Source: Ignavibacteriota bacterium (GTDB lineage: Bacteria > Bacteroidota > Ignavibacteria > UBA10030 > UBA6906). From it: DNA of 38,096 bases. Below, piece after piece: positions 1 through 38,096 of the stretch (the stretch's first letter is position 1; the number at the start of each line of letters is the position of its first letter). Under the pieces are notes generated by a model. That model did not search any database. It was not told the DNA's origin and worked only from the letters and a program-made list of their open reading frames with translations. Location of the stretch: assembly GCA_016218065.1 (NCBI GenBank), contig JACRFA010000086.1, positions 1 to 38,096 of the forward strand, read 5' to 3'. The position numbers were made by a program, and so were the translations under genes.

Positions 1-59
1 AGTTGCTGTCGATCTTCTGCTGAGAGAACGATCGGTTTCTTGGGCCTTCCGTTAGACAT
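1..59 (-). CDS. IS630-like transposase, N-terminal fragment (runs off the window)
   Basis: Only the first 19 codons are inside the window, reading MSNGRPKKPIVLSAEDRQQ. The GRPKKPIVLS.E(E/D)R pattern is what I know from the start of IS630-family transposases, just ahead of their helix-turn-helix. The ATG at 57-59 is preceded by a strong Shine-Dalgarno (cacctcc at 64-70 on the plus strand, GGAGGTG on the coding strand) with good spacing, which fixes the start. The gene points out of the window, so the catalytic DDE part cannot be checked. If it is an insertion sequence, one end should lie between 60 and 118, next to the shortened lipoprotein gene. A different HTH protein is possible from so few residues. 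Confidence 0.5.
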   Translation of the reverse strand, partial: MSNGRPKKPIVLSAEDRQQ

Positions 60-118
60 GGTTCACCTCCATCAATTTGGGATGATCCATGATACGAAAG
101 GATCGTTATTTATTCAAG

Positions 119-541
119 TTATTTATGGAACACGACACTAGTTCCATCGAAGTGCATGATAAACGCGCTCAATGTATCACGGTTGATCTTGCGTCCAACC
201 GCCCACACATTGTCTCTTGCAGTGCCCCACACGTCATACACAACCTTGTTGCCGGTGAATTCGGTTATTGGTGTTCCAGCAGTTGCTCTCGACCAGCGGG
301 TTCCGTCGTAGTGCCACAGACAATCTCGCACATCAGGTGAATCTCCGTTCACACCCCACACATCTCGTGCAGAGCTACCCCAAATGTTCTGCAGCTTTAT
401 CGGACCAGGAAGGTCGCCGTAATACACTTGATCGATGGACCAGACATAATCGCGCTTTCCCGTGTCTGGTTGTGGCGGGTCAGGCGGCGTTTCTTTGCAT
501 CCAATCATCAACAGCAGATAGAACAAGATATACTTTTTCAT
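119..541 (-). CDS. Lipoprotein with DVWGVG/DVWAVG propeller-like repeats, probably truncated
   Basis: The 140-residue product starts MKKYILFYLLLMIGC, a lipoprotein signal peptide with lipobox LMIGC (Cys15), so the mature protein should be lipid-anchored. After a Pro-rich linker come two repeats of the type NIWGSSARDVWGVNGD...W.YDGTRW and DVWGTARDNVWAVGRK...HFDGT. Such repeats normally build beta-propellers of 300 residues or more, so two repeats is short. The protein stops just after HFDGT, where the next strand would be expected, and an IS630-like gene begins 60 bp further on. I infer loss of the C-terminal part by insertion or deletion. A GGAGGAG ribosome site precedes the ATG at 541. No sorting domain is present, and the function is unknown. 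Confidence 0.65.
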   Translation of the reverse strand: MKKYILFYLLLMIGCKETPPDPPQPDTGKRDYVWSIDQVYYGDLPGPIKLQNIWGSSARDVWGVNGDSPDVRDCLWHYDGTRWSRATAGTPITEFTGNKVVYDVWGTARDNVWAVGRKINRDTLSAFIMHFDGTSVVFHK

Positions 542-986
542 ACACTCCTCCGTAGTAGAGTAGAGTCCCTAACGCGCGAACTCAACTGAAAGAACAGTAT
601 CGGCAACGCAGACCTGGTGGGCAAGTACTTTCATGTCTTCTTCTGTCTTCATGCCGGCGTTTCAATCGAAGGTTGTGTGCCTTACGCCTGCAACATCCGG
701 AAACATGACGCGTTGCGTTTTTGTGCTGAGGCAATATAGCATGCACTCTCATGGTTGTAAAGACTTTTCTTTGAACCATCGCAAGATTTTACATGCGCGT
801 AACATATTTTTCTACGGTGTGTCGCATGTAGCGAAGCTCCGCACTATCGAGTCCTTACAGCGCCTGCGCGATCCGGCTCGTGATACAATGTGGAACGCGT
901 GTGCGTGATGTTTCCTCGGACGTCAGGGCATCGAGCCGAGACTACTCGCCTTGTCGCCTTGTCGCTCACGTTCAAAGACAGCCAAC
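542..986. other. Gene-free stretch between lipoprotein and T9SS cargo gene
   Basis: About 445 bp hold no open frame with recognisable protein character or ribosome site apart from the Shine-Dalgarno of the lipoprotein gene near 547-553. The upstream region of that gene must carry its promoter, but I see no convincing one. No repeat shared with the rest of the window was noticed here. Confidence 0.5.
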
Positions 987-1014
987 AAAAAAAAGGCGAG
1001 CATCGCTGCCCGCC
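987..1014 (-). terminator. Rho-independent terminator of the 1041-4586 gene
   Basis: On the minus strand an 8-bp stem (GGCGGGCA / TGCTCGCC, one G-U pair) with loop GCGA is followed directly by eight T residues. It starts 26 bp after the stop codon of the T9SS cargo gene at 1041, so it should end that transcript. Confidence 0.85.
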
Positions 1015-1040
1015 TTTCATTCTCAACTCCACAAAAAAAT

Positions 1041-4000
1041 TTACCTGAGAAGAATCATCTTCTTCGTCTCCGCGAACGATCCTGCAATGAGGCGGTAGAA
1101 GTAGATTCCGCTCGCCACTGCAAAGCCGTTTGTCGCTCTGCCATCCCATGTTGCCGTGAATGAACCAGCCGGTTGTAGTTCATTGACCAAAGTCCGTACT
1201 TCTTGCCCGTTGATATTGTAGATCTTCAGGACCACGCGCGCATTTGTTGGCAGTTGATACCCAATTGCCGTAGTCGGGTTAAACGGATTCGGATAGTTCT
1301 GCGCGAGTGCGAAGATGGTCGGGACACTATTGCCTTCCGGCGCATCGGTGATGCGCTGCTGGATTTCGAGATTCTCAATCGCCCAGCCCCAGCCTGTCGC
1401 GCTCGCATCCGTGTACAAACGGAAGCGCACAAAAATGTTTTCGCCCGCATTGAACTTGTCGCGCAAGTTCAGTTCATGATGCCGATACATCGTTGAGTTG
1501 CCGGATGCGCTGGCGTTGTACGCGTTCAGCCATGTCGTGTCGTAGCGCGCATCATAGCCATTCGCGAGAGGCGTCCATGTAAGACCGTCGCGTGTTCCTT
1601 CGACCACAACATAATCGTAGAACAACGGGTCGCCGAACGGCACTCCCGGCTCGCCCGGCTCAACAATCGCAATGTCGTCGTAGGCGAAGAAGGCATTCGT
1701 TGCAGCGACAGTCACCGGCACAGTGAGCATGTAGCTGTTGTTCAGATTGTTTGTGTACGGATGAGCAGTATGAATCGCGCCATCTGCAAAACCCGCCGGC
1801 GTCTGAATCGAGAATCCCGTTCCGGTGAAATCGCTGCTCGCAGCGTTGAATGTGTTTGTGTAGAACGCCCGGGGCGACGAGACGACAGTGACGATGGCCG
1901 TGCGTGAAAGCGATGCGTATGAAACACCGCCCTTATACGACGTCACCGCGACGACGAGCGTATCGGCCTGCAGCACCGGATACTTCACGAGCGTGTCGCG
2001 CATCGTCGTTGCGTTCGCTCCGATCTTCAAGAACCTCGCTCCGTCGATGAAGACAACGGTCGAATCGTACAGCGAGCGGAGCGTAACGTTGATCGAGAGG
2101 AAGCCGTCAGGTCCTTGCGCCATCGAGCCGAGCAGTGGCTTGAATGTTTGTCCTGCCGACATGCCGGGAATGTTCACACTCCAGATGCCGCGCCCGTGTG
2201 TCGCGACAACAACTTCGTCTTCGACCTGCTGCATGTTCCAGATCGACGCGGCAGGAAGTCCGTTGTTGGCGATGTGCCAGTTCACGCCATTGTTGGTCGA
2301 TTCAAACAAGCCAATCTCCGTCCCGACCCAAATCGTGTTCGGCGTGTGAGGAAGGACGACGAGATCGTACGGCACAACATCAGGAAAGCCGTTGGTGCTG
2401 ATCGGTCCGCCGCTGAAGCCGGTAATGTCTTCCCACGTCTGTCCGAGATTCATCGTGCGGATGATCTTCGGCTTCTTCGCAAAGCCGAACAGAACGTACG
2501 CGGTGGAATCTTGCAACGGGTGTGTTGCAATTCCGGCAATGCCTCCCAACGTTGTTCCCGTGTAATCGGGAACCGGGTTGAACGTCGCGCCTTTGTCTGT
2601 CGAGACAAAAATCTTTCCGCTCGGATCCATGCGCGCTCCCGCCCACACGATGTTCGGATTCGATTTCGAGACCTTCACATTGTGGAATGAGCTTACTGAT
2701 CCCCACGTGCCCGCGGGAATTGCCGTCAGCGCCCAGCTCTGTCCGAAGTTCGTGGACTTGAACACGCCATCCTTCCCAACAGCGAAGAGAAGCTCAGGCT
2801 CTTTGTTTGTCTTTCCGACCTTGGTAATGAACGGCGCGTTGCCCGATCCGGTATTGCCTGTCATGCCGCTTGTCGCGCTGGAGAAACTCGTGCCTCCGTT
2901 CGTCGAGCGACGAAGTCCGTTGTATTGCGATCCCCCAATCAGCTTCAGCGGATCGTCGAAGTGCCACGACGTCTCATAGCCGTCGCCCCCGATGCGCGAC
3001 GACCAGCTCGTGAGTGCATTGGGGTTGTCAGGCGATTGATACGTGCCGTTGTCCTGCATGCCGCCGAAGTACGCGCTCGCGCCCGGCTTCTTGTCAACGC
3101 CATAAAACTGACTGGTAATCATGCCGAAGCCGGGATTCACCCAGCCCGACGAACTGTCGATCGAGAGACCGATGCCGCCGTCGTTCGCATTCAGGATGCG
3201 GAAGCCGCCGCCAGGTTTGGGAATCGTCATCAGGTTGTGGTGATCGACGTGTACACCGCTCGTGGAAACCGAAGCAATCGTGCGTGTCGAGTCGTTGATC
3301 ATCGTGATGGTGTAGATGTTCACGCCGCCCACGTACATCTTGTTCTCATTCGTCGGATGAACGACGATCGTGTTATCGTACCAGCCTTGCGACGAGAGCC
3401 AGTTCGTATTCGTACCGCTCACGGTCGTGAGTTTCCACGTGGCGCCCGCATCCGACGAGACGTACAGGTTCGAATTCGGCGACCCTTCCGCCGCGAGATA
3501 GAGCTTGTTGACATTCGACGGAGCGATCGCCATCTCGTAGCGTCCGGTTTGATCGTTGATGCCGGTGGAGGAGAGGAACCAGCTTTCGCCCGCGTCCGTC
3601 GATTTCAGAATTCCCTTTTCGTCAACGCACGCGTACTGGATATTGAAATTGCCCGGCGTGTCGAGAATCTGGAGAATCTTTTTCACGCGACCGAGCGTGC
3701 CGATTTCCGTTTGGTTATACACGTTGTACCAGCTCGTGCCGCCGTTTGTCGTTTTCCAGATGCCCGAACGATTGACCGTCGCTTCCTTGTAGCGTCCCGA
3801 TGTTGTTGCGGCAAGAACGATGTTCGGGTTGGTCGGATGAATGATGAGCCGGGCGATGTTGTTGAAGTCGTCGTTGGCGACGGTGCTTGCGAGCTGCGTC
3901 CAGGTCTCGCCGCGGTCGGTGGATTTCAGAATGCCATCGCCGTTGATCACATCGACGCTATAAAAACTCTCGCCTGTGCCGGCGTACATGATGTTGGGAG

Positions 4001-4586
4001 TGGAGGGAGACTGCACCAGCGCAGACATCGCGAGGTTGGGCATGGTACGCGTCAGCTCGCGCCAGGAATTGCCTCCGTTGCTCGTCTTCCACACTCCGCC
4101 GCCGACGCTTGCAACGTACCAGGTATTCAATGCCGGGTCGCCGGGATCGACGACGAGTCCGCGTGCGCGGCCCGGCACGTTACCCGGACCCCGTTCTTTC
4201 CAATCGAGAAGTGTCGTTGTGTGCGATGCCCGGTTCGTGGCCTTCGCAAGCTCGGCCAATCTGTAATTGCGCGGGTAGTCGGGAGCGAACGCGCCGTACG
4301 ATACGCGCATCTCATAGAGATGTTTGGCAAACTCGTCCGGCTCATCACTCTTGACATACCCTGCGGCACGGCGCTCGATCTTTTCGCTGCGCTCAACAAC
4401 GCGCATGCCTTCGGGCGATTCGGGCGAGAGCTTTGCTCTCAGTTTGAGAAGAAGAGCATACTGTTCTTGATCTTCAGGCTTCACGTGCGCAACGCCCGAC
4501 TCTCCGCGATCGACCTGACTGAGATGAAGAATGCTGAGCGCGATCCAAAAACATATTGCGCCGCAGATCAGTAGCTTCTGTTTCAT
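1041..4586 (-). CDS. Secreted Asp-box / VPS10-like beta-propeller protein with T9SS sorting domain
   Basis: A 1181-residue exported protein. Residues 1-25 form a signal peptide (MKQKLLICGAICFWIALSIL). From about 125 to 780 there are many Asp-box (BNR) repeats, e.g. VWKTSNGGNSWRELT, ILKSTDRGETWTQL, FVSTDKGATF and LFESTNNGVNW, the pattern of sialidase/VPS10/xyloglucanase-type propellers. A beta-sandwich-like region follows. Residues about 1098-1181 form a T9SS type-A domain: [40 protein letters not shown] and final KKMILLR. It should cross the outer membrane through T9SS and be surface-attached or released. An SD (GAGGTC) precedes the ATG and a terminator follows. Unlike the array genes further right, it lacks the structured leader repeat and its sorting-domain DNA is divergent. 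Substrate unknown; it may bind rather than cut. Confidence 0.9.
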   Translation of the reverse strand: MKQKLLICGAICFWIALSILHLSQVDRGESGVAHVKPEDQEQYALLLKLRAKLSPESPEGMRVVERSEKIERRAAGYVKSDEPDEFAKHLYEMRVSYGAFAPDYPRNYRLAELAKATNRASHTTTLLDWKERGPGNVPGRARGLVVDPGDPALNTWYVASVGGGVWKTSNGGNSWRELTRTMPNLAMSALVQSPSTPNIMYAGTGESFYSVDVINGDGILKSTDRGETWTQLASTVANDDFNNIARLIIHPTNPNIVLAATTSGRYKEATVNRSGIWKTTNGGTSWYNVYNQTEIGTLGRVKKILQILDTPGNFNIQYACVDEKGILKSTDAGESWFLSSTGINDQTGRYEMAIAPSNVNKLYLAAEGSPNSNLYVSSDAGATWKLTTVSGTNTNWLSSQGWYDNTIVVHPTNENKMYVGGVNIYTITMINDSTRTIASVSTSGVHVDHHNLMTIPKPGGGFRILNANDGGIGLSIDSSSGWVNPGFGMITSQFYGVDKKPGASAYFGGMQDNGTYQSPDNPNALTSWSSRIGGDGYETSWHFDDPLKLIGGSQYNGLRRSTNGGTSFSSATSGMTGNTGSGNAPFITKVGKTNKEPELLFAVGKDGVFKSTNFGQSWALTAIPAGTWGSVSSFHNVKVSKSNPNIVWAGARMDPSGKIFVSTDKGATFNPVPDYTGTTLGGIAGIATHPLQDSTAYVLFGFAKKPKIIRTMNLGQTWEDITGFSGGPISTNGFPDVVPYDLVVLPHTPNTIWVGTEIGLFESTNNGVNWHIANNGLPAASIWNMQQVEDEVVVATHGRGIWSVNIPGMSAGQTFKPLLGSMAQGPDGFLSINVTLRSLYDSTVVFIDGARFLKIGANATTMRDTLVKYPVLQADTLVVAVTSYKGGVSYASLSRTAIVTVVSSPRAFYTNTFNAASSDFTGTGFSIQTPAGFADGAIHTAHPYTNNLNNSYMLTVPVTVAATNAFFAYDDIAIVEPGEPGVPFGDPLFYDYVVVEGTRDGLTWTPLANGYDARYDTTWLNAYNASASGNSTMYRHHELNLRDKFNAGENIFVRFRLYTDASATGWGWAIENLEIQQRITDAPEGNSVPTIFALAQNYPNPFNPTTAIGYQLPTNARVVLKIYNINGQEVRTLVNELQPAGSFTATWDGRATNGFAVASGIYFYRLIAGSFAETKKMILLR

Positions 4587-4619
4587 GAAAGACCTCTTGT
4601 TGGTGATTGGAGATATGTC

Positions 4620-4848
4620 AACTTAACCACTCGATTCGTGGAAACTGTCTTGTCATTCTGAGTTCGTGGCCACGCCGAAAAACGACTGTGGCTATTTGGG
4701 GAATAACGCGCGCTTCTCGGTGTCATTCTGAACGAGTCCCGATTGCATTTCAAATCGGGACGAAGTGAAGAATCCAGATCAGAGCACGACTGGGTTTCTG
4801 GATTCTTCGGCCCTGAGAAGCGAGCCTCAGAATGACGTGTTCAGTCGT
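4620..4848. repeat. Intergenic repeats (tgtcattctga motif) with an 11-bp inverted repeat
   Basis: The motif tgtcattctga occurs at 4651 and 4721, and its inverse (tcagaatgac) at 4827-4836. Between them gaagaatccag (4767-4777) and ctggattcttc (4798-4808) are a perfect 11-bp inverted pair with a 20-nt loop. The set resembles short palindromic intergenic repeats and no gene is visible. It lies downstream of the small lipoprotein's course and upstream of the cargo gene, so part of it may be the cargo leader. Confidence 0.6.
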
Positions 4849-5241
4849 TTACTTAGGCAGGATGCGCGCAGTACTGAGATCGTAAAGTTCGGTAAACTGT
4901 TCGGAAGTCTCGTCGCCTGTGATGTTGCCAGGGATGCGCGTGATTGCCAGCGTCGTCGCGTTGTGCCACCGCACGGTTCCGCTCTCCAGCGTGCGTTCGT
5001 AGATCACGGAGTCGGCCCGCATGGAATAGACAAAGAACGACAGGGGTTGAGTTCCCTGGCGCGGCTTCTCTTCTTTGACATAGAGAATGTAGCGTTGTTC
5101 GGAATTCGGTGTGGCGACAAAATCAGCTCCGAGCCGCTTCGCTGCGAGTGCATTCCCTTTTTCCTGAGTCCCTTTGACGCTCGCGCAGCCGCAGAGCAGA
5201 CTCACGAGTGCAATGCTGACTCCGATGATCGCGTGATTCAT
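4849..5241 (-). CDS. Small outer-membrane-type lipoprotein of unknown function
   Basis: Using the ATG at 5241 the product is 130 residues and begins MNHAIIGVSIALVSLLCGC, a signal peptide with lipobox LLCGC and a lipidated Cys. A TTG seven codons upstream (5262) would add MSSKFIL, but neither start has a clear Shine-Dalgarno; the ATG gives the more usual signal peptide. The mature part is soluble, with beta-rich stretches (RYILYVKEEKP, SFFVYSMRADSVIYERTLESG, TLAITRIPGN). I recognise no family. Flanks are repeat-rich non-coding DNA on both sides, so it appears to be a single-gene unit. Confidence 0.65.
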   Translation of the reverse strand: MNHAIIGVSIALVSLLCGCASVKGTQEKGNALAAKRLGADFVATPNSEQRYILYVKEEKPRQGTQPLSFFVYSMRADSVIYERTLESGTVRWHNATTLAITRIPGNITGDETSEQFTELYDLSTARILPK

Positions 5242-5405
5242 GAGGATGAACTTGCTGGACAATCAAACGCTCGAGTTGTCTGTGCATGATTTCGTTGTCG
5301 CTAAGTTAGCAGATGAAGGACGGAAAAGCAACGACGATTCGCGACTGGAGGGGAAACGTTTGGTTGTTTGGAATTTGGAAATTGATGTTTGGGGCTTCCG
5401 ATGGG

Positions 5406-5450
5406 CCTGCCTGCCGGAGTCCCGATGCTTTTTGTCGGGACGCAGGCAGG
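5406..5450. repeat. Nested palindromic (REP-like) hairpin
   Basis: Outer arms cctgcctgc (5406-5414) and gcaggcagg (5442-5450), inner arms gtcccga (5419-5425) and tcgggac (5435-5441) with a T-rich loop. Similar Pro/Gly-type palindromes (cctgcccg...cgggcagg) recur at 20711-20733, 22991-23060 and 26008-26042, so it belongs to a dispersed palindrome class in this genome. Confidence 0.6.
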
Positions 5451-5596
5451 TGTTCATCGTCCCACCGACAGTTAACGCCGCGACGCGGATCAGTCTGCCT
5501 CGTCAACAGGCGGTCGCCCCACGATTCCCCTCTTGAGAGGGGTGTCACGACGAACGAAGTGAGTCGTGACGGGGTGTGTTCCTCTGCCATTGGCAA

Positions 5597-5719
5597 CCTC
5601 TCGCACATACACATGCCTTCGCGCAGAGAGGAATGGTACACTTTTGTCAGCTCCCAATGTTGACACACCCCTTCGGTTCCCCTCTCACTCACACACATCC
5701 CCTCGCACAGAGGGGAATG
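5597..5719. repeat. Two diverged copies of a hairpin repeat
   Basis: The segments 5597-5635 and 5679-5719 share the layout cctctc...cacacat/c..cttcgc/cctcgc...agaggggaatg, each able to pair its ends (cctctc with gagagg or cccctct with agagggg). A third partial copy (cccctcttgagagggg, 5524-5539) lies nearby. No coding potential. Confidence 0.45.
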
Positions 5720-5985
5720 CGTCGTGCTGTGTTAACGCGCGCCGCGTCAAGGCTCACCAACTCCTGCCGCGGGCGCGCGGAAGACGCGAAGTTGCCCTGA
5801 CTGCTCTACGAGTCGAAGACCGTCAGGCGGGCGTGACCGCCGAGCCAAGGGCGACCGCCTTCTGACGAGGTACACCGTTCCGCATCGCGGCATCATCCGT
5901 CGGTGATACGACGGACACCAGTCGGAAGCCCCCAAAAAAAATTATGAATGACGAATGGCGACCCGTGAACGACGTCGCTCAATCA

Positions 5986-8900
5986 TCACTTCACCAACAT
6001 CATCCTTCTCACGGCAGTGTACGCGCCACTCTGCAGCTTGTAGAAGTACGCGCCGCTTGCCAGGCTCGTCGCATCGAAATGCACAGTGTACGCTCCGGGT
6101 TCCTTTACTTCGTTTACGAGCGTCGCCACCTCGCGGCCCAACAAATCGTACACCTTCAGTACGGACGCGGCATGCCCCGTCCCTACGGGGATCGTGAATT
6201 TGATTATCGTCGCTGGGTTAAACGGATTCGGATAATTCTGATGCAACGAGTAGGCGAACGGAAGGCCGCTCGGTTCAGCAACATCATTCGGCTGTCCGGT
6301 GATGAACGCGCGCACAATCAAGTCTGCATTTGTCATCGGAGTCCATCCCAACGTGGTTGTGTAGTACATGCTGCGCAATGCAAGCGGCTGCGTGATGTCG
6401 CCTCCGATACCCGGTGCGCCCGGACTCGTTGGCAGATAGCTCAGCACAACAAAGAAGTCGCCGCTCTCAAATGTCGGCGGCTCTGTGCCCGGCACGGTGA
6501 CAAGAAAACTGTCGATGCCCGACGTTTGATACGACGAAGCAAGGTACGGCCCCGCTTTCAAAGCGCCCGGAAATCCTGAGCTGTCGGCGTGAATCGAAAC
6601 GTTGATCGGACTGTTGCCGTTGTTGGTGAATGCTTTGACGCGATAGACGCGTGCCGGATATTGCTGCGGCGTGAACCGGATCGCGAACTTGTTGTCGTTG
6701 TAGGTGAAGTCGACGACGTAGAACGCTTCGGGGATTCCGTCATCGTACACAACCTCGGCAAGCTGCGGATCGGTGACAGCAAAGTTGCCCGCGCTCGCGG
6801 TGTACGGTCCGAAGTACGTTTGCGCAGCGACGGTGATCGAGCCGCGCAGTTTGTACTCGTACCAACCTTGTGCCGCAACGTTCGAGTCGGTGAAGGCTTG
6901 CACGCCAGTTGCAAATTGGCGAAGCAGTGTACCGTTTCTATAGAGCTGAAGCGTCGTCGGCACTGTCAGCGGATCGCCGTTCAGGCCCAGAGAAGGATCG
7001 GTCCATGTAACGCGGAGGAGATTTCCCAGCTTGTTCACTGCAAGATTTGTCGGGGCCTTCGGCGGAGCCAACAATCTGATTGGTATTCTGATGCCGCCGA
7101 ATCCGGAGGGCGTGAACACGCTCACCATGGTCTGCGGCCACCAGCCGTGGAACACCGCATTGCCTGCGTCGCGACTGATCATGAAAATGCCCGCGCCAAC
7201 GATCTTTTCCGGCCCATACACTTGCAGATGATTCCTGTTGAAGAAGCTGATCGGAATGCTCACTTCGCCGGTGACATGTCCGGTCGCGGATGAGAACGCG
7301 GTCTGCGCATCTGTCACGGTGTCAACGACGGCGTTTACTCCGCCGTTCGAGTAAATCTCCCTGAAGCGAACAGTCGATCCGGTTGTGAAATAGTATGCCC
7401 AGTAGTTTCCTTCGCGCAGCAACGGTTCTCCGCCGATTGCTTCGAACCGGTCGCTATTGTTGTCGTCAAAATACAATCCGAACCCTTCGCTGTTCTGCAA
7501 TCCATCAGTATTCAAAAAATCTTCTCCCGCAACAAACAGTTTGCCCGCAACGCTGTCATACTTGAAATACAAGAATGTGCTGCCGCGCGGCAGTTGAATG
7601 CCGCCGCCGTTACCAAACACATCCGACGCATCGACCTTCAGCGCGTCGGTCCATTCGCCCGGCGAAAGCACACCGTCGATTGTCGGCGTTGTTGTCTTAT
7701 GTGGGGTGGTGATGTTGAACTGCAGGAACGAACTGTCAACAGTTCCGTACGCTTCATTCGAGTACACGCTCTCTCCCTGACCATACATTGCGCTAATGCG
7801 ATAGTAATAATCGCGCAGCGGCATTGCTGTACTGTCAACATACGTCAGGAGCGAGCCGGGAATTGTTTTCTTCAGATAGTACGGACCGCCGGTGCGAATG
7901 CCGCGATACACTCTGATGCTGTCGGGTGGCGGCGGTGGATCGGCATCGATGAGCATAGTTGGCGCGAGCGCTCGCAGTCCGCCTGATGCTCGCAAAGCAA
8001 CTGACGAAGAGACGACCAGAGCGTCGACCGCGAGACGCCGCTGTTCATCCGTCATGTGTGCCTCAGGTGGAATAGACCAATTCAGTTGTATGCGCGAGTC
8101 GAGACTGTGCGATGCAACGAGATTGGTGGGCGCTGCGCCGGTTTGCGCGAGCGTCGCGTTCACGTCGCGCGTCGTGTCGGTTCCGCTGACCGAAGCCTGG
8201 ACAAGTTGTGCTACATAGCCAGGCCTTGAGAATCGGACAAGATAAATTCCCGTCGCCAGGTTGCTGAGCACATATCTGCCAAGGGAATCAGTGGTAGCTG
8301 TTCTCACCGGTGATCCAGCTTGAACAGTAACTCCACTATAGTTAGCTGTTCCCGCTAACGTCGCTCGACCTGAAACGAACCCGCCTCCGAGATCGACCGC
8401 AATGTTGTACGCGTTGCCTCCGTTTCCGAAGGACCGCGCGTGCACGGCTTTGCCACCGGCGACAACGCGTCTGCCATCGGCCGAGATTGCGGCGGCAAAC
8501 ATTGAGCCGGGAGTGTTGAGCGTGAAGACCGGTGTGTTGGAGTTGCGCTCGAAGATGTACACGTCGGGTCTGGTGTTGTCGATATCTCCCCACGTCGCTG
8601 CAACAGCGATGGAGCCGTCGTCGGAGAGTGCGACCTGCGCCACTTCGTCGCCGACGTTGTTCACCACCCAGTTCGGTTGTCCCTCGCCGTACGTGTCGAA
8701 CATGAAGATCGAGCCATCATTGCCTGCGGAGAGGAAGATCAGCGACCCCGCCATGATTGTTGAGCCGTCTGCCGAGACATCTACTGCGCTCGCCCAGTTG
8801 GTGAATGCGCCGGCGGGAATTTTGTATTGCCATAGCAGCGTGTATCTGCTCTGTGCGGCGTTCCACGAGAATGTTTTCACGAAGCCGCTCAGCTCCGCGA

Positions 8901-9738
8901 TGACCATAACAGATCCGTTCGCGCTCAAGCCGACCCGCGACTCGGTGTTCGCGATCTCGAATTCCGTTTTGCGTGTGCCGGTCACGCCATTCAGTATCCA
9001 CGCGTAGAATTTTCCATTCACCGCCACCGTCGATTTGTCCACGCTGATGTTCACGCCATAGATGCCGGAGCTTTGTCCGTCGCTGAAGTCGAACGTCCAG
9101 ATCGGAACGGTCGAGGGCGGTGCGAACGCGTACACGCGGTGCATGCCGCCGGAGAGCGGCGAAGCTGTTGCGCAGACAAGCAAGCTTCCGTCGCGAGAAA
9201 CGGCAACGGGCCCTGCGTTGCGGTTGTTCGGGATTTCAAAGTTGAACGTGACGGCGCCTGTGGTCTTGTCGAACAGGTACACGTTCCGATACGAGGCGCT
9301 TGCCACGACGTTGGCGTTTGCCGAAAGTGAAACGAAGTTCCGATATGCCTGCGTATTCGACGGCACTTCCCAGAGAGGCGTACCGCTGTCGTCATTGTGA
9401 AACGCTACACGCGGATCGTTGAGATTCCAGCCGATGAACGGATTCCCTCCGTTGCTGTTGATGGCAACGTCCTGCGCGATCGATGTCGCGTGCGAGCTTG
9501 TCCATTTGACTGATGTCTGAAGTTTGTTCGAGTGCGGGATCGGCGCGCTCAGTTGCGCGTCGTCGAGCGAAGTCGCAGGGAGCGGATTGTGGGTAGGCGT
9601 TGTCTCGATGCGCTCGAGTTGCTTGCCGTTCTGAACGAGGAGAGATTTTTTGGAACCAATGAGTTTGGTGTTGGCACCGGCCAGAAGCAGTGAAGAGGAG
9701 AGAAGTGTCAACAACACAAGGATGAACAGACGGTTCAT
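5986..9738 (-). CDS. Large multidomain T9SS cargo: propeller, CarboxypepD_reg-like, FnIII, CBM9-like
   Basis: A 1250-residue exported protein with signal peptide 1-20 (MNRLFILVLLTLLSSSLLLAG). Residues about 70-450 look like a WD/PQQ-type propeller (VAVSRDGSLLVCATAS, VDVSADGSTIMAGS, AAISADGRRVVAGG). About 452-540 matches a carboxypeptidase-regulatory-like fold (GRATLAGTANYSGVTVQAG ... TTDSLGRYVLSNLATGIYLV). Fibronectin-III-like segments follow (PTNLVASHSLDSRIQLNWS), then about 683-890 a CBM9/DOMON-like module (IDGVLSPGEWTDAL, GFGLYFDDNNSDRFEA), another FnIII-like part, and a T9SS type-A domain from about 1168 ([14 protein letters not shown] ... [15 protein letters not shown] ... GAYFYKL ... 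MMLVK). It has two leader repeat copies upstream but not the MKTLL start shared by other array genes. Probably a surface sugar-binding or adhesive protein; no catalytic site seen. Confidence 0.88.
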   Translation of the reverse strand: MNRLFILVLLTLLSSSLLLAGANTKLIGSKKSLLVQNGKQLERIETTPTHNPLPATSLDDAQLSAPIPHSNKLQTSVKWTSSHATSIAQDVAINSNGGNPFIGWNLNDPRVAFHNDDSGTPLWEVPSNTQAYRNFVSLSANANVVASASYRNVYLFDKTTGAVTFNFEIPNNRNAGPVAVSRDGSLLVCATASPLSGGMHRVYAFAPPSTVPIWTFDFSDGQSSGIYGVNISVDKSTVAVNGKFYAWILNGVTGTRKTEFEIANTESRVGLSANGSVMVIAELSGFVKTFSWNAAQSRYTLLWQYKIPAGAFTNWASAVDVSADGSTIMAGSLIFLSAGNDGSIFMFDTYGEGQPNWVVNNVGDEVAQVALSDDGSIAVAATWGDIDNTRPDVYIFERNSNTPVFTLNTPGSMFAAAISADGRRVVAGGKAVHARSFGNGGNAYNIAVDLGGGFVSGRATLAGTANYSGVTVQAGSPVRTATTDSLGRYVLSNLATGIYLVRFSRPGYVAQLVQASVSGTDTTRDVNATLAQTGAAPTNLVASHSLDSRIQLNWSIPPEAHMTDEQRRLAVDALVVSSSVALRASGGLRALAPTMLIDADPPPPPDSIRVYRGIRTGGPYYLKKTIPGSLLTYVDSTAMPLRDYYYRISAMYGQGESVYSNEAYGTVDSSFLQFNITTPHKTTTPTIDGVLSPGEWTDALKVDASDVFGNGGGIQLPRGSTFLYFKYDSVAGKLFVAGEDFLNTDGLQNSEGFGLYFDDNNSDRFEAIGGEPLLREGNYWAYYFTTGSTVRFREIYSNGGVNAVVDTVTDAQTAFSSATGHVTGEVSIPISFFNRNHLQVYGPEKIVGAGIFMISRDAGNAVFHGWWPQTMVSVFTPSGFGGIRIPIRLLAPPKAPTNLAVNKLGNLLRVTWTDPSLGLNGDPLTVPTTLQLYRNGTLLRQFATGVQAFTDSNVAAQGWYEYKLRGSITVAAQTYFGPYTASAGNFAVTDPQLAEVVYDDGIPEAFYVVDFTYNDNKFAIRFTPQQYPARVYRVKAFTNNGNSPINVSIHADSSGFPGALKAGPYLASSYQTSGIDSFLVTVPGTEPPTFESGDFFVVLSYLPTSPGAPGIGGDITQPLALRSMYYTTTLGWTPMTNADLIVRAFITGQPNDVAEPSGLPFAYSLHQNYPNPFNPATIIKFTIPVGTGHAASVLKVYDLLGREVATLVNEVKEPGAYTVHFDATSLASGAYFYKLQSGAYTAVRRMMLVK

Positions 9739-9812
9739 GGGGGAGTTCCTTATCTGTTGTGTGATGAATTATGGTGAGGTAAGCTGGATGCAATATAGCA
9801 AATCAACAGAAA

Positions 9813-10065
9813 ACTTGTTGGGCGATTCGCCGAATCGCCCGGTCGAGACAGCGTCTCGACCAAACGAATCTTGGAAACAAAACAGCGCTGCCGTTGAGAA
9901 CGAATTTGCAGACCACCATGCCATGAGTGAATGAACAGACTTGTTGGGCGATTCGCCGGAATCGCCCGGTCGAGACAGCGTCTCGACCAACAAATCTTGG
10001 AAACGAAACAGCGCTGCGGTTGCGAACGAATCTCAAACCACAACGCCGTATATGAATGAACATGT
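9813..10065. repeat. Structured leader repeat, block A (two tandem 126-bp units)
   Basis: Two units start at 9813 and 9939 (period 126). The core of the second, 9941-9993, folds as a perfect three-way junction: outer ttgtt/aacaa, arm 1 gggcgattc/gaatcgccc (loop gccg) and arm 2 ggtcgagac/gtctcgacc (loop agc), with no unpaired base at the junction. The first core is 9815 to about 9867. Each core is followed by a second hairpin (gcgctgc...gagaacgaatctc...aacgccg). The block lies directly upstream of the 1250-aa cargo gene and abuts the promoter of the plus-strand TumA-like gene. Confidence 0.85.
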
Positions 10066-10071
10066 CCGTAT

Positions 10072-10100
10072 TTGATTATCGTCGCTCAATTCGTTACAAT
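10072..10100 (+). promoter_or_regulatory. Sigma70-type promoter of the TumA/TumE-like pair
   Basis: TTGATT (10072-10077), 17-bp spacer, TACAAT (10095-10100). The spacer has ATC-N5-TCAATT-N3, exactly as in the promoters at 11706 and 12539. Transcription would start near 10107, ten bases before the ATG at 10117, which argues against the earlier in-frame ATG at 10099 because it overlaps the -10 box. Confidence 0.75.
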
Positions 10101-10116
10101 GGCCAGAGAGAAAACT

Positions 10117-10416
10117 ATGACTCAACTTAGCATACAGAGTAGCGACGAGCGCAAGAAGCAGCGCCTCAACACGTTGGTACAGCAGGCGCTTGACCGTGAA
10201 TCGAACCTATTGCGCTCCGCCATCGAGAAGACCCGCGCGCAGCTTACCGTGTTCGAGACGAAGCACGCCCTCTCCTCAGATGAGTTCTTCCGACGCTTCC
10301 AGGCCGGACAAACCGATGACTCCGACGACTTCGTGGATTGGTCGGGAGAATATCAGATCTACTTGAGCCTCCTCGAACAAGCAAACGCGCTAAAGGATGT
10401 TGTCGTGTGCAAGTAG
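10117..10416 (+). CDS. Small antitoxin-like protein, partner of a TumE-family toxin (TumA-like)
   Basis: The 99-residue product (MTQLSIQSSDERKKQRLNTL...) is largely helical. It contains the segment FETKHALSSDEFFRRFQAGQ.DDSDDFVDW, which I recognise from the small proteins usually encoded just upstream of TumE-type (DUF6516) toxins. The ATG at 10117 has AGAGAG six bases upstream and lies just past a good promoter; upstream in-frame starts overlap that promoter. Its end overlaps the start of the downstream toxin fragment by 10 bases, so translation was probably coupled. An acidic C-terminal half fits an antitoxin that neutralises a basic partner. With the toxin truncated, this is a leftover antitoxin. 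Assignment is from pattern memory, not from a search. Confidence 0.6.
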   Translation: MTQLSIQSSDERKKQRLNTLVQQALDRESNLLRSAIEKTRAQLTVFETKHALSSDEFFRRFQAGQTDDSDDFVDWSGEYQIYLSLLEQANALKDVVVCK

Positions 10417-10532
10417 AAGAGTACTTCACCTCCCTTCGTCATTCAATTACATCCTGCGCCCATGTTGCGTCCCACGAGATTGCCGAAGACGCCCGCACCC
10501 CCGTAGGAAGGTTTCTTCAAGGGACGTCTTGA
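10407..10532 (+). pseudogene. Truncated TumE-family (DUF6516) toxin gene
   Basis: Starting from GTG at 10407 the frame reads MQVEEYFTSLRHSITSCAHV, then ASHEIAEDARTPVGRFLQGTS and stop. This is the typical beginning of TumE-type toxins (YF..L...I..C..V......D.R....G...G), which usually continue with a DGS..L..E region for a total above 100 residues. Here only 41 remain. The break coincides with the last codons of a minus-strand T9SS sorting domain (10517 onwards): both genes lose their normal ends at the same place (about 10517-10535). I infer a recombination joint that fused an array gene end into the toxin gene. The product should be inactive. Confidence 0.6.
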
Positions 10533-11332
10533 GTTTTCTTCACGGCTACGAACACCTGCGCCTGCAACCGATACAGATATACTCCACTTGCAATACCACT
10601 CGCATCCCATTGCACCGGCTTGAACGGCTCGACTGAGCTCGCCGAAGTCCCCGCCTCCTGAACCTCATTCACCAGTCTATGACTGGTCGTTGACCAGCGT
10701 CGCAACTTCGCGACCGAGAATATCAAACACCTTAAGTGAAAAAACTCCCAAACCTGTGGTGAGCGGAGTCGAACCATTCGAACCTCCAAATCCCAATTGG
10801 CTATTGGAGCTTGGTATTTGGTATTTGATGATTGTACTCGGATTGAAAGGGTTGGGGTAGTTCTGATCGAGCGAGAATTGTGAAGGCACTTCTGTATTTC
10901 TCGCTTGTTCAACGAACGTGACGCCACCGTTGGTCGTTCGAAGAATCGGTCCGCCTTCGCCCACTGCCGTTCCTGTGTTTGCATCTATGAAAGCGACAGA
11001 ATTGAAATAAGAAGCCGCTCGTTTGGCGTGTCCAACTTGTGCCGGCATTCGTTGTACGAAGGATTGTGCCAGCATTTCCGACTGCCGTTCCAGTGTTCGC
11101 ATCAGTGAAGCAGACGCCGTTGAGTCGATCCGTCGTTCCGCTTGACTGGCGCGTCCACATTGCGCCGCCGTTGGTGGTGCGAAGAATTGTACCTTGGTCT
11201 CTCACCGCCGTTCCAATGTTTGCATCGCAGAAGGAAACACAATTGAGAGTATTCCATGGTTCTGCCAATACCACTGCGCTGTGCACAGGCTCGCGGCAAC
11301 GGCGAGCAAAAGAAACCTGAGAAGAGTTTTCA
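10517..11332 (-). pseudogene. Frameshifted YCF48/BNR-repeat T9SS cargo gene
   Basis: The gene starts at ATG 11332 with SD GGAGGC and signal peptide MKTLLRFLLLAVAASLCTAQ, like its neighbours. The reading frame then changes at least three times. Pieces in different frames give [65 protein letters not shown] (YCF48-like repeats) and [16 protein letters not shown] with [15 protein letters not shown], then a stop caused by a 17-bp palindrome (accagtctatgactggt), then [17 protein letters not shown] in another frame. The last residues are QDVP instead of LVLR because the end is joined to tumE. No single frame makes a full protein, so it is decayed; sequence error cannot explain the palindrome, which recurs at 16641-16662. 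Confidence 0.85.
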
Positions 11333-11361
11333 TGATGCCTCCTTATTGTTTAGTATGAGCA

Positions 11362-11646
11362 CAAAAACTGGCGCTGCCGCTGCGAACGAATCTCAAACCA
11401 CAAACGCCATGTGTGAAAGAACGTACTTGTTGGGCGATTCTCCCGAATCGCCAGGGTCGAGACTGTCCCGAAGGGACGCCTTCGGCGGAGTCTCGACCAA
11501 CAAATCTTGGAAACAAAACGGCCGTTGCCGCTGAGAACGAATTTGCATACCACAACGTCATGTGTGAATGAACAGACTTGTTGGGCGATTCGCCGGAATC
11601 GCCTGGTCGAGACAGCGTCTCGACCAACAAATCTGAAAAGCAAAAC
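11362..11646. repeat. Structured leader repeat, block B
   Basis: Contains two three-way-junction cores. B1 (11427-11503) has an enlarged second arm: outer gtcgagact (11456-11464) with agtctcgac (11489-11497), which itself holds two small hairpins, gtccc-gaa-gggac and gcc-ttc-ggc. B2 (11578-11630) has the short arm (gtcgagac-agc-gtctcgac). Linker hairpins (gctgagaacgaat...) lie between. The block sits upstream of the frameshifted cargo gene and next to the vapB-like promoter. Confidence 0.85.
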
Positions 11647-11705
11647 GAGGTGAGCAGAGAGAAGAGTATTTTGAATTTTTGCTTCTCTATGTTGATGGGT
11701 GATAG

Positions 11706-11734
11706 TTGACTATCATGATTCAATTGGGTAGAAT
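11706..11734 (+). promoter_or_regulatory. Sigma70-type promoter of the antitoxin/VapC pair, probably leaderless
   Basis: TTGACT (11706-11711), 17-bp spacer, TAGAAT (11729-11734). The GTG start codon at 11741 is six bases past the -10 box, so the transcript should begin at or within a base of the start codon. GATAGT-TG-ACTATC (11701-11714) is a perfect inverted pair over the -35 box and could be the operator. The spacer repeats ATC-N5-TCAATT-N3 seen at 10072 and 12539. Confidence 0.78.
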
Positions 11735-11740
11735 TCATTC

Positions 11741-11950
11741 GTGGAAACAGTGGAAGGAACATACAAGAACGGGCGCATCCACCTGTCAAAAAAGCCTCGC
11801 ACGCGCAAACCTGTCGAAGTGACGGTTGTCTTTCATACCTCGACAAGGCGCAAATTCCGTGGCTTGTCTGGAAAAGAGGAGAAGAAGTTGGTTGCACTCA
11901 AAGGGTTTGGCGGCGACGCATTGCTGGATACCGAGCAATTGTATTCATGA
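11741..11950 (+). CDS. AF2212/DUF104-like antitoxin (VapB role)
   Basis: A 69-residue basic protein: METVEGTYKNGRIHLSKKP then PVEVTVVFHTS and an alpha-helical tail (LSGKEEKKLVALKGFGGDAL). The EG.YKNG.I.L...P pattern is that of small AF2212/DUF104-type antitoxins, which pair with PIN-domain RNases. The start is GTG and probably leaderless, judged from the promoter distance. Its stop overlaps the ATG of the PIN toxin by four bases (ATGA at 11947-11950), a standard arrangement for coupled translation in TA operons. Since the downstream toxin gene is frameshifted, the antitoxin may now be unpaired or may guard related toxins elsewhere. Confidence 0.7.
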   Translation: METVEGTYKNGRIHLSKKPRTRKPVEVTVVFHTSTRRKFRGLSGKEEKKLVALKGFGGDALLDTEQLYS

Positions 11951-12422
11951 GCGCAGTCGTCATCGATTCGAACTTCCTTGTCGCCCTCATTGAGACCCGA
12001 AAGATGTTTGGCACCAGCGCGCTAGCGACATTGAGGCAGCACTCGACGAGAGAGTCACGCGACTTTTTCTTGACATCGTCATCGGCGAGTCACTCAGCGT
12101 CGTTGCTCGACGATGCGAGGAGCAAAGGCGGACACCAGATTTCGCCGCCATCATCTCCTCTGTGCAGGCTGCAATTCCAGCCTCAAGAATCCAGTGGACG
12201 GCATCGCTCGTCCGAACGCTTTACAATAAAATTCTTCAGATGATGGTCGCATACAACGGACAGTTGAACTTCAATGACTGCCTCATCGCGCTCTTCATGC
12301 AACGGAACAACTTGCAACACCTTGTAAGCTTCGATGCCGATTTCAATCTCTTGAGCACCATTCATCGTATCTCTTCACCCGAAGACCTACTACACGCAGG
12401 GTTGCCCGCACCGCGCCCGTGA
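11947..12422 (+). pseudogene. PIN-domain toxin gene (VapC-like) with a frameshift near codon 14
   Basis: The first 13-14 codons read MSAVVIDSNFLVALI, with the PIN catalytic Asp7. The frame then goes off. From about 11988 the other frame gives DPKDVWHQRASDIEAALDER and continues, through LFLDIVIGESLSVVARR, NFNDCLIALFMQRN and VSFDADFN, to the stop at 12420-12422. Joined, the two parts make a normal-sized PIN protein (about 157 residues) with the expected acidic residues. One base lost (or two gained) around ATTGAGACCC (11983-11992) explains it. It is either a recent inactivating mutation or a sequence error. The intact remainder indicates that the event is recent. Confidence 0.8.
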
Positions 12423-12447
12423 ATCAGAATCGTCATCCGGGATTCGA

Positions 12448-12500
12448 GTCTCGACCAACCTTCCCGCCTGCAACCGATAGAAGTACACTCCACATGGCAA
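12448..12500 (-). pseudogene. 53-bp remnant of a T9SS sorting-domain end
   Basis: On the minus strand this reads LPCGVYFYRLQAGRLVET, matching the last conserved part of the array sorting domains ([16 protein letters not shown]) at DNA level as well (cctgcaaccgata, tacactcca). Nothing else of the gene is left. It lies 25 bp after the VapC stop codon, so this TA module too ends next to a sorting-domain end. Confidence 0.75.
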
Positions 12501-12538
12501 TTGACCATTGAACATTATGACAGCTTTGCCTCTTCACC

Positions 12539-12567
12539 TTGACTATCACTCTTCAATTCGATAGAAT
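12539..12567 (+). promoter_or_regulatory. Sigma70-type promoter of the UPF0175/DUF3368 pair
   Basis: TTGACT (12539-12544), 17-bp spacer, TAGAAT (12562-12567), again with ATC-N5-TCAATT-N3 in the spacer. The match to the vapB-type promoter extends beyond the boxes (gactatca, ttcaatt, atagaat, gaaacag). The predicted start is near 12574, leaving a leader of about 90 bases to the ATG at 12663. Confidence 0.75.
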
Positions 12568-12662
12568 GATGCAGAAACAGATTCATGGATTACATTCAGA
12601 GTTCTCGAGACTCAGTTCCAGCACACGATGAAAGCATTCATCCGCAAGGGAAATGCCTACTT

Positions 12663-12893
12663 ATGGAAAACACAACCGTTACCACCGTTACCATAGAGCT
12701 TCCGACAAACCTCTCCAAAGACGAGGCACAGCTTCTTCTGGCCGTCAAGCTGTTTGAAGTTAACAAAGTCTCTCTGGGTCAAGCGGCGAAGCTCGCCGGA
12801 TTCTCCAAACGCGCCTTTATGGAATTTCTTGGGCGTTATCATATCCCCGTTGTCAATTACTCTGCTAACGAACTGCGAGACGAAATCCTCTGA
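12663..12893 (+). CDS. UPF0175 family antitoxin-like protein
   Basis: A 76-residue protein from ATG 12663 (MENTTVTTVTIELPTNLSKDEAQLL). It has the UPF0175 pattern: LLLAVKLFEVNKVSLGQAAKLAGFSKRAF, then MEFLGRYHIPVVNY and an acidic tail (SANELRDEIL). The middle part is a helix-turn-helix-like segment, so it may bind its own promoter. An in-frame ATG at 12585 would add 26 residues of poor character, and the family length (about 75-90) favours 12663. It is followed three bases later by a DUF3368 gene, the usual toxin partner of UPF0175 proteins. Confidence 0.85.
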   Translation: MENTTVTTVTIELPTNLSKDEAQLLLAVKLFEVNKVSLGQAAKLAGFSKRAFMEFLGRYHIPVVNYSANELRDEIL

Positions 12894-12896
12894 ATC

Positions 12897-13346
12897 ATGA
12901 AAGACCCGGTTGTCGCTGACAGCACATGCCTGATCGGTTTGGAGCGAATTGGTCGTCTCGATCTTCTTCCAATTGTATTTGAGAAGATTGCAATCCCGCC
13001 TGCAGTCCTGCATGAATTTGGAGTACAAGTGCCTTGGCTTACGGTCATGGCGCCCGCCAACAAATCCCTGACTGAATCGCTGCAACTGCTCGTTGATGAG
13101 GGGGAAGCGGCAGCTATTTCCCTTGCCAGCGAACTTGGATGGCGAGTCGTTCTCGATGATCGGCATGCCCGGCTGGTTGCGCTCCGGCTCAGTTTGCGAG
13201 TGATCGGAACAGTCGGGATTCTCCTTCGAGCAAAACAGGCGGCTGCGCTTCCGGCAATTCGCCCCCTCATAGACGATTTGGAGCATTCACATTTCTACAT
13301 CTCTTCCGCGCTCAAAGAAGAAGCACTGCACCTTGCTGGCGAGTAG
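12897..13346 (+). CDS. DUF3368 PIN-like nuclease, toxin partner of UPF0175
   Basis: A 149-residue protein of the DUF3368 type. Conserved acidic positions of the PIN fold are visible: Asp8 in VADSTCLI, Glu40 in AVLHEF, Glu70 in DEGEAAAI and Asp87-Asp88 in VVLDDRHAR, followed by the GTVGIL motif at 104-109. These would coordinate the metal for RNA cleavage, with no missing key residue. The ATG lies three bases after the UPF0175 stop, so the pair is one operon transcribed from 12539. It is the only complete TA pair in this window. It ends 48 bp before the converging M1 peptidase gene. RNase activity is inferred from the fold. Confidence 0.83.
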   Translation: MKDPVVADSTCLIGLERIGRLDLLPIVFEKIAIPPAVLHEFGVQVPWLTVMAPANKSLTESLQLLVDEGEAAAISLASELGWRVVLDDRHARLVALRLSLRVIGTVGILLRAKQAAALPAIRPLIDDLEHSHFYISSALKEEALHLAGE

Positions 13347-13394
13347 TTCATCTCCTGCTGCGATTAAATCACCGTCTTTCTCTTCACCTAATTG

Positions 13395-16070
13395 TCAGCG
13401 CAACATCAAACACTTCTTCGTCTCGACGAACGCATCGGCTCGCAGTCTGTACAGATACACTCCGCTTGCAACTCCCGATGCATTCCATTGCACGTTGTAT
13501 GTTCCTGGTTGCCTCACCTCATCCACCAGCGTCGCAACTTCGCGACCAAGAATATCAAACACCTTCAGCGTCACGCGACTGACCTCCGACCTCTGACCTC
13601 TGACTTCTGGTATCTGATATCTGATCTCTGTGGTTGGGTTGAACGGGTTGGGGTAGTTTTGTTCAAGCGCGAACATCAGAGGTATGCCCAGCATCTTCTG
13701 CTCCTCCACGGAAACAAGTCGATCATACATGGCAATGGCATCAATGCGCTGCGCCCATGTCTCCCCGATGATCTGTGAACTGCCAGGTGCAAAGCGGGCG
13801 AGATAGCCTCCTGTTTCGTCAAGTAGTCCGTACAATGTGTCTTCCGGACTGAACGCGATTGATGGTACGATGGTTGGCCAGCCGGCTTTGAAGGCAAATG
13901 TTGCAGTTCCGTTGTTGCGATCTATAGTGAAGAGACTGTCATTGTCAAACGGTTGACGTAATGACGCCCAAAGTTTCTTTGTCACTGGACTGAACGAAAG
14001 ACCCGAATAGGCTCTACCGGTGGAAGTACCGATGGCTGTGGCAGCGCCGGTTGTGAGATCAATGCGGTAGAGACTTCCGGCAGTCGTTGCCCCGAACAAT
14101 GTATCTCCCGCCGAAAACGCGATGGCTCGCATGTTCGGAACCATGAGAGTACGTTCGAACAATCCTGCGCCCGTCGCGCTCGAGATGCGATGCAAATATG
14201 TTCCAAAGCTATAGGGCGAAACTCCGTAGAGTTCTCTTGTCGTTGGCCGGATGGCAAGGCCTTGAATTGGATGTGGTCCTATCAAGCCAATGATCGTCGC
14301 GATGCCGCTGTCCCGACTCACCGTGTAGAGATTGGATGAGGCCCCGTACAACACGTCACTCATCGCCGGCGTTATGGTCGGAGCAGGCGATGCGGTTTTC
14401 AGTATCCAGTTGTTTGGATCCAATTGACCCGTGGTTGGAAGGAGCGGAACATGGACGTTGAAAGTTTGGTCAGCAAGAGTGTTCATCAAAACCACCGTGG
14501 TATCTAGACCGATTCCGGCAAGTCTGAAATCTACCGGCATTGTGAAGAATGTCGGATTCGCGGTTCCGGTTGTTTGTCGAATCCTGATCGGCACGATGTA
14601 TCCGCCATCGGTATCGGGAATGGCCTGCCAGGAATATGTGTACTGCGGATACTTCTCACCGTAGATCCACTCGTCGAAGAAGTAGCTGAGTTGAGTTCCG
14701 AAGACCGTCTCGCACACTTGCTTGAAGTTTTCGGTTGTTGCCACTCCAAACCGAAAGCGCGAATCGTTTGCGTACGCGCGAATCGACCGAAAGAACGCTG
14801 AATCGCCAAGCACATGTCTGAGCATATGAAGAACCGTCGCACCTTTGGCATACACCAGATTCCAGTTGAATAATGTGTTGAGATTCAACGTGTCCCGAAT
14901 GTAGATTGAGCCAACAGCATTTCTTGCGCTGTTCATGCAACTGGTCACATAGCTCCAGTAGGATGATGATCCATACTTTCCCTCATTGTACACGGCTGTG
15001 GAGTAAGTGGCGAAGCCTTCGTTCAGCCAAATGTTCGACCAGTTGGCACAAGTGATCATATCGCCAAACTATTGATGGGCGAGCTCGTGAGCCAAGACCC
15101 ATTCTTCGCTGAAACCAAACGATGTCATCGTTTGGTTTTCCAAGGCGCTGCCGGTCCAACCGAATTCGGCGTGCCCATACTTCTCCATGACAAAGGGGTA
15201 GAGGGAGTATTTGTCCGAGAAGATGCGAAGCATGTCAATAGTTTTCGGAAGGTCGATCTGTGCGGTCGCAAGGTGTTCGGGCAACACGTAGTTCAGAACA
15301 GGCATCGAATCGGTCGGTGTGTATTTGAACCAGTTCGTAAATTCAGCGTAGTTAGTGGTTGCTAATGAGACAAGCTCTGTGCTAATGGGATATCGCTCAG
15401 CCCACTTGTAAGTTGTTGTCCCATTCCCATTATCGATCACCGCAACGAGCTTGCCGTTCGAGCCAACTTTGTTAGAGATTCCTACTGTAACCCAGATATC
15501 GACTGAGTCGGCCTTATCCAAAGGATGGTCCTTGCAGGGCCACCAGTCCCTCGCACCGTATGGCTGGCTGAATGTGTACACCCAGGGTACACCTCCATGA
15601 CTTGAAAACCTCAAGCCGTCACCGACTGGTACACCGCGATAGTAGATATCTATGGTGACCAGTTCGCCGTTTCCATACGTTCGGTTAAGCGTGATGGTGA
15701 AGGTGGTTGGCTGCTGTGAAAAGGCAAGCCTGGTAGCTCCCACCTTTACCGAATCGACTATCATTGTATTCATCAGGTCAAGCGTAACTGATGAGAGATT
15801 GCTAACCGAACTCACGGCCTTCATCGTCACTGTGCCCCGCAAATAATTCGGGGCAGTAGTTATCGTGATGTTGAGCTTGTAGTATTTTACGTCGATGTTC
15901 GGATCGGATGCCGGCTTACTCTTTGCATTCATCAACGATGCATAACTTCGTGCCTCGCTTTTTACGAGAGCTTCCTTTTCTGTCATCATTGATTGTGGAA
16001 CAGCTTGTCCAAACGCTGCGCCAGCGACTGTGCAGAGCACTGCCAGCGTAAAGAGAAGAAGAGTTTTCAT
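13395..16070 (-). pseudogene. T9SS-exported M1 aminopeptidase with an amber codon in the zinc-binding motif
   Basis: One frame from ATG 16070 (SD GGAGG; signal peptide MKTLLLFTLAVLCTVAGAAFG) to 13395, 891 codons, is interrupted only by TAG at 15069-15071. Translation gives the M1 (gluzincin) features: substrate motif ALENQTM, HELAH at 328-332, then Gln333, the stop at 334, then FGDMITCANWSNIWLNEGF with Glu351. The spacing HEXXH-18-E is exact when the stop counts as one residue, and this position is Trp (HELAHQW) in the family, so TGG changed to TAG. A propeller-like region (VLYGASSNLYTVSRDSG) and a T9SS domain from about 807 follow. Other genes here end in TAG, so recoding is unlikely; a nonsense mutation or a sequence error is likelier. 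Confidence 0.88.
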
Positions 16071-16099
16071 TGTTGCCTCCTGCTTGTATGGTGAGAGAG

Positions 16100-16463
16100 C
16101 AAAACGGCGCCGCCTCAGAGAACGAATCTCAAACCACAAACGCCGTGTGTGAATGAACAGACTTGTTGGGCGATTCTCCCGAATCGCTTGTGTCGAGACT
16201 GTCCCGAAGGGACGCCTTCGGCGGAGTCTCGACCAACAAACCTTGAAAACAAAAAAGCGACGCTGCCGCTGCGAACGAATCTCAGACCACAAACGCCGTG
16301 TGTTAATGAACAGACTTGTTGGGCGATTCTCCCGAATCGCCAGAGTCGAGACTGTCCCGAAGGGACGCCTTCGGCGGAGTCTCGACCAACAAATCCTGAA
16401 AACAAAAAAAAGGCGCTGCCATTGAGAACGAATCTCAGACTGCAACGCCGTATGAGAAATAAC
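16100..16463. repeat. Structured leader repeat, block C
   Basis: Two long-form three-way-junction cores, C1 (16163-16239) and C2 (16316-16392), period about 153, both with the enlarged arm gtcgagact...agtctcgac containing gtccc-gaa-gggac and gcc-ttc-ggc. Linker hairpins (acggcg...gagaacgaatctc...cgccgt) lie before, between and after. The block fills the space between an orphan sorting-domain end (16488) and the M1 gene start (16070). Confidence 0.85.
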
Positions 16464-16487
16464 AATCGTATCGCCAACCGCTGTTGG

Positions 16488-16690
16488 TTATCTCAAGACA
16501 AGACACTTCTTTGTCTCGACGTAGCTTCCGCTTTGCAACCGATACAAATACACTCCGCTTGCCAGACTGCCCGCATCAAACTGCACCGCCTTGAACGGCT
16601 CGACTGAGCTCGCCGAAGTCCCTGCACCCTGAACCTCATCCACCAGTCTATGACTGGTCGTTGACCAGCGTTGCGACTTCACGGGCCGAA
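16488..16690 (-). pseudogene. Orphan T9SS sorting-domain remnant
   Basis: The minus-strand frame ends [52 protein letters not shown]-like sequence, read here in parts, with a proper TAA at 16488. Upstream only GREVATLV-like coding is left (in another frame, with one extra base), and homology ends near 16690. There is no passenger and no start. It shares two insertions with the pseudogene at 10517: the 17-bp palindrome accagtctatgactggt and a 24-bp insert coding TSASSVEP. It shows that export tails persist without their passengers. Confidence 0.8.
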
Positions 16691-16723
16691 AATTTGAACC
16701 AACCGAAATTAGGCATGCCCTGT

Positions 16724-16752
16724 TTGCTTCTTGCTCATGCCTTCGTTAGATT
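16724..16752 (+). promoter_or_regulatory. Candidate promoter of the DUF5678-like/protease pair
   Basis: TTGCTT (16724-16729), 17-bp spacer, TAGATT (16747-16752). It fits sigma70 spacing but lacks the ATC-N5-TCAATT spacer motif of the three TA promoters. A start near 16759 would leave about 20 bases to the ATG at 16780. Confidence 0.45.
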
Positions 16753-16779
16753 CACATTGATGATTTGATGAGGTTACTC

Positions 16780-17076
16780 ATGAAGCACGCTCCTCCCGTT
16801 AAGGGCACACTTGGCCGCCACGACCGTGTGTTCGAAAGCAACCGAGAGTATTACTACGCACACAAGACGGAACTCCTTCGTCGGTATCGAAACAAGTATA
16901 TCGCCATCTGGAATGAAGATGTTGTCGATGCAGATAAGGACCGACTTGCGCTTCTTCGCCGCGTACGGGCAAGCATCGGCTACGAGCCGGTGTTTGTCAA
17001 GCAAGTCACCGTGCATCCACGTATCGTACGAATTCCTTCCTACGCCTTACGTGCTCGACCAAAATCCAAAGCATGA
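16780..17076 (+). CDS. DUF5678-like small protein, partner of a retropepsin-like protease
   Basis: The 98-residue product (MKHAPPVKGTLGRHDRVFES...) has FESNREYYYAHKTELLRRYRNKYIAIWNEDVV followed by a helix and YEPVFVKQV. The order 'N..Y...H..EL...Y.NKYIAI..E.VV' and the final 'FVKQV' fit the DUF5678 type of short proteins. The start at 16780 has TGAGG six bases upstream; an ATG at 16768 is possible. It overlaps the next gene by four bases (ATGA, 17073-17076), so the two products are likely made in a fixed ratio. The tail is basic (RARPKSKA). No function is established to my knowledge. Confidence 0.65.
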   Translation: MKHAPPVKGTLGRHDRVFESNREYYYAHKTELLRRYRNKYIAIWNEDVVDADKDRLALLRRVRASIGYEPVFVKQVTVHPRIVRIPSYALRARPKSKA

Positions 17077-17447
17077 AACGATTTCCGTATCAAACGGAGA
17101 ATGCCACACAATTCCCCGTTCTCACACTCACGATCGAATCACCAAACCGTCATCCCTCTACAAAAATCATATTGAGGGTCGACACGGGCGCCGACATGAC
17201 CGTGATCCCATCCGACGTATTGAAGGAGCTCAATGCTGTTGAAGTTGCTGACGTCATGGTCGCTGACTTCGATACAGGAACATCCACGCACAAAACCTTC
17301 TCGATAAACGTCCGTCTCGGAAAGTTGCGTTTTGAAGAAGTTGAAGTCATTTCCTCCGACGGAGGTGCTGCACTTCTCGGTCTCGACATCTTGAATCTGT
17401 TGGATATCCACCTCAACGGACCCAAGAAAGTGTTGACTGTCGTTTAG
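17073..17447 (+). CDS. Retropepsin-like (clan AA) aspartic protease
   Basis: A 124-residue single-domain protein. The motif LRVDTGADMTVIP (Asp37-Thr38-Gly39-Ala40) is the catalytic D-T/S-G-A of retropepsins, and LLGLDILN at 101-108 is the matching hydrophobic-hydrophobic-G-x-D/N signature near the end of the fold. The size fits one subunit of a dimeric protease, each monomer giving one Asp. There is no signal peptide, so it should act in the cytoplasm. It is translationally coupled to the DUF5678-like gene and its stop is only two bases from the stop of the converging SBBP gene. Substrate unknown; the partner protein is the obvious candidate. No retroelement is present. Confidence 0.8.
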   Translation: MKRFPYQTENATQFPVLTLTIESPNRHPSTKIILRVDTGADMTVIPSDVLKELNAVEVADVMVADFDTGTSTHKTFSINVRLGKLRFEEVEVISSDGGAALLGLDILNLLDIHLNGPKKVLTVV

Positions 17448-17449
17448 CA

Positions 17450-17735
17450 TTACCTCAGCACCAGACACTTCTTCGTCTCGACAAATCCTCCCGCCTGCAA
17501 CCGATACAGGTACACGCCGCTTGCAAACGCCGACGCATCCCACGGCACCGAGTATGTTCCCGGTTGTTTCACCTCGTTTACCAGCGTCGCGACTTCACGC
17601 CCGAGAATATCAAACACCTTAAGTGAAACAAATCCCAAATCCGAAACCCCAAATCCCATTTGGCGATTGGAATTTGGTATTTGGTATTTGATAGTTGTTG
17701 TTGGGTTGAACGGGTTGGGGTAGTTCTGGTCAAGG
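17450..17735 (-). repeat. Sorting-domain DNA module, copy 1
   Basis: This 3' end matches those at 20784-21063 and 23081-23360 almost base for base, including silent positions and a hairpin-forming insert. The three passengers upstream are unrelated. Confidence 0.85.
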
Positions 17736-20452
17736 CTATAGGTTGTCGCAACAAGGTCAGTTCCTCCCTCATCTACGTCTACAGTTGCCTGCGTATATTT
17801 CACTGTTGCAATGACGCTCCAGTTGCTTGCCTGGCATGTTCCGGTTACGTACACGTTGTTTGACGCGTCGAGTGCTAGGCCTGCAACGAGATTAGAATGA
17901 TCACCTGTGCCGCAGAAGCGACCGCTCCAGGGCTGAACACCCGAGGAGTTGTATTTCGTTGTGTTGTAATCTGTAGTTGAACCCTGCAGTCTTGTGTGCG
18001 CGACGTATATATCACCGTTTCCATCCATTTGCATGTGCGCCCCAGACGACCAATAGTCAGCCAGACCGGGTGAGCGCATAGCCCATTGTTGTACTCCGGA
18101 GGGACTGTACTTTACCGTCACCACGTCTGCACCAGTTGCCGTGGCGCTGACTCCCATGACCAAAACATTGTCTGAGTTGTCCACAGCAATATGCGTAGCC
18201 TCGTTCCAGATGCTGTCCTGCCCTCTATACCTTGCCACCCACTTCTGTACCCCTGCCGCGTCATATTTTATTGTGAGGTAGTCAACAGGGTAGACTTCCC
18301 ACCAAGATCTTTTCTTGCTGCTTCCCGCCACATAGACATTAGCTGATCCATCGAACGCAATCGCGTTCGTCGCCGCCTGAGCGTAGCCAGGACCCGGACC
18401 GTATCTCGCAACCCATTGTTGTACTCCTGCGGAATTATACTTGACCGTCACGCAGGCGGTGTCACAGGCTCCCGTGATATACACGTTGCCGGAATTGTCA
18501 ACAGCAAGCGCGGGGGATGTATAATTACCCGCACATCGTGCGACCCACTGTTGTGCCCCGAGTTGGTCATACTTGATGGTGAGAAAAGAGTTACCAGCTG
18601 AGCCGGTGACGTAAACGTAGCCAGACTGGTCAACGAAAAGAGTCGATGGGGGATTCAAAATCTCGCCGGTCTCACGGTACGCTGCCACCCACTGCCGCGA
18701 TCCGTTCGGCCTGTATTTGATGATGACATACTCATTTAACGAGGCCCACTGAGTGCTTGCGCTGTATCCCAAGACGTACGCATTCCCCGACCTGTCGGAC
18801 CTAATCGCCACGGCGCCATTGTACAAGCTTCCCTGCCTCCCATATCTTGCTGCCCATTGTTCAATGCCGACAGCGTCGTACTTGACCGTTACAATATCTG
18901 TCGTAGAGCCTGTTCCTTGGCTGTTCCCTGCGACGAACGCATTCCCAGATCCATCTACGGCAACATCAACGGCGATTTCTTTGGACAACCTCGGACCGTT
19001 GTACAGAGCTGCCCACTGGGATACTCCCGCAGGATTATACTTCACGGTGGCAAAATCTTCGGGAATCTGTGAAGTGTTCGTAGAGCCTGTGACGTAGATG
19101 TTGCCTGAGCGATCAACAGCTAGTCCGGAAGGAGCATCGGTAGCAGCGTTTCCCGGTCCGTTGTAGCGTATCGCCCATTGCTCAACACCAATCGAGTTGT
19201 ATTTCACGACTGCATAGTCTGATCCGGTTGTTTGAGTGAATCCAATTCCTAAGACGATCACATTTCCTAATCCGTCAATCACGAATGCGGACGCCGGGTT
19301 GCGATATCGCTGCAGCCCTCCTTGGTAGGACGCAAACCATTGTTGAACACCGGCGCGATTGTATTTCAGCGTAACGATAGCTGAAGCAGAGATACCGGGA
19401 TTTGAACTGTCGACAATGCCACCATTCACGAACACACCACCGGAATCATCGAGCGCTATTCCCTTCATGATCGCGGCAGTGTTACCTGGAGCGATGTATG
19501 TCGACACCCACATCTGGTTGCCCGATGGATTGTAGCGTACAGTTGCACCGCATTGTCGGGAAGGAGTTGTGGAGGTCATGCTTGTTCCTGTGGCGTACAC
19601 GTTGCCGGAGTCGTCAACGACAACACCCGAGGCAACGTCGTCGCGATTTGCGGGGCCATTGTACCGTGAAGCCCATTGCTCAGTTCCCTGTGGACTGTAT
19701 TTGATTGTGAGGTAATCGGCACTTGATGATGCTGGGACGTGAATGCTTCCAGAGACATACACGTTGCCAGCGTTGTCAATATAGTTGGCGACTGGCACAG
19801 CACTGCCGCCAGTTGCGGTATATCGCGCTACCCACACTTGAGCCCCATTCACATCGTATTTGACAGTTGCTATCTCAGGATATGACTGTCCTGATGCTGC
19901 ATAGATTCGTCCGGTTATGTACGCATTCCCCGAACGATCTACAGCCAGCGCAACAACACTGTTGAATGTGGAGGCTCTCGGCCCAGCATAGTATGCTTCC
20001 CACTGCAGAACACCCAATGATGTATACTTGACCGTTCTGAATGATGTCCCCAGCGGCGTGCTGTTGTTGCCCGTGACAAACACACTCCCAGCAGAATCAA
20101 CGGCAATGGCAACAGCACTACTGTTCGATTCTCCGCCGCCGAAGCTCGCCATCCACAACGTGTCTCCGTTAGGCGAGTATTTAATGGTAATCTGCTCGGA
20201 GCCGCTCGTTCCCGTAACACAGACACTTCCATCTCTCGCGTCGACTGTAGTAGCGCGAGCGATATCGGATCTCTCCACAAGTCCGGCAGCGAATGTCGCC
20301 ACCCAGGATTCTCGAAGGGAGTCGCTCAACTGCGAAACCGGAACAGTACCATTTGTTATCGGCACTGTGCTCGATTGCCAATGTGATTGGGTTGACTGGG
20401 CAAGTACTCCGCCCCCAGCCACGAGCAAAAGAAATGTGAGAAGAGTTTTCAT
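17450..20452 (-). CDS. SBBP-repeat beta-propeller protein with T9SS sorting domain
   Basis: A 1000-residue exported protein from ATG 20452 (SD GAGGC, signal peptide [20 protein letters not shown]). Longer in-frame extension upstream runs through the leader repeat and is not protein-like. About fifteen repeats follow with the pattern [39 protein letters not shown]; these are SBBP repeats, which form propeller blades. No catalytic motif is visible. Residues from about 909 form the T9SS domain ([16 protein letters not shown], insert [30 protein letters not shown], final KKCLVLR). It should be displayed at the cell surface, perhaps as an adhesin or binding scaffold. The last 285 bp are nearly identical to the ends of the two following genes. 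Its stop converges on the protease gene with two bases between. Confidence 0.92.
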
Positions 20453-20479
20453 GATTGCCTCTTTTGTTGTTTGGTGAGA

Positions 20480-20668
20480 AAACAAAACGGCCCTGCCTCT
20501 CAGAACGAATCTCAAACCACAACGCCGTGTGTGAAAGAACAGATTTGTTGGGCGATTCTCTCGAATCGCTTGTGTCGAGACAGGAGTCTCGACCAACAAA
20601 CTCGGAAACAAAACGGCGATGCCCCTGAGATCGAATCTCAGAACACAACGCCATAGTTGAGAATGAAC
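20480..20668. repeat. Structured leader repeat, block D
   Basis: One three-way-junction core at 20545-20599: outer ttgtt/aacaa, arm 1 gcgattc/gaatcgc, arm 2 gtcgagac-agga-gtctcgac. Linker hairpins lie on both sides; the left-of-hairpin one (20615-20655) has a perfect ctgagat-cga-atctcag stem. The block is upstream of the SBBP gene start. Confidence 0.85.
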
Positions 20669-20687
20669 GAATGCAGATTACTATGAT

Positions 20688-20762
20688 CGTAGGGACGTTC
20701 ATGGTTCGACTTCCTGCCCGTCCGCCAGGCGGGTGCTCACCACAGGATTGAACGTCCCTACG
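20688..20762. repeat. 75-bp palindromic element with 14-bp perfect ends
   Basis: cgtagggacgttca (20688-20701) and tgaacgtccctacg (20749-20762) are perfect inverted ends around an inner cctgcccg...cgccaggcggg palindrome. It lies 21 bp past the stop of the hydrolase gene and before leader block D, so it may act as a transcript end, though it has no T-run. A left half-copy sits at 22967. Confidence 0.8.
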
Positions 20763-20783
20763 CAGCAACGCTGAAGACCAACG

Positions 20784-21063
20784 CTATCTCAATACCACAA
20801 GCTTCTTCGTCTGCACAAAACTCCCCGCTTGTAGCCGATACAGATATACACCACTTGCAATACCACTCGCATCCCACTGCACCGAGTATGTTCCGGGTTG
20901 TTTCACCTCGTTTACCAGCATCGCGACTTCACGCCCGAGAATATCAAACACCTTAAGTGAAACAAATCCCAAATACGAAACCCCAAATCCCATTTGACGA
21001 TTGGAATTTGGTATTTGGTATTTGATAGTTGTTGTTGGGTTGAACGGGTTGGGGTAGTTCTGC
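20784..21063 (-). repeat. Sorting-domain DNA module, copy 2
   Basis: Nearly identical to copies 1 and 3 from ttcacctcgtttaccag to gggttggggtagttctg. The final codons (KKLVVLR) are the most different part. Confidence 0.85.
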
Positions 21064-22859
21064 AACAACGCGTACTCCCGAGGAGAAGCATTGTGTTCAG
21101 CCACAGAGACAGGAGTATAGGTAACTATTAAACGACTTGAGTCTTTGTACACCTTCACTCCGGGAATCGTGATCAGGCCGCTGTCGTAAACAAAAGATGC
21201 CTGCTGCACTGCGATGTTGTTCCGGCGATTCTCCCAATTGATTCTGTACCCTAGTGAAACGCTAAACCTCTGCAGTCTTCTCAATGTCACGTCCGTTGTT
21301 GCGGAGTCCGGCACGATGTCGGGACCGAAGATGGTCGCCAGGTCTTTCAGCCGCAGAGTGATCTCCCATCTATCGGCTAAGTCAACGATGTTGTCATTCC
21401 AATCAAGGTGGCCATTGATTGTGCCGATCGAATCTCCGTTCGTCGGGTTTCCATTACCGGGGTTATTGTTGATGGAACAATTTGTGAAAGCCGGGTATGA
21501 GAGATTCGTTCTGAATCGAGTGAAGAAAGAGAAGTTTGGGAAACTTGGCTGCCATGGAGAATTGGTGAACACTTGCTGGTGATTAGTCCAACTCCAAAAA
21601 TGAATAGCTCCATGTCTATTAATATTTAGTGAATCATAGAAGGCTATTTTTTCCTGCCACCCAACGTTCAAATCGTTTTTACCACAGAACGAAAAAATAA
21701 TTGGCAAAGCATTCAGTCGGTTGATGGACGAAAGATACCCCGCGTGCAACCTCTGGTTTCTCGTGAGGCCTTCGTTCGTGGGAAGGTTGGTCTGATATGT
21801 ACCATACAGTCTCTCCATTATCGGTATGATGACTGGATTGCTAAGGGGTGGTGAACACACCTCGAACAGAGGAGCAAACAAGAACACCGCGGCAATCTTG
21901 GAAGGCATCAACATTGCGGTGAAAACTGACCCAATGGCTCCCAGCGACCAACCGTTCAGGTATGTCCTCGTCGTATCCAAGGGGTAGTTACGCAAACACC
22001 AATTTATTGTCCACGCAACACGTGCCGCAGAGTAGTTGTGAAGCGTCCCCGTTGCATGCACAGCATTCGAATTTGAGAAAATGTCGTAGTTAGCGTGGAA
22101 GCCATAATACGTTGTAAAAGCATCCGAGGTATTCGGCACCCAGTCATCCAAAGTCACTATCCATTCGTTAGGATCACCAATGCCAGAGATAATATTGTTT
22201 GCAAGGAAGCTGCTTCCGGACGCATGCATCCAAAATGTGGCTGGATGAATTGATGCGCTCCCTTGTTTGATGATCGCAAAGTTGAAAGGAAAAGAACCCA
22301 CATTGATCATTTGAGGATAGAACGATGATGTGACCTTCGTGGCGAATTGAATGTAGATCTCATACATTCGTGAGCCGACGGTTCTGTTTTCCTGCCAGAC
22401 GGGTCTCGGCACTGCAATCGTCTCAACAATTGGCGATGCGAGAGAATTTGACCAGAACCATATCGTTGTATCTTCAAGGCCACCTGTTGTCGTCGTGACT
22501 GCATAATAGAATGATCCGTTCGTTGTCGTGGTTGCTACGAAAAGTCCCTGCGTGCTCGCAAGCGGAGCTCCAGCCGAATCGATTTTCAGATATTTTGTGG
22601 ACCCAAGAATAGTTGATAGTCTCTGGTTTCGCGCAGAGTTATCCCGAACCGAACCCAAATTCTGCGCTGACGAAAGCTGAGACCCATACTCGATTGGATT
22701 GGGTGAACGGTAGAGTGTGTAAAGAACATTCGTCGTCGTGAGATTGTCCCACGTAATGAACACCTGACCGTCACGATAGAATGCGCTGATGTTAGTGACT
22801 GGAGTTGCATGCACGCTCGCCGCAAACGCGAGCAGAATAAGCGTGAGAAGAGTTTTCAT
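20784..22859 (-). CDS. T9SS-exported serine hydrolase (alpha/beta-hydrolase, esterase/depolymerase-like)
   Basis: A 691-residue protein from ATG 22859 (SD GGAG; signal peptide MKTLLTLILLAFAASVHA). An FnIII-like N-terminal domain (SAFYRDGQVFITWDN...YTLYRSPNP) is followed by a catalytic region. GWSLG at about 302-306 gives the nucleophile Ser, FCGKNDLNVGW near 395 the likely Asp, and a His in HFWSWTNHQQVF near 418-427. The strand before GWSLG (TRTYLNGWSLGAIGSVFTAM) and the following A-A-hydrophobic region (IAAVFLFAPLFE) fit an alpha/beta-hydrolase of the secreted esterase/PHB-depolymerase type. The T9SS domain ends it (KKLVVLR). The passenger is unrelated to its neighbours, but leader start and tail are shared. 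It may attack a polyester or acyl-polysaccharide; substrate is inferred only. Confidence 0.82.
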   Translation of the reverse strand: MKTLLTLILLAFAASVHATPVTNISAFYRDGQVFITWDNLTTTNVLYTLYRSPNPIEYGSQLSSAQNLGSVRDNSARNQRLSTILGSTKYLKIDSAGAPLASTQGLFVATTTTNGSFYYAVTTTTGGLEDTTIWFWSNSLASPIVETIAVPRPVWQENRTVGSRMYEIYIQFATKVTSSFYPQMINVGSFPFNFAIIKQGSASIHPATFWMHASGSSFLANNIISGIGDPNEWIVTLDDWVPNTSDAFTTYYGFHANYDIFSNSNAVHATGTLHNYSAARVAWTINWCLRNYPLDTTRTYLNGWSLGAIGSVFTAMLMPSKIAAVFLFAPLFEVCSPPLSNPVIIPIMERLYGTYQTNLPTNEGLTRNQRLHAGYLSSINRLNALPIIFSFCGKNDLNVGWQEKIAFYDSLNINRHGAIHFWSWTNHQQVFTNSPWQPSFPNFSFFTRFRTNLSYPAFTNCSINNNPGNGNPTNGDSIGTINGHLDWNDNIVDLADRWEITLRLKDLATIFGPDIVPDSATTDVTLRRLQRFSVSLGYRINWENRRNNIAVQQASFVYDSGLITIPGVKVYKDSSRLIVTYTPVSVAEHNASPREYALLQNYPNPFNPTTTIKYQIPNSNRQMGFGVSYLGFVSLKVFDILGREVAMLVNEVKQPGTYSVQWDASGIASGVYLYRLQAGSFVQTKKLVVLR

Positions 22860-22885
22860 GATTGACTCCTTTGTGTTAGGTGTGA

Positions 22886-22946
22886 GAAACAAAACGGCGA
22901 TGCCCCTGAGATCGAATCTCAGAACACAACGCCATATGTGAATGAA
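22886..22946. repeat. Structured leader repeat, block E (linker hairpin only)
   Basis: Only the linker half is present: acggcgatgccc, a perfect ctgagat-cga-atctcag hairpin and aacgcca...gaatgaac. It matches the corresponding part of block D (20615-20666) almost exactly. The three-way-junction half is missing. It lies upstream of the hydrolase gene. Confidence 0.75.
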
Positions 22947-22966
22947 CAAATATAAATTACCGCGAC

Positions 22967-23080
22967 CGTAGAGACGTTCATGGTTCGACTTCCTGCCCGC
23001 CGGTCGAAGATTCCCGACGGGTCGGCCTACGGCCTCGTTGAGGGTCATCGACGATTCCCCGAGCAAGCGGGCGCTCACCG
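22967..23080. repeat. Half copy of the 75-bp palindromic element, with an internal insertion
   Basis: cgtagagacgttcatggttcgacttcctgcccg matches the left part of the 20688 element in two pieces, followed by about 65 unrelated bases and then gcgggcgctcacc, which matches its right-centre. The right 14-bp end is missing; the sorting-domain gene end begins there (23081), so the element was cut by the same kind of joint seen elsewhere in the array. Confidence 0.65.
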
Positions 23081-23360
23081 CTACCTCAGCACCAAACACT
23101 TCTTCGTCTCGACAAATCCTCCCGCCTGCAACCGATACAAATACACTCCACTTGCAACACCACTCGCATCCCACTGCACCGACTTGAACCCTGCACCCTG
23201 AACCTCATTCACGAGCGTTGCGACTTCACGACCGAGAATATCAAACACCTTAAGTGAAACAAATCCCAAATACGAAACCCCAAATCCCATTTGACGATTG
23301 GAATTTGGTATTTGGTATTTGATAGTTGTTGTTGGGTTGAATGGGTTGGGGTAGTTTTGC
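23081..23360 (-). repeat. Sorting-domain DNA module, copy 3
   Basis: Matches copies 1 and 2, including the caaatcccaaata...tatttggtatttg inverted insert. It has an NEVQGAGFKSVQ segment instead of [12 protein letters not shown], which relates it to the remnants at 10517 and 16488 without their TSASSVEP insert. Confidence 0.85.
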
Positions 23361-25978
23361 TCAAGCGCAAACGTTTTTGGGAGTCCGTTCACAGGCTCAT
23401 CCACACCATCGACTAGTGTTGGGTTCTCGCACGCACCGATATCCGGTCGCGTTCCGGCAGGACTCGGACGCGGCATACCGTAGGTGCAGAATGGAGGCGC
23501 ATGATACCAGGCCCCATCGATCTGCACAGAGTCGATTCCTTTTTGCAGACACCCGCTCGTGTTTGCGAGGCGATACGTACCGTCGGCAAACTGCGGATTG
23601 ACACTGATGTTGCCGGAGTCCGAGGGCCAGCCATTCGTAACATTCGAATAGAGAACGCGAATGCTGCCACTTTGTATGTAGATCTCGTTTGACGCTGTAT
23701 CCCCCCAAACAATTGAGTTGATGACTTTGGGAATCCAGCTTCCACGTGTCGCGATTCCTCCGCCGCTACCACTCGTTGCTTTGTTGTAGGCAATCGTGTT
23801 GTTAATCAGGGTTGGAGGCGCAACGACCATGCTCGGAGTATACAGCGATGAATGATGTCCCTGCTCCGATATCCTGCCGAATACCGCTCCGCCTCCATCG
23901 TCGGCCGGTTTCTCCGATGCTGCCAGATACACTCTTGCGCAGCCAACTCCGCCCGCAAGGTACGCGGTGTTCTTCACAATGATGTTGTTTTCAATCCGCG
24001 CCGCCTCGTCAAACGCCATGATGCCTCCACCTCCGCCAAGGTTTCCACCTATGGCTTTGTTCGACGATATGATGTTGTTGACAACAAGAGTCTGCCTTTG
24101 AACTTCAGCAGCCCAAAAGCTGACTCCACCAGCGTAGCTTGAGATGTTACTCGGTCCTTGCACTTGATTACCGGTAACGATGTTCTCTCGAAACTGCACA
24201 CTGCAGCCGTACGCGTGCATTCCACCGCCGACATTGATGTCCCCTGTGCTAAGACTGCTTGCCGTGTTTCCACTAATCAAGTTCTTCGTGACGACGAAGT
24301 TTCCATATTGGATAATAAGTCCTCCGCCCAAACAGTTGTTCTGCGTGCCTGCTGCCGTGCTGGTCATCGTGTTGTTCAGTATTTTGTTGTTTTCTATTCT
24401 CACTGTCATGTTCTTCCACGTTGCTGCTGCGCATCCAATCCCACCACCTCCACTTTGACCAGCGGTGGTCGCCGTGTTGTTATTGATCCTGTTACTTTCA
24501 ATAATGAGATATGCTCCGTCATTCAGGCTACACCATATGCCAGTTCCGCCTGCACCGTGCGTGGGATGGGAGATCGAATTGCCTTCAATGCAGTTATGTA
24601 CAATACGAGCTCCAGCATCGCAGAGCACTCCCCCTCCATACCGAGGTGTGTATGGTGGAAACGTTACGCGGTCAATCGTTCCCGTTCCACCCGTAATCGT
24701 AAATCCACAAAGGACTGAATTTGTATCTTCGCCGGACGTGAAGTACACAACAGAACCACTGTCAGCATGAAGACCGAAACTACCGTTGATAATTGTACGC
24801 GAGATGTGCGAGGTATCGTTGGTTGTAATGAATGTGCTCGCAACGACAATCTTCTTTCCGTTGAATCGAATGTTCTCGTAGTACGTTCCGTCCGAGACCA
24901 GCACTGTATCGCCGTGCACCGATGCGTTGATGGCAGATTGGATTGTCGCGTATTGCGAGGGAACGCGACGGACGGTTCCTACTCGTGGCGACGTTGCGTG
25001 ACCGATTCGCCAGAGATAGGTGCCGGTCGGCGAGCGACTGCCATCGTACCACATATCGAAGATTGTACCCTGGCGAAGCAAGACTGATCCTGACTCAGCG
25101 TAGTTTGCATCCCAACTTCCGCTCGATCCCGGCACCAAGACAGGATTTGCTGCGTGCCTCGTCCAGGTTATACCTCCATTTGTTGAGGTCGCCAAACCAA
25201 TCATTCGCGTGGTTTCAGGGTTACGGACACCGAGGTACCAGAGGTAGAATGTGTTGTTAAGTTCAAGGGCACCGGTTGCGAAGACATTCCAATCATCCCA
25301 CGCTCCTGGCGTACCCGGCACAAAGACTGGATTGTTGAGCGTATCTTTCACCCAGTTGATTCCATCAATTGAAGTCGCAAGCCCGATCTTCCGCCTTGTG
25401 ACACTGGCATCTGTACCGGTGTACAACATCTTGTATCGTCCTGATGAAAGGACGACCAAGCAAGATGATACTCCACCTGACTCCCATGAGCTGGTTCCCG
25501 CGCCTAAGACTGGTGTTGAATGTTTGGTCCAGTTGATCCCATCAGGAGATGTGGCGTACCCAACGTGAGAACCATTGGTACCCAATCCTGTATACCACAT
25601 CTTGTACTGCCCGTTTTCGCGAATGACTGCTGGAAATTCAACGCTAAGCTCATCCCATGTTCCTGTAGTCGGAGAAAGAACAGGGTTGTTGGAACGCCTT
25701 GTCCAAGTCACTCCATCAGGCGAATACACAAGACCTATCCTGTAGGGGCGCCACGAAATCTCGGGACCGTATGACCCCGTGTACCACATCTCGTATCTCG
25801 CTGAATCGGAGTTGAACAAAACCATTGGTCCAAACACATGCTTGTCCCACGTCCCGTTGCCGCTGCCCGAGAAAATCGGATTCTGGGCATTCTTTGTCCA
25901 GACGTACTGCCCAATGGCTGACTCTGCACATACAAAAAGGCAGAGCAAGAAGAGAAAGAAGCTAACGAGTGTTTTCAT
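23081..25978 (-). CDS. T9SS cargo: GH43/GH32-like propeller fused to a right-handed beta-helix
   Basis: A 965-residue protein from ATG 25978 (SD GGAGG; signal peptide MKTLVSFFLFLLCLFVCAES). Residues about 25-330 carry repeats such as MWYTGSYGP, SPDGVTWTRRSNNPVL, YKMWYTGLG and LATSTNGGITWTRH, the pattern of five-bladed GH43/GH32/GH130-like propellers. From about 339 a pectate-lyase-like beta-helix starts (VPSQYATIQSAINASVHGDTV then LVSDGTYYENI), with rungs like RIENNIIVKNTAYLAGGVG. A T9SS domain follows from about 876. It probably binds or cleaves a plant or algal polysaccharide at the surface. No clear catalytic acid pair is identifiable by eye, so binding alone is possible. Upstream in-frame extension falls in the leader repeats and was rejected. 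Confidence 0.85.
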   Translation of the reverse strand: MKTLVSFFLFLLCLFVCAESAIGQYVWTKNAQNPIFSGSGNGTWDKHVFGPMVLFNSDSARYEMWYTGSYGPEISWRPYRIGLVYSPDGVTWTRRSNNPVLSPTTGTWDELSVEFPAVIRENGQYKMWYTGLGTNGSHVGYATSPDGINWTKHSTPVLGAGTSSWESGGVSSCLVVLSSGRYKMLYTGTDASVTRRKIGLATSIDGINWVKDTLNNPVFVPGTPGAWDDWNVFATGALELNNTFYLWYLGVRNPETTRMIGLATSTNGGITWTRHAANPVLVPGSSGSWDANYAESGSVLLRQGTIFDMWYDGSRSPTGTYLWRIGHATSPRVGTVRRVPSQYATIQSAINASVHGDTVLVSDGTYYENIRFNGKKIVVASTFITTNDTSHISRTIINGSFGLHADSGSVVYFTSGEDTNSVLCGFTITGGTGTIDRVTFPPYTPRYGGGVLCDAGARIVHNCIEGNSISHPTHGAGGTGIWCSLNDGAYLIIESNRINNNTATTAGQSGGGGIGCAAATWKNMTVRIENNKILNNTMTSTAAGTQNNCLGGGLIIQYGNFVVTKNLISGNTASSLSTGDINVGGGMHAYGCSVQFRENIVTGNQVQGPSNISSYAGGVSFWAAEVQRQTLVVNNIISSNKAIGGNLGGGGGIMAFDEAARIENNIIVKNTAYLAGGVGCARVYLAASEKPADDGGGAVFGRISEQGHHSSLYTPSMVVAPPTLINNTIAYNKATSGSGGGIATRGSWIPKVINSIVWGDTASNEIYIQSGSIRVLYSNVTNGWPSDSGNISVNPQFADGTYRLANTSGCLQKGIDSVQIDGAWYHAPPFCTYGMPRPSPAGTRPDIGACENPTLVDGVDEPVNGLPKTFALEQNYPNPFNPTTTIKYQIPNSNRQMGFGVSYLGFVSLKVFDILGREVATLVNEVQGAGFKSVQWDASGVASGVYLYRLQAGGFVETKKCLVLR

Positions 25979-25997
25979 AATGCCTCCTTGTTGTTGA

Positions 25998-26050
25998 GCG
26001 AGACTCCCCGCCTGCCCAGTTGGTATGGTTAGGCGGGCAGGCAGTCTCGC
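25998..26050. repeat. Palindromic element in the leader of the propeller/beta-helix gene
   Basis: gcgagact (25998-26005) pairs with agtctcgc (26043-26050), and gcctgccc with gggcaggc inside. It lies just upstream of the Shine-Dalgarno of the 25978 start. Confidence 0.65.
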
Positions 26051-26109
26051 TTGCGTTTGTTGAGTTAGTGGTCGAGTCTGGTTGACAACTCGCAGAGAGC
26101 CTCGACCTG

Positions 26110-26327
26110 CGAAACAAAAAACGGCGCTGCCTCTCAGAACGAATCTCAAACCACAACGCCGGGTGTGAAAGAACAGACTTGTTGGGCGATTCGCTCGACG
26201 AGTCGAGTCATCGACCGAATCGCCCGGTCGAGACAGCGTCTCGACCAACAAATCCGGAAAACAAAAAACGGCGCTGCCTCTGAGAACGAATCACAGACAC
26301 GCGCCGTTTATGAAAATGTATGAACAG
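26110..26327. repeat. Structured leader repeat, block F
   Basis: Core at 26179-26251: outer ttgtt/aacaa, arm 1 gggcgattcg/cgaatcgccc with an enlarged interior (ctcgacgagtcgagtcatcgac), arm 2 ggtcgagac-agc-gtctcgacc. So here arm 1 is the expanded one, while B1, C1 and C2 expand arm 2. Linker hairpins acggcg...cgccgg and acggcgc...gcgccgt flank it. Confidence 0.85.
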
Positions 26328-26434
26328 ATATTGCTGCTGACTTGAAGTGCGTTCCCCGTGAACTCGGGACACTCTGCGAGTTTGTAGACCCGAAGAGAGT
26401 CATCGATCATTGGGGAAACTCAACGCACAGGTTA

Positions 26435-26629
26435 CTAATGCTTTGGTGTAGGTACTTTGCTTCTCAACATTTCTTCGAGGTCGAAGTCCAACTTTCCGCG
26501 GATAACGAGTTGCTTCACTTTGCGAATCACATCAGCTTCCCCCTTTGCCCGGCCGATGATAATACCTGACAAGATCCCCGTGAGTATGCCGCACGTGAAG
26601 AACAGTATTGCAGCAAGGTCGATATGCAT
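26435..26629 (-). CDS. Small single-span membrane protein
   Basis: A 64-residue product, MHIDLAAILFFTCGILTGILS and on. One transmembrane helix (about 5-27, with small-residue spacing GILTGILSGIIIG) is followed by a charged cytoplasmic helix (RAKGEADVIRKVKQLVIRGKLDFDLEEMLRS). No good Shine-Dalgarno precedes the ATG, so the start is open. It lies 99 bp downstream of the response regulator on the same strand and may be read with it. No family recognised. Confidence 0.5.
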   Translation of the reverse strand: MHIDLAAILFFTCGILTGILSGIIIGRAKGEADVIRKVKQLVIRGKLDFDLEEMLRSKVPTPKH

Positions 26630-26727
26630 GGGACCAATCTACGTCCGGAGAATGGCGCTGACAATCCCATAGTGATGGGAGAAGGGAAATAGGGGGTGGG
26701 CGAAACGGCGGGAATTGTGGCGTTAGA

Positions 26728-27375
26728 TCATATTTCTCCACGAAGGCTCTTACCTATGACTTCCGCCCTGCTGTGGACATGGAGTTTTTGGTACGTGTGT
26801 TTGATGTGAGATCGAACGGTTTCAATCGTAATGCTCATGCGGCTGGCAATCATCTTGTAACTCAAGCCTTCCACAAGACCGAAAACGACTTCCCGTTCTT
26901 TTAGCGTAAGGGGCGATGGTGTTTCGAGTGGATGATGAGGATGAAAGTAGTCTACTACCTTACGCGCAATCTGCGGAGACATATAGGCACCTCCGGCATG
27001 AACGACTTCGATTGCATCTTTGATTTGCGAAAATGAAGTGCTCTTTAGCAGATAGCCCGACGCGCCTGCACGCAGCGACTCGAAAATTCTGTGCGGGTCG
27101 TGATAGACAGTGAGCATGATGATGTCAGTGGTCGGATGGCGCTCTTTGAGCAACTTGATCGCATCAATCCCCGACATGCCGGGCAACCCGATATCCATCA
27201 GAATCACATCGGGAACATTCTCGCCCGCCAATTTCGCGAACAACGCTTCGGCCGAGGCCTCGGCGATTTCACAATGGAAGCATGTGCTGCTATCGCAAAA
27301 GGCGCGAAGCGTATCCCGCACTTCCTTGTCGTCTTCGACAATCCCGATGGTGACGATGTTGGGGGACGTGTTCAT
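26728..27375 (-). CDS. NarL/FixJ-type response regulator
   Basis: A 215-residue protein with a receiver domain (7-125) and a LuxR-type DNA-binding domain (155-212). Receiver residues are complete: acidic pocket Glu14-Asp15-Asp16, phospho-acceptor Asp61 in LMDIGLPG, Thr89 and Lys111. The output domain shows LTLKEREVVFGLVEGLSYKM and ETVRSHIKHTYQKL. It should activate or repress transcription when phosphorylated by the sensor kinase encoded 68 bp upstream on the same strand. The start at 27375 is the only reasonable ATG. The proximity of T9SS cargo genes makes them possible targets, but nothing in the sequence proves that. Confidence 0.95.
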   Translation of the reverse strand: MNTSPNIVTIGIVEDDKEVRDTLRAFCDSSTCFHCEIAEASAEALFAKLAGENVPDVILMDIGLPGMSGIDAIKLLKERHPTTDIIMLTVYHDPHRIFESLRAGASGYLLKSTSFSQIKDAIEVVHAGGAYMSPQIARKVVDYFHPHHPLETPSPLTLKEREVVFGLVEGLSYKMIASRMSITIETVRSHIKHTYQKLHVHSRAEVIGKSLRGEI

Positions 27376-27443
27376 TGCTCTATTTCATCGTTGCCGATGA
27401 GGTTCCATAGCTCCGACGTTCATGTAGGGATTAGGTACAAACG

Positions 27444-30400
27444 CTATAGCCCATTCATTCTGAATACAACCGTCACTCCTTGTTCATGGAGAATTTCCAC
27501 AGTTCCACCAACACGCTCGGCACGCATCTGCATATTGCGGAGACCATGGCCGGTTCGCTTGCGGTTTGCTTCATCGCCGTTCAATCCCTTCCCGTCATCG
27601 GCAATCGTCATCGTGAATTGTCCGTCGGATTGTCTTAGGCTGATGTGAACCTTGCTAGCGTTGCTATGCCGTGCAATGTTGGTAATCGCTTCTTTGAGAA
27701 TTAGATACACATTCTGCCGCACATCGACCGGAATCTTCTTCCGCTCATCGAATCCGGCATTCTCAAAATGCACATGAATAGATCGCGGAGCGAGAACCTC
27801 TGACGCGAAGTCGCGCATGCGGTCGAGCAGATTGCCGAGGGAATCGTTCCGCGCATCTATAGACCAGACGATGTCGCTGAGCGTGGCGATGATGGTGCGA
27901 CCAGCGTTGCCGATGTGTTGTGAAGACGTCTTTATTTGTTGAATGTCGTCCGACATCTGGACAAGTTCAGACTGCATGACAATGTGTGTGAGCGTCGCGC
28001 CGATGTCGTCGTGCAAATCGCTGGCAATGCGAACACGCATGCGTTCCAATTCCAGGCCCTTGACGAGTCGGTAACGATGTAACCCGTACAGCAGCGCGAT
28101 GAACGCAGAAATCACAAGCAGACGAAACCACCATGTGAGCCAATAAGGTGGTGGGATGGTAATCTGCAGTGACGCACCACGCTCACTCCATACGCCGTCA
28201 TTGTTCGCGCCGCGCACTTTGAAGACATACGTTCCGGGATCAAGGTTGGTATACGCTGCATAGCGGCGTGTACCCGAACGAATCCAATCCACATCGAATC
28301 CTTCGAGCTTGTGCGCGTATGTATTTCTCTGAGGATCCTTGAAGTCGAGCGCCGCAAATTCAAACGAGACGAATCGTTCGTGGTATGGGATCTCGATGGC
28401 GCGCAAGTATGACAGCGACGTATCGGCGGTAACCGACGAATCAGACACTTTAAGTGCGGTGATGAAGACAGGGGGTACATGTGTGTTGTCGCCGATGCTG
28501 TCGGCGAGAAAAGCATTCAGACCGTTCACTCCGCCGAAATACATCATTCCTCTCTGGCTTCTGCAGAATGAGAGGAAATTGAACTCGCTCCCTTGCAGTC
28601 CGTGTCTCGTCTCGAAGTTGCGGCACTTGTGTGTGCGAGGATTGAACCTGCAGAGTCCCTTGTTCGTGCTTAACCAGAGGTTTCCCGAATTGTCTTCGAG
28701 AAATCCATAGACAGTGTTGTCCGGAAGACCGTCGTCCGTAGTAAACGCCGTAAACTGCTTCTTGTCGCGATCGAATCTGTTCAGCCCACCGCCAGCGGTG
28801 CCGACCCAAAGTGTACCGGACTTGTCTTCGTTAATGGAGAGAACATGGTTGTTCGCGAGGCTATGAGGATTTGCAGTAGCGTGCGCAAACGTGGAAGTAT
28901 CTTGAGCCTGAACGCGGATCAGCCCTTTGTACCTGGTTCCGATCCAGAAAGCGCCATCGCGGTCTTCATACAGGGCATACACATACTGCAAACTCGCGCT
29001 GCTGGATACCAACGGACCCACGTTCACCGGCGTGGCGGTTCCTTTCGACCTATCAAACGTGTAAAGTCCTTCCACGGTGCCCACCCAAAATCGTCCGCTT
29101 TTATCTTCAAGCAGAGAGAGAATGTCATTCACCTTTTCGTTGTTCGGGTCATTGAGGAAGATGTATGGTGTGAACCATCCGGTGCTTCTGTCGAGCTTGT
29201 GAAGGACACCGTGCGTGTTGCCAATCCAGAGTATGCCCGACCGGTCTTCATAGATGATTCGCACATAATTGTTCCGCAGAGTTCTTGGGTTTTGAGGATC
29301 GCATGTATAGCGGGTGAATGTCTCTGTTGCCGGATCGAATCTGTTAAGACCGCTGCCGGTTGAAATCCAAAGTATTCCCGATTTGTCTTCGTGGAGTGAG
29401 TAGAGAAAATTGCCGCTCAAGCTTGTGGAATCGTCAGCATCGTGTTGGTAGAGAACAATGTTCTCCTTTACCGCGGAGAAGCGATTCAAGCCTTCGCGAG
29501 TCCCGAGCCAATGCATGCCGGTTTCATCCACAAACATTGCGATCACGTTGTCGTTGCTCAAACTGCTGGTCCAGCGTGGGCCATGCCGATAGCGAACAAA
29601 TGTTTCAGTTGCCGGATCAAATCTGTTTAGCCCGGCGCCACTGGTGCCGACCCAGATGATGCCTGAGCGATCCTGAACGATAGATCGCACCGCGTCGTGG
29701 CTCAAGCTGTTCGGATCGAAAGGGTCTGTTTTGTAACATTTGAATGATTCGGTCGCAATGTCAAATCTGTTAAGCCCCCCACCTTCCGTACAAATCCAAA
29801 GTACATTAGGCAGCAGTGGAGCTTCATAGATGACTCGAATGGAATTGTGACTGAGGGTGTTCGGGTTATTCGGATCGTGGCGGTAGTTCCTAAACGTTCT
29901 GGTTGCGACGTCGAACCGTTTCAATCCGCCGCCCCATGTTCCGATCCAGAGAACTCCGGGCGTTGCGGCGCGTTCGTAAATCGCTGTCACCTGATTGACA
30001 ATAGGATCGTCCCGCTCTTCCGTTTCCGGATCGAAGTGCGCAAATGTTTTCGCTCGCGTATCGAAACGATCTAAACCGTCGCGCGTTCCTATCCACAACG
30101 CTCCTGCGTGATCTTGAAAAAGAGCGTACACCTGATTGTTACTGAGACTGCGTGGAACTCCTGGTGTGTGTGTGTAACGAGTAAACTTCTCATGTACGGG
30201 ATCGAAGCGGCTCAGTCCTTCACCCACCGTGCCGATCCAGATGAAGCCGTCACGATCTTCAAGGAGCGCGTAGACAAGGTTACCACCGAGAGAGTTTGAA
30301 TCATTCGGGTCTTCTTGGAAAACTCGAAATCCATATCCATCGTATCGGTTTAGTCCCTTGGCGGTCCCGAACCACATGAATCCTTGCCGGTCTTTGAGAA

Positions 30401-30581
30401 TGCAATAGATGCCTCCATGAGATAATCCATCGTCGACATTGATGTGTTCGAAACGGATTTCCTCAGAAGACTTTGGTCGACCTGATTGTTTTGCCGATTT
30501 GTCTGGGCGATCAGCCCCGAGAGAAAGGATAATACCGAAGTTGAGAAGGAGGAAGATGCACAATCTTCCAAGAGGTCTCAT
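27444..30581 (-). CDS. Sensor histidine kinase with Reg_prop periplasmic propellers, Y_Y_Y and HisKA_3
   Basis: A 1045-residue membrane kinase starting at ATG 30581, whose signal peptide is MRPLGRLCIFLLLNFGIILS; a longer upstream frame has no such signal. Residues about 42-690 hold repeated blades (SGILWIGT..GLNRFDPATETFTRY), i.e. two-component regulator propellers. A Y_Y_Y domain follows at about 774-814 (YTNLDPGTYVFKVRGANNDGVW), then one TM helix near 820-840, a HisKA_3 domain with phospho-His in RIASDLHDDIGATL (about 857), and HATPase_c with N-box KEAITNIARHS, G1 ADDGKGL and G2 GHGLRNM. It should sense a periplasmic ligand, perhaps a glycan as in related systems, and phosphorylate the adjacent regulator. 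Complete, with no missing motif. Confidence 0.95.
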   Translation of the reverse strand: MRPLGRLCIFLLLNFGIILSLGADRPDKSAKQSGRPKSSEEIRFEHINVDDGLSHGGIYCILKDRQGFMWFGTAKGLNRYDGYGFRVFQEDPNDSNSLGGNLVYALLEDRDGFIWIGTVGEGLSRFDPVHEKFTRYTHTPGVPRSLSNNQVYALFQDHAGALWIGTRDGLDRFDTRAKTFAHFDPETEERDDPIVNQVTAIYERAATPGVLWIGTWGGGLKRFDVATRTFRNYRHDPNNPNTLSHNSIRVIYEAPLLPNVLWICTEGGGLNRFDIATESFKCYKTDPFDPNSLSHDAVRSIVQDRSGIIWVGTSGAGLNRFDPATETFVRYRHGPRWTSSLSNDNVIAMFVDETGMHWLGTREGLNRFSAVKENIVLYQHDADDSTSLSGNFLYSLHEDKSGILWISTGSGLNRFDPATETFTRYTCDPQNPRTLRNNYVRIIYEDRSGILWIGNTHGVLHKLDRSTGWFTPYIFLNDPNNEKVNDILSLLEDKSGRFWVGTVEGLYTFDRSKGTATPVNVGPLVSSSASLQYVYALYEDRDGAFWIGTRYKGLIRVQAQDTSTFAHATANPHSLANNHVLSINEDKSGTLWVGTAGGGLNRFDRDKKQFTAFTTDDGLPDNTVYGFLEDNSGNLWLSTNKGLCRFNPRTHKCRNFETRHGLQGSEFNFLSFCRSQRGMMYFGGVNGLNAFLADSIGDNTHVPPVFITALKVSDSSVTADTSLSYLRAIEIPYHERFVSFEFAALDFKDPQRNTYAHKLEGFDVDWIRSGTRRYAAYTNLDPGTYVFKVRGANNDGVWSERGASLQITIPPPYWLTWWFRLLVISAFIALLYGLHRYRLVKGLELERMRVRIASDLHDDIGATLTHIVMQSELVQMSDDIQQIKTSSQHIGNAGRTIIATLSDIVWSIDARNDSLGNLLDRMRDFASEVLAPRSIHVHFENAGFDERKKIPVDVRQNVYLILKEAITNIARHSNASKVHISLRQSDGQFTMTIADDGKGLNGDEANRKRTGHGLRNMQMRAERVGGTVEILHEQGVTVVFRMNGL

Positions 30582-30796
30582 CTGAAAGCTCGCGCTGGTG
30601 GTTAGCGTTACGTGAAAGGGAAAACGCAGAACCCGGTAGCCCCCAAAAAGCAAAAAAACTCTTTTCGCAGCTGGAAGTCGACAGTTGCTAAAAGAGGTTT
30701 TCAATGAACTGCGAGAATGTAAACAAGCCAATACAGAGAAACAAGATGCGCTCCGCGACACTTCCGCAAAGTTACATTATTAATGAGTCAACGCGC

Positions 30797-32299
30797 TCAA
30801 GACACGCTCATCGTTCTCCGTCCAATCGGGCACTCGCTGCACCGCAGCGGCGAGCAGTAGAATCGGAACAGCTGAATTGCTCCCTGTTGCAAGCTGGCAG
30901 ATTTCAACGAGAGCTTCTCTTTCGAGAGTTGATTCTGGATTGCCGATGTGAGCGCATTCTCCTGCGACGCCGGAAGAATTGTGAGAATCAGTCGAGCGCT
31001 CTTTCCAACAACCACATCTTTGAAAATGCGCGCATACAGGACCATGATCGGAATGACAACGTTCACGACGATATCGTTGATACGAGTGTTGCCAAGGAGA
31101 GAAGCTGTCCGCTTACGTGACACGCGATCTGCCGGAGCAGTGAAATGATAATGCGATTGCCAGAATTCGTCTGCCTCGAACGTGAACAACTCATGGAGAC
31201 GACGGACGCGATCTTGCGACGTGAGTGATCTGTCTTTGAATATGCCGACCAGCGAGCGGAATGCATCCCGGCCAAAGAGTTTTGGAAACAGAAACGCCAT
31301 CGTGGCAAGTCGCGTCGTAGGAAAATTGCTCGGACGCAGGCGGAAGAATAACCAATCGCCGGAGTTGAGAATTCTACCTTTGAACGCGGGCCGCGCCGCT
31401 TTCCATTTCTTCTTAAGCATGAGAACGTACGTTCGTGAGTCAGCACTATGCACTTCGCGCGACAACGGAAGAAGTCCCGCCACGCCGAACAACATTGCCA
31501 TGACGTGGGTAGTCTCATGAAGATGTTCTTGTAATGAGTGAAGGCGTAGCGATCGCGACAATTCGAGAAATGGACGGGCGTTCTTTGAATAGCCAAGCGC
31601 CTCCATGATTCCTTCGTAGAGCAGTTGCTCCCAATGCCCACGCGACGCGAAATCTCTTTTTGTGTACGTATGTTTCGGAAGCGGAATCTCCGCGGGGTTT
31701 CCGTAGTAGCGGGGATACGGCTCATGCACAACATGCCGCGCTTCATCGACGAGCTGCTTGAGACGCTCTTCGAATCGACAGATCTTCAGCTCAAGTCGCT
31801 CGAGCGACAGCCGTTCAAGCCAGCGTGTGATCACGGAAGCCGGGATTTCGTCGTTGATGTCGGAGCACGCTAACGCGGCAGATTTTCCGGCGCCATCGTC
31901 ATGAAGCGCATGCATCCACGCGTCCTGGAATCGTGCATCAAGAAACGGATGCAACACGAGCAGCGGAATCGGACGTCGGCTTGCGGTGCGTTCGGGCGGC
32001 GACAGCGGATCGGCGGTGATGACGACGTGAAGAATGACTTTGTTGTAATGCGGGTCAGTGTCGTGCCTGTGGGTCCGCCACTCTTCGGCGCCGATGTGCA
32101 GCTCAACATCACCGAGAAACGTGATTGAGCCGATGGAAATTTTTGCATTGCGGAAATCCGGTCCGCCATCGGTGTTCGGCGTTCCCGGGAAGAGGATTGT
32201 CACCGGACGTCCGTCCGCGGTTTTCAGATCCTGTGTCGAGAAGTTCTGCTGCTGCCAGATGGTTCGCAGAACCACTTCGGGCATTGCTGGGAAGCTCAT
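30797..32299 (-). CDS. DUF2851 family protein
   Basis: A 500-residue soluble protein. Conserved features I recognise from DUF2851 are GRPVTILFPGTPNTDGGPDFRNA, GDVELHIGAEEWRTHRHD.DPHYNKVILHVV near the N-terminus, EALGYSKNARPFLEL in the middle and a Cys-containing tail (RFYCSPLRCSECPIG). DUF2851 proteins are common in Bacteroidota and relatives, and their function is unknown; the N-terminal part resembles a nuclease-like fold with conserved D, E, H. The ATG at 32299 has a strong SD (GGAGGT). It follows pyrF by 33 bp on the same strand, so it is probably in the same transcript. Confidence 0.9.
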   Translation of the reverse strand: MSFPAMPEVVLRTIWQQQNFSTQDLKTADGRPVTILFPGTPNTDGGPDFRNAKISIGSITFLGDVELHIGAEEWRTHRHDTDPHYNKVILHVVITADPLSPPERTASRRPIPLLVLHPFLDARFQDAWMHALHDDGAGKSAALACSDINDEIPASVITRWLERLSLERLELKICRFEERLKQLVDEARHVVHEPYPRYYGNPAEIPLPKHTYTKRDFASRGHWEQLLYEGIMEALGYSKNARPFLELSRSLRLHSLQEHLHETTHVMAMLFGVAGLLPLSREVHSADSRTYVLMLKKKWKAARPAFKGRILNSGDWLFFRLRPSNFPTTRLATMAFLFPKLFGRDAFRSLVGIFKDRSLTSQDRVRRLHELFTFEADEFWQSHYHFTAPADRVSRKRTASLLGNTRINDIVVNVVIPIMVLYARIFKDVVVGKSARLILTILPASQENALTSAIQNQLSKEKLSLKSASLQQGAIQLFRFYCSPLRCSECPIGRRTMSVS

Positions 32300-32332
32300 G
32301 GTACCTCCTCAGACTGTGTAGGAATGGAGGTG

Positions 32333-33151
32333 TTAGAAGTACTTTGCGCGTATCGCGTTTATTTCATCGCGCAGCGTGAGCGCTGCGGTGCGGGCGGCTT
32401 CTGCAAAATCTTGCCCGCTTGCTGCGTAGATAATTCCCCGACTCGAGTTGATCACTGCCATCTCGCCATTCTTGTCGCAGCCGTAGCGCACTGCTGCGGC
32501 GAGATCGCCGCCTTGCGCGCCGACTCCCGGAATGAGCAGCGGAAGCGTCGGTGCGAGCTTTCGAATCGACTTCAGCTCTTGTGTTCGCGTCGCCCCCACG
32601 ACAAGCCCGCAGTTCTGCCGCGTGTTCCACTTCTTCACTCGTGCAATGACGTGTTCGTAGAGCGGCTTGTTTCTTGCTTTCAGATGCTGAAAATCCCGCG
32701 AGCCGATGTTGGACGTAATGGCGAGGACGAACGCGCCATGCGACTCGTCCCTGATGAACGGCTCGACCGAATCGAATCCCATGTACGGATTCACGGTACT
32801 TGCCATGAAACCGAAATCCTCGCGCATGCTCTTCGCGTACATCTCCGCCGTGTTACCGATATCACCGCGCTTCGCGTCGCCAATCGTGACAATATCCGAC
32901 GGTATGGCGGCGAGCGTTTGTTTGATTGTGTGCCACCCTTTCTCGCCAAGCACTTCGTAGAAAGCGAGATTTAACTTGTACGCGCAGACAAGATCCTTCG
33001 TCGCCTCGATGATCTGCTTATTGAATTCAAGAATCGGATTCTCCGCGCTCCGCAGATGCTTTGGAATCTTGTTCAGATCGGAATCGAGTCCGATGCAGAG
33101 GAGGGAGTTGTTCTTTACCTGGATGGAGCGGAGAGCAGAGTAGAAGTTCAT
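32333..33151 (-). CDS. pyrF: Orotidine 5'-phosphate decarboxylase (PyrF type 2)
   Basis: This enzyme converts OMP to UMP, the last step of pyrimidine synthesis. The 272-residue length fits the longer bacterial type. Key residues are visible: LCIGLDSD near 18-25, YKLN with Lys59, and the catalytic DAKRGDIGN (Asp92, Lys94, Asp97). The phosphate-binding end is IPGVGAQGGD and NSSRGIIYA. The start is set at ATG 33151 because earlier codons (from 33205) are not conserved in the family. It leads an apparent pair with DUF2851. The upstream region contains a three-way-junction hairpin element but no clear promoter. Confidence 0.95.
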   Translation of the reverse strand: MNFYSALRSIQVKNNSLLCIGLDSDLNKIPKHLRSAENPILEFNKQIIEATKDLVCAYKLNLAFYEVLGEKGWHTIKQTLAAIPSDIVTIGDAKRGDIGNTAEMYAKSMREDFGFMASTVNPYMGFDSVEPFIRDESHGAFVLAITSNIGSRDFQHLKARNKPLYEHVIARVKKWNTRQNCGLVVGATRTQELKSIRKLAPTLPLLIPGVGAQGGDLAAAVRYGCDKNGEMAVINSSRGIIYAASGQDFAEAARTAALTLRDEINAIRAKYF

Positions 33152-33519
33152 GTGACCATCGGATTCGAGAATGGCATGCTGAGAGACTGGACAATGATAG
33201 CGCATGGGAAGTCGAAATGCAAGAGGCTTGCCTCCTCTCCCAACAAACTGCTCTATCTCGTAACTGATGTTAGCGTTGTAATCATCGCGTCGCTACGCGA
33301 CGGAGTTGGTTGTTGATCTGTAAGCCCGACCTTGTCCGAAGGACCCCTTCGGGGAAAGGTCGGACTAGTTTCGTGCAGCCACTACGTGGCAAGCCAATAG
33401 CGTAAACGCTCGTCCCAGAGGGACAGACTGAACATAGGCTGACGATCCATGGTCTGCATCGAGAAATGCAATACCAACCGCTCGTCACGTAGTGATGAGA
33501 TGGGCTGGTGTTCTCGTTG
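33152..33519. other. Gene-free region upstream of pyrF
   Basis: About 370 bp without a supported gene. It holds the branched hairpin at 33326-33363 and a pair of short inverted copies, cactacgtg (33380-33388) and cacgtagtg (33486-33494), about 100 bp apart, with a gtcccagagggac stem in between (33413-33425). It may be an eroded repeat element. Confidence 0.45.
33326..33363. repeat. Isolated branched (three-way junction) hairpin element
   Basis: Outer ccgacctt (33326-33333) and aaggtcgg (33356-33363) enclose gtcc-gaa-ggac (33334-33344) and cccc-ttc-gggg (33344-33354). The same inner plan (gtccc-gaa-gggac beside gcc-ttc-ggc) forms the enlarged arm of leader repeats B1, C1 and C2. Confidence 0.65.
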
Positions 33520-34044
33520 TTAGCGTTGCCGTTCGAATGTCCGGATGAAATCGTGTTGCGGACCTTGTTCGCGTGAGTGACAGGCAATGCACCCGACGCC
33601 GCGCCTGTCTATTGAGAACAGCACATTCCCGTTCGGAGAATACTCGGCCCAAAGCCATCCGTTGCCGGCCAGCGGGTTCTTCGAGTCTTTGTAGAGCACA
33701 GCAAACAACTGGGTCGTCCCGCCGCTAAGAATTTCTTTGAAGATGATGGAACTATCGGGGAACGCGAGGCCTGTCGGCAATCTTCCGTTCCGCAGAGCAC
33801 CGAGCGCAACGCGGTTCATGCGAACACGCACAAGCGGCTGATGCGCAGTCGAGCCGTTGAGCGTTCCGCTGGTAACGGAATCGACAAGCGGGAAAAGGGG
33901 ATACGTGGCGTACGGCTGTTTGGCCGTGACCAACGCGAACAACTCGGCATCAGTTGTGGGCGTCGTCGGTGGAGGCGTTGTTCCCTGGTCTGCGCAGCGC
34001 AACGAGAGAACGACGAGGGTGACTATTGCAGCGAGTTTGTTCAT
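33520..34044 (-). CDS. Cytochrome P460-like c-type heme lipoprotein
   Basis: A 174-residue lipoprotein: signal MNKLAAIVTLVVLSLRC with Cys17 as the lipidation site, then a Pro/Thr linker. The domain has the P460 pattern FPDSSIIFKEIL, LYKDSKNPLAGNGWLWAEYSPNG and the heme-binding CIACH at 152-156 (CxxCH), followed by HDFIRTF. A c-type heme in a P460-like fold suggests a periplasmic redox or gas/NO-related role, but P460 proteins also carry a Lys-heme crosslink that cannot be verified here. It lies 47 bp after the thioesterase gene on the same strand. Confidence 0.8.
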   Translation of the reverse strand: MNKLAAIVTLVVLSLRCADQGTTPPPTTPTTDAELFALVTAKQPYATYPLFPLVDSVTSGTLNGSTAHQPLVRVRMNRVALGALRNGRLPTGLAFPDSSIIFKEILSGGTTQLFAVLYKDSKNPLAGNGWLWAEYSPNGNVLFSIDRRGVGCIACHSREQGPQHDFIRTFERQR

Positions 34045-34091
34045 ACCGAAACATACAAAGCAACTGTCACAAAAGTATCACTGTGCGAGCA

Positions 34092-34511
34092 TTATTCCGC
34101 GAAGCGCGTGTAATGCTGAATAATCCACTCGGGGATTGCCTCGGCTCTTCCCGTCTGCAGATTGATCAGCGTACTCACGAAATATCCTTCGGCAGAAATT
34201 TTCTGCTGCGCGCCTTTCAGTATCAGAAAATTGACGCGCACATCTGACTTCTCAAATGAATCGAGCCACGTTCGAATCACCACACGATCAGTCAGCTCGA
34301 TGGCGCGCTTGTACTCGATATGCCAGAGCTTCTGGTACCATGAGAAGTTTTTCGCAAGGAAATCGTTCATCGACATGCCGTAACATCGCCCCATCTGGTC
34401 GTAACGCGCCGCGAGTACGTAGTCGAGGTACTTTGAGTTGTGAACATGATTGTTCATGTCGATGTCGTCGGGTCTGACGGCAAGTTCGGTTTCAAAGCGT
34501 TTGTAGTGCAT
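34092..34511 (-). CDS. Acyl-CoA/acyl-ACP thioesterase of the 4HBT/hotdog type
   Basis: A 139-residue hotdog-fold protein. The N-terminal RPDDIDMNNHVHNSKYLDY has the catalytic-type Asp (Asp18) and the following N-H-V-x-N-x-x-Y helix of YbgC/4HBT enzymes. The rest (WYQKLWHIEYKRAIELTDRVVIRTW, then SAEGYFVSTLINLQTGRAEAIP) matches the hotdog strand order. It should hydrolyse acyl thioesters in the cytoplasm. Its ATG overlaps the stop of the transporter gene by one base (TGATG), so the two are translationally coupled. Confidence 0.88.
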   Translation of the reverse strand: MHYKRFETELAVRPDDIDMNNHVHNSKYLDYVLAARYDQMGRCYGMSMNDFLAKNFSWYQKLWHIEYKRAIELTDRVVIRTWLDSFEKSDVRVNFLILKGAQQKISAEGYFVSTLINLQTGRAEAIPEWIIQHYTRFAE

Positions 34512-35848
34512 CAGGATGTTGGATGGTTGGCAAACTCTTGTCTTTTTCCCCGATCAATTCTGTCGGTCACCATTGCGTAGATGAACAACGCAATCGCCGA
34601 CAGGAGTCCGATAGCTGCAAAATAATACCAAATGAAATTTGCATCCGCGTAGGCTGTTGCCATTTGTTCCGGAGCGACGGTCTTCGGGTCAGGGCAGTAC
34701 TTCGCAAGCAGATAACCCGAGAGGCTGAATCCGAGTACGTAGGCTACGAATGAGTGCAAGTGGCTGAAGCCCAGATACAATCCTTCCTCGCCTTTCGGCG
34801 CTTGTTTGGAAAAGAACTCAAGATAACGCGGCGAGATGAAACACTCGGCCAACCCTTGCAGCACGATGCCGGCAATCAACGTGACCGTAATCGGATGCGC
34901 ACTGATGCCGAACGGCAGCGACACCGATGGTCCAACCCAGGCCTCGAGCGTGGGACTTGCCGACATGCAGAGCGCGGAGAGCGGCATGATCAGCATGCCG
35001 ATGTTCATTGACGTGATTGCTTGTGCACGCCGCATAAGATGAGTGACAAGCACAACGCACACAACGACGACAGCCGGATTCACGTTGGCGATCCACTCCG
35101 GCGACGCGTTTTTTCCCACAAGCCGGATCACATACTTCGGCATCGTTGCATACATTTGTCCTTGAATGATCCAGAACCCTGCCACGATGAGAATGAGCGT
35201 GACGAGACGGACGTTCAGGACAACACGCATGAACCCGCGCCAGATTTCTCGCACACTCTTTCCTTCGCCCACAGCGCTGACATTCCGATAGAAGAAGAAC
35301 ACAACGATCACCGCTGCTGCGCAGAGCAAGGCAGAAAAGTAGTTGATGGACTCGAGACCGAGATTCAGTCGAAGCGGGTACGCGATTGTTTTTCCGGTGA
35401 ACGAACCGACATTGACCATGCCGTAGAAAATGGAGAACGCACGGGCGCGTTGCTCCGTTGTAGATGTCTTCGCGACCGTCCCCGTAATGAGACCTTTGAT
35501 GAACGAGCCGCCGATGATGAGCAGAACAATCGCGGGGATGACGGTGGGCTTGTACGGCAAGGCGCCGAGTGTGAAGAACCCGACGGCAAGCAGACCGAAG
35601 GCGAGCAGCATCGCGTTGCGAAACCCCATCTTGTCGGCGGTTGCGCCGGTGAACGGCGGCAGGAAGTAGAGGCCTCCTGCGTAGAACGCGCCAATCCATC
35701 CCGCCTCGATGTCGTCGAACCCGACAACGTCGGAGAGATACAGGGAGAGGGCAATGAAGACGCCATAGAACGATGCGCGCTCGAACAACTCAACGATGTT
35801 GGCGACCCAGAATGCTTGTGGAAATTTCCATGCGATGTGTGACGACAC
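34511..35848 (-). CDS. MFS transporter, POT/PTR2-like
   Basis: A 445-residue membrane protein with about 12 hydrophobic helices. The first loop VELFERASFYGVFIALSLYL resembles the E-x-x-E-R-x-x-Y-Y-G signature of proton-coupled oligopeptide transporters, with Glu-Leu-Phe-Glu-Arg. Other features are GAFYAGGLYFLPPFTGATADKMG and SFIKGLITGTVAK. It starts at GTG 35848. It probably imports a small solute with protons; the substrate is uncertain, since this clade differs from typical peptide transporters. It heads the transporter-thioesterase(-P460) run. Confidence 0.85.
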   Translation of the reverse strand: MSSHIAWKFPQAFWVANIVELFERASFYGVFIALSLYLSDVVGFDDIEAGWIGAFYAGGLYFLPPFTGATADKMGFRNAMLLAFGLLAVGFFTLGALPYKPTVIPAIVLLIIGGSFIKGLITGTVAKTSTTEQRARAFSIFYGMVNVGSFTGKTIAYPLRLNLGLESINYFSALLCAAAVIVVFFFYRNVSAVGEGKSVREIWRGFMRVVLNVRLVTLILIVAGFWIIQGQMYATMPKYVIRLVGKNASPEWIANVNPAVVVVCVVLVTHLMRRAQAITSMNIGMLIMPLSALCMSASPTLEAWVGPSVSLPFGISAHPITVTLIAGIVLQGLAECFISPRYLEFFSKQAPKGEEGLYLGFSHLHSFVAYVLGFSLSGYLLAKYCPDPKTVAPEQMATAYADANFIWYYFAAIGLLSAIALFIYAMVTDRIDRGKRQEFANHPTS

Positions 35849-35940
35849 AGATGCGCCTTGATGTGTTGTGGGATGGATTCTTGAAATCGAACGATGGTAG
35901 GTCTAATCTAACAGAATAGGTCAGAGATACAATTTGAATT

Positions 35941-36333
35941 TCAAAATTGGCTGATGTCGCGACCGAAGAGTCTTGCTTTTATCCAGTCGAAGGTATTATT
36001 CTCCGCCCCAACGGCAATGACGAGAACATCGTACTCAACGTAAAACTCGTGACCGTCAGCCGCGCCCGTGCACACGACTTTGCGTTCCGCAATCAGCAAG
36101 TCTTTTGCAAATGCGTGATAGAAACGGATGTTCTTGCGCGCATACCGGATTGGTTCGATGATGCTGCGAAACTCGATTGTGCCTACGGTGGTGCTGGGCA
36201 GAAGGGGAGTGAAGAGAAAATGATTGCGCGGGCTGATGACAGTGATGTCGTATGCCGCTTTGAGATACTTGACGAGATTGAACGCGCCGAAACCGGTACC
36301 GAGGACAACAAGTTGTGGGTGAGTTCCAAGCAT
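35941..36333 (-). pseudogene. Truncated type II NADH dehydrogenase (ndh) fragment
   Basis: The 130-residue frame from ATG 36333 is the N-terminal FAD-binding part of an NDH-2: VLGTGFGAFNLVKYL (GxGxxG), DITVISPRNHFLFTPLLP, EFRSIIEPIR and VLVIAVGAENNTF. Full enzymes have 400 or more residues, with a second NADH-binding Rossmann fold and a membrane-anchoring C-terminus, all absent here. After AVGAENNTF the sequence turns into DWIKARLFGRDISQF and stops, so the remainder was lost by deletion or rearrangement. It cannot be a working dehydrogenase. An upstream TTG start would only add 10 residues of doubtful character. Confidence 0.8.
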
Positions 36334-36445
36334 CGGGGGTGGATTATTGGATTGGTGGATCAAGCCGCTTTAGTGGTAGCCCTTATTCCTCTTCATGCCG
36401 CTTTGTGTGTCATTGTGAAGTTGTCACCGACATCCTGTTCGTTGA

Positions 36446-37291
36446 TCAAGGAGAGAATTGGAGTTTCACCTCCACCGGAATTACTTCATTCATCGAACCG
36501 GTGCGATATCCTTGCAGGTCGAGCGTCATGTACGTGAAGCTAAGTTCTTTCAAGCGCGCAACGAGTCGTTCTCTCAACTTGTCATCCATGAGTCGTGCGA
36601 TTTCTTCCTTGCCGACTTCGATGCGTGCTGTTCGCTCGTCGTGAAAGCGGACGCGGAAAAATCTGAAGCCTTCATCACGCAAGAATGTCTCGGCGTTATC
36701 CACTTTGGTGAGATTCTCTTTGGTGATGCTCGTGCCGTACGGAAAGCGCGACGAGAGGCATGCGAACGCAGGCTTGTCCCACGTTGGCAGCGCGAGATGT
36801 TTCGAGAGTTCGCGCACATCAGCTTTCGAAAACCCGGCTTCGAGCAGCGGCGAGCGGACATTGTTCTCCGATTTCGCCTTCATGCCCGGACGAAAATCTC
36901 CGATATCATCGGTGATTGTTCCATCGGCAATCCAGCGCAAGCCTTCACGTTCAGCGATGGCATCCAGTTTGCCGAACAGCTCGCTCTTACAGAAGTAGCA
37001 GCGGTTCACCGGATTCTCTTGAAACTTCAGAATGTCTGTTTCTTCCGTATCAACAACAACGTATCGTACGCCAACGGTTTCAGCAAGACGAACCGCTTCC
37101 TCGAACTCTCTGGTCGGGTATGTTTCAGATCGTCCGATCATGGCGACAGCATTCCTGCCTAGCACATCGACGGCGACCTTCATCAGCAGAGTGCTATCGA
37201 CTCCGCCTGAGTACCCGATGGCGACGCTCTCCATCGCCCGGAGAATTTCTTGAAGCTGATCGTATTTCGTTCTTACCTCTGATGACAGCAC
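36446..37291 (-). CDS. larE: LarE-type ATP-dependent sulfur transferase
   Basis: A 281-residue PP-loop protein. It has SGGVDS at 28-33 (ATP binding), NRCYFCK at 96-102, DGTITDDIGDFRPGM, and WDKPAFACLSSRFPYG with Cys178. LarE sulfurates the pyridinium dithiocarboxylate precursor of the nickel-pincer cofactor (NPN) used by lactate racemase and other LarA-type enzymes. The CxxC pair (Cys98, Cys101) plus Cys178 resembles the three-Cys LarE forms reported to hold a [4Fe-4S] cluster, rather than the single sacrificial-Cys form; this is from memory. The GTG start at 37291 has GAGGAA upstream. No larB, larC or larA is in the window, so partners must be elsewhere. Confidence 0.92.
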   Translation of the reverse strand: MLSSEVRTKYDQLQEILRAMESVAIGYSGGVDSTLLMKVAVDVLGRNAVAMIGRSETYPTREFEEAVRLAETVGVRYVVVDTEETDILKFQENPVNRCYFCKSELFGKLDAIAEREGLRWIADGTITDDIGDFRPGMKAKSENNVRSPLLEAGFSKADVRELSKHLALPTWDKPAFACLSSRFPYGTSITKENLTKVDNAETFLRDEGFRFFRVRFHDERTARIEVGKEEIARLMDDKLRERLVARLKELSFTYMTLDLQGYRTGSMNEVIPVEVKLQFSP

Positions 37292-37311
37292 GGCACATTC
37301 CTCTCGTCAAA

Positions 37312-37345
37312 CAAAAAATCCCGACCCCTTGAACATCGGTCGGGA
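37312..37345 (-). terminator. Rho-independent terminator of the Uma2 gene
   Basis: On the minus strand tcccgacc (37338-37345) and ggtcggga (37319-37326) form an 8-bp stem, followed by TTTTTT. It lies 41 bp after the Uma2 stop and just before the larE start, so it separates these transcripts. Confidence 0.85.
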
Positions 37346-37386
37346 CAATATAACAAAAATCCAAAAATTTTCGCGTAGCGATCTCC

Positions 37387-37944
37387 TTACGTACCCAACA
37401 CCTTGGCCACCTCGACTACAACGATTGGCAGTTGCCTGGATTGCACCGTGCCGCCGACTGTATAGCGACGCGTTTCTGAATACACTCCGTCCTTCGGATT
37501 GTTGAAAGCATCAATTGCATTCTCCTGCAAAGCGACGAGCCAAACCTCGGGGACTCCTGCCTTTGCATACAACGGAAGCTTGATGTAACGATCAGCTTCG
37601 TAACTTGTATCGGCAACTTCGATCAGAAGCAAGACGTCTTTCGGCAAGATGTGTTTGCCGCACGCGTCTGTGGGGACGAGAACGATGTCTGGAAGCAGGT
37701 CGTTCGACTCGTCAACCCTCAGAGGATTCTGCGGGCTTATAATTATGTTGTTGGGAAGAAGGTTCCCAATGGTCTTGATCAGAAGATTCAGAGACCAGAA
37801 ATGTCGTATGCCAATGGGGCTCATCTCAAGAATTTCTCCGTCTATGAGCTCAACGCGGTCATTCTCGCGCAGAATGCCGGCCTCCGCCATCTTATAGTAC
37901 TCATCGACGGTGAAACGCCGCGTTGTCGTGAGAACATCATGCAT
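37387..37944 (-). CDS. Uma2 family (DUF820) putative restriction-type nuclease
   Basis: A 185-residue protein with the Uma2 pattern: FTVDEYYKMAEAGILRENDRVELIDGEI (Glu32, Asp35, Glu37), PDIVLV with Asp86, LLIEVADTS with Glu109, and Lys122 in YIKLPLYAKAGVPEVWLV. This is the PD-(D/E)xK-type core, so it is probably a metal-dependent DNase. Such genes are abundant in multi-copy, often near other mobile or accessory genes, and their role is not settled. ATG 37944 is used; it sits 23 bp after the preceding gene, without a strong SD, and the pair may be co-transcribed. Confidence 0.88.
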   Translation of the reverse strand: MHDVLTTTRRFTVDEYYKMAEAGILRENDRVELIDGEILEMSPIGIRHFWSLNLLIKTIGNLLPNNIIISPQNPLRVDESNDLLPDIVLVPTDACGKHILPKDVLLLIEVADTSYEADRYIKLPLYAKAGVPEVWLVALQENAIDAFNNPKDGVYSETRRYTVGGTVQSRQLPIVVVEVAKVLGT

Positions 37945-37967
37945 GGGCTACTCGCTCGAAATGAAAC

Positions 37968-38096
37968 CTACTTCTCCAACAACTTCCTGAACTCTTTCCT
38001 CGTCCGCGCGTCCGGAAATTCTTCCTCAAACAGCTGTCTCATTTCAGGATTCAGAGTGAATGCATTCTTCAGCGATTCAATTCCTTCAAACGTTCG
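37968..38096 (-). CDS. C-terminal end of an unknown protein (runs off the window)
   Basis: 42 codons are visible, ending in KNAFTLNPEMRQLFEEEFPD, ARTRKEFRKLLEK and stop TAG at 37968-37970. It is a charged, helical tail without a recognisable domain. It lies 23 bp upstream of the Uma2 gene on the same strand. The start is outside the window, so no function can be assigned. Confidence 0.55.
   Translation of the reverse strand, partial: RTFEGIESLKNAFTLNPEMRQLFEEEFPDARTRKEFRKLLEK

Follow-up and report, generated by a model that had tools for sequence, protein, structure and literature searches.

Structured repeats beside T9SS cargo genes of an Ignavibacteriota bacterium very probably derive from RAYT-linked REP pairs

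Bertels & Rainey (2011, PMC3116915) and Di Nocera et al. (2013, PMC3733652) describe REPINs (or BIMEs) as two inverted GTAG REPs whose tetranucleotide feet lie outermost and which fold alone or jointly. Their arms can be heterodimers, their tandem clusters include flanking DNA, and some families are reported to have 1–2 bp between partners; the repeats reported here are alike in these respects. Quentin et al. (2018, PMC6006769) describe a subset of RAYTs (REP-associated tyrosine transposases, TnpAREP), designated “subclass 2.4”, in which “double foot” REPs lie in frame within the gene for the transposase; their table gives the motifs NH[IFV]H, WQ and YIxNNP. A literature search on Ignavibacter REPs yielded only Caldithrix work, and one on REPIN in Bacteroidota yielded nothing related, judging by titles.

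The window examined here is a 38,096-nucleotide stretch of one Ignavibacteriota genome (designated “G000”). An earlier note on this DNA had proposed eight three-way-junction cores in front of T9SS cargo genes, each with an outer stem (ttgtt/aacaa) and two arms, all perfectly paired. We consider it highly probable that the cores are head-to-head REP pairs of the REPIN/BIME kind, linked to RAYTs and multiplied by duplication along paralogous cargo genes. What appeared to be a regulatory RNA would then be a set of REP-pair repeats amplified together with a gene family for secreted proteins.

Cores were located by scanning the whole window with a script for two adjacent perfect hairpins enclosed by an outer stem. 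With thresholds chosen after the cores were already known, the script gave eight matches, which correspond to all eight places noted earlier and far exceed chance (none across five dinucleotide shuffles of the whole window, and two in total over a second set of 20 dinucleotide-shuffled windows). Each core comprises a foot (GTTGG), a short hairpin, a second hairpin of like make and a complementary foot (CCAAC). When read outward, both arms are REPs of one kind (GTTGGGCGATTCGCCGGAATCGCC and GTTGGTCGAGACGCTGTCTCGACC), and the feet pair, as in a head-to-head inverted dimer. Because the arms are separated by 0–4 nt, the feet close a three-way junction. The arms are stable hairpins and the fold as a whole is stable. 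The outer stem and both arms are present as described, but pairing is not perfect throughout: the outer stem of A1 is interrupted by one additional A, and the outermost pair of arm 1 fails in two of the eight cores and is G-U in three. The enlargement of arm 2 in B1, C1 and C2 and of arm 1 in F1 was borne out. Relative to REPINs/BIMEs, the cores differ in their GTTG foot, in the 0–4 nt junction closed by the feet, in the nested double-hairpin inserts and in their low copy number (20 cores found in G000, 8 of them inside one cluster). Coordinates are given in Table 1.

Table 1. Cores, linkers, inserts and neighboring genes, numbered by position in the window
Feature	Position	Strand	Basis
REP dimer core A1, imperfect outer stem	9815..9869		hairpin script
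REP dimer core A2	9941..9995		hairpin script
REP dimer core B1, double-hairpin insert within arm 2	11427..11505		hairpin script
REP dimer core B2	11578..11632		hairpin script
REP dimer core C1, double-hairpin insert within arm 2	16163..16241		hairpin script
REP dimer core C2, double-hairpin insert within arm 2	16316..16394		hairpin script
REP dimer core D1, arm 2 empty	20545..20601		hairpin script
REP dimer core F1, enlarged arm 1	26179..26253		hairpin script
h2 linker A1	9873..9940		repeat comparison
h2 linker A2	9999..10070		repeat comparison
h2 linker B1	11357..11426		repeat comparison
h2 linker B2	11508..11577		repeat comparison
h2 linker C1	16093..16162		repeat comparison
h2 linker C2	16246..16315		repeat comparison
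h2 linker C3	16399..16465		repeat comparison
h2 linker D1	20475..20544		repeat comparison
h2 linker D2	20602..20671		repeat comparison
h2 linker E1, without core	22883..22952		repeat comparison
h2 linker F1	26109..26178		repeat comparison
h2 linker F2	26256..26330		repeat comparison
22-bp double-hairpin insert, arm 2 of B1	11465..11486		D1 as empty counterpart, 2 mismatches in 24
22-bp double-hairpin insert, arm 2 of C1	16201..16222		versus D1, 1 mismatch in 24
22-bp double-hairpin insert, arm 2 of C2	16354..16375		versus D1, 2 mismatches in 24
21-bp insert, arm 1 of F1	26194..26214		extent by comparison with A1
T9SS cargo gene, block A	5986..9738	-	Por_Secre_tail
Frame-shifted remnant, cargo-like, block B	10517..11333	-	three frames read
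M1-peptidase-like cargo gene, in-frame stop, block C	13395..16070	-	domain search, frame reading
T9SS cargo gene, block D	17450..20452	-	domain search
T9SS cargo gene, E (only h2)	20784..22859	-	domain search
T9SS cargo gene, block F	23081..25978	-	domain search

The earlier note had suggested testing the fold with a covariance model. None of the 23 pairs covaries when the eight cores are taken alone; the wider family covaries strongly. For the latter, 28 cores from G000 and other genomes of the order were collected using a model that includes structure, due to which the set is biased toward pairing. After alignment without structure, RNAalifold returned the same junction, both sides had changed in 14 of 21 pairs, and the covariation was equalled by none of 500 shuffles on all five measures. 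The proposal that the fold is conserved and copied as a structure is upheld, and single-stranded DNA is still a live option for the form in which it folds. The feet change jointly between TA and AT across the 28 cores (12 versus 11), and this compensatory exchange of GTTG/CAAC for GTAG/CTAC offers a ready-made way to test how the foot is read by RAYTs.

Matches to the covariance model (R1) are dispersed in the genome, as expected for REPs, which are multicopy and for the most part intergenic. At least 12 further matches with E<0.01 were found at nine other loci of G000, which is a lower bound because 150 of 893 candidates were scored. Three of the 12 (C228, C249 and C292) are half-decayed copies with one clear arm left each, and C68 holds a tandem REPIN array of four copies spaced 66 bp apart. 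Among 100 genomes searched, 15 (including G000) gave matches with E≤0.001. The core family is present in the same bacterial order and is more often GTAG-footed there: the 5′ foot is GTTG in 15 of 17 G000 cores and, among the 20 cores taken from other genomes, GTAG in 12. GTTG can be regarded as a variant of the GTAG-like tetranucleotide that stands ahead of the short palindrome in REPs and REPINs. Sister species G001 and G002 carry a core in frame within a molybdopterin-dehydrogenase-family gene, at an orthologous site; in a comparison between species rather than strains, the G000 ortholog lacks the core and has a different insert at that place.

The core family is linked to RAYT genes of the “subclass 2.4” type. 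The NCBIfam model NF047646 (REP_Tyr_transpos), which has a curated cut-off of 80 bits, gave matches in all 15 core-bearing genomes; 13 exceeded the cut-off, and G000 had none above it. The RAYT of G000 itself (C285, 246 aa) scored 68.2 bits and had no Pfam match at E≤0.001, but it matches the TnpAREP structure 4er8 in the PDB (E=0.0023, 44 residues). Its motifs (NHIH, WQ and YVLNNP) are those of subclass 2.4 with V in place of I. GTAG-footed REPs lie in frame both at the 5′ end of the gene and in the part that separates HuH from Y, and GTAG-footed hairpins flank the gene on each side. REPs between HuH and Y in an intact frame, together with GTAG...CTAC double feet, are shared with the transposase genes of PMC6006769; relative to these, C285 carries an extra REP at the 5′ end, and most G000 cores have T as the third base of the foot where the source gives GT[AG]G. 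C285 is 50% identical to the core-holding RAYT of G090 (C123), whose motifs NHVH, WQ and YVLQNP deviate at two positions and which likewise contains in-frame REPs. Cores lie within or adjoin RAYT matches at G090:C123, G014:C115, G014:C270 and G070:C693 (both sides). At G014:C115 the insert is read through and the frame is broken farther downstream, and the G070 match contains a stop. Putatively cognate REPs stand at RAYTs in G014, G070 and G090; those of C285 have a similar stem but GTAG feet in place of the GTTG form. Because of this, and because C284 (the same RAYT type) is a fragment of 53 aa, the enzyme that serves the GTTG form may have been lost or may be absent from the assembly. No RAYT was recognized in the window among the proteins scanned (part of the ORFs), and most of the other RAYT loci retrieved lacked such a core.

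Duplication inside a single run of paralogs best accounts for the association with cargo genes. Common 5′ leaders (101 nt, 69–77%) and common C-terminal coding ends (278 nt, 87–90%) of the cargo genes show that local duplications took place. A cargo or cargo-like gene does lie behind the blocks, but the earlier picture of six such genes, with blocks before no others, was too neat: the gene behind B is reduced to a frame-shifted remnant, that behind C is interrupted by an in-frame stop, and the gaps that hold blocks A and B also precede plus-strand ORFs without a Pfam match. The pattern is explicable without a dedicated role in cargo expression. A second hairpin (ctgaga/tctcag within ggcg/cgcc) had been proposed between the cores and is not confirmed. 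Its pairs decay without compensation in the 12 copies, with 86.7% of cells paired and 444 of 500 shuffles equally good, and RNAalifold gave four pairs at −2.1 kcal/mol. This repeat is referred to here as the h2 linker.

Paired feet and two hairpins on one DNA strand form the three-way junction. In the sequence of events that we propose, a RAYT would copy or move the repeat by acting on the single-stranded hairpin. A GTTG-footed REPIN may have settled beside an h2 linker ahead of a cargo gene, after which REPIN and linker would have been multiplied jointly, in part by tandem duplication and in part by duplication or recombination between paralogous cargo genes. The extra branches of B1, C1 and C2 would have arisen when a 22-bp double-hairpin element entered the loop of arm 2.

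Gyrase binding is one of the roles attributed to REPs. Dimers that are REPs by descent could, if transcribed between the co-directional cargo genes, have been co-opted locally for this purpose, for protecting mRNA 3′ ends or for stopping RNA polymerase. This is compatible with a REPIN origin, and the array lies within a run of co-directional genes and its arms form stable hairpins, but block B stands before a gene remnant, E has no core, and in sister species G001 REP arrays lie near hydrogenase, helicase and peroxidase genes. We regard such use as unlikely, even with the general REP roles outlined in PMC8266576 and PMC3733652.

Eight separate transpositions into a favored site beside cargo genes would agree with a family dispersed in the genome, but they are improbable: duplication is simpler because homologous h2 linkers flank the cores, units are spaced 125–153 bp apart within blocks, and the rest of the genome yielded no h2 (no match better than E=0.07 outside contig C1, with 40 of 52 candidates scored).

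Still less probable, and very much so, is a structured 5′ UTR RNA (a riboswitch or leader) controlling the cargo genes. The blocks do precede the start codons of A, C, D, F and the B remnant, and the fold is stable and conserved within the family. However, a leader should hold a consistent position before one functional class of genes, and no T9SS gene was detected next to the core at six of the nine outside loci in G000, or at four of the six when only well-preserved dimers are considered. One of the nine stands immediately before a confirmed cargo gene, and one more (C46) has a downstream gene that was read without its end. Cores elsewhere in the genome thus mostly adjoin other genes, which is the scatter that the earlier note had named as evidence against a T9SS linkage, and that linkage is not supported. 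Block E has the second motif without a core, some copies lie within coding genes, the eight cores lack covariation, and no Rfam family matched the window at gathering scores. The argument that changes at the stem ends are G-U compatible only on the plus strand also fails, as the 28 copies contain 13 G-U and 8 A-C cells on the strand read, with no clear bias. Note that such symmetry is expected of an inverted dimer. Integron attC sites, which have the box order RYYYAAC...GTTRRRY, are the least probable reading. GTTGGGC at the 5′ end fits GTTRRRY and the cores fold as single strands, but inspection of the sequence places the boxes inside out here, as GTTGGGC...CCAAC, each of the two arms is a perfect hairpin, and copies occur in and near RAYT genes.

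Within REP pairs of this kind, the double-hairpin inserts are the most novel aspect of the array. The enlarged arms had been taken as alternative loops of one structure; filled and empty pairs indicate that they are better read as inserted, separate mini-palindromes, possibly a new kind of mini-element. Inserts are 20–22 bp long and are made up of two hairpins of ~9–11 nt with variable stems and the centers CGAAG and CTT[C/T]G. They recur throughout the genome, with exact empty sites for some, at palindrome tips, in the T-loop of tRNA 3′ fragments and in loops of REPIN arms, and appear to enter cleanly without target duplication beyond about one base. There is a nearly even chance that two layers of structure-seeking mobile DNA are present: REPINs and a 20–22 bp double-hairpin insertion element that enters palindromes and T-loops. 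Double-hairpin elements of mitochondria consist of two adjacent hairpins that insert as a unit, and the filled and empty pairs fit the same behavior for the 22-bp insert. Provided that it really inserts as a unit, this element would rank with the smallest known transposing units and would be the counterpart in bacteria of the mitochondrial ones. Fungal mitochondria carry double-hairpin elements and sponge mitochondria repetitive hairpin elements (PMC2800124) that are likewise small, hairpin-forming and presumed mobile; those here are bacterial, 20–22 bp long and located at palindrome tips and in T-loops of tRNA 3′ fragments, and the likeness claimed is one of working. Nested inserts with exact empty sites make it a directly testable question what inserts or copies them. 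Sequence related to the arm-1 insert of F1 occurs at two places in G000 (L007 and L032).

The three-way-junction repeats that precede the type IX secretion (T9SS) cargo genes are very probably mobile REP dimers, the array having probably been multiplied by duplication among paralogous cargo genes. Confidence in this explanation is slightly reduced by a transposase candidate (contig C285) without a Pfam match and by three half-decayed copies.

The eight cores claimed in the earlier note (A1, A2, B1, B2, C1, C2, D1 and F1) were sought with a script for two adjacent perfect hairpins inside a closing outer stem. Exactly eight hits were obtained in 38,096 bases, each with an outer stem and two hairpin arms; the outer stem of A1 is broken. 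Thresholds were chosen after the cores were seen, and shuffled windows gave 0 hits in 5 shuffles and 2 hits in 20 further shuffles. Because the arms are nearly invariant and none of 23 pairs is changed on both sides, the eight cores alone cannot decide for or against a selected fold. What had been described as a second hairpin is instead a repeated linker, h2, and was rejected as a conserved structure because its pairing erodes without compensatory change.

A covariance model built from the eight window cores (R1) gave at least 12 further matches at nine loci of this genome (G000) with E<0.01 (150 of 893 candidates scored; see the table), including four tandem copies on contig C68 and three loci (C228, C249 and C292) where only one clear arm remains. 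Of 100 genomes including G000, R1 matched in at least 15 at E≤0.001 and in at least 35 at E≤1; no more than 56 candidates were scored in any genome, which makes these figures minima and leaves absences unproven. Four regions of weak R1 matches in the sister species G002 had no GTAG/GTTG hairpin by a rule-based scan.

Of 37 non-redundant cores, 28 were aligned by sequence alone; those omitted were four long-loop window cores, L061, L064, L120, L121 (one of two) and L207. RNAalifold returned the same junction from this alignment, and in it 14 of 21 pairs vary on both sides. None of 500 shuffles attained any of five covariation measures, although the copies had been gathered with a structure-containing model and are biased toward paired ones. 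Covariation, the check proposed in the earlier note, is absent among the eight cores and present in the 28-copy family.

Both arms, read outward, are built alike: a GTTGG foot comes first and a short hairpin after it (GTTGGGCGATTC... and GTTGGTCGAGAC...). A core therefore consists of one footed palindrome and its inverted copy. GTTG forms the 5′ foot in 15 of 17 G000 cores, and GTAG does so in 12 of 20 cores from other genomes. In the 28 aligned cores the middle foot pair switches between T-A (12 cores) and A-T (11 cores), and most dimers carry the same foot on both halves. The cited parts of PMC3733652 and PMC3116915 describe GTAG-footed REPs as head-to-head dimers, single or in tandem with flanking DNA, and that of PMC8266576 reports that TnpAREP binds and cleaves single-stranded REPs. 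The identification of the core as a REP dimer is strong. An argument for the plus strand had been drawn from G-U-compatible changes, but over the 28 cores as read the non-Watson-Crick cells (13 G-U and 8 A-C, counted as pair types) favour neither strand; a symmetric dimer presents the REP on both strands, which resolves the strand puzzle. Integron attC sites were rejected, the boxes being inside out.

Model NF047646 for REP-associated tyrosine transposases (RAYTs) matches in all 15 core-bearing genomes scanned, 13 above the cut-off and G000 below it. Cores lie inside or beside a RAYT match at G090:C123, G014:C115 and G014:C270, and on both sides of one, containing a stop, at G070:C693. As given in the cited part of PMC6006769, TnpAREP subclass 2.4 is marked by NH[IFV]H, WQ and YIxNNP, has “double foot” REPs and includes REPs inserted inside the transposase gene with the frame unbroken. 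G000 contig C285 encodes a 246-residue RAYT with NHIH, WQ and YVLNNP. GTAG-footed REPs stand in frame within its gene, GTAGAGCGACTC... at the 5′ end and GTAGAGCGATTC... between HuH and Y, and GTAG-footed hairpins flank the gene on both sides. The protein is 50% identical to a core-carrying G090 protein, scores 68.2 bits against NF047646 (cut-off 80), has no Pfam match at E≤0.001 and weakly matches the solved TnpAREP structure 4er8; the other G000 RAYT of this type, on C284, is a fragment. The family link to RAYTs in relatives is strong, and the link of the GTTG form to a RAYT within G000 is moderate. In a rule-based scan of 36 RAYT loci (L237–L256 and L261–L276, including repeats of one gene), 21 had no GTAG/GTTG hairpin. 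RAYT-like genes with YIELNP and YVELNP at L257 (G000:C110) and L259 (G000:C208) have GTAG-footed hairpins close by (GTAGGGACATG... and GTAGGGGCGAGG...).

The G000 PF01797 genes on C106 and C288 were dropped as cognate transposases, as they score as IS200-like TnpA with the signature Y..[NH]Q.E[HY]H; NF047646 gave better candidates, absent from the PF01797 listing. GTAG/GTTG-footed hairpins were often seen near IS200-like Y1 genes (L191, L205, L006, L144, L147, L148, L160 and L199), and on both sides of the gene at L191 and L205. These genes mostly carry Y..NQ.EHH, and the cited part of PMC6006769 lists subclass 1.2 with “no” REP. Over 52 loci (163 kb), 20 of them picked from core-bearing genomes, 15 such hairpins were counted versus 0–1 in ten shuffles and 4 and 4 with other feet; three of the 15 are far from the gene at L207, which was excised long to take in a core. 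At L143 in G083, a Y1 transposase gene lies between two identical three-way-junction elements.

Transposition is supported by a difference between species at one site. In a molybdopterin-binding (xanthine-dehydrogenase-like) gene, a core stands in frame at one orthologous site in the sister species G001 and G002; the G000 ortholog has no core and carries there an in-frame insert of other palindromes. The loop at this place tolerates insertions and gathers palindromic ones.

The earlier note had tied the cores to T9SS genes, but at six of the nine other G000 loci (four of six well-preserved ones) no detected T9SS gene adjoins the core. Some T9SS neighbours would be expected, since G000 has at least 150 T9SS-tail matches (150 scored of 321 candidates), and in the window, where type IX cargo genes run along a single strand, an intergenic repeat would as a matter of course lie upstream of a cargo gene. 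A T9SS leader RNA was rejected in view of the other gene contexts, the symmetry and the insertions in coding genes. A putative role in cargo expression is not needed, as the pattern is explained without it. The origin of the array by duplication is well supported: h2 and core alternate in units of 125–153 bp, and several cargo genes have near-duplicate 5′ leaders and C-terminal coding ends. With 40 of 52 candidates scored, h2 gave nothing better than E=0.07 outside contig C1. A separate insertion for each of the eight cores was rejected because they have linkers in common. In block E, h2 stands with no core beside it. In G001, REP arrays or repeats lie between NiFe hydrogenase and helicase genes and before a peroxidase gene. 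The tandem array at L227 (G001:C15) is made up of 128-bp units that contain, among other hairpins, a REP hairpin (GTAGGGCGATTC). L228 (G001:C4) has a similar unit, and no T9SS gene directly adjoins either locus.

Neighbours of further G000 cores, and positions of other features
Feature	Position	Strand	Neighbour or content (Pfam for genes)
Core, C46			after cargo gene; next gene's end outside region seen
Core, C68			histidine kinase and its regulator
Core, C245			acetyltransferase
Core, C247			Omp85 protein and MgtE
Core, C130			NlpC/P60 protein
Core, C316			upstream of cargo gene
Core, C228			PepSY protein and hemerythrin
Core, C249			sodium symporter
Core, C292			faces end of cargo gene
L044 empty site	window 4739-4762
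Small genes between blocks B and C	window 11741-11950, 12585-13346	plus	short ORF without Pfam match, UPF0175 protein, DUF3368 protein
In-frame TAG, M1-peptidase-like cargo gene	window 15069-15071	minus	zinc-motif region (HELAHQ*FGD)
20-22 bp insert	window 33336-33352
Palindromic insert, L213 (G000:C154)	about 1392-1566		molybdopterin-binding gene
Paired elements, L143 (G083)	1369-1412, 2255-2298		foot TCGGAT...ATCCGA

In B1, C1 and C2, the additional branch of arm 2 consists of a 22-bp unit made up of two small hairpins (GTCCCGAAGGGACGCCTTCGGC). Against D1, which lacks it, the 24 flanking bases have one mismatch in C1 and two each in B1 and C2. In G000 the double-hairpin pattern was matched 48 times forward and 53 times in reverse, many places being counted on both strands, versus 1 + 1 for the reversed pattern. 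Among 60 genomes including G000 it matched in 40, with at least 10 matches (both strands together) in 16; a control pattern never exceeded 5 in the same genomes, so that an isolated match in a relative carries little weight. Outer stems enclose 10 of 43 rows versus a shuffled mean of 3.2 and maximum of 9, but copies belonging to the array itself inflate the 10, and the rows, with both-strand readings, are not 43 elements. The case for insertion therefore rests on filled and empty pairs, a comparison that also includes many readings of the same pairs. Those with 0 mismatches over 24 flanking bases are L017, L025, L028, L044, and L056 versus L024, the insert ends being located to within about one or two bases; the L017, L025 and L028 inserts are in tRNA-gene 3′ fragments adjoining intact tRNA-Ser, -Val and -Pro genes. 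Across G000, inserts of 20–22 bp were seen at the tips of palindromes and in the T-loop of tRNA 3′ fragments that adjoin an intact tRNA gene. Literature searches for such units led to organelle genomes, with no bacterial case recognisable from titles and the starts of abstracts. The double-hairpin insert merits a study of its own. Arm 1 of F1 holds a different insert of 21 bp, with relatives in L007 and L032.

The one in-frame TAG in the M1-peptidase-like cargo gene is either a nonsense mutation or an assembly error, and we read the small genes between blocks B and C as being of toxin-antitoxin type.

What the first reader, a model, noticed from the sequence alone, without database searches (positions are those of the whole stretch)
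16780..17447. Coupled DUF5678-like protein and cytoplasmic retropepsin: possible uncharacterised two-gene system
A 98-aa basic protein and a 124-aa retropepsin overlap by ATGA, occupy the same kind of slot as the TA modules and are driven by a TTGCTT-N17-TAGATT promoter. The protease has VDTGAD and LLGLDILN, no signal peptide and no retroelement around it. The arrangement suggests a protease with a cognate substrate, inhibitor or targeting partner, possibly TA-like or defensive.
Basis: partly seen in the sequence, partly recalled or inferred. Interest (0 to 1): 0.6.

Follow-up and report, generated by a model that had tools for sequence, protein, structure and literature searches.

The report
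Antitoxin-like partner with retropepsin protease
Two overlapping bacterial genes encode an HIV-protease-like cutting enzyme and a small partner protein; across bacteria and archaea the pair stays together while the partner carries different DNA-binding heads, as antitoxins do, suggesting an undescribed toxin-antitoxin-like system built around a protease.

Summary
A 98-aa DUF5678 protein (16780-17076) overlaps a 124-aa cytoplasmic retropepsin (17073-17447) by ATGA. Only the promoter claim fails. The genome holds three such pairs, 3/3 coupled. Relatives occur in Chloroflexi, several archaeal lineages, Desulfobacterota-like genomes, WOR-3 and rarely in the window's own phylum. All 17 closest relatives found by the protease have DUF5678 immediately upstream. 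By a strict rule, 63 of 95 DUF5678 loci have a retropepsin immediately downstream. The catalytic Asp is kept in every complete protease.

The main new result is the partner's architecture. The same DUF5678 core carries, by lineage, a ribbon-helix-helix, Phd/YefM, winged-helix or archaeal-histone domain, or no DNA-binding domain (as here). These N-terminal types need at least 10 changes on the protease tree. One close protease has a plain Phd/YefM antitoxin as its overlapping partner. Partner and protease co-diverge (r=0.74), even among paralogues of one genome.

This is antitoxin grammar with a retropepsin in the toxin slot. No held paper mentions both "retropepsin" and "antitoxin". Toxicity, binding and proteolysis are untested, and an ImmA/ImmR-like protease-repressor switch is a serious rival. 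No defence-island, phage or plasmid association was found.

The parts
16780..17076 (+). 98-aa partner protein: short basic N-terminal tail (residues 1-about 30), DUF5678 core (residues 31-67 by Pfam; modelled helix-helix-strand-strand-helix-strand), C-terminal tail PRIVRIPSYAL
   Evidence: paralogues A2; model pLDDT 85
17073..17447 (+). 124-aa cytoplasmic retropepsin (clan AA), catalytic D37 in VDTGAD, second signature LLGLDILN
   Evidence: fold of relative L011 matches Rickettsia APRc 5c9f, HIV, DDI1; profile matches HTLV/FIV/DDI1
17073..17076 (+). ATGA stop/start overlap, consistent with translational coupling
   Evidence: sequence; paralogues overlap by 1 and 4 nt
16770..16773 (+). GAGG, Shine-Dalgarno-like, 6 nt before the partner's ATG
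   Evidence: sequence; inference
   Evidence: 0 sites

Best explanation
A two-gene module that works like a type II toxin-antitoxin or regulator-effector pair. The first gene makes a DUF5678 protein that binds the co-translated retropepsin through the DUF5678 core and/or its conserved C-terminal tail and keeps it inactive, for example by occupying the active-site cleft or the dimer interface. In many lineages the same protein also represses the operon through an attached DNA-binding head (RHH, Phd/YefM, winged helix or histone fold). When the partner is lost or titrated, the retropepsin dimerises and cleaves cytoplasmic targets. Shown: the conserved coupled pair, the intact catalytic Asp, head swapping on a common core, co-divergence, and patchy multi-copy distribution. 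Inferred: binding, inhibition, autoregulation, harm by the free protease, and the target. In the window's copy there is no DNA-binding head, so only the protease-control role is proposed there. The probability that the free protease is truly toxic, making it a TA system in the strict sense, is about 0.35.
For: Three of three pairs in the own genome. All 17 protease-anchored relatives have DUF5678 directly upstream, across archaea, Chloroflexi, WOR-3 and Syntrophobacter-like genomes. 46 of 67 DUF5678 loci in one set and 17 of 28 in another have a retropepsin directly downstream, with starts mostly from 4 nt overlapping to 10 nt apart. N-terminal heads by Pfam: archaeal histone 49.9 bits and PSK_trans_fac 29.6 bits, both over cut-off; PhdYefM, RHH_5 and RHH_1 below cut-off on pair members; over 60 partners PhdYefM 6, RHH_1 4, RHH_5 4, MarR/AbiEi 2, histone 1 at E up to 0.01. 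A close retropepsin (L116) overlaps a plain Phd/YefM antitoxin, 48 bits over cut-off 29.8. Ten head changes on the protease tree, minimum possible 5. Partner and protease distances correlate r=0.74 (n=66, 0/2000 permutations) and r=0.72 among 8 paralogous pairs of one genome (7/5000). Of 18 strongest proteases in 401 genomes, 16 have an overlapping small upstream gene, one has a degraded one and one is alone. Complete orphan partners exist: L035, L052, L079, L106. D-[TSC]-G in 63/66 proteases; the other three are DPG or truncated ORFs.
Against: No toxicity, binding or cleavage data. The window's own partner, the Bacteroidota-like ones and the Desulfobacterota-like ones have no DNA-binding head, so autoregulation is not general. 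Many other small archaeal and Chloroflexi retropepsins have no such partner, so a cytosolic retropepsin is not inherently toxic. Relatives are absent from the held plasmids, phages and viral contigs, whereas classical TA modules are common there. Neighbours are ordinary metabolic genes with only 2 PIN genes in 70. DUF5678 has no known fold or function, and about a third of DUF5678 hits have no retropepsin next to them.
Confidence: 0.5

Rival explanations
1. Protease-repressor switch, as in ImmA/ImmR (COG2856-Xre): the DUF5678 protein is a DNA-binding repressor and the substrate of the retropepsin. When the protease is activated it cleaves the partner, relieving repression of the operon or of other genes. 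The cell is not poisoned.
For: DNA-binding heads on many partners; catalytic Asp strictly kept; precedent of a co-encoded protease that inactivates its own repressor (Makarova 2009, PMC2701414); the partner's C-terminal tail is conserved although it models as poorly ordered (pLDDT about 62-68), as a cleavage or docking site might be.
Against: The heads are optional (none here), while DUF5678 itself is the constant part. A common DNA target is hard to reconcile with four unrelated heads. Complete orphan partners without protease exist.
Confidence: 0.25
2. House-keeping regulated proteolysis: DUF5678 is a substrate adaptor, chaperone or activator of a small retropepsin that processes or removes particular cytoplasmic proteins, comparable to Pseudomonas RimB (with RimAK), with no addiction or self-harm.
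For: Known bacterial retropepsins act in regulation: a retropepsin-like protease regulating ribosome modification (PMC11957791) and osmotic-stress enzymes (PMC12239564) (abstracts only). Short head-less DUF5678 partners predominate in the Desulfobacterota-like set. Neighbourhoods are metabolic.
Against: Patchy, multi-copy distribution (3 copies here but 1 of 296 phylum genomes with this protease type; 11 DUF5678 copies in one Litorilinea MAG) and recurrent fusion to antitoxin-type heads are unusual for a housekeeping adaptor.
Confidence: 0.2
3. Chance neighbours, or a degenerate retroelement remnant.
For: Both genes are small; the domain scores in the window are only a little above cut-off.
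Against: Pairing conserved across two domains of life with the same order and overlap, co-divergence of the two proteins, and no retroelement genes seen nearby.
Confidence: 0.02

Closest known systems
Bacterial retropepsins of clan AA (Rickettsia APRc, Pseudomonas RimB and osmotic-stress retropepsins; NCBIfam TIGR03698/TIGR02281)
   Same: Single-domain pepsin-half fold with DTG and LLG signatures; APRc 5c9f is the best PDB match of the modelled relative
   Different: Below the NCBIfam cut-offs (34.1 vs 57.35 bits for TIGR03698); co-transcribed with and matched to a DUF5678 partner; no secretion signal seen
Type II toxin-antitoxin modules (VapBC, Phd/Doc, YefM/YoeB, MazEF)
   Same: Small two-gene operon, regulator first, 4-nt overlaps, RHH/Phd/AbiEi-type heads, multi-copy and patchy
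   Different: Effector is an aspartic protease rather than RNase, kinase or Fic; toxicity untested; no plasmid or phage members found
COG2856-Xre protease/repressor pairs (ImmA/ImmR)
   Same: Protease co-encoded with a DNA-binding partner; discussed among TA-like systems in PMC2701414
   Different: Aspartic retropepsin instead of zinc protease; different partner fold; DNA-binding head optional and variable
PADLOC candidates PDC-M08 and PDC-M52 (unvalidated two-gene phage-defence candidates)
   Same: Their B component weakly matches the protease (E 6e-6 and 0.0067)
   Different: No partner of 18 matches a PDC-M08 or PDC-M52 model

Membership tests
Retropepsin / clan AA aspartic peptidase | Hydrophobic-D-[TS]-G active-site motif | tested here: met
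   VDTGAD at 36-41; DTGAD invariant in A3; D-[TSC]-G in 63/66 pairs
Retropepsin / clan AA aspartic peptidase | Second signature (hydrophobic-hydrophobic-G) and retropepsin fold | tested here: met
   LLGLDILN; RVP, gag-asp and Asp_protease_2 over cut-off; fold of relative L011 matches APRc, HIV, DDI1 with E 4e-6 to 1e-4
Retropepsin / clan AA aspartic peptidase | Homodimer and proteolytic activity | not testable with these tools
   needs biochemistry
DUF5678 (PF18929) | Score over Pfam gathering cut-off | tested here: met
   26.1 vs 23.2 bits; 52 of 60 partners match at E up to 0.01
Type II toxin-antitoxin system | Two small co-transcribed, usually overlapping genes conserved as a pair | tested here: met
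   (gene order and overlap; transcription itself not tested)
Type II toxin-antitoxin system | Antitoxin with a DNA-binding domain that autoregulates | tested here: inconclusive
   RHH, Phd, wHTH and histone heads in many relatives; none in the window's copy; autoregulation untested
Type II toxin-antitoxin system | Effector toxic alone and neutralised by direct binding of the partner | not testable with these tools
   no experiment; no complex prediction with usable interface scores
Type II toxin-antitoxin system | Patchy distribution, presence on mobile elements | tested here: inconclusive
   patchy and multi-copy; none found in plasmids, phages or viral contigs by the searches run
ImmA/ImmR (COG2856-Xre) | HEXXH zinc protease with Xre HTH partner | tested here: not met
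   aspartic DTG protease; DUF5678 partner
PADLOC PDC-M08 / PDC-M52 | Both components match | tested here: not met
   protease weakly matches the B models; partners match neither PDC-M08 nor PDC-M52

The most novel reading that the evidence does not exclude
A family of toxin-antitoxin systems spanning bacteria and archaea whose toxin is a retroviral-type aspartic protease, controlled by a DUF5678 antitoxin that acquires interchangeable DNA-binding heads, including an archaeal histone.
Probability: 0.33. Interest if true: 0.85.

Novelty: new variant of a known kind. Interest (0 to 1): 0.62.

Why it matters
Retropepsins are best known from retroviruses, and few prokaryotic ones have an assigned role. 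A coupled partner that wears antitoxin heads gives a first concrete hypothesis for a large group of prokaryotic retropepsins and for DUF5678, a family found by name in only one, unrelated, paper of the held library. If confirmed it would add a protease to a list of toxins dominated by nucleases, kinases and related enzymes. The pair is small, and toxicity, rescue and an Asp mutant can be tested directly in laboratory strains.

Tried and rejected
Viral contigs with A2 and A3, and plasmids/phages by tblastn: no relatives. A4 gave no stretch conserved enough for a scan. sigma-70 promoter and terminator scan: nothing. DUF5678 hits in 517-594-aa frames of the Chloroflexi-like set were excluded as probable unrelated domains of larger enzymes. 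DUF5678 fold search: no PDB match with E at or under 0.001 and best VIA-align Z 3.3, so no fold assignment; profile search of PDB sequences likewise empty. A resemblance of low-ranked Foldseek hits to ubiquitin-like domains (DDI1 is a UBL-retropepsin) was not pursued: E above 1. The read-through model of L011 (partner and protease in frame, two TGA read as Gly) gave pTM 0.72 and pLDDT 80, but no coordinates or PAE were available and the relative's protease C-terminus is frameshifted, so no interface is claimed. Shared C-terminal motif (v.SPRL) between DUF5678 tails and the alternative partners of L113-L116: suggestive (motif in 4/4, shuffle frequency 0.5-1.6% each) but the window's own tail reads IPSYAL, so it is only a lead. 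The AbrB/AF2212-like look of the L113-L115 partners is by eye; Pfam did not confirm it.

Full report
What is in the window. The first, 16780-17076, encodes 98 aa and scores over the Pfam cut-off for DUF5678. The second, 17073-17447, encodes 124 aa and scores over the cut-off for three retropepsin-type Pfam models. They share ATGA. The stated promoter hexamers exist but match sigma-70 poorly and the scan finds none.

Own genome. The genome (5.17 Mb, 319 contigs) holds three proteases of this kind and three DUF5678 genes, at the same three places and in the same order with 1- or 4-nt overlaps. Proteases are about 40% identical to the window's and partners 43-47%, so these are old paralogous cassettes. 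In 296 genomes of the phylum only this genome has this protease type by single-protein search. DUF5678 occurs in three other genomes of that set, each with a more divergent aspartic protease directly downstream.

Breadth. A scan of species genomes with the three proteases gave 17 loci from archaea (Thaumarchaeota/Nitrososphaeria, Brockarchaeota, Thermoproteales, Baldrarchaeota), Chloroflexi, WOR-3 and Syntrophobacter/Deltaproteobacteria. All 17 have a DUF5678-type ORF immediately upstream on the same strand (in L014 and L017 it is shortened or frameshifted, and in L020 and L025 cut by the contig end). From the other side, a strict automatic rule found a retropepsin motif in the next gene for 46 of 67 DUF5678 loci from the window's phylum, Chloroflexi-like and Nitrososphaeria-like sets and six named genomes. 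It found 17 of 28 in the set drawn from the phylum of the Syntrophobacter genome, where three more (L180, L187, L189) are visible by eye. Retropepsins of this type were seen in well under 1 in 1000 genes of the same genomes (rough estimate), so chance adjacency is excluded.

The partner is modular. The DUF5678 core is preceded by an RHH domain, a Phd/YefM domain, a MarR/AbiEi-type winged helix, an archaeal histone fold (49.9 bits; NCBIfam archaeal histone 77.8 bits) or no DNA-binding domain. The window, its paralogues and the Desulfobacterota-like partners belong to the last class. On a quick protease tree of 65 rows the head type needs 10 changes where 5 is the minimum. The window's three pairs form one supported group (99) inside a set that mixes RHH, Phd, histone and no head. 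Head labels were assigned by eye from N-terminal sequences together with Pfam, and 11 rows were left unlabelled.

Other partners in the same slot. Among the 18 strongest proteases in two 200-genome sets, 12 follow a DUF5678 gene. Three follow a small unassigned gene (L113-L115), and one (L116) overlaps a plain Phd/YefM antitoxin with no DUF5678, 48 bits over the cut-off of 29.8. One follows a degraded RHH remnant (L145) and one stands alone (L146). Weaker-scoring small retropepsins, mostly archaeal, are usually solitary, so the rule applies to this subfamily and to the other retropepsins that sit beside DUF5678, not to all retropepsins.

Co-divergence. Distances of partner C-terminal regions and proteases correlate at r=0.74 over 66 pairs (0 of 2000 permutations). 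Within one Litorilinea genome, where species history cannot explain it, eight paralogous pairs give r=0.72 (7 of 5000). The two genes travel and diverge as matched pairs.

Catalysis. D-[TSC]-G is present in 63 of 66 HMM-chosen proteases; the exceptions are one DPG and two truncated ORFs.

Structure. A read-through model of partner and protease of relative L011 (29-row alignment) has pLDDT 80 and pTM 0.72. Its protease part matches Rickettsia APRc, retroviral proteases and DDI1. The window's partner models as two helices, a beta hairpin, a helix and a strand (pLDDT 85) with a poorly ordered conserved C-terminal tail. No solved relative was found.

Mechanism. The simplest reading is a dedicated antitoxin-like inhibitor with a retropepsin effector. 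The partner's constant part (core and tail) would hold the protease inactive and the optional head would repress the operon. Pairing, modularity, co-divergence and the intact active site are shown. Inhibition, autoregulation and toxicity are inferred. The closest mechanistic rival is the ImmA/ImmR arrangement, where the co-encoded protease destroys its repressor (PMC2701414). A non-toxic regulated-proteolysis role comparable to RimB (PMC11957791) is the third.

Known or not. Only one held paper contains the word DUF5678, and it is unrelated. No held paper contains both retropepsin and antitoxin. The 2009 TA survey discusses a zinc protease but no aspartic protease. PADLOC's unvalidated candidates PDC-M08 and PDC-M52 contain proteins weakly similar to the protease, but no partner matches those two systems. 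The library holds open-licence PubMed Central papers only and no bioRxiv, so prior description elsewhere is not excluded.

Against a defence role. No relatives were found in the phage, plasmid or viral collections searched, and the neighbours of 15 loci are mainly metabolic, with two PIN genes in 70. In the window itself a VapBC-like UPF0175/DUF3368 module lies about 3.5 kb away.

Noticed in passing
window 12585-13346 (+): UPF0175 gene followed by a DUF3368 PIN-type gene, a VapBC-like toxin-antitoxin module; both match PADLOC candidate PDC-S70 models.
   Followed up: partly
window 11947-12422 (+): A PIN-like protein split over two overlapping frames (weak PIN match in the second), apparently a decayed toxin gene.
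   Followed up: partly
window 13395-16445 (-): An M1-aminopeptidase-like gene is interrupted just after HELAHQ: the upstream ORF ends at 15069 and the rest resumes as a separate ORF at 15059, so it is a pseudogene or a sequencing error.
   Followed up: no
window 16488-16682 (-) and 17450-17600 (-): An orphan T9SS C-terminal sorting-domain remnant lies on one side of the pair and the 3' end of a full T9SS gene on the other, so the pair sits between two related stretches (65% over 116 nt; 92% over 26 nt).
   Followed up: partly
window 16101-16406 and 20467-20648: A 153-nt repeat unit in tandem (92% identical) with further copies about 4.3 kb away in front of another T9SS gene.
   Followed up: no
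L021:690-1208 (+): Archaeal histone fold fused to DUF5678 in a Baldrarchaeota MAG, directly upstream of a retropepsin.
   Followed up: yes
L113:1275-1505, L114:1275-1502, L115:1287-1493 (+): Small beta-rich-looking genes overlapping close retropepsins in Chloroflexi-like genomes, with a C-terminal tail (SPRLA..DA..F-like) shared with the Phd/YefM partner of L116; no Pfam assignment.
   Followed up: partly
L057, L058, L059, L063, L065 and similar: DUF5678 matches lie inside 517-594-aa frames in Chloroflexi-like genomes, where the ends seen look like HD-type enzymes; either a distant use of the domain or false matches.
   Followed up: no
L146-L170: Many solitary 115-150-aa retropepsins in Nitrososphaeria/Thermoproteota-like genomes with no small partner gene upstream; function unknown.
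   Followed up: partly
alignment A3 members: Four of 17 proteases match PADLOC's PEPT_D model (aspartyl protease in the type III CRISPR operon of Sulfolobales), best E 5e-7.
   Followed up: no
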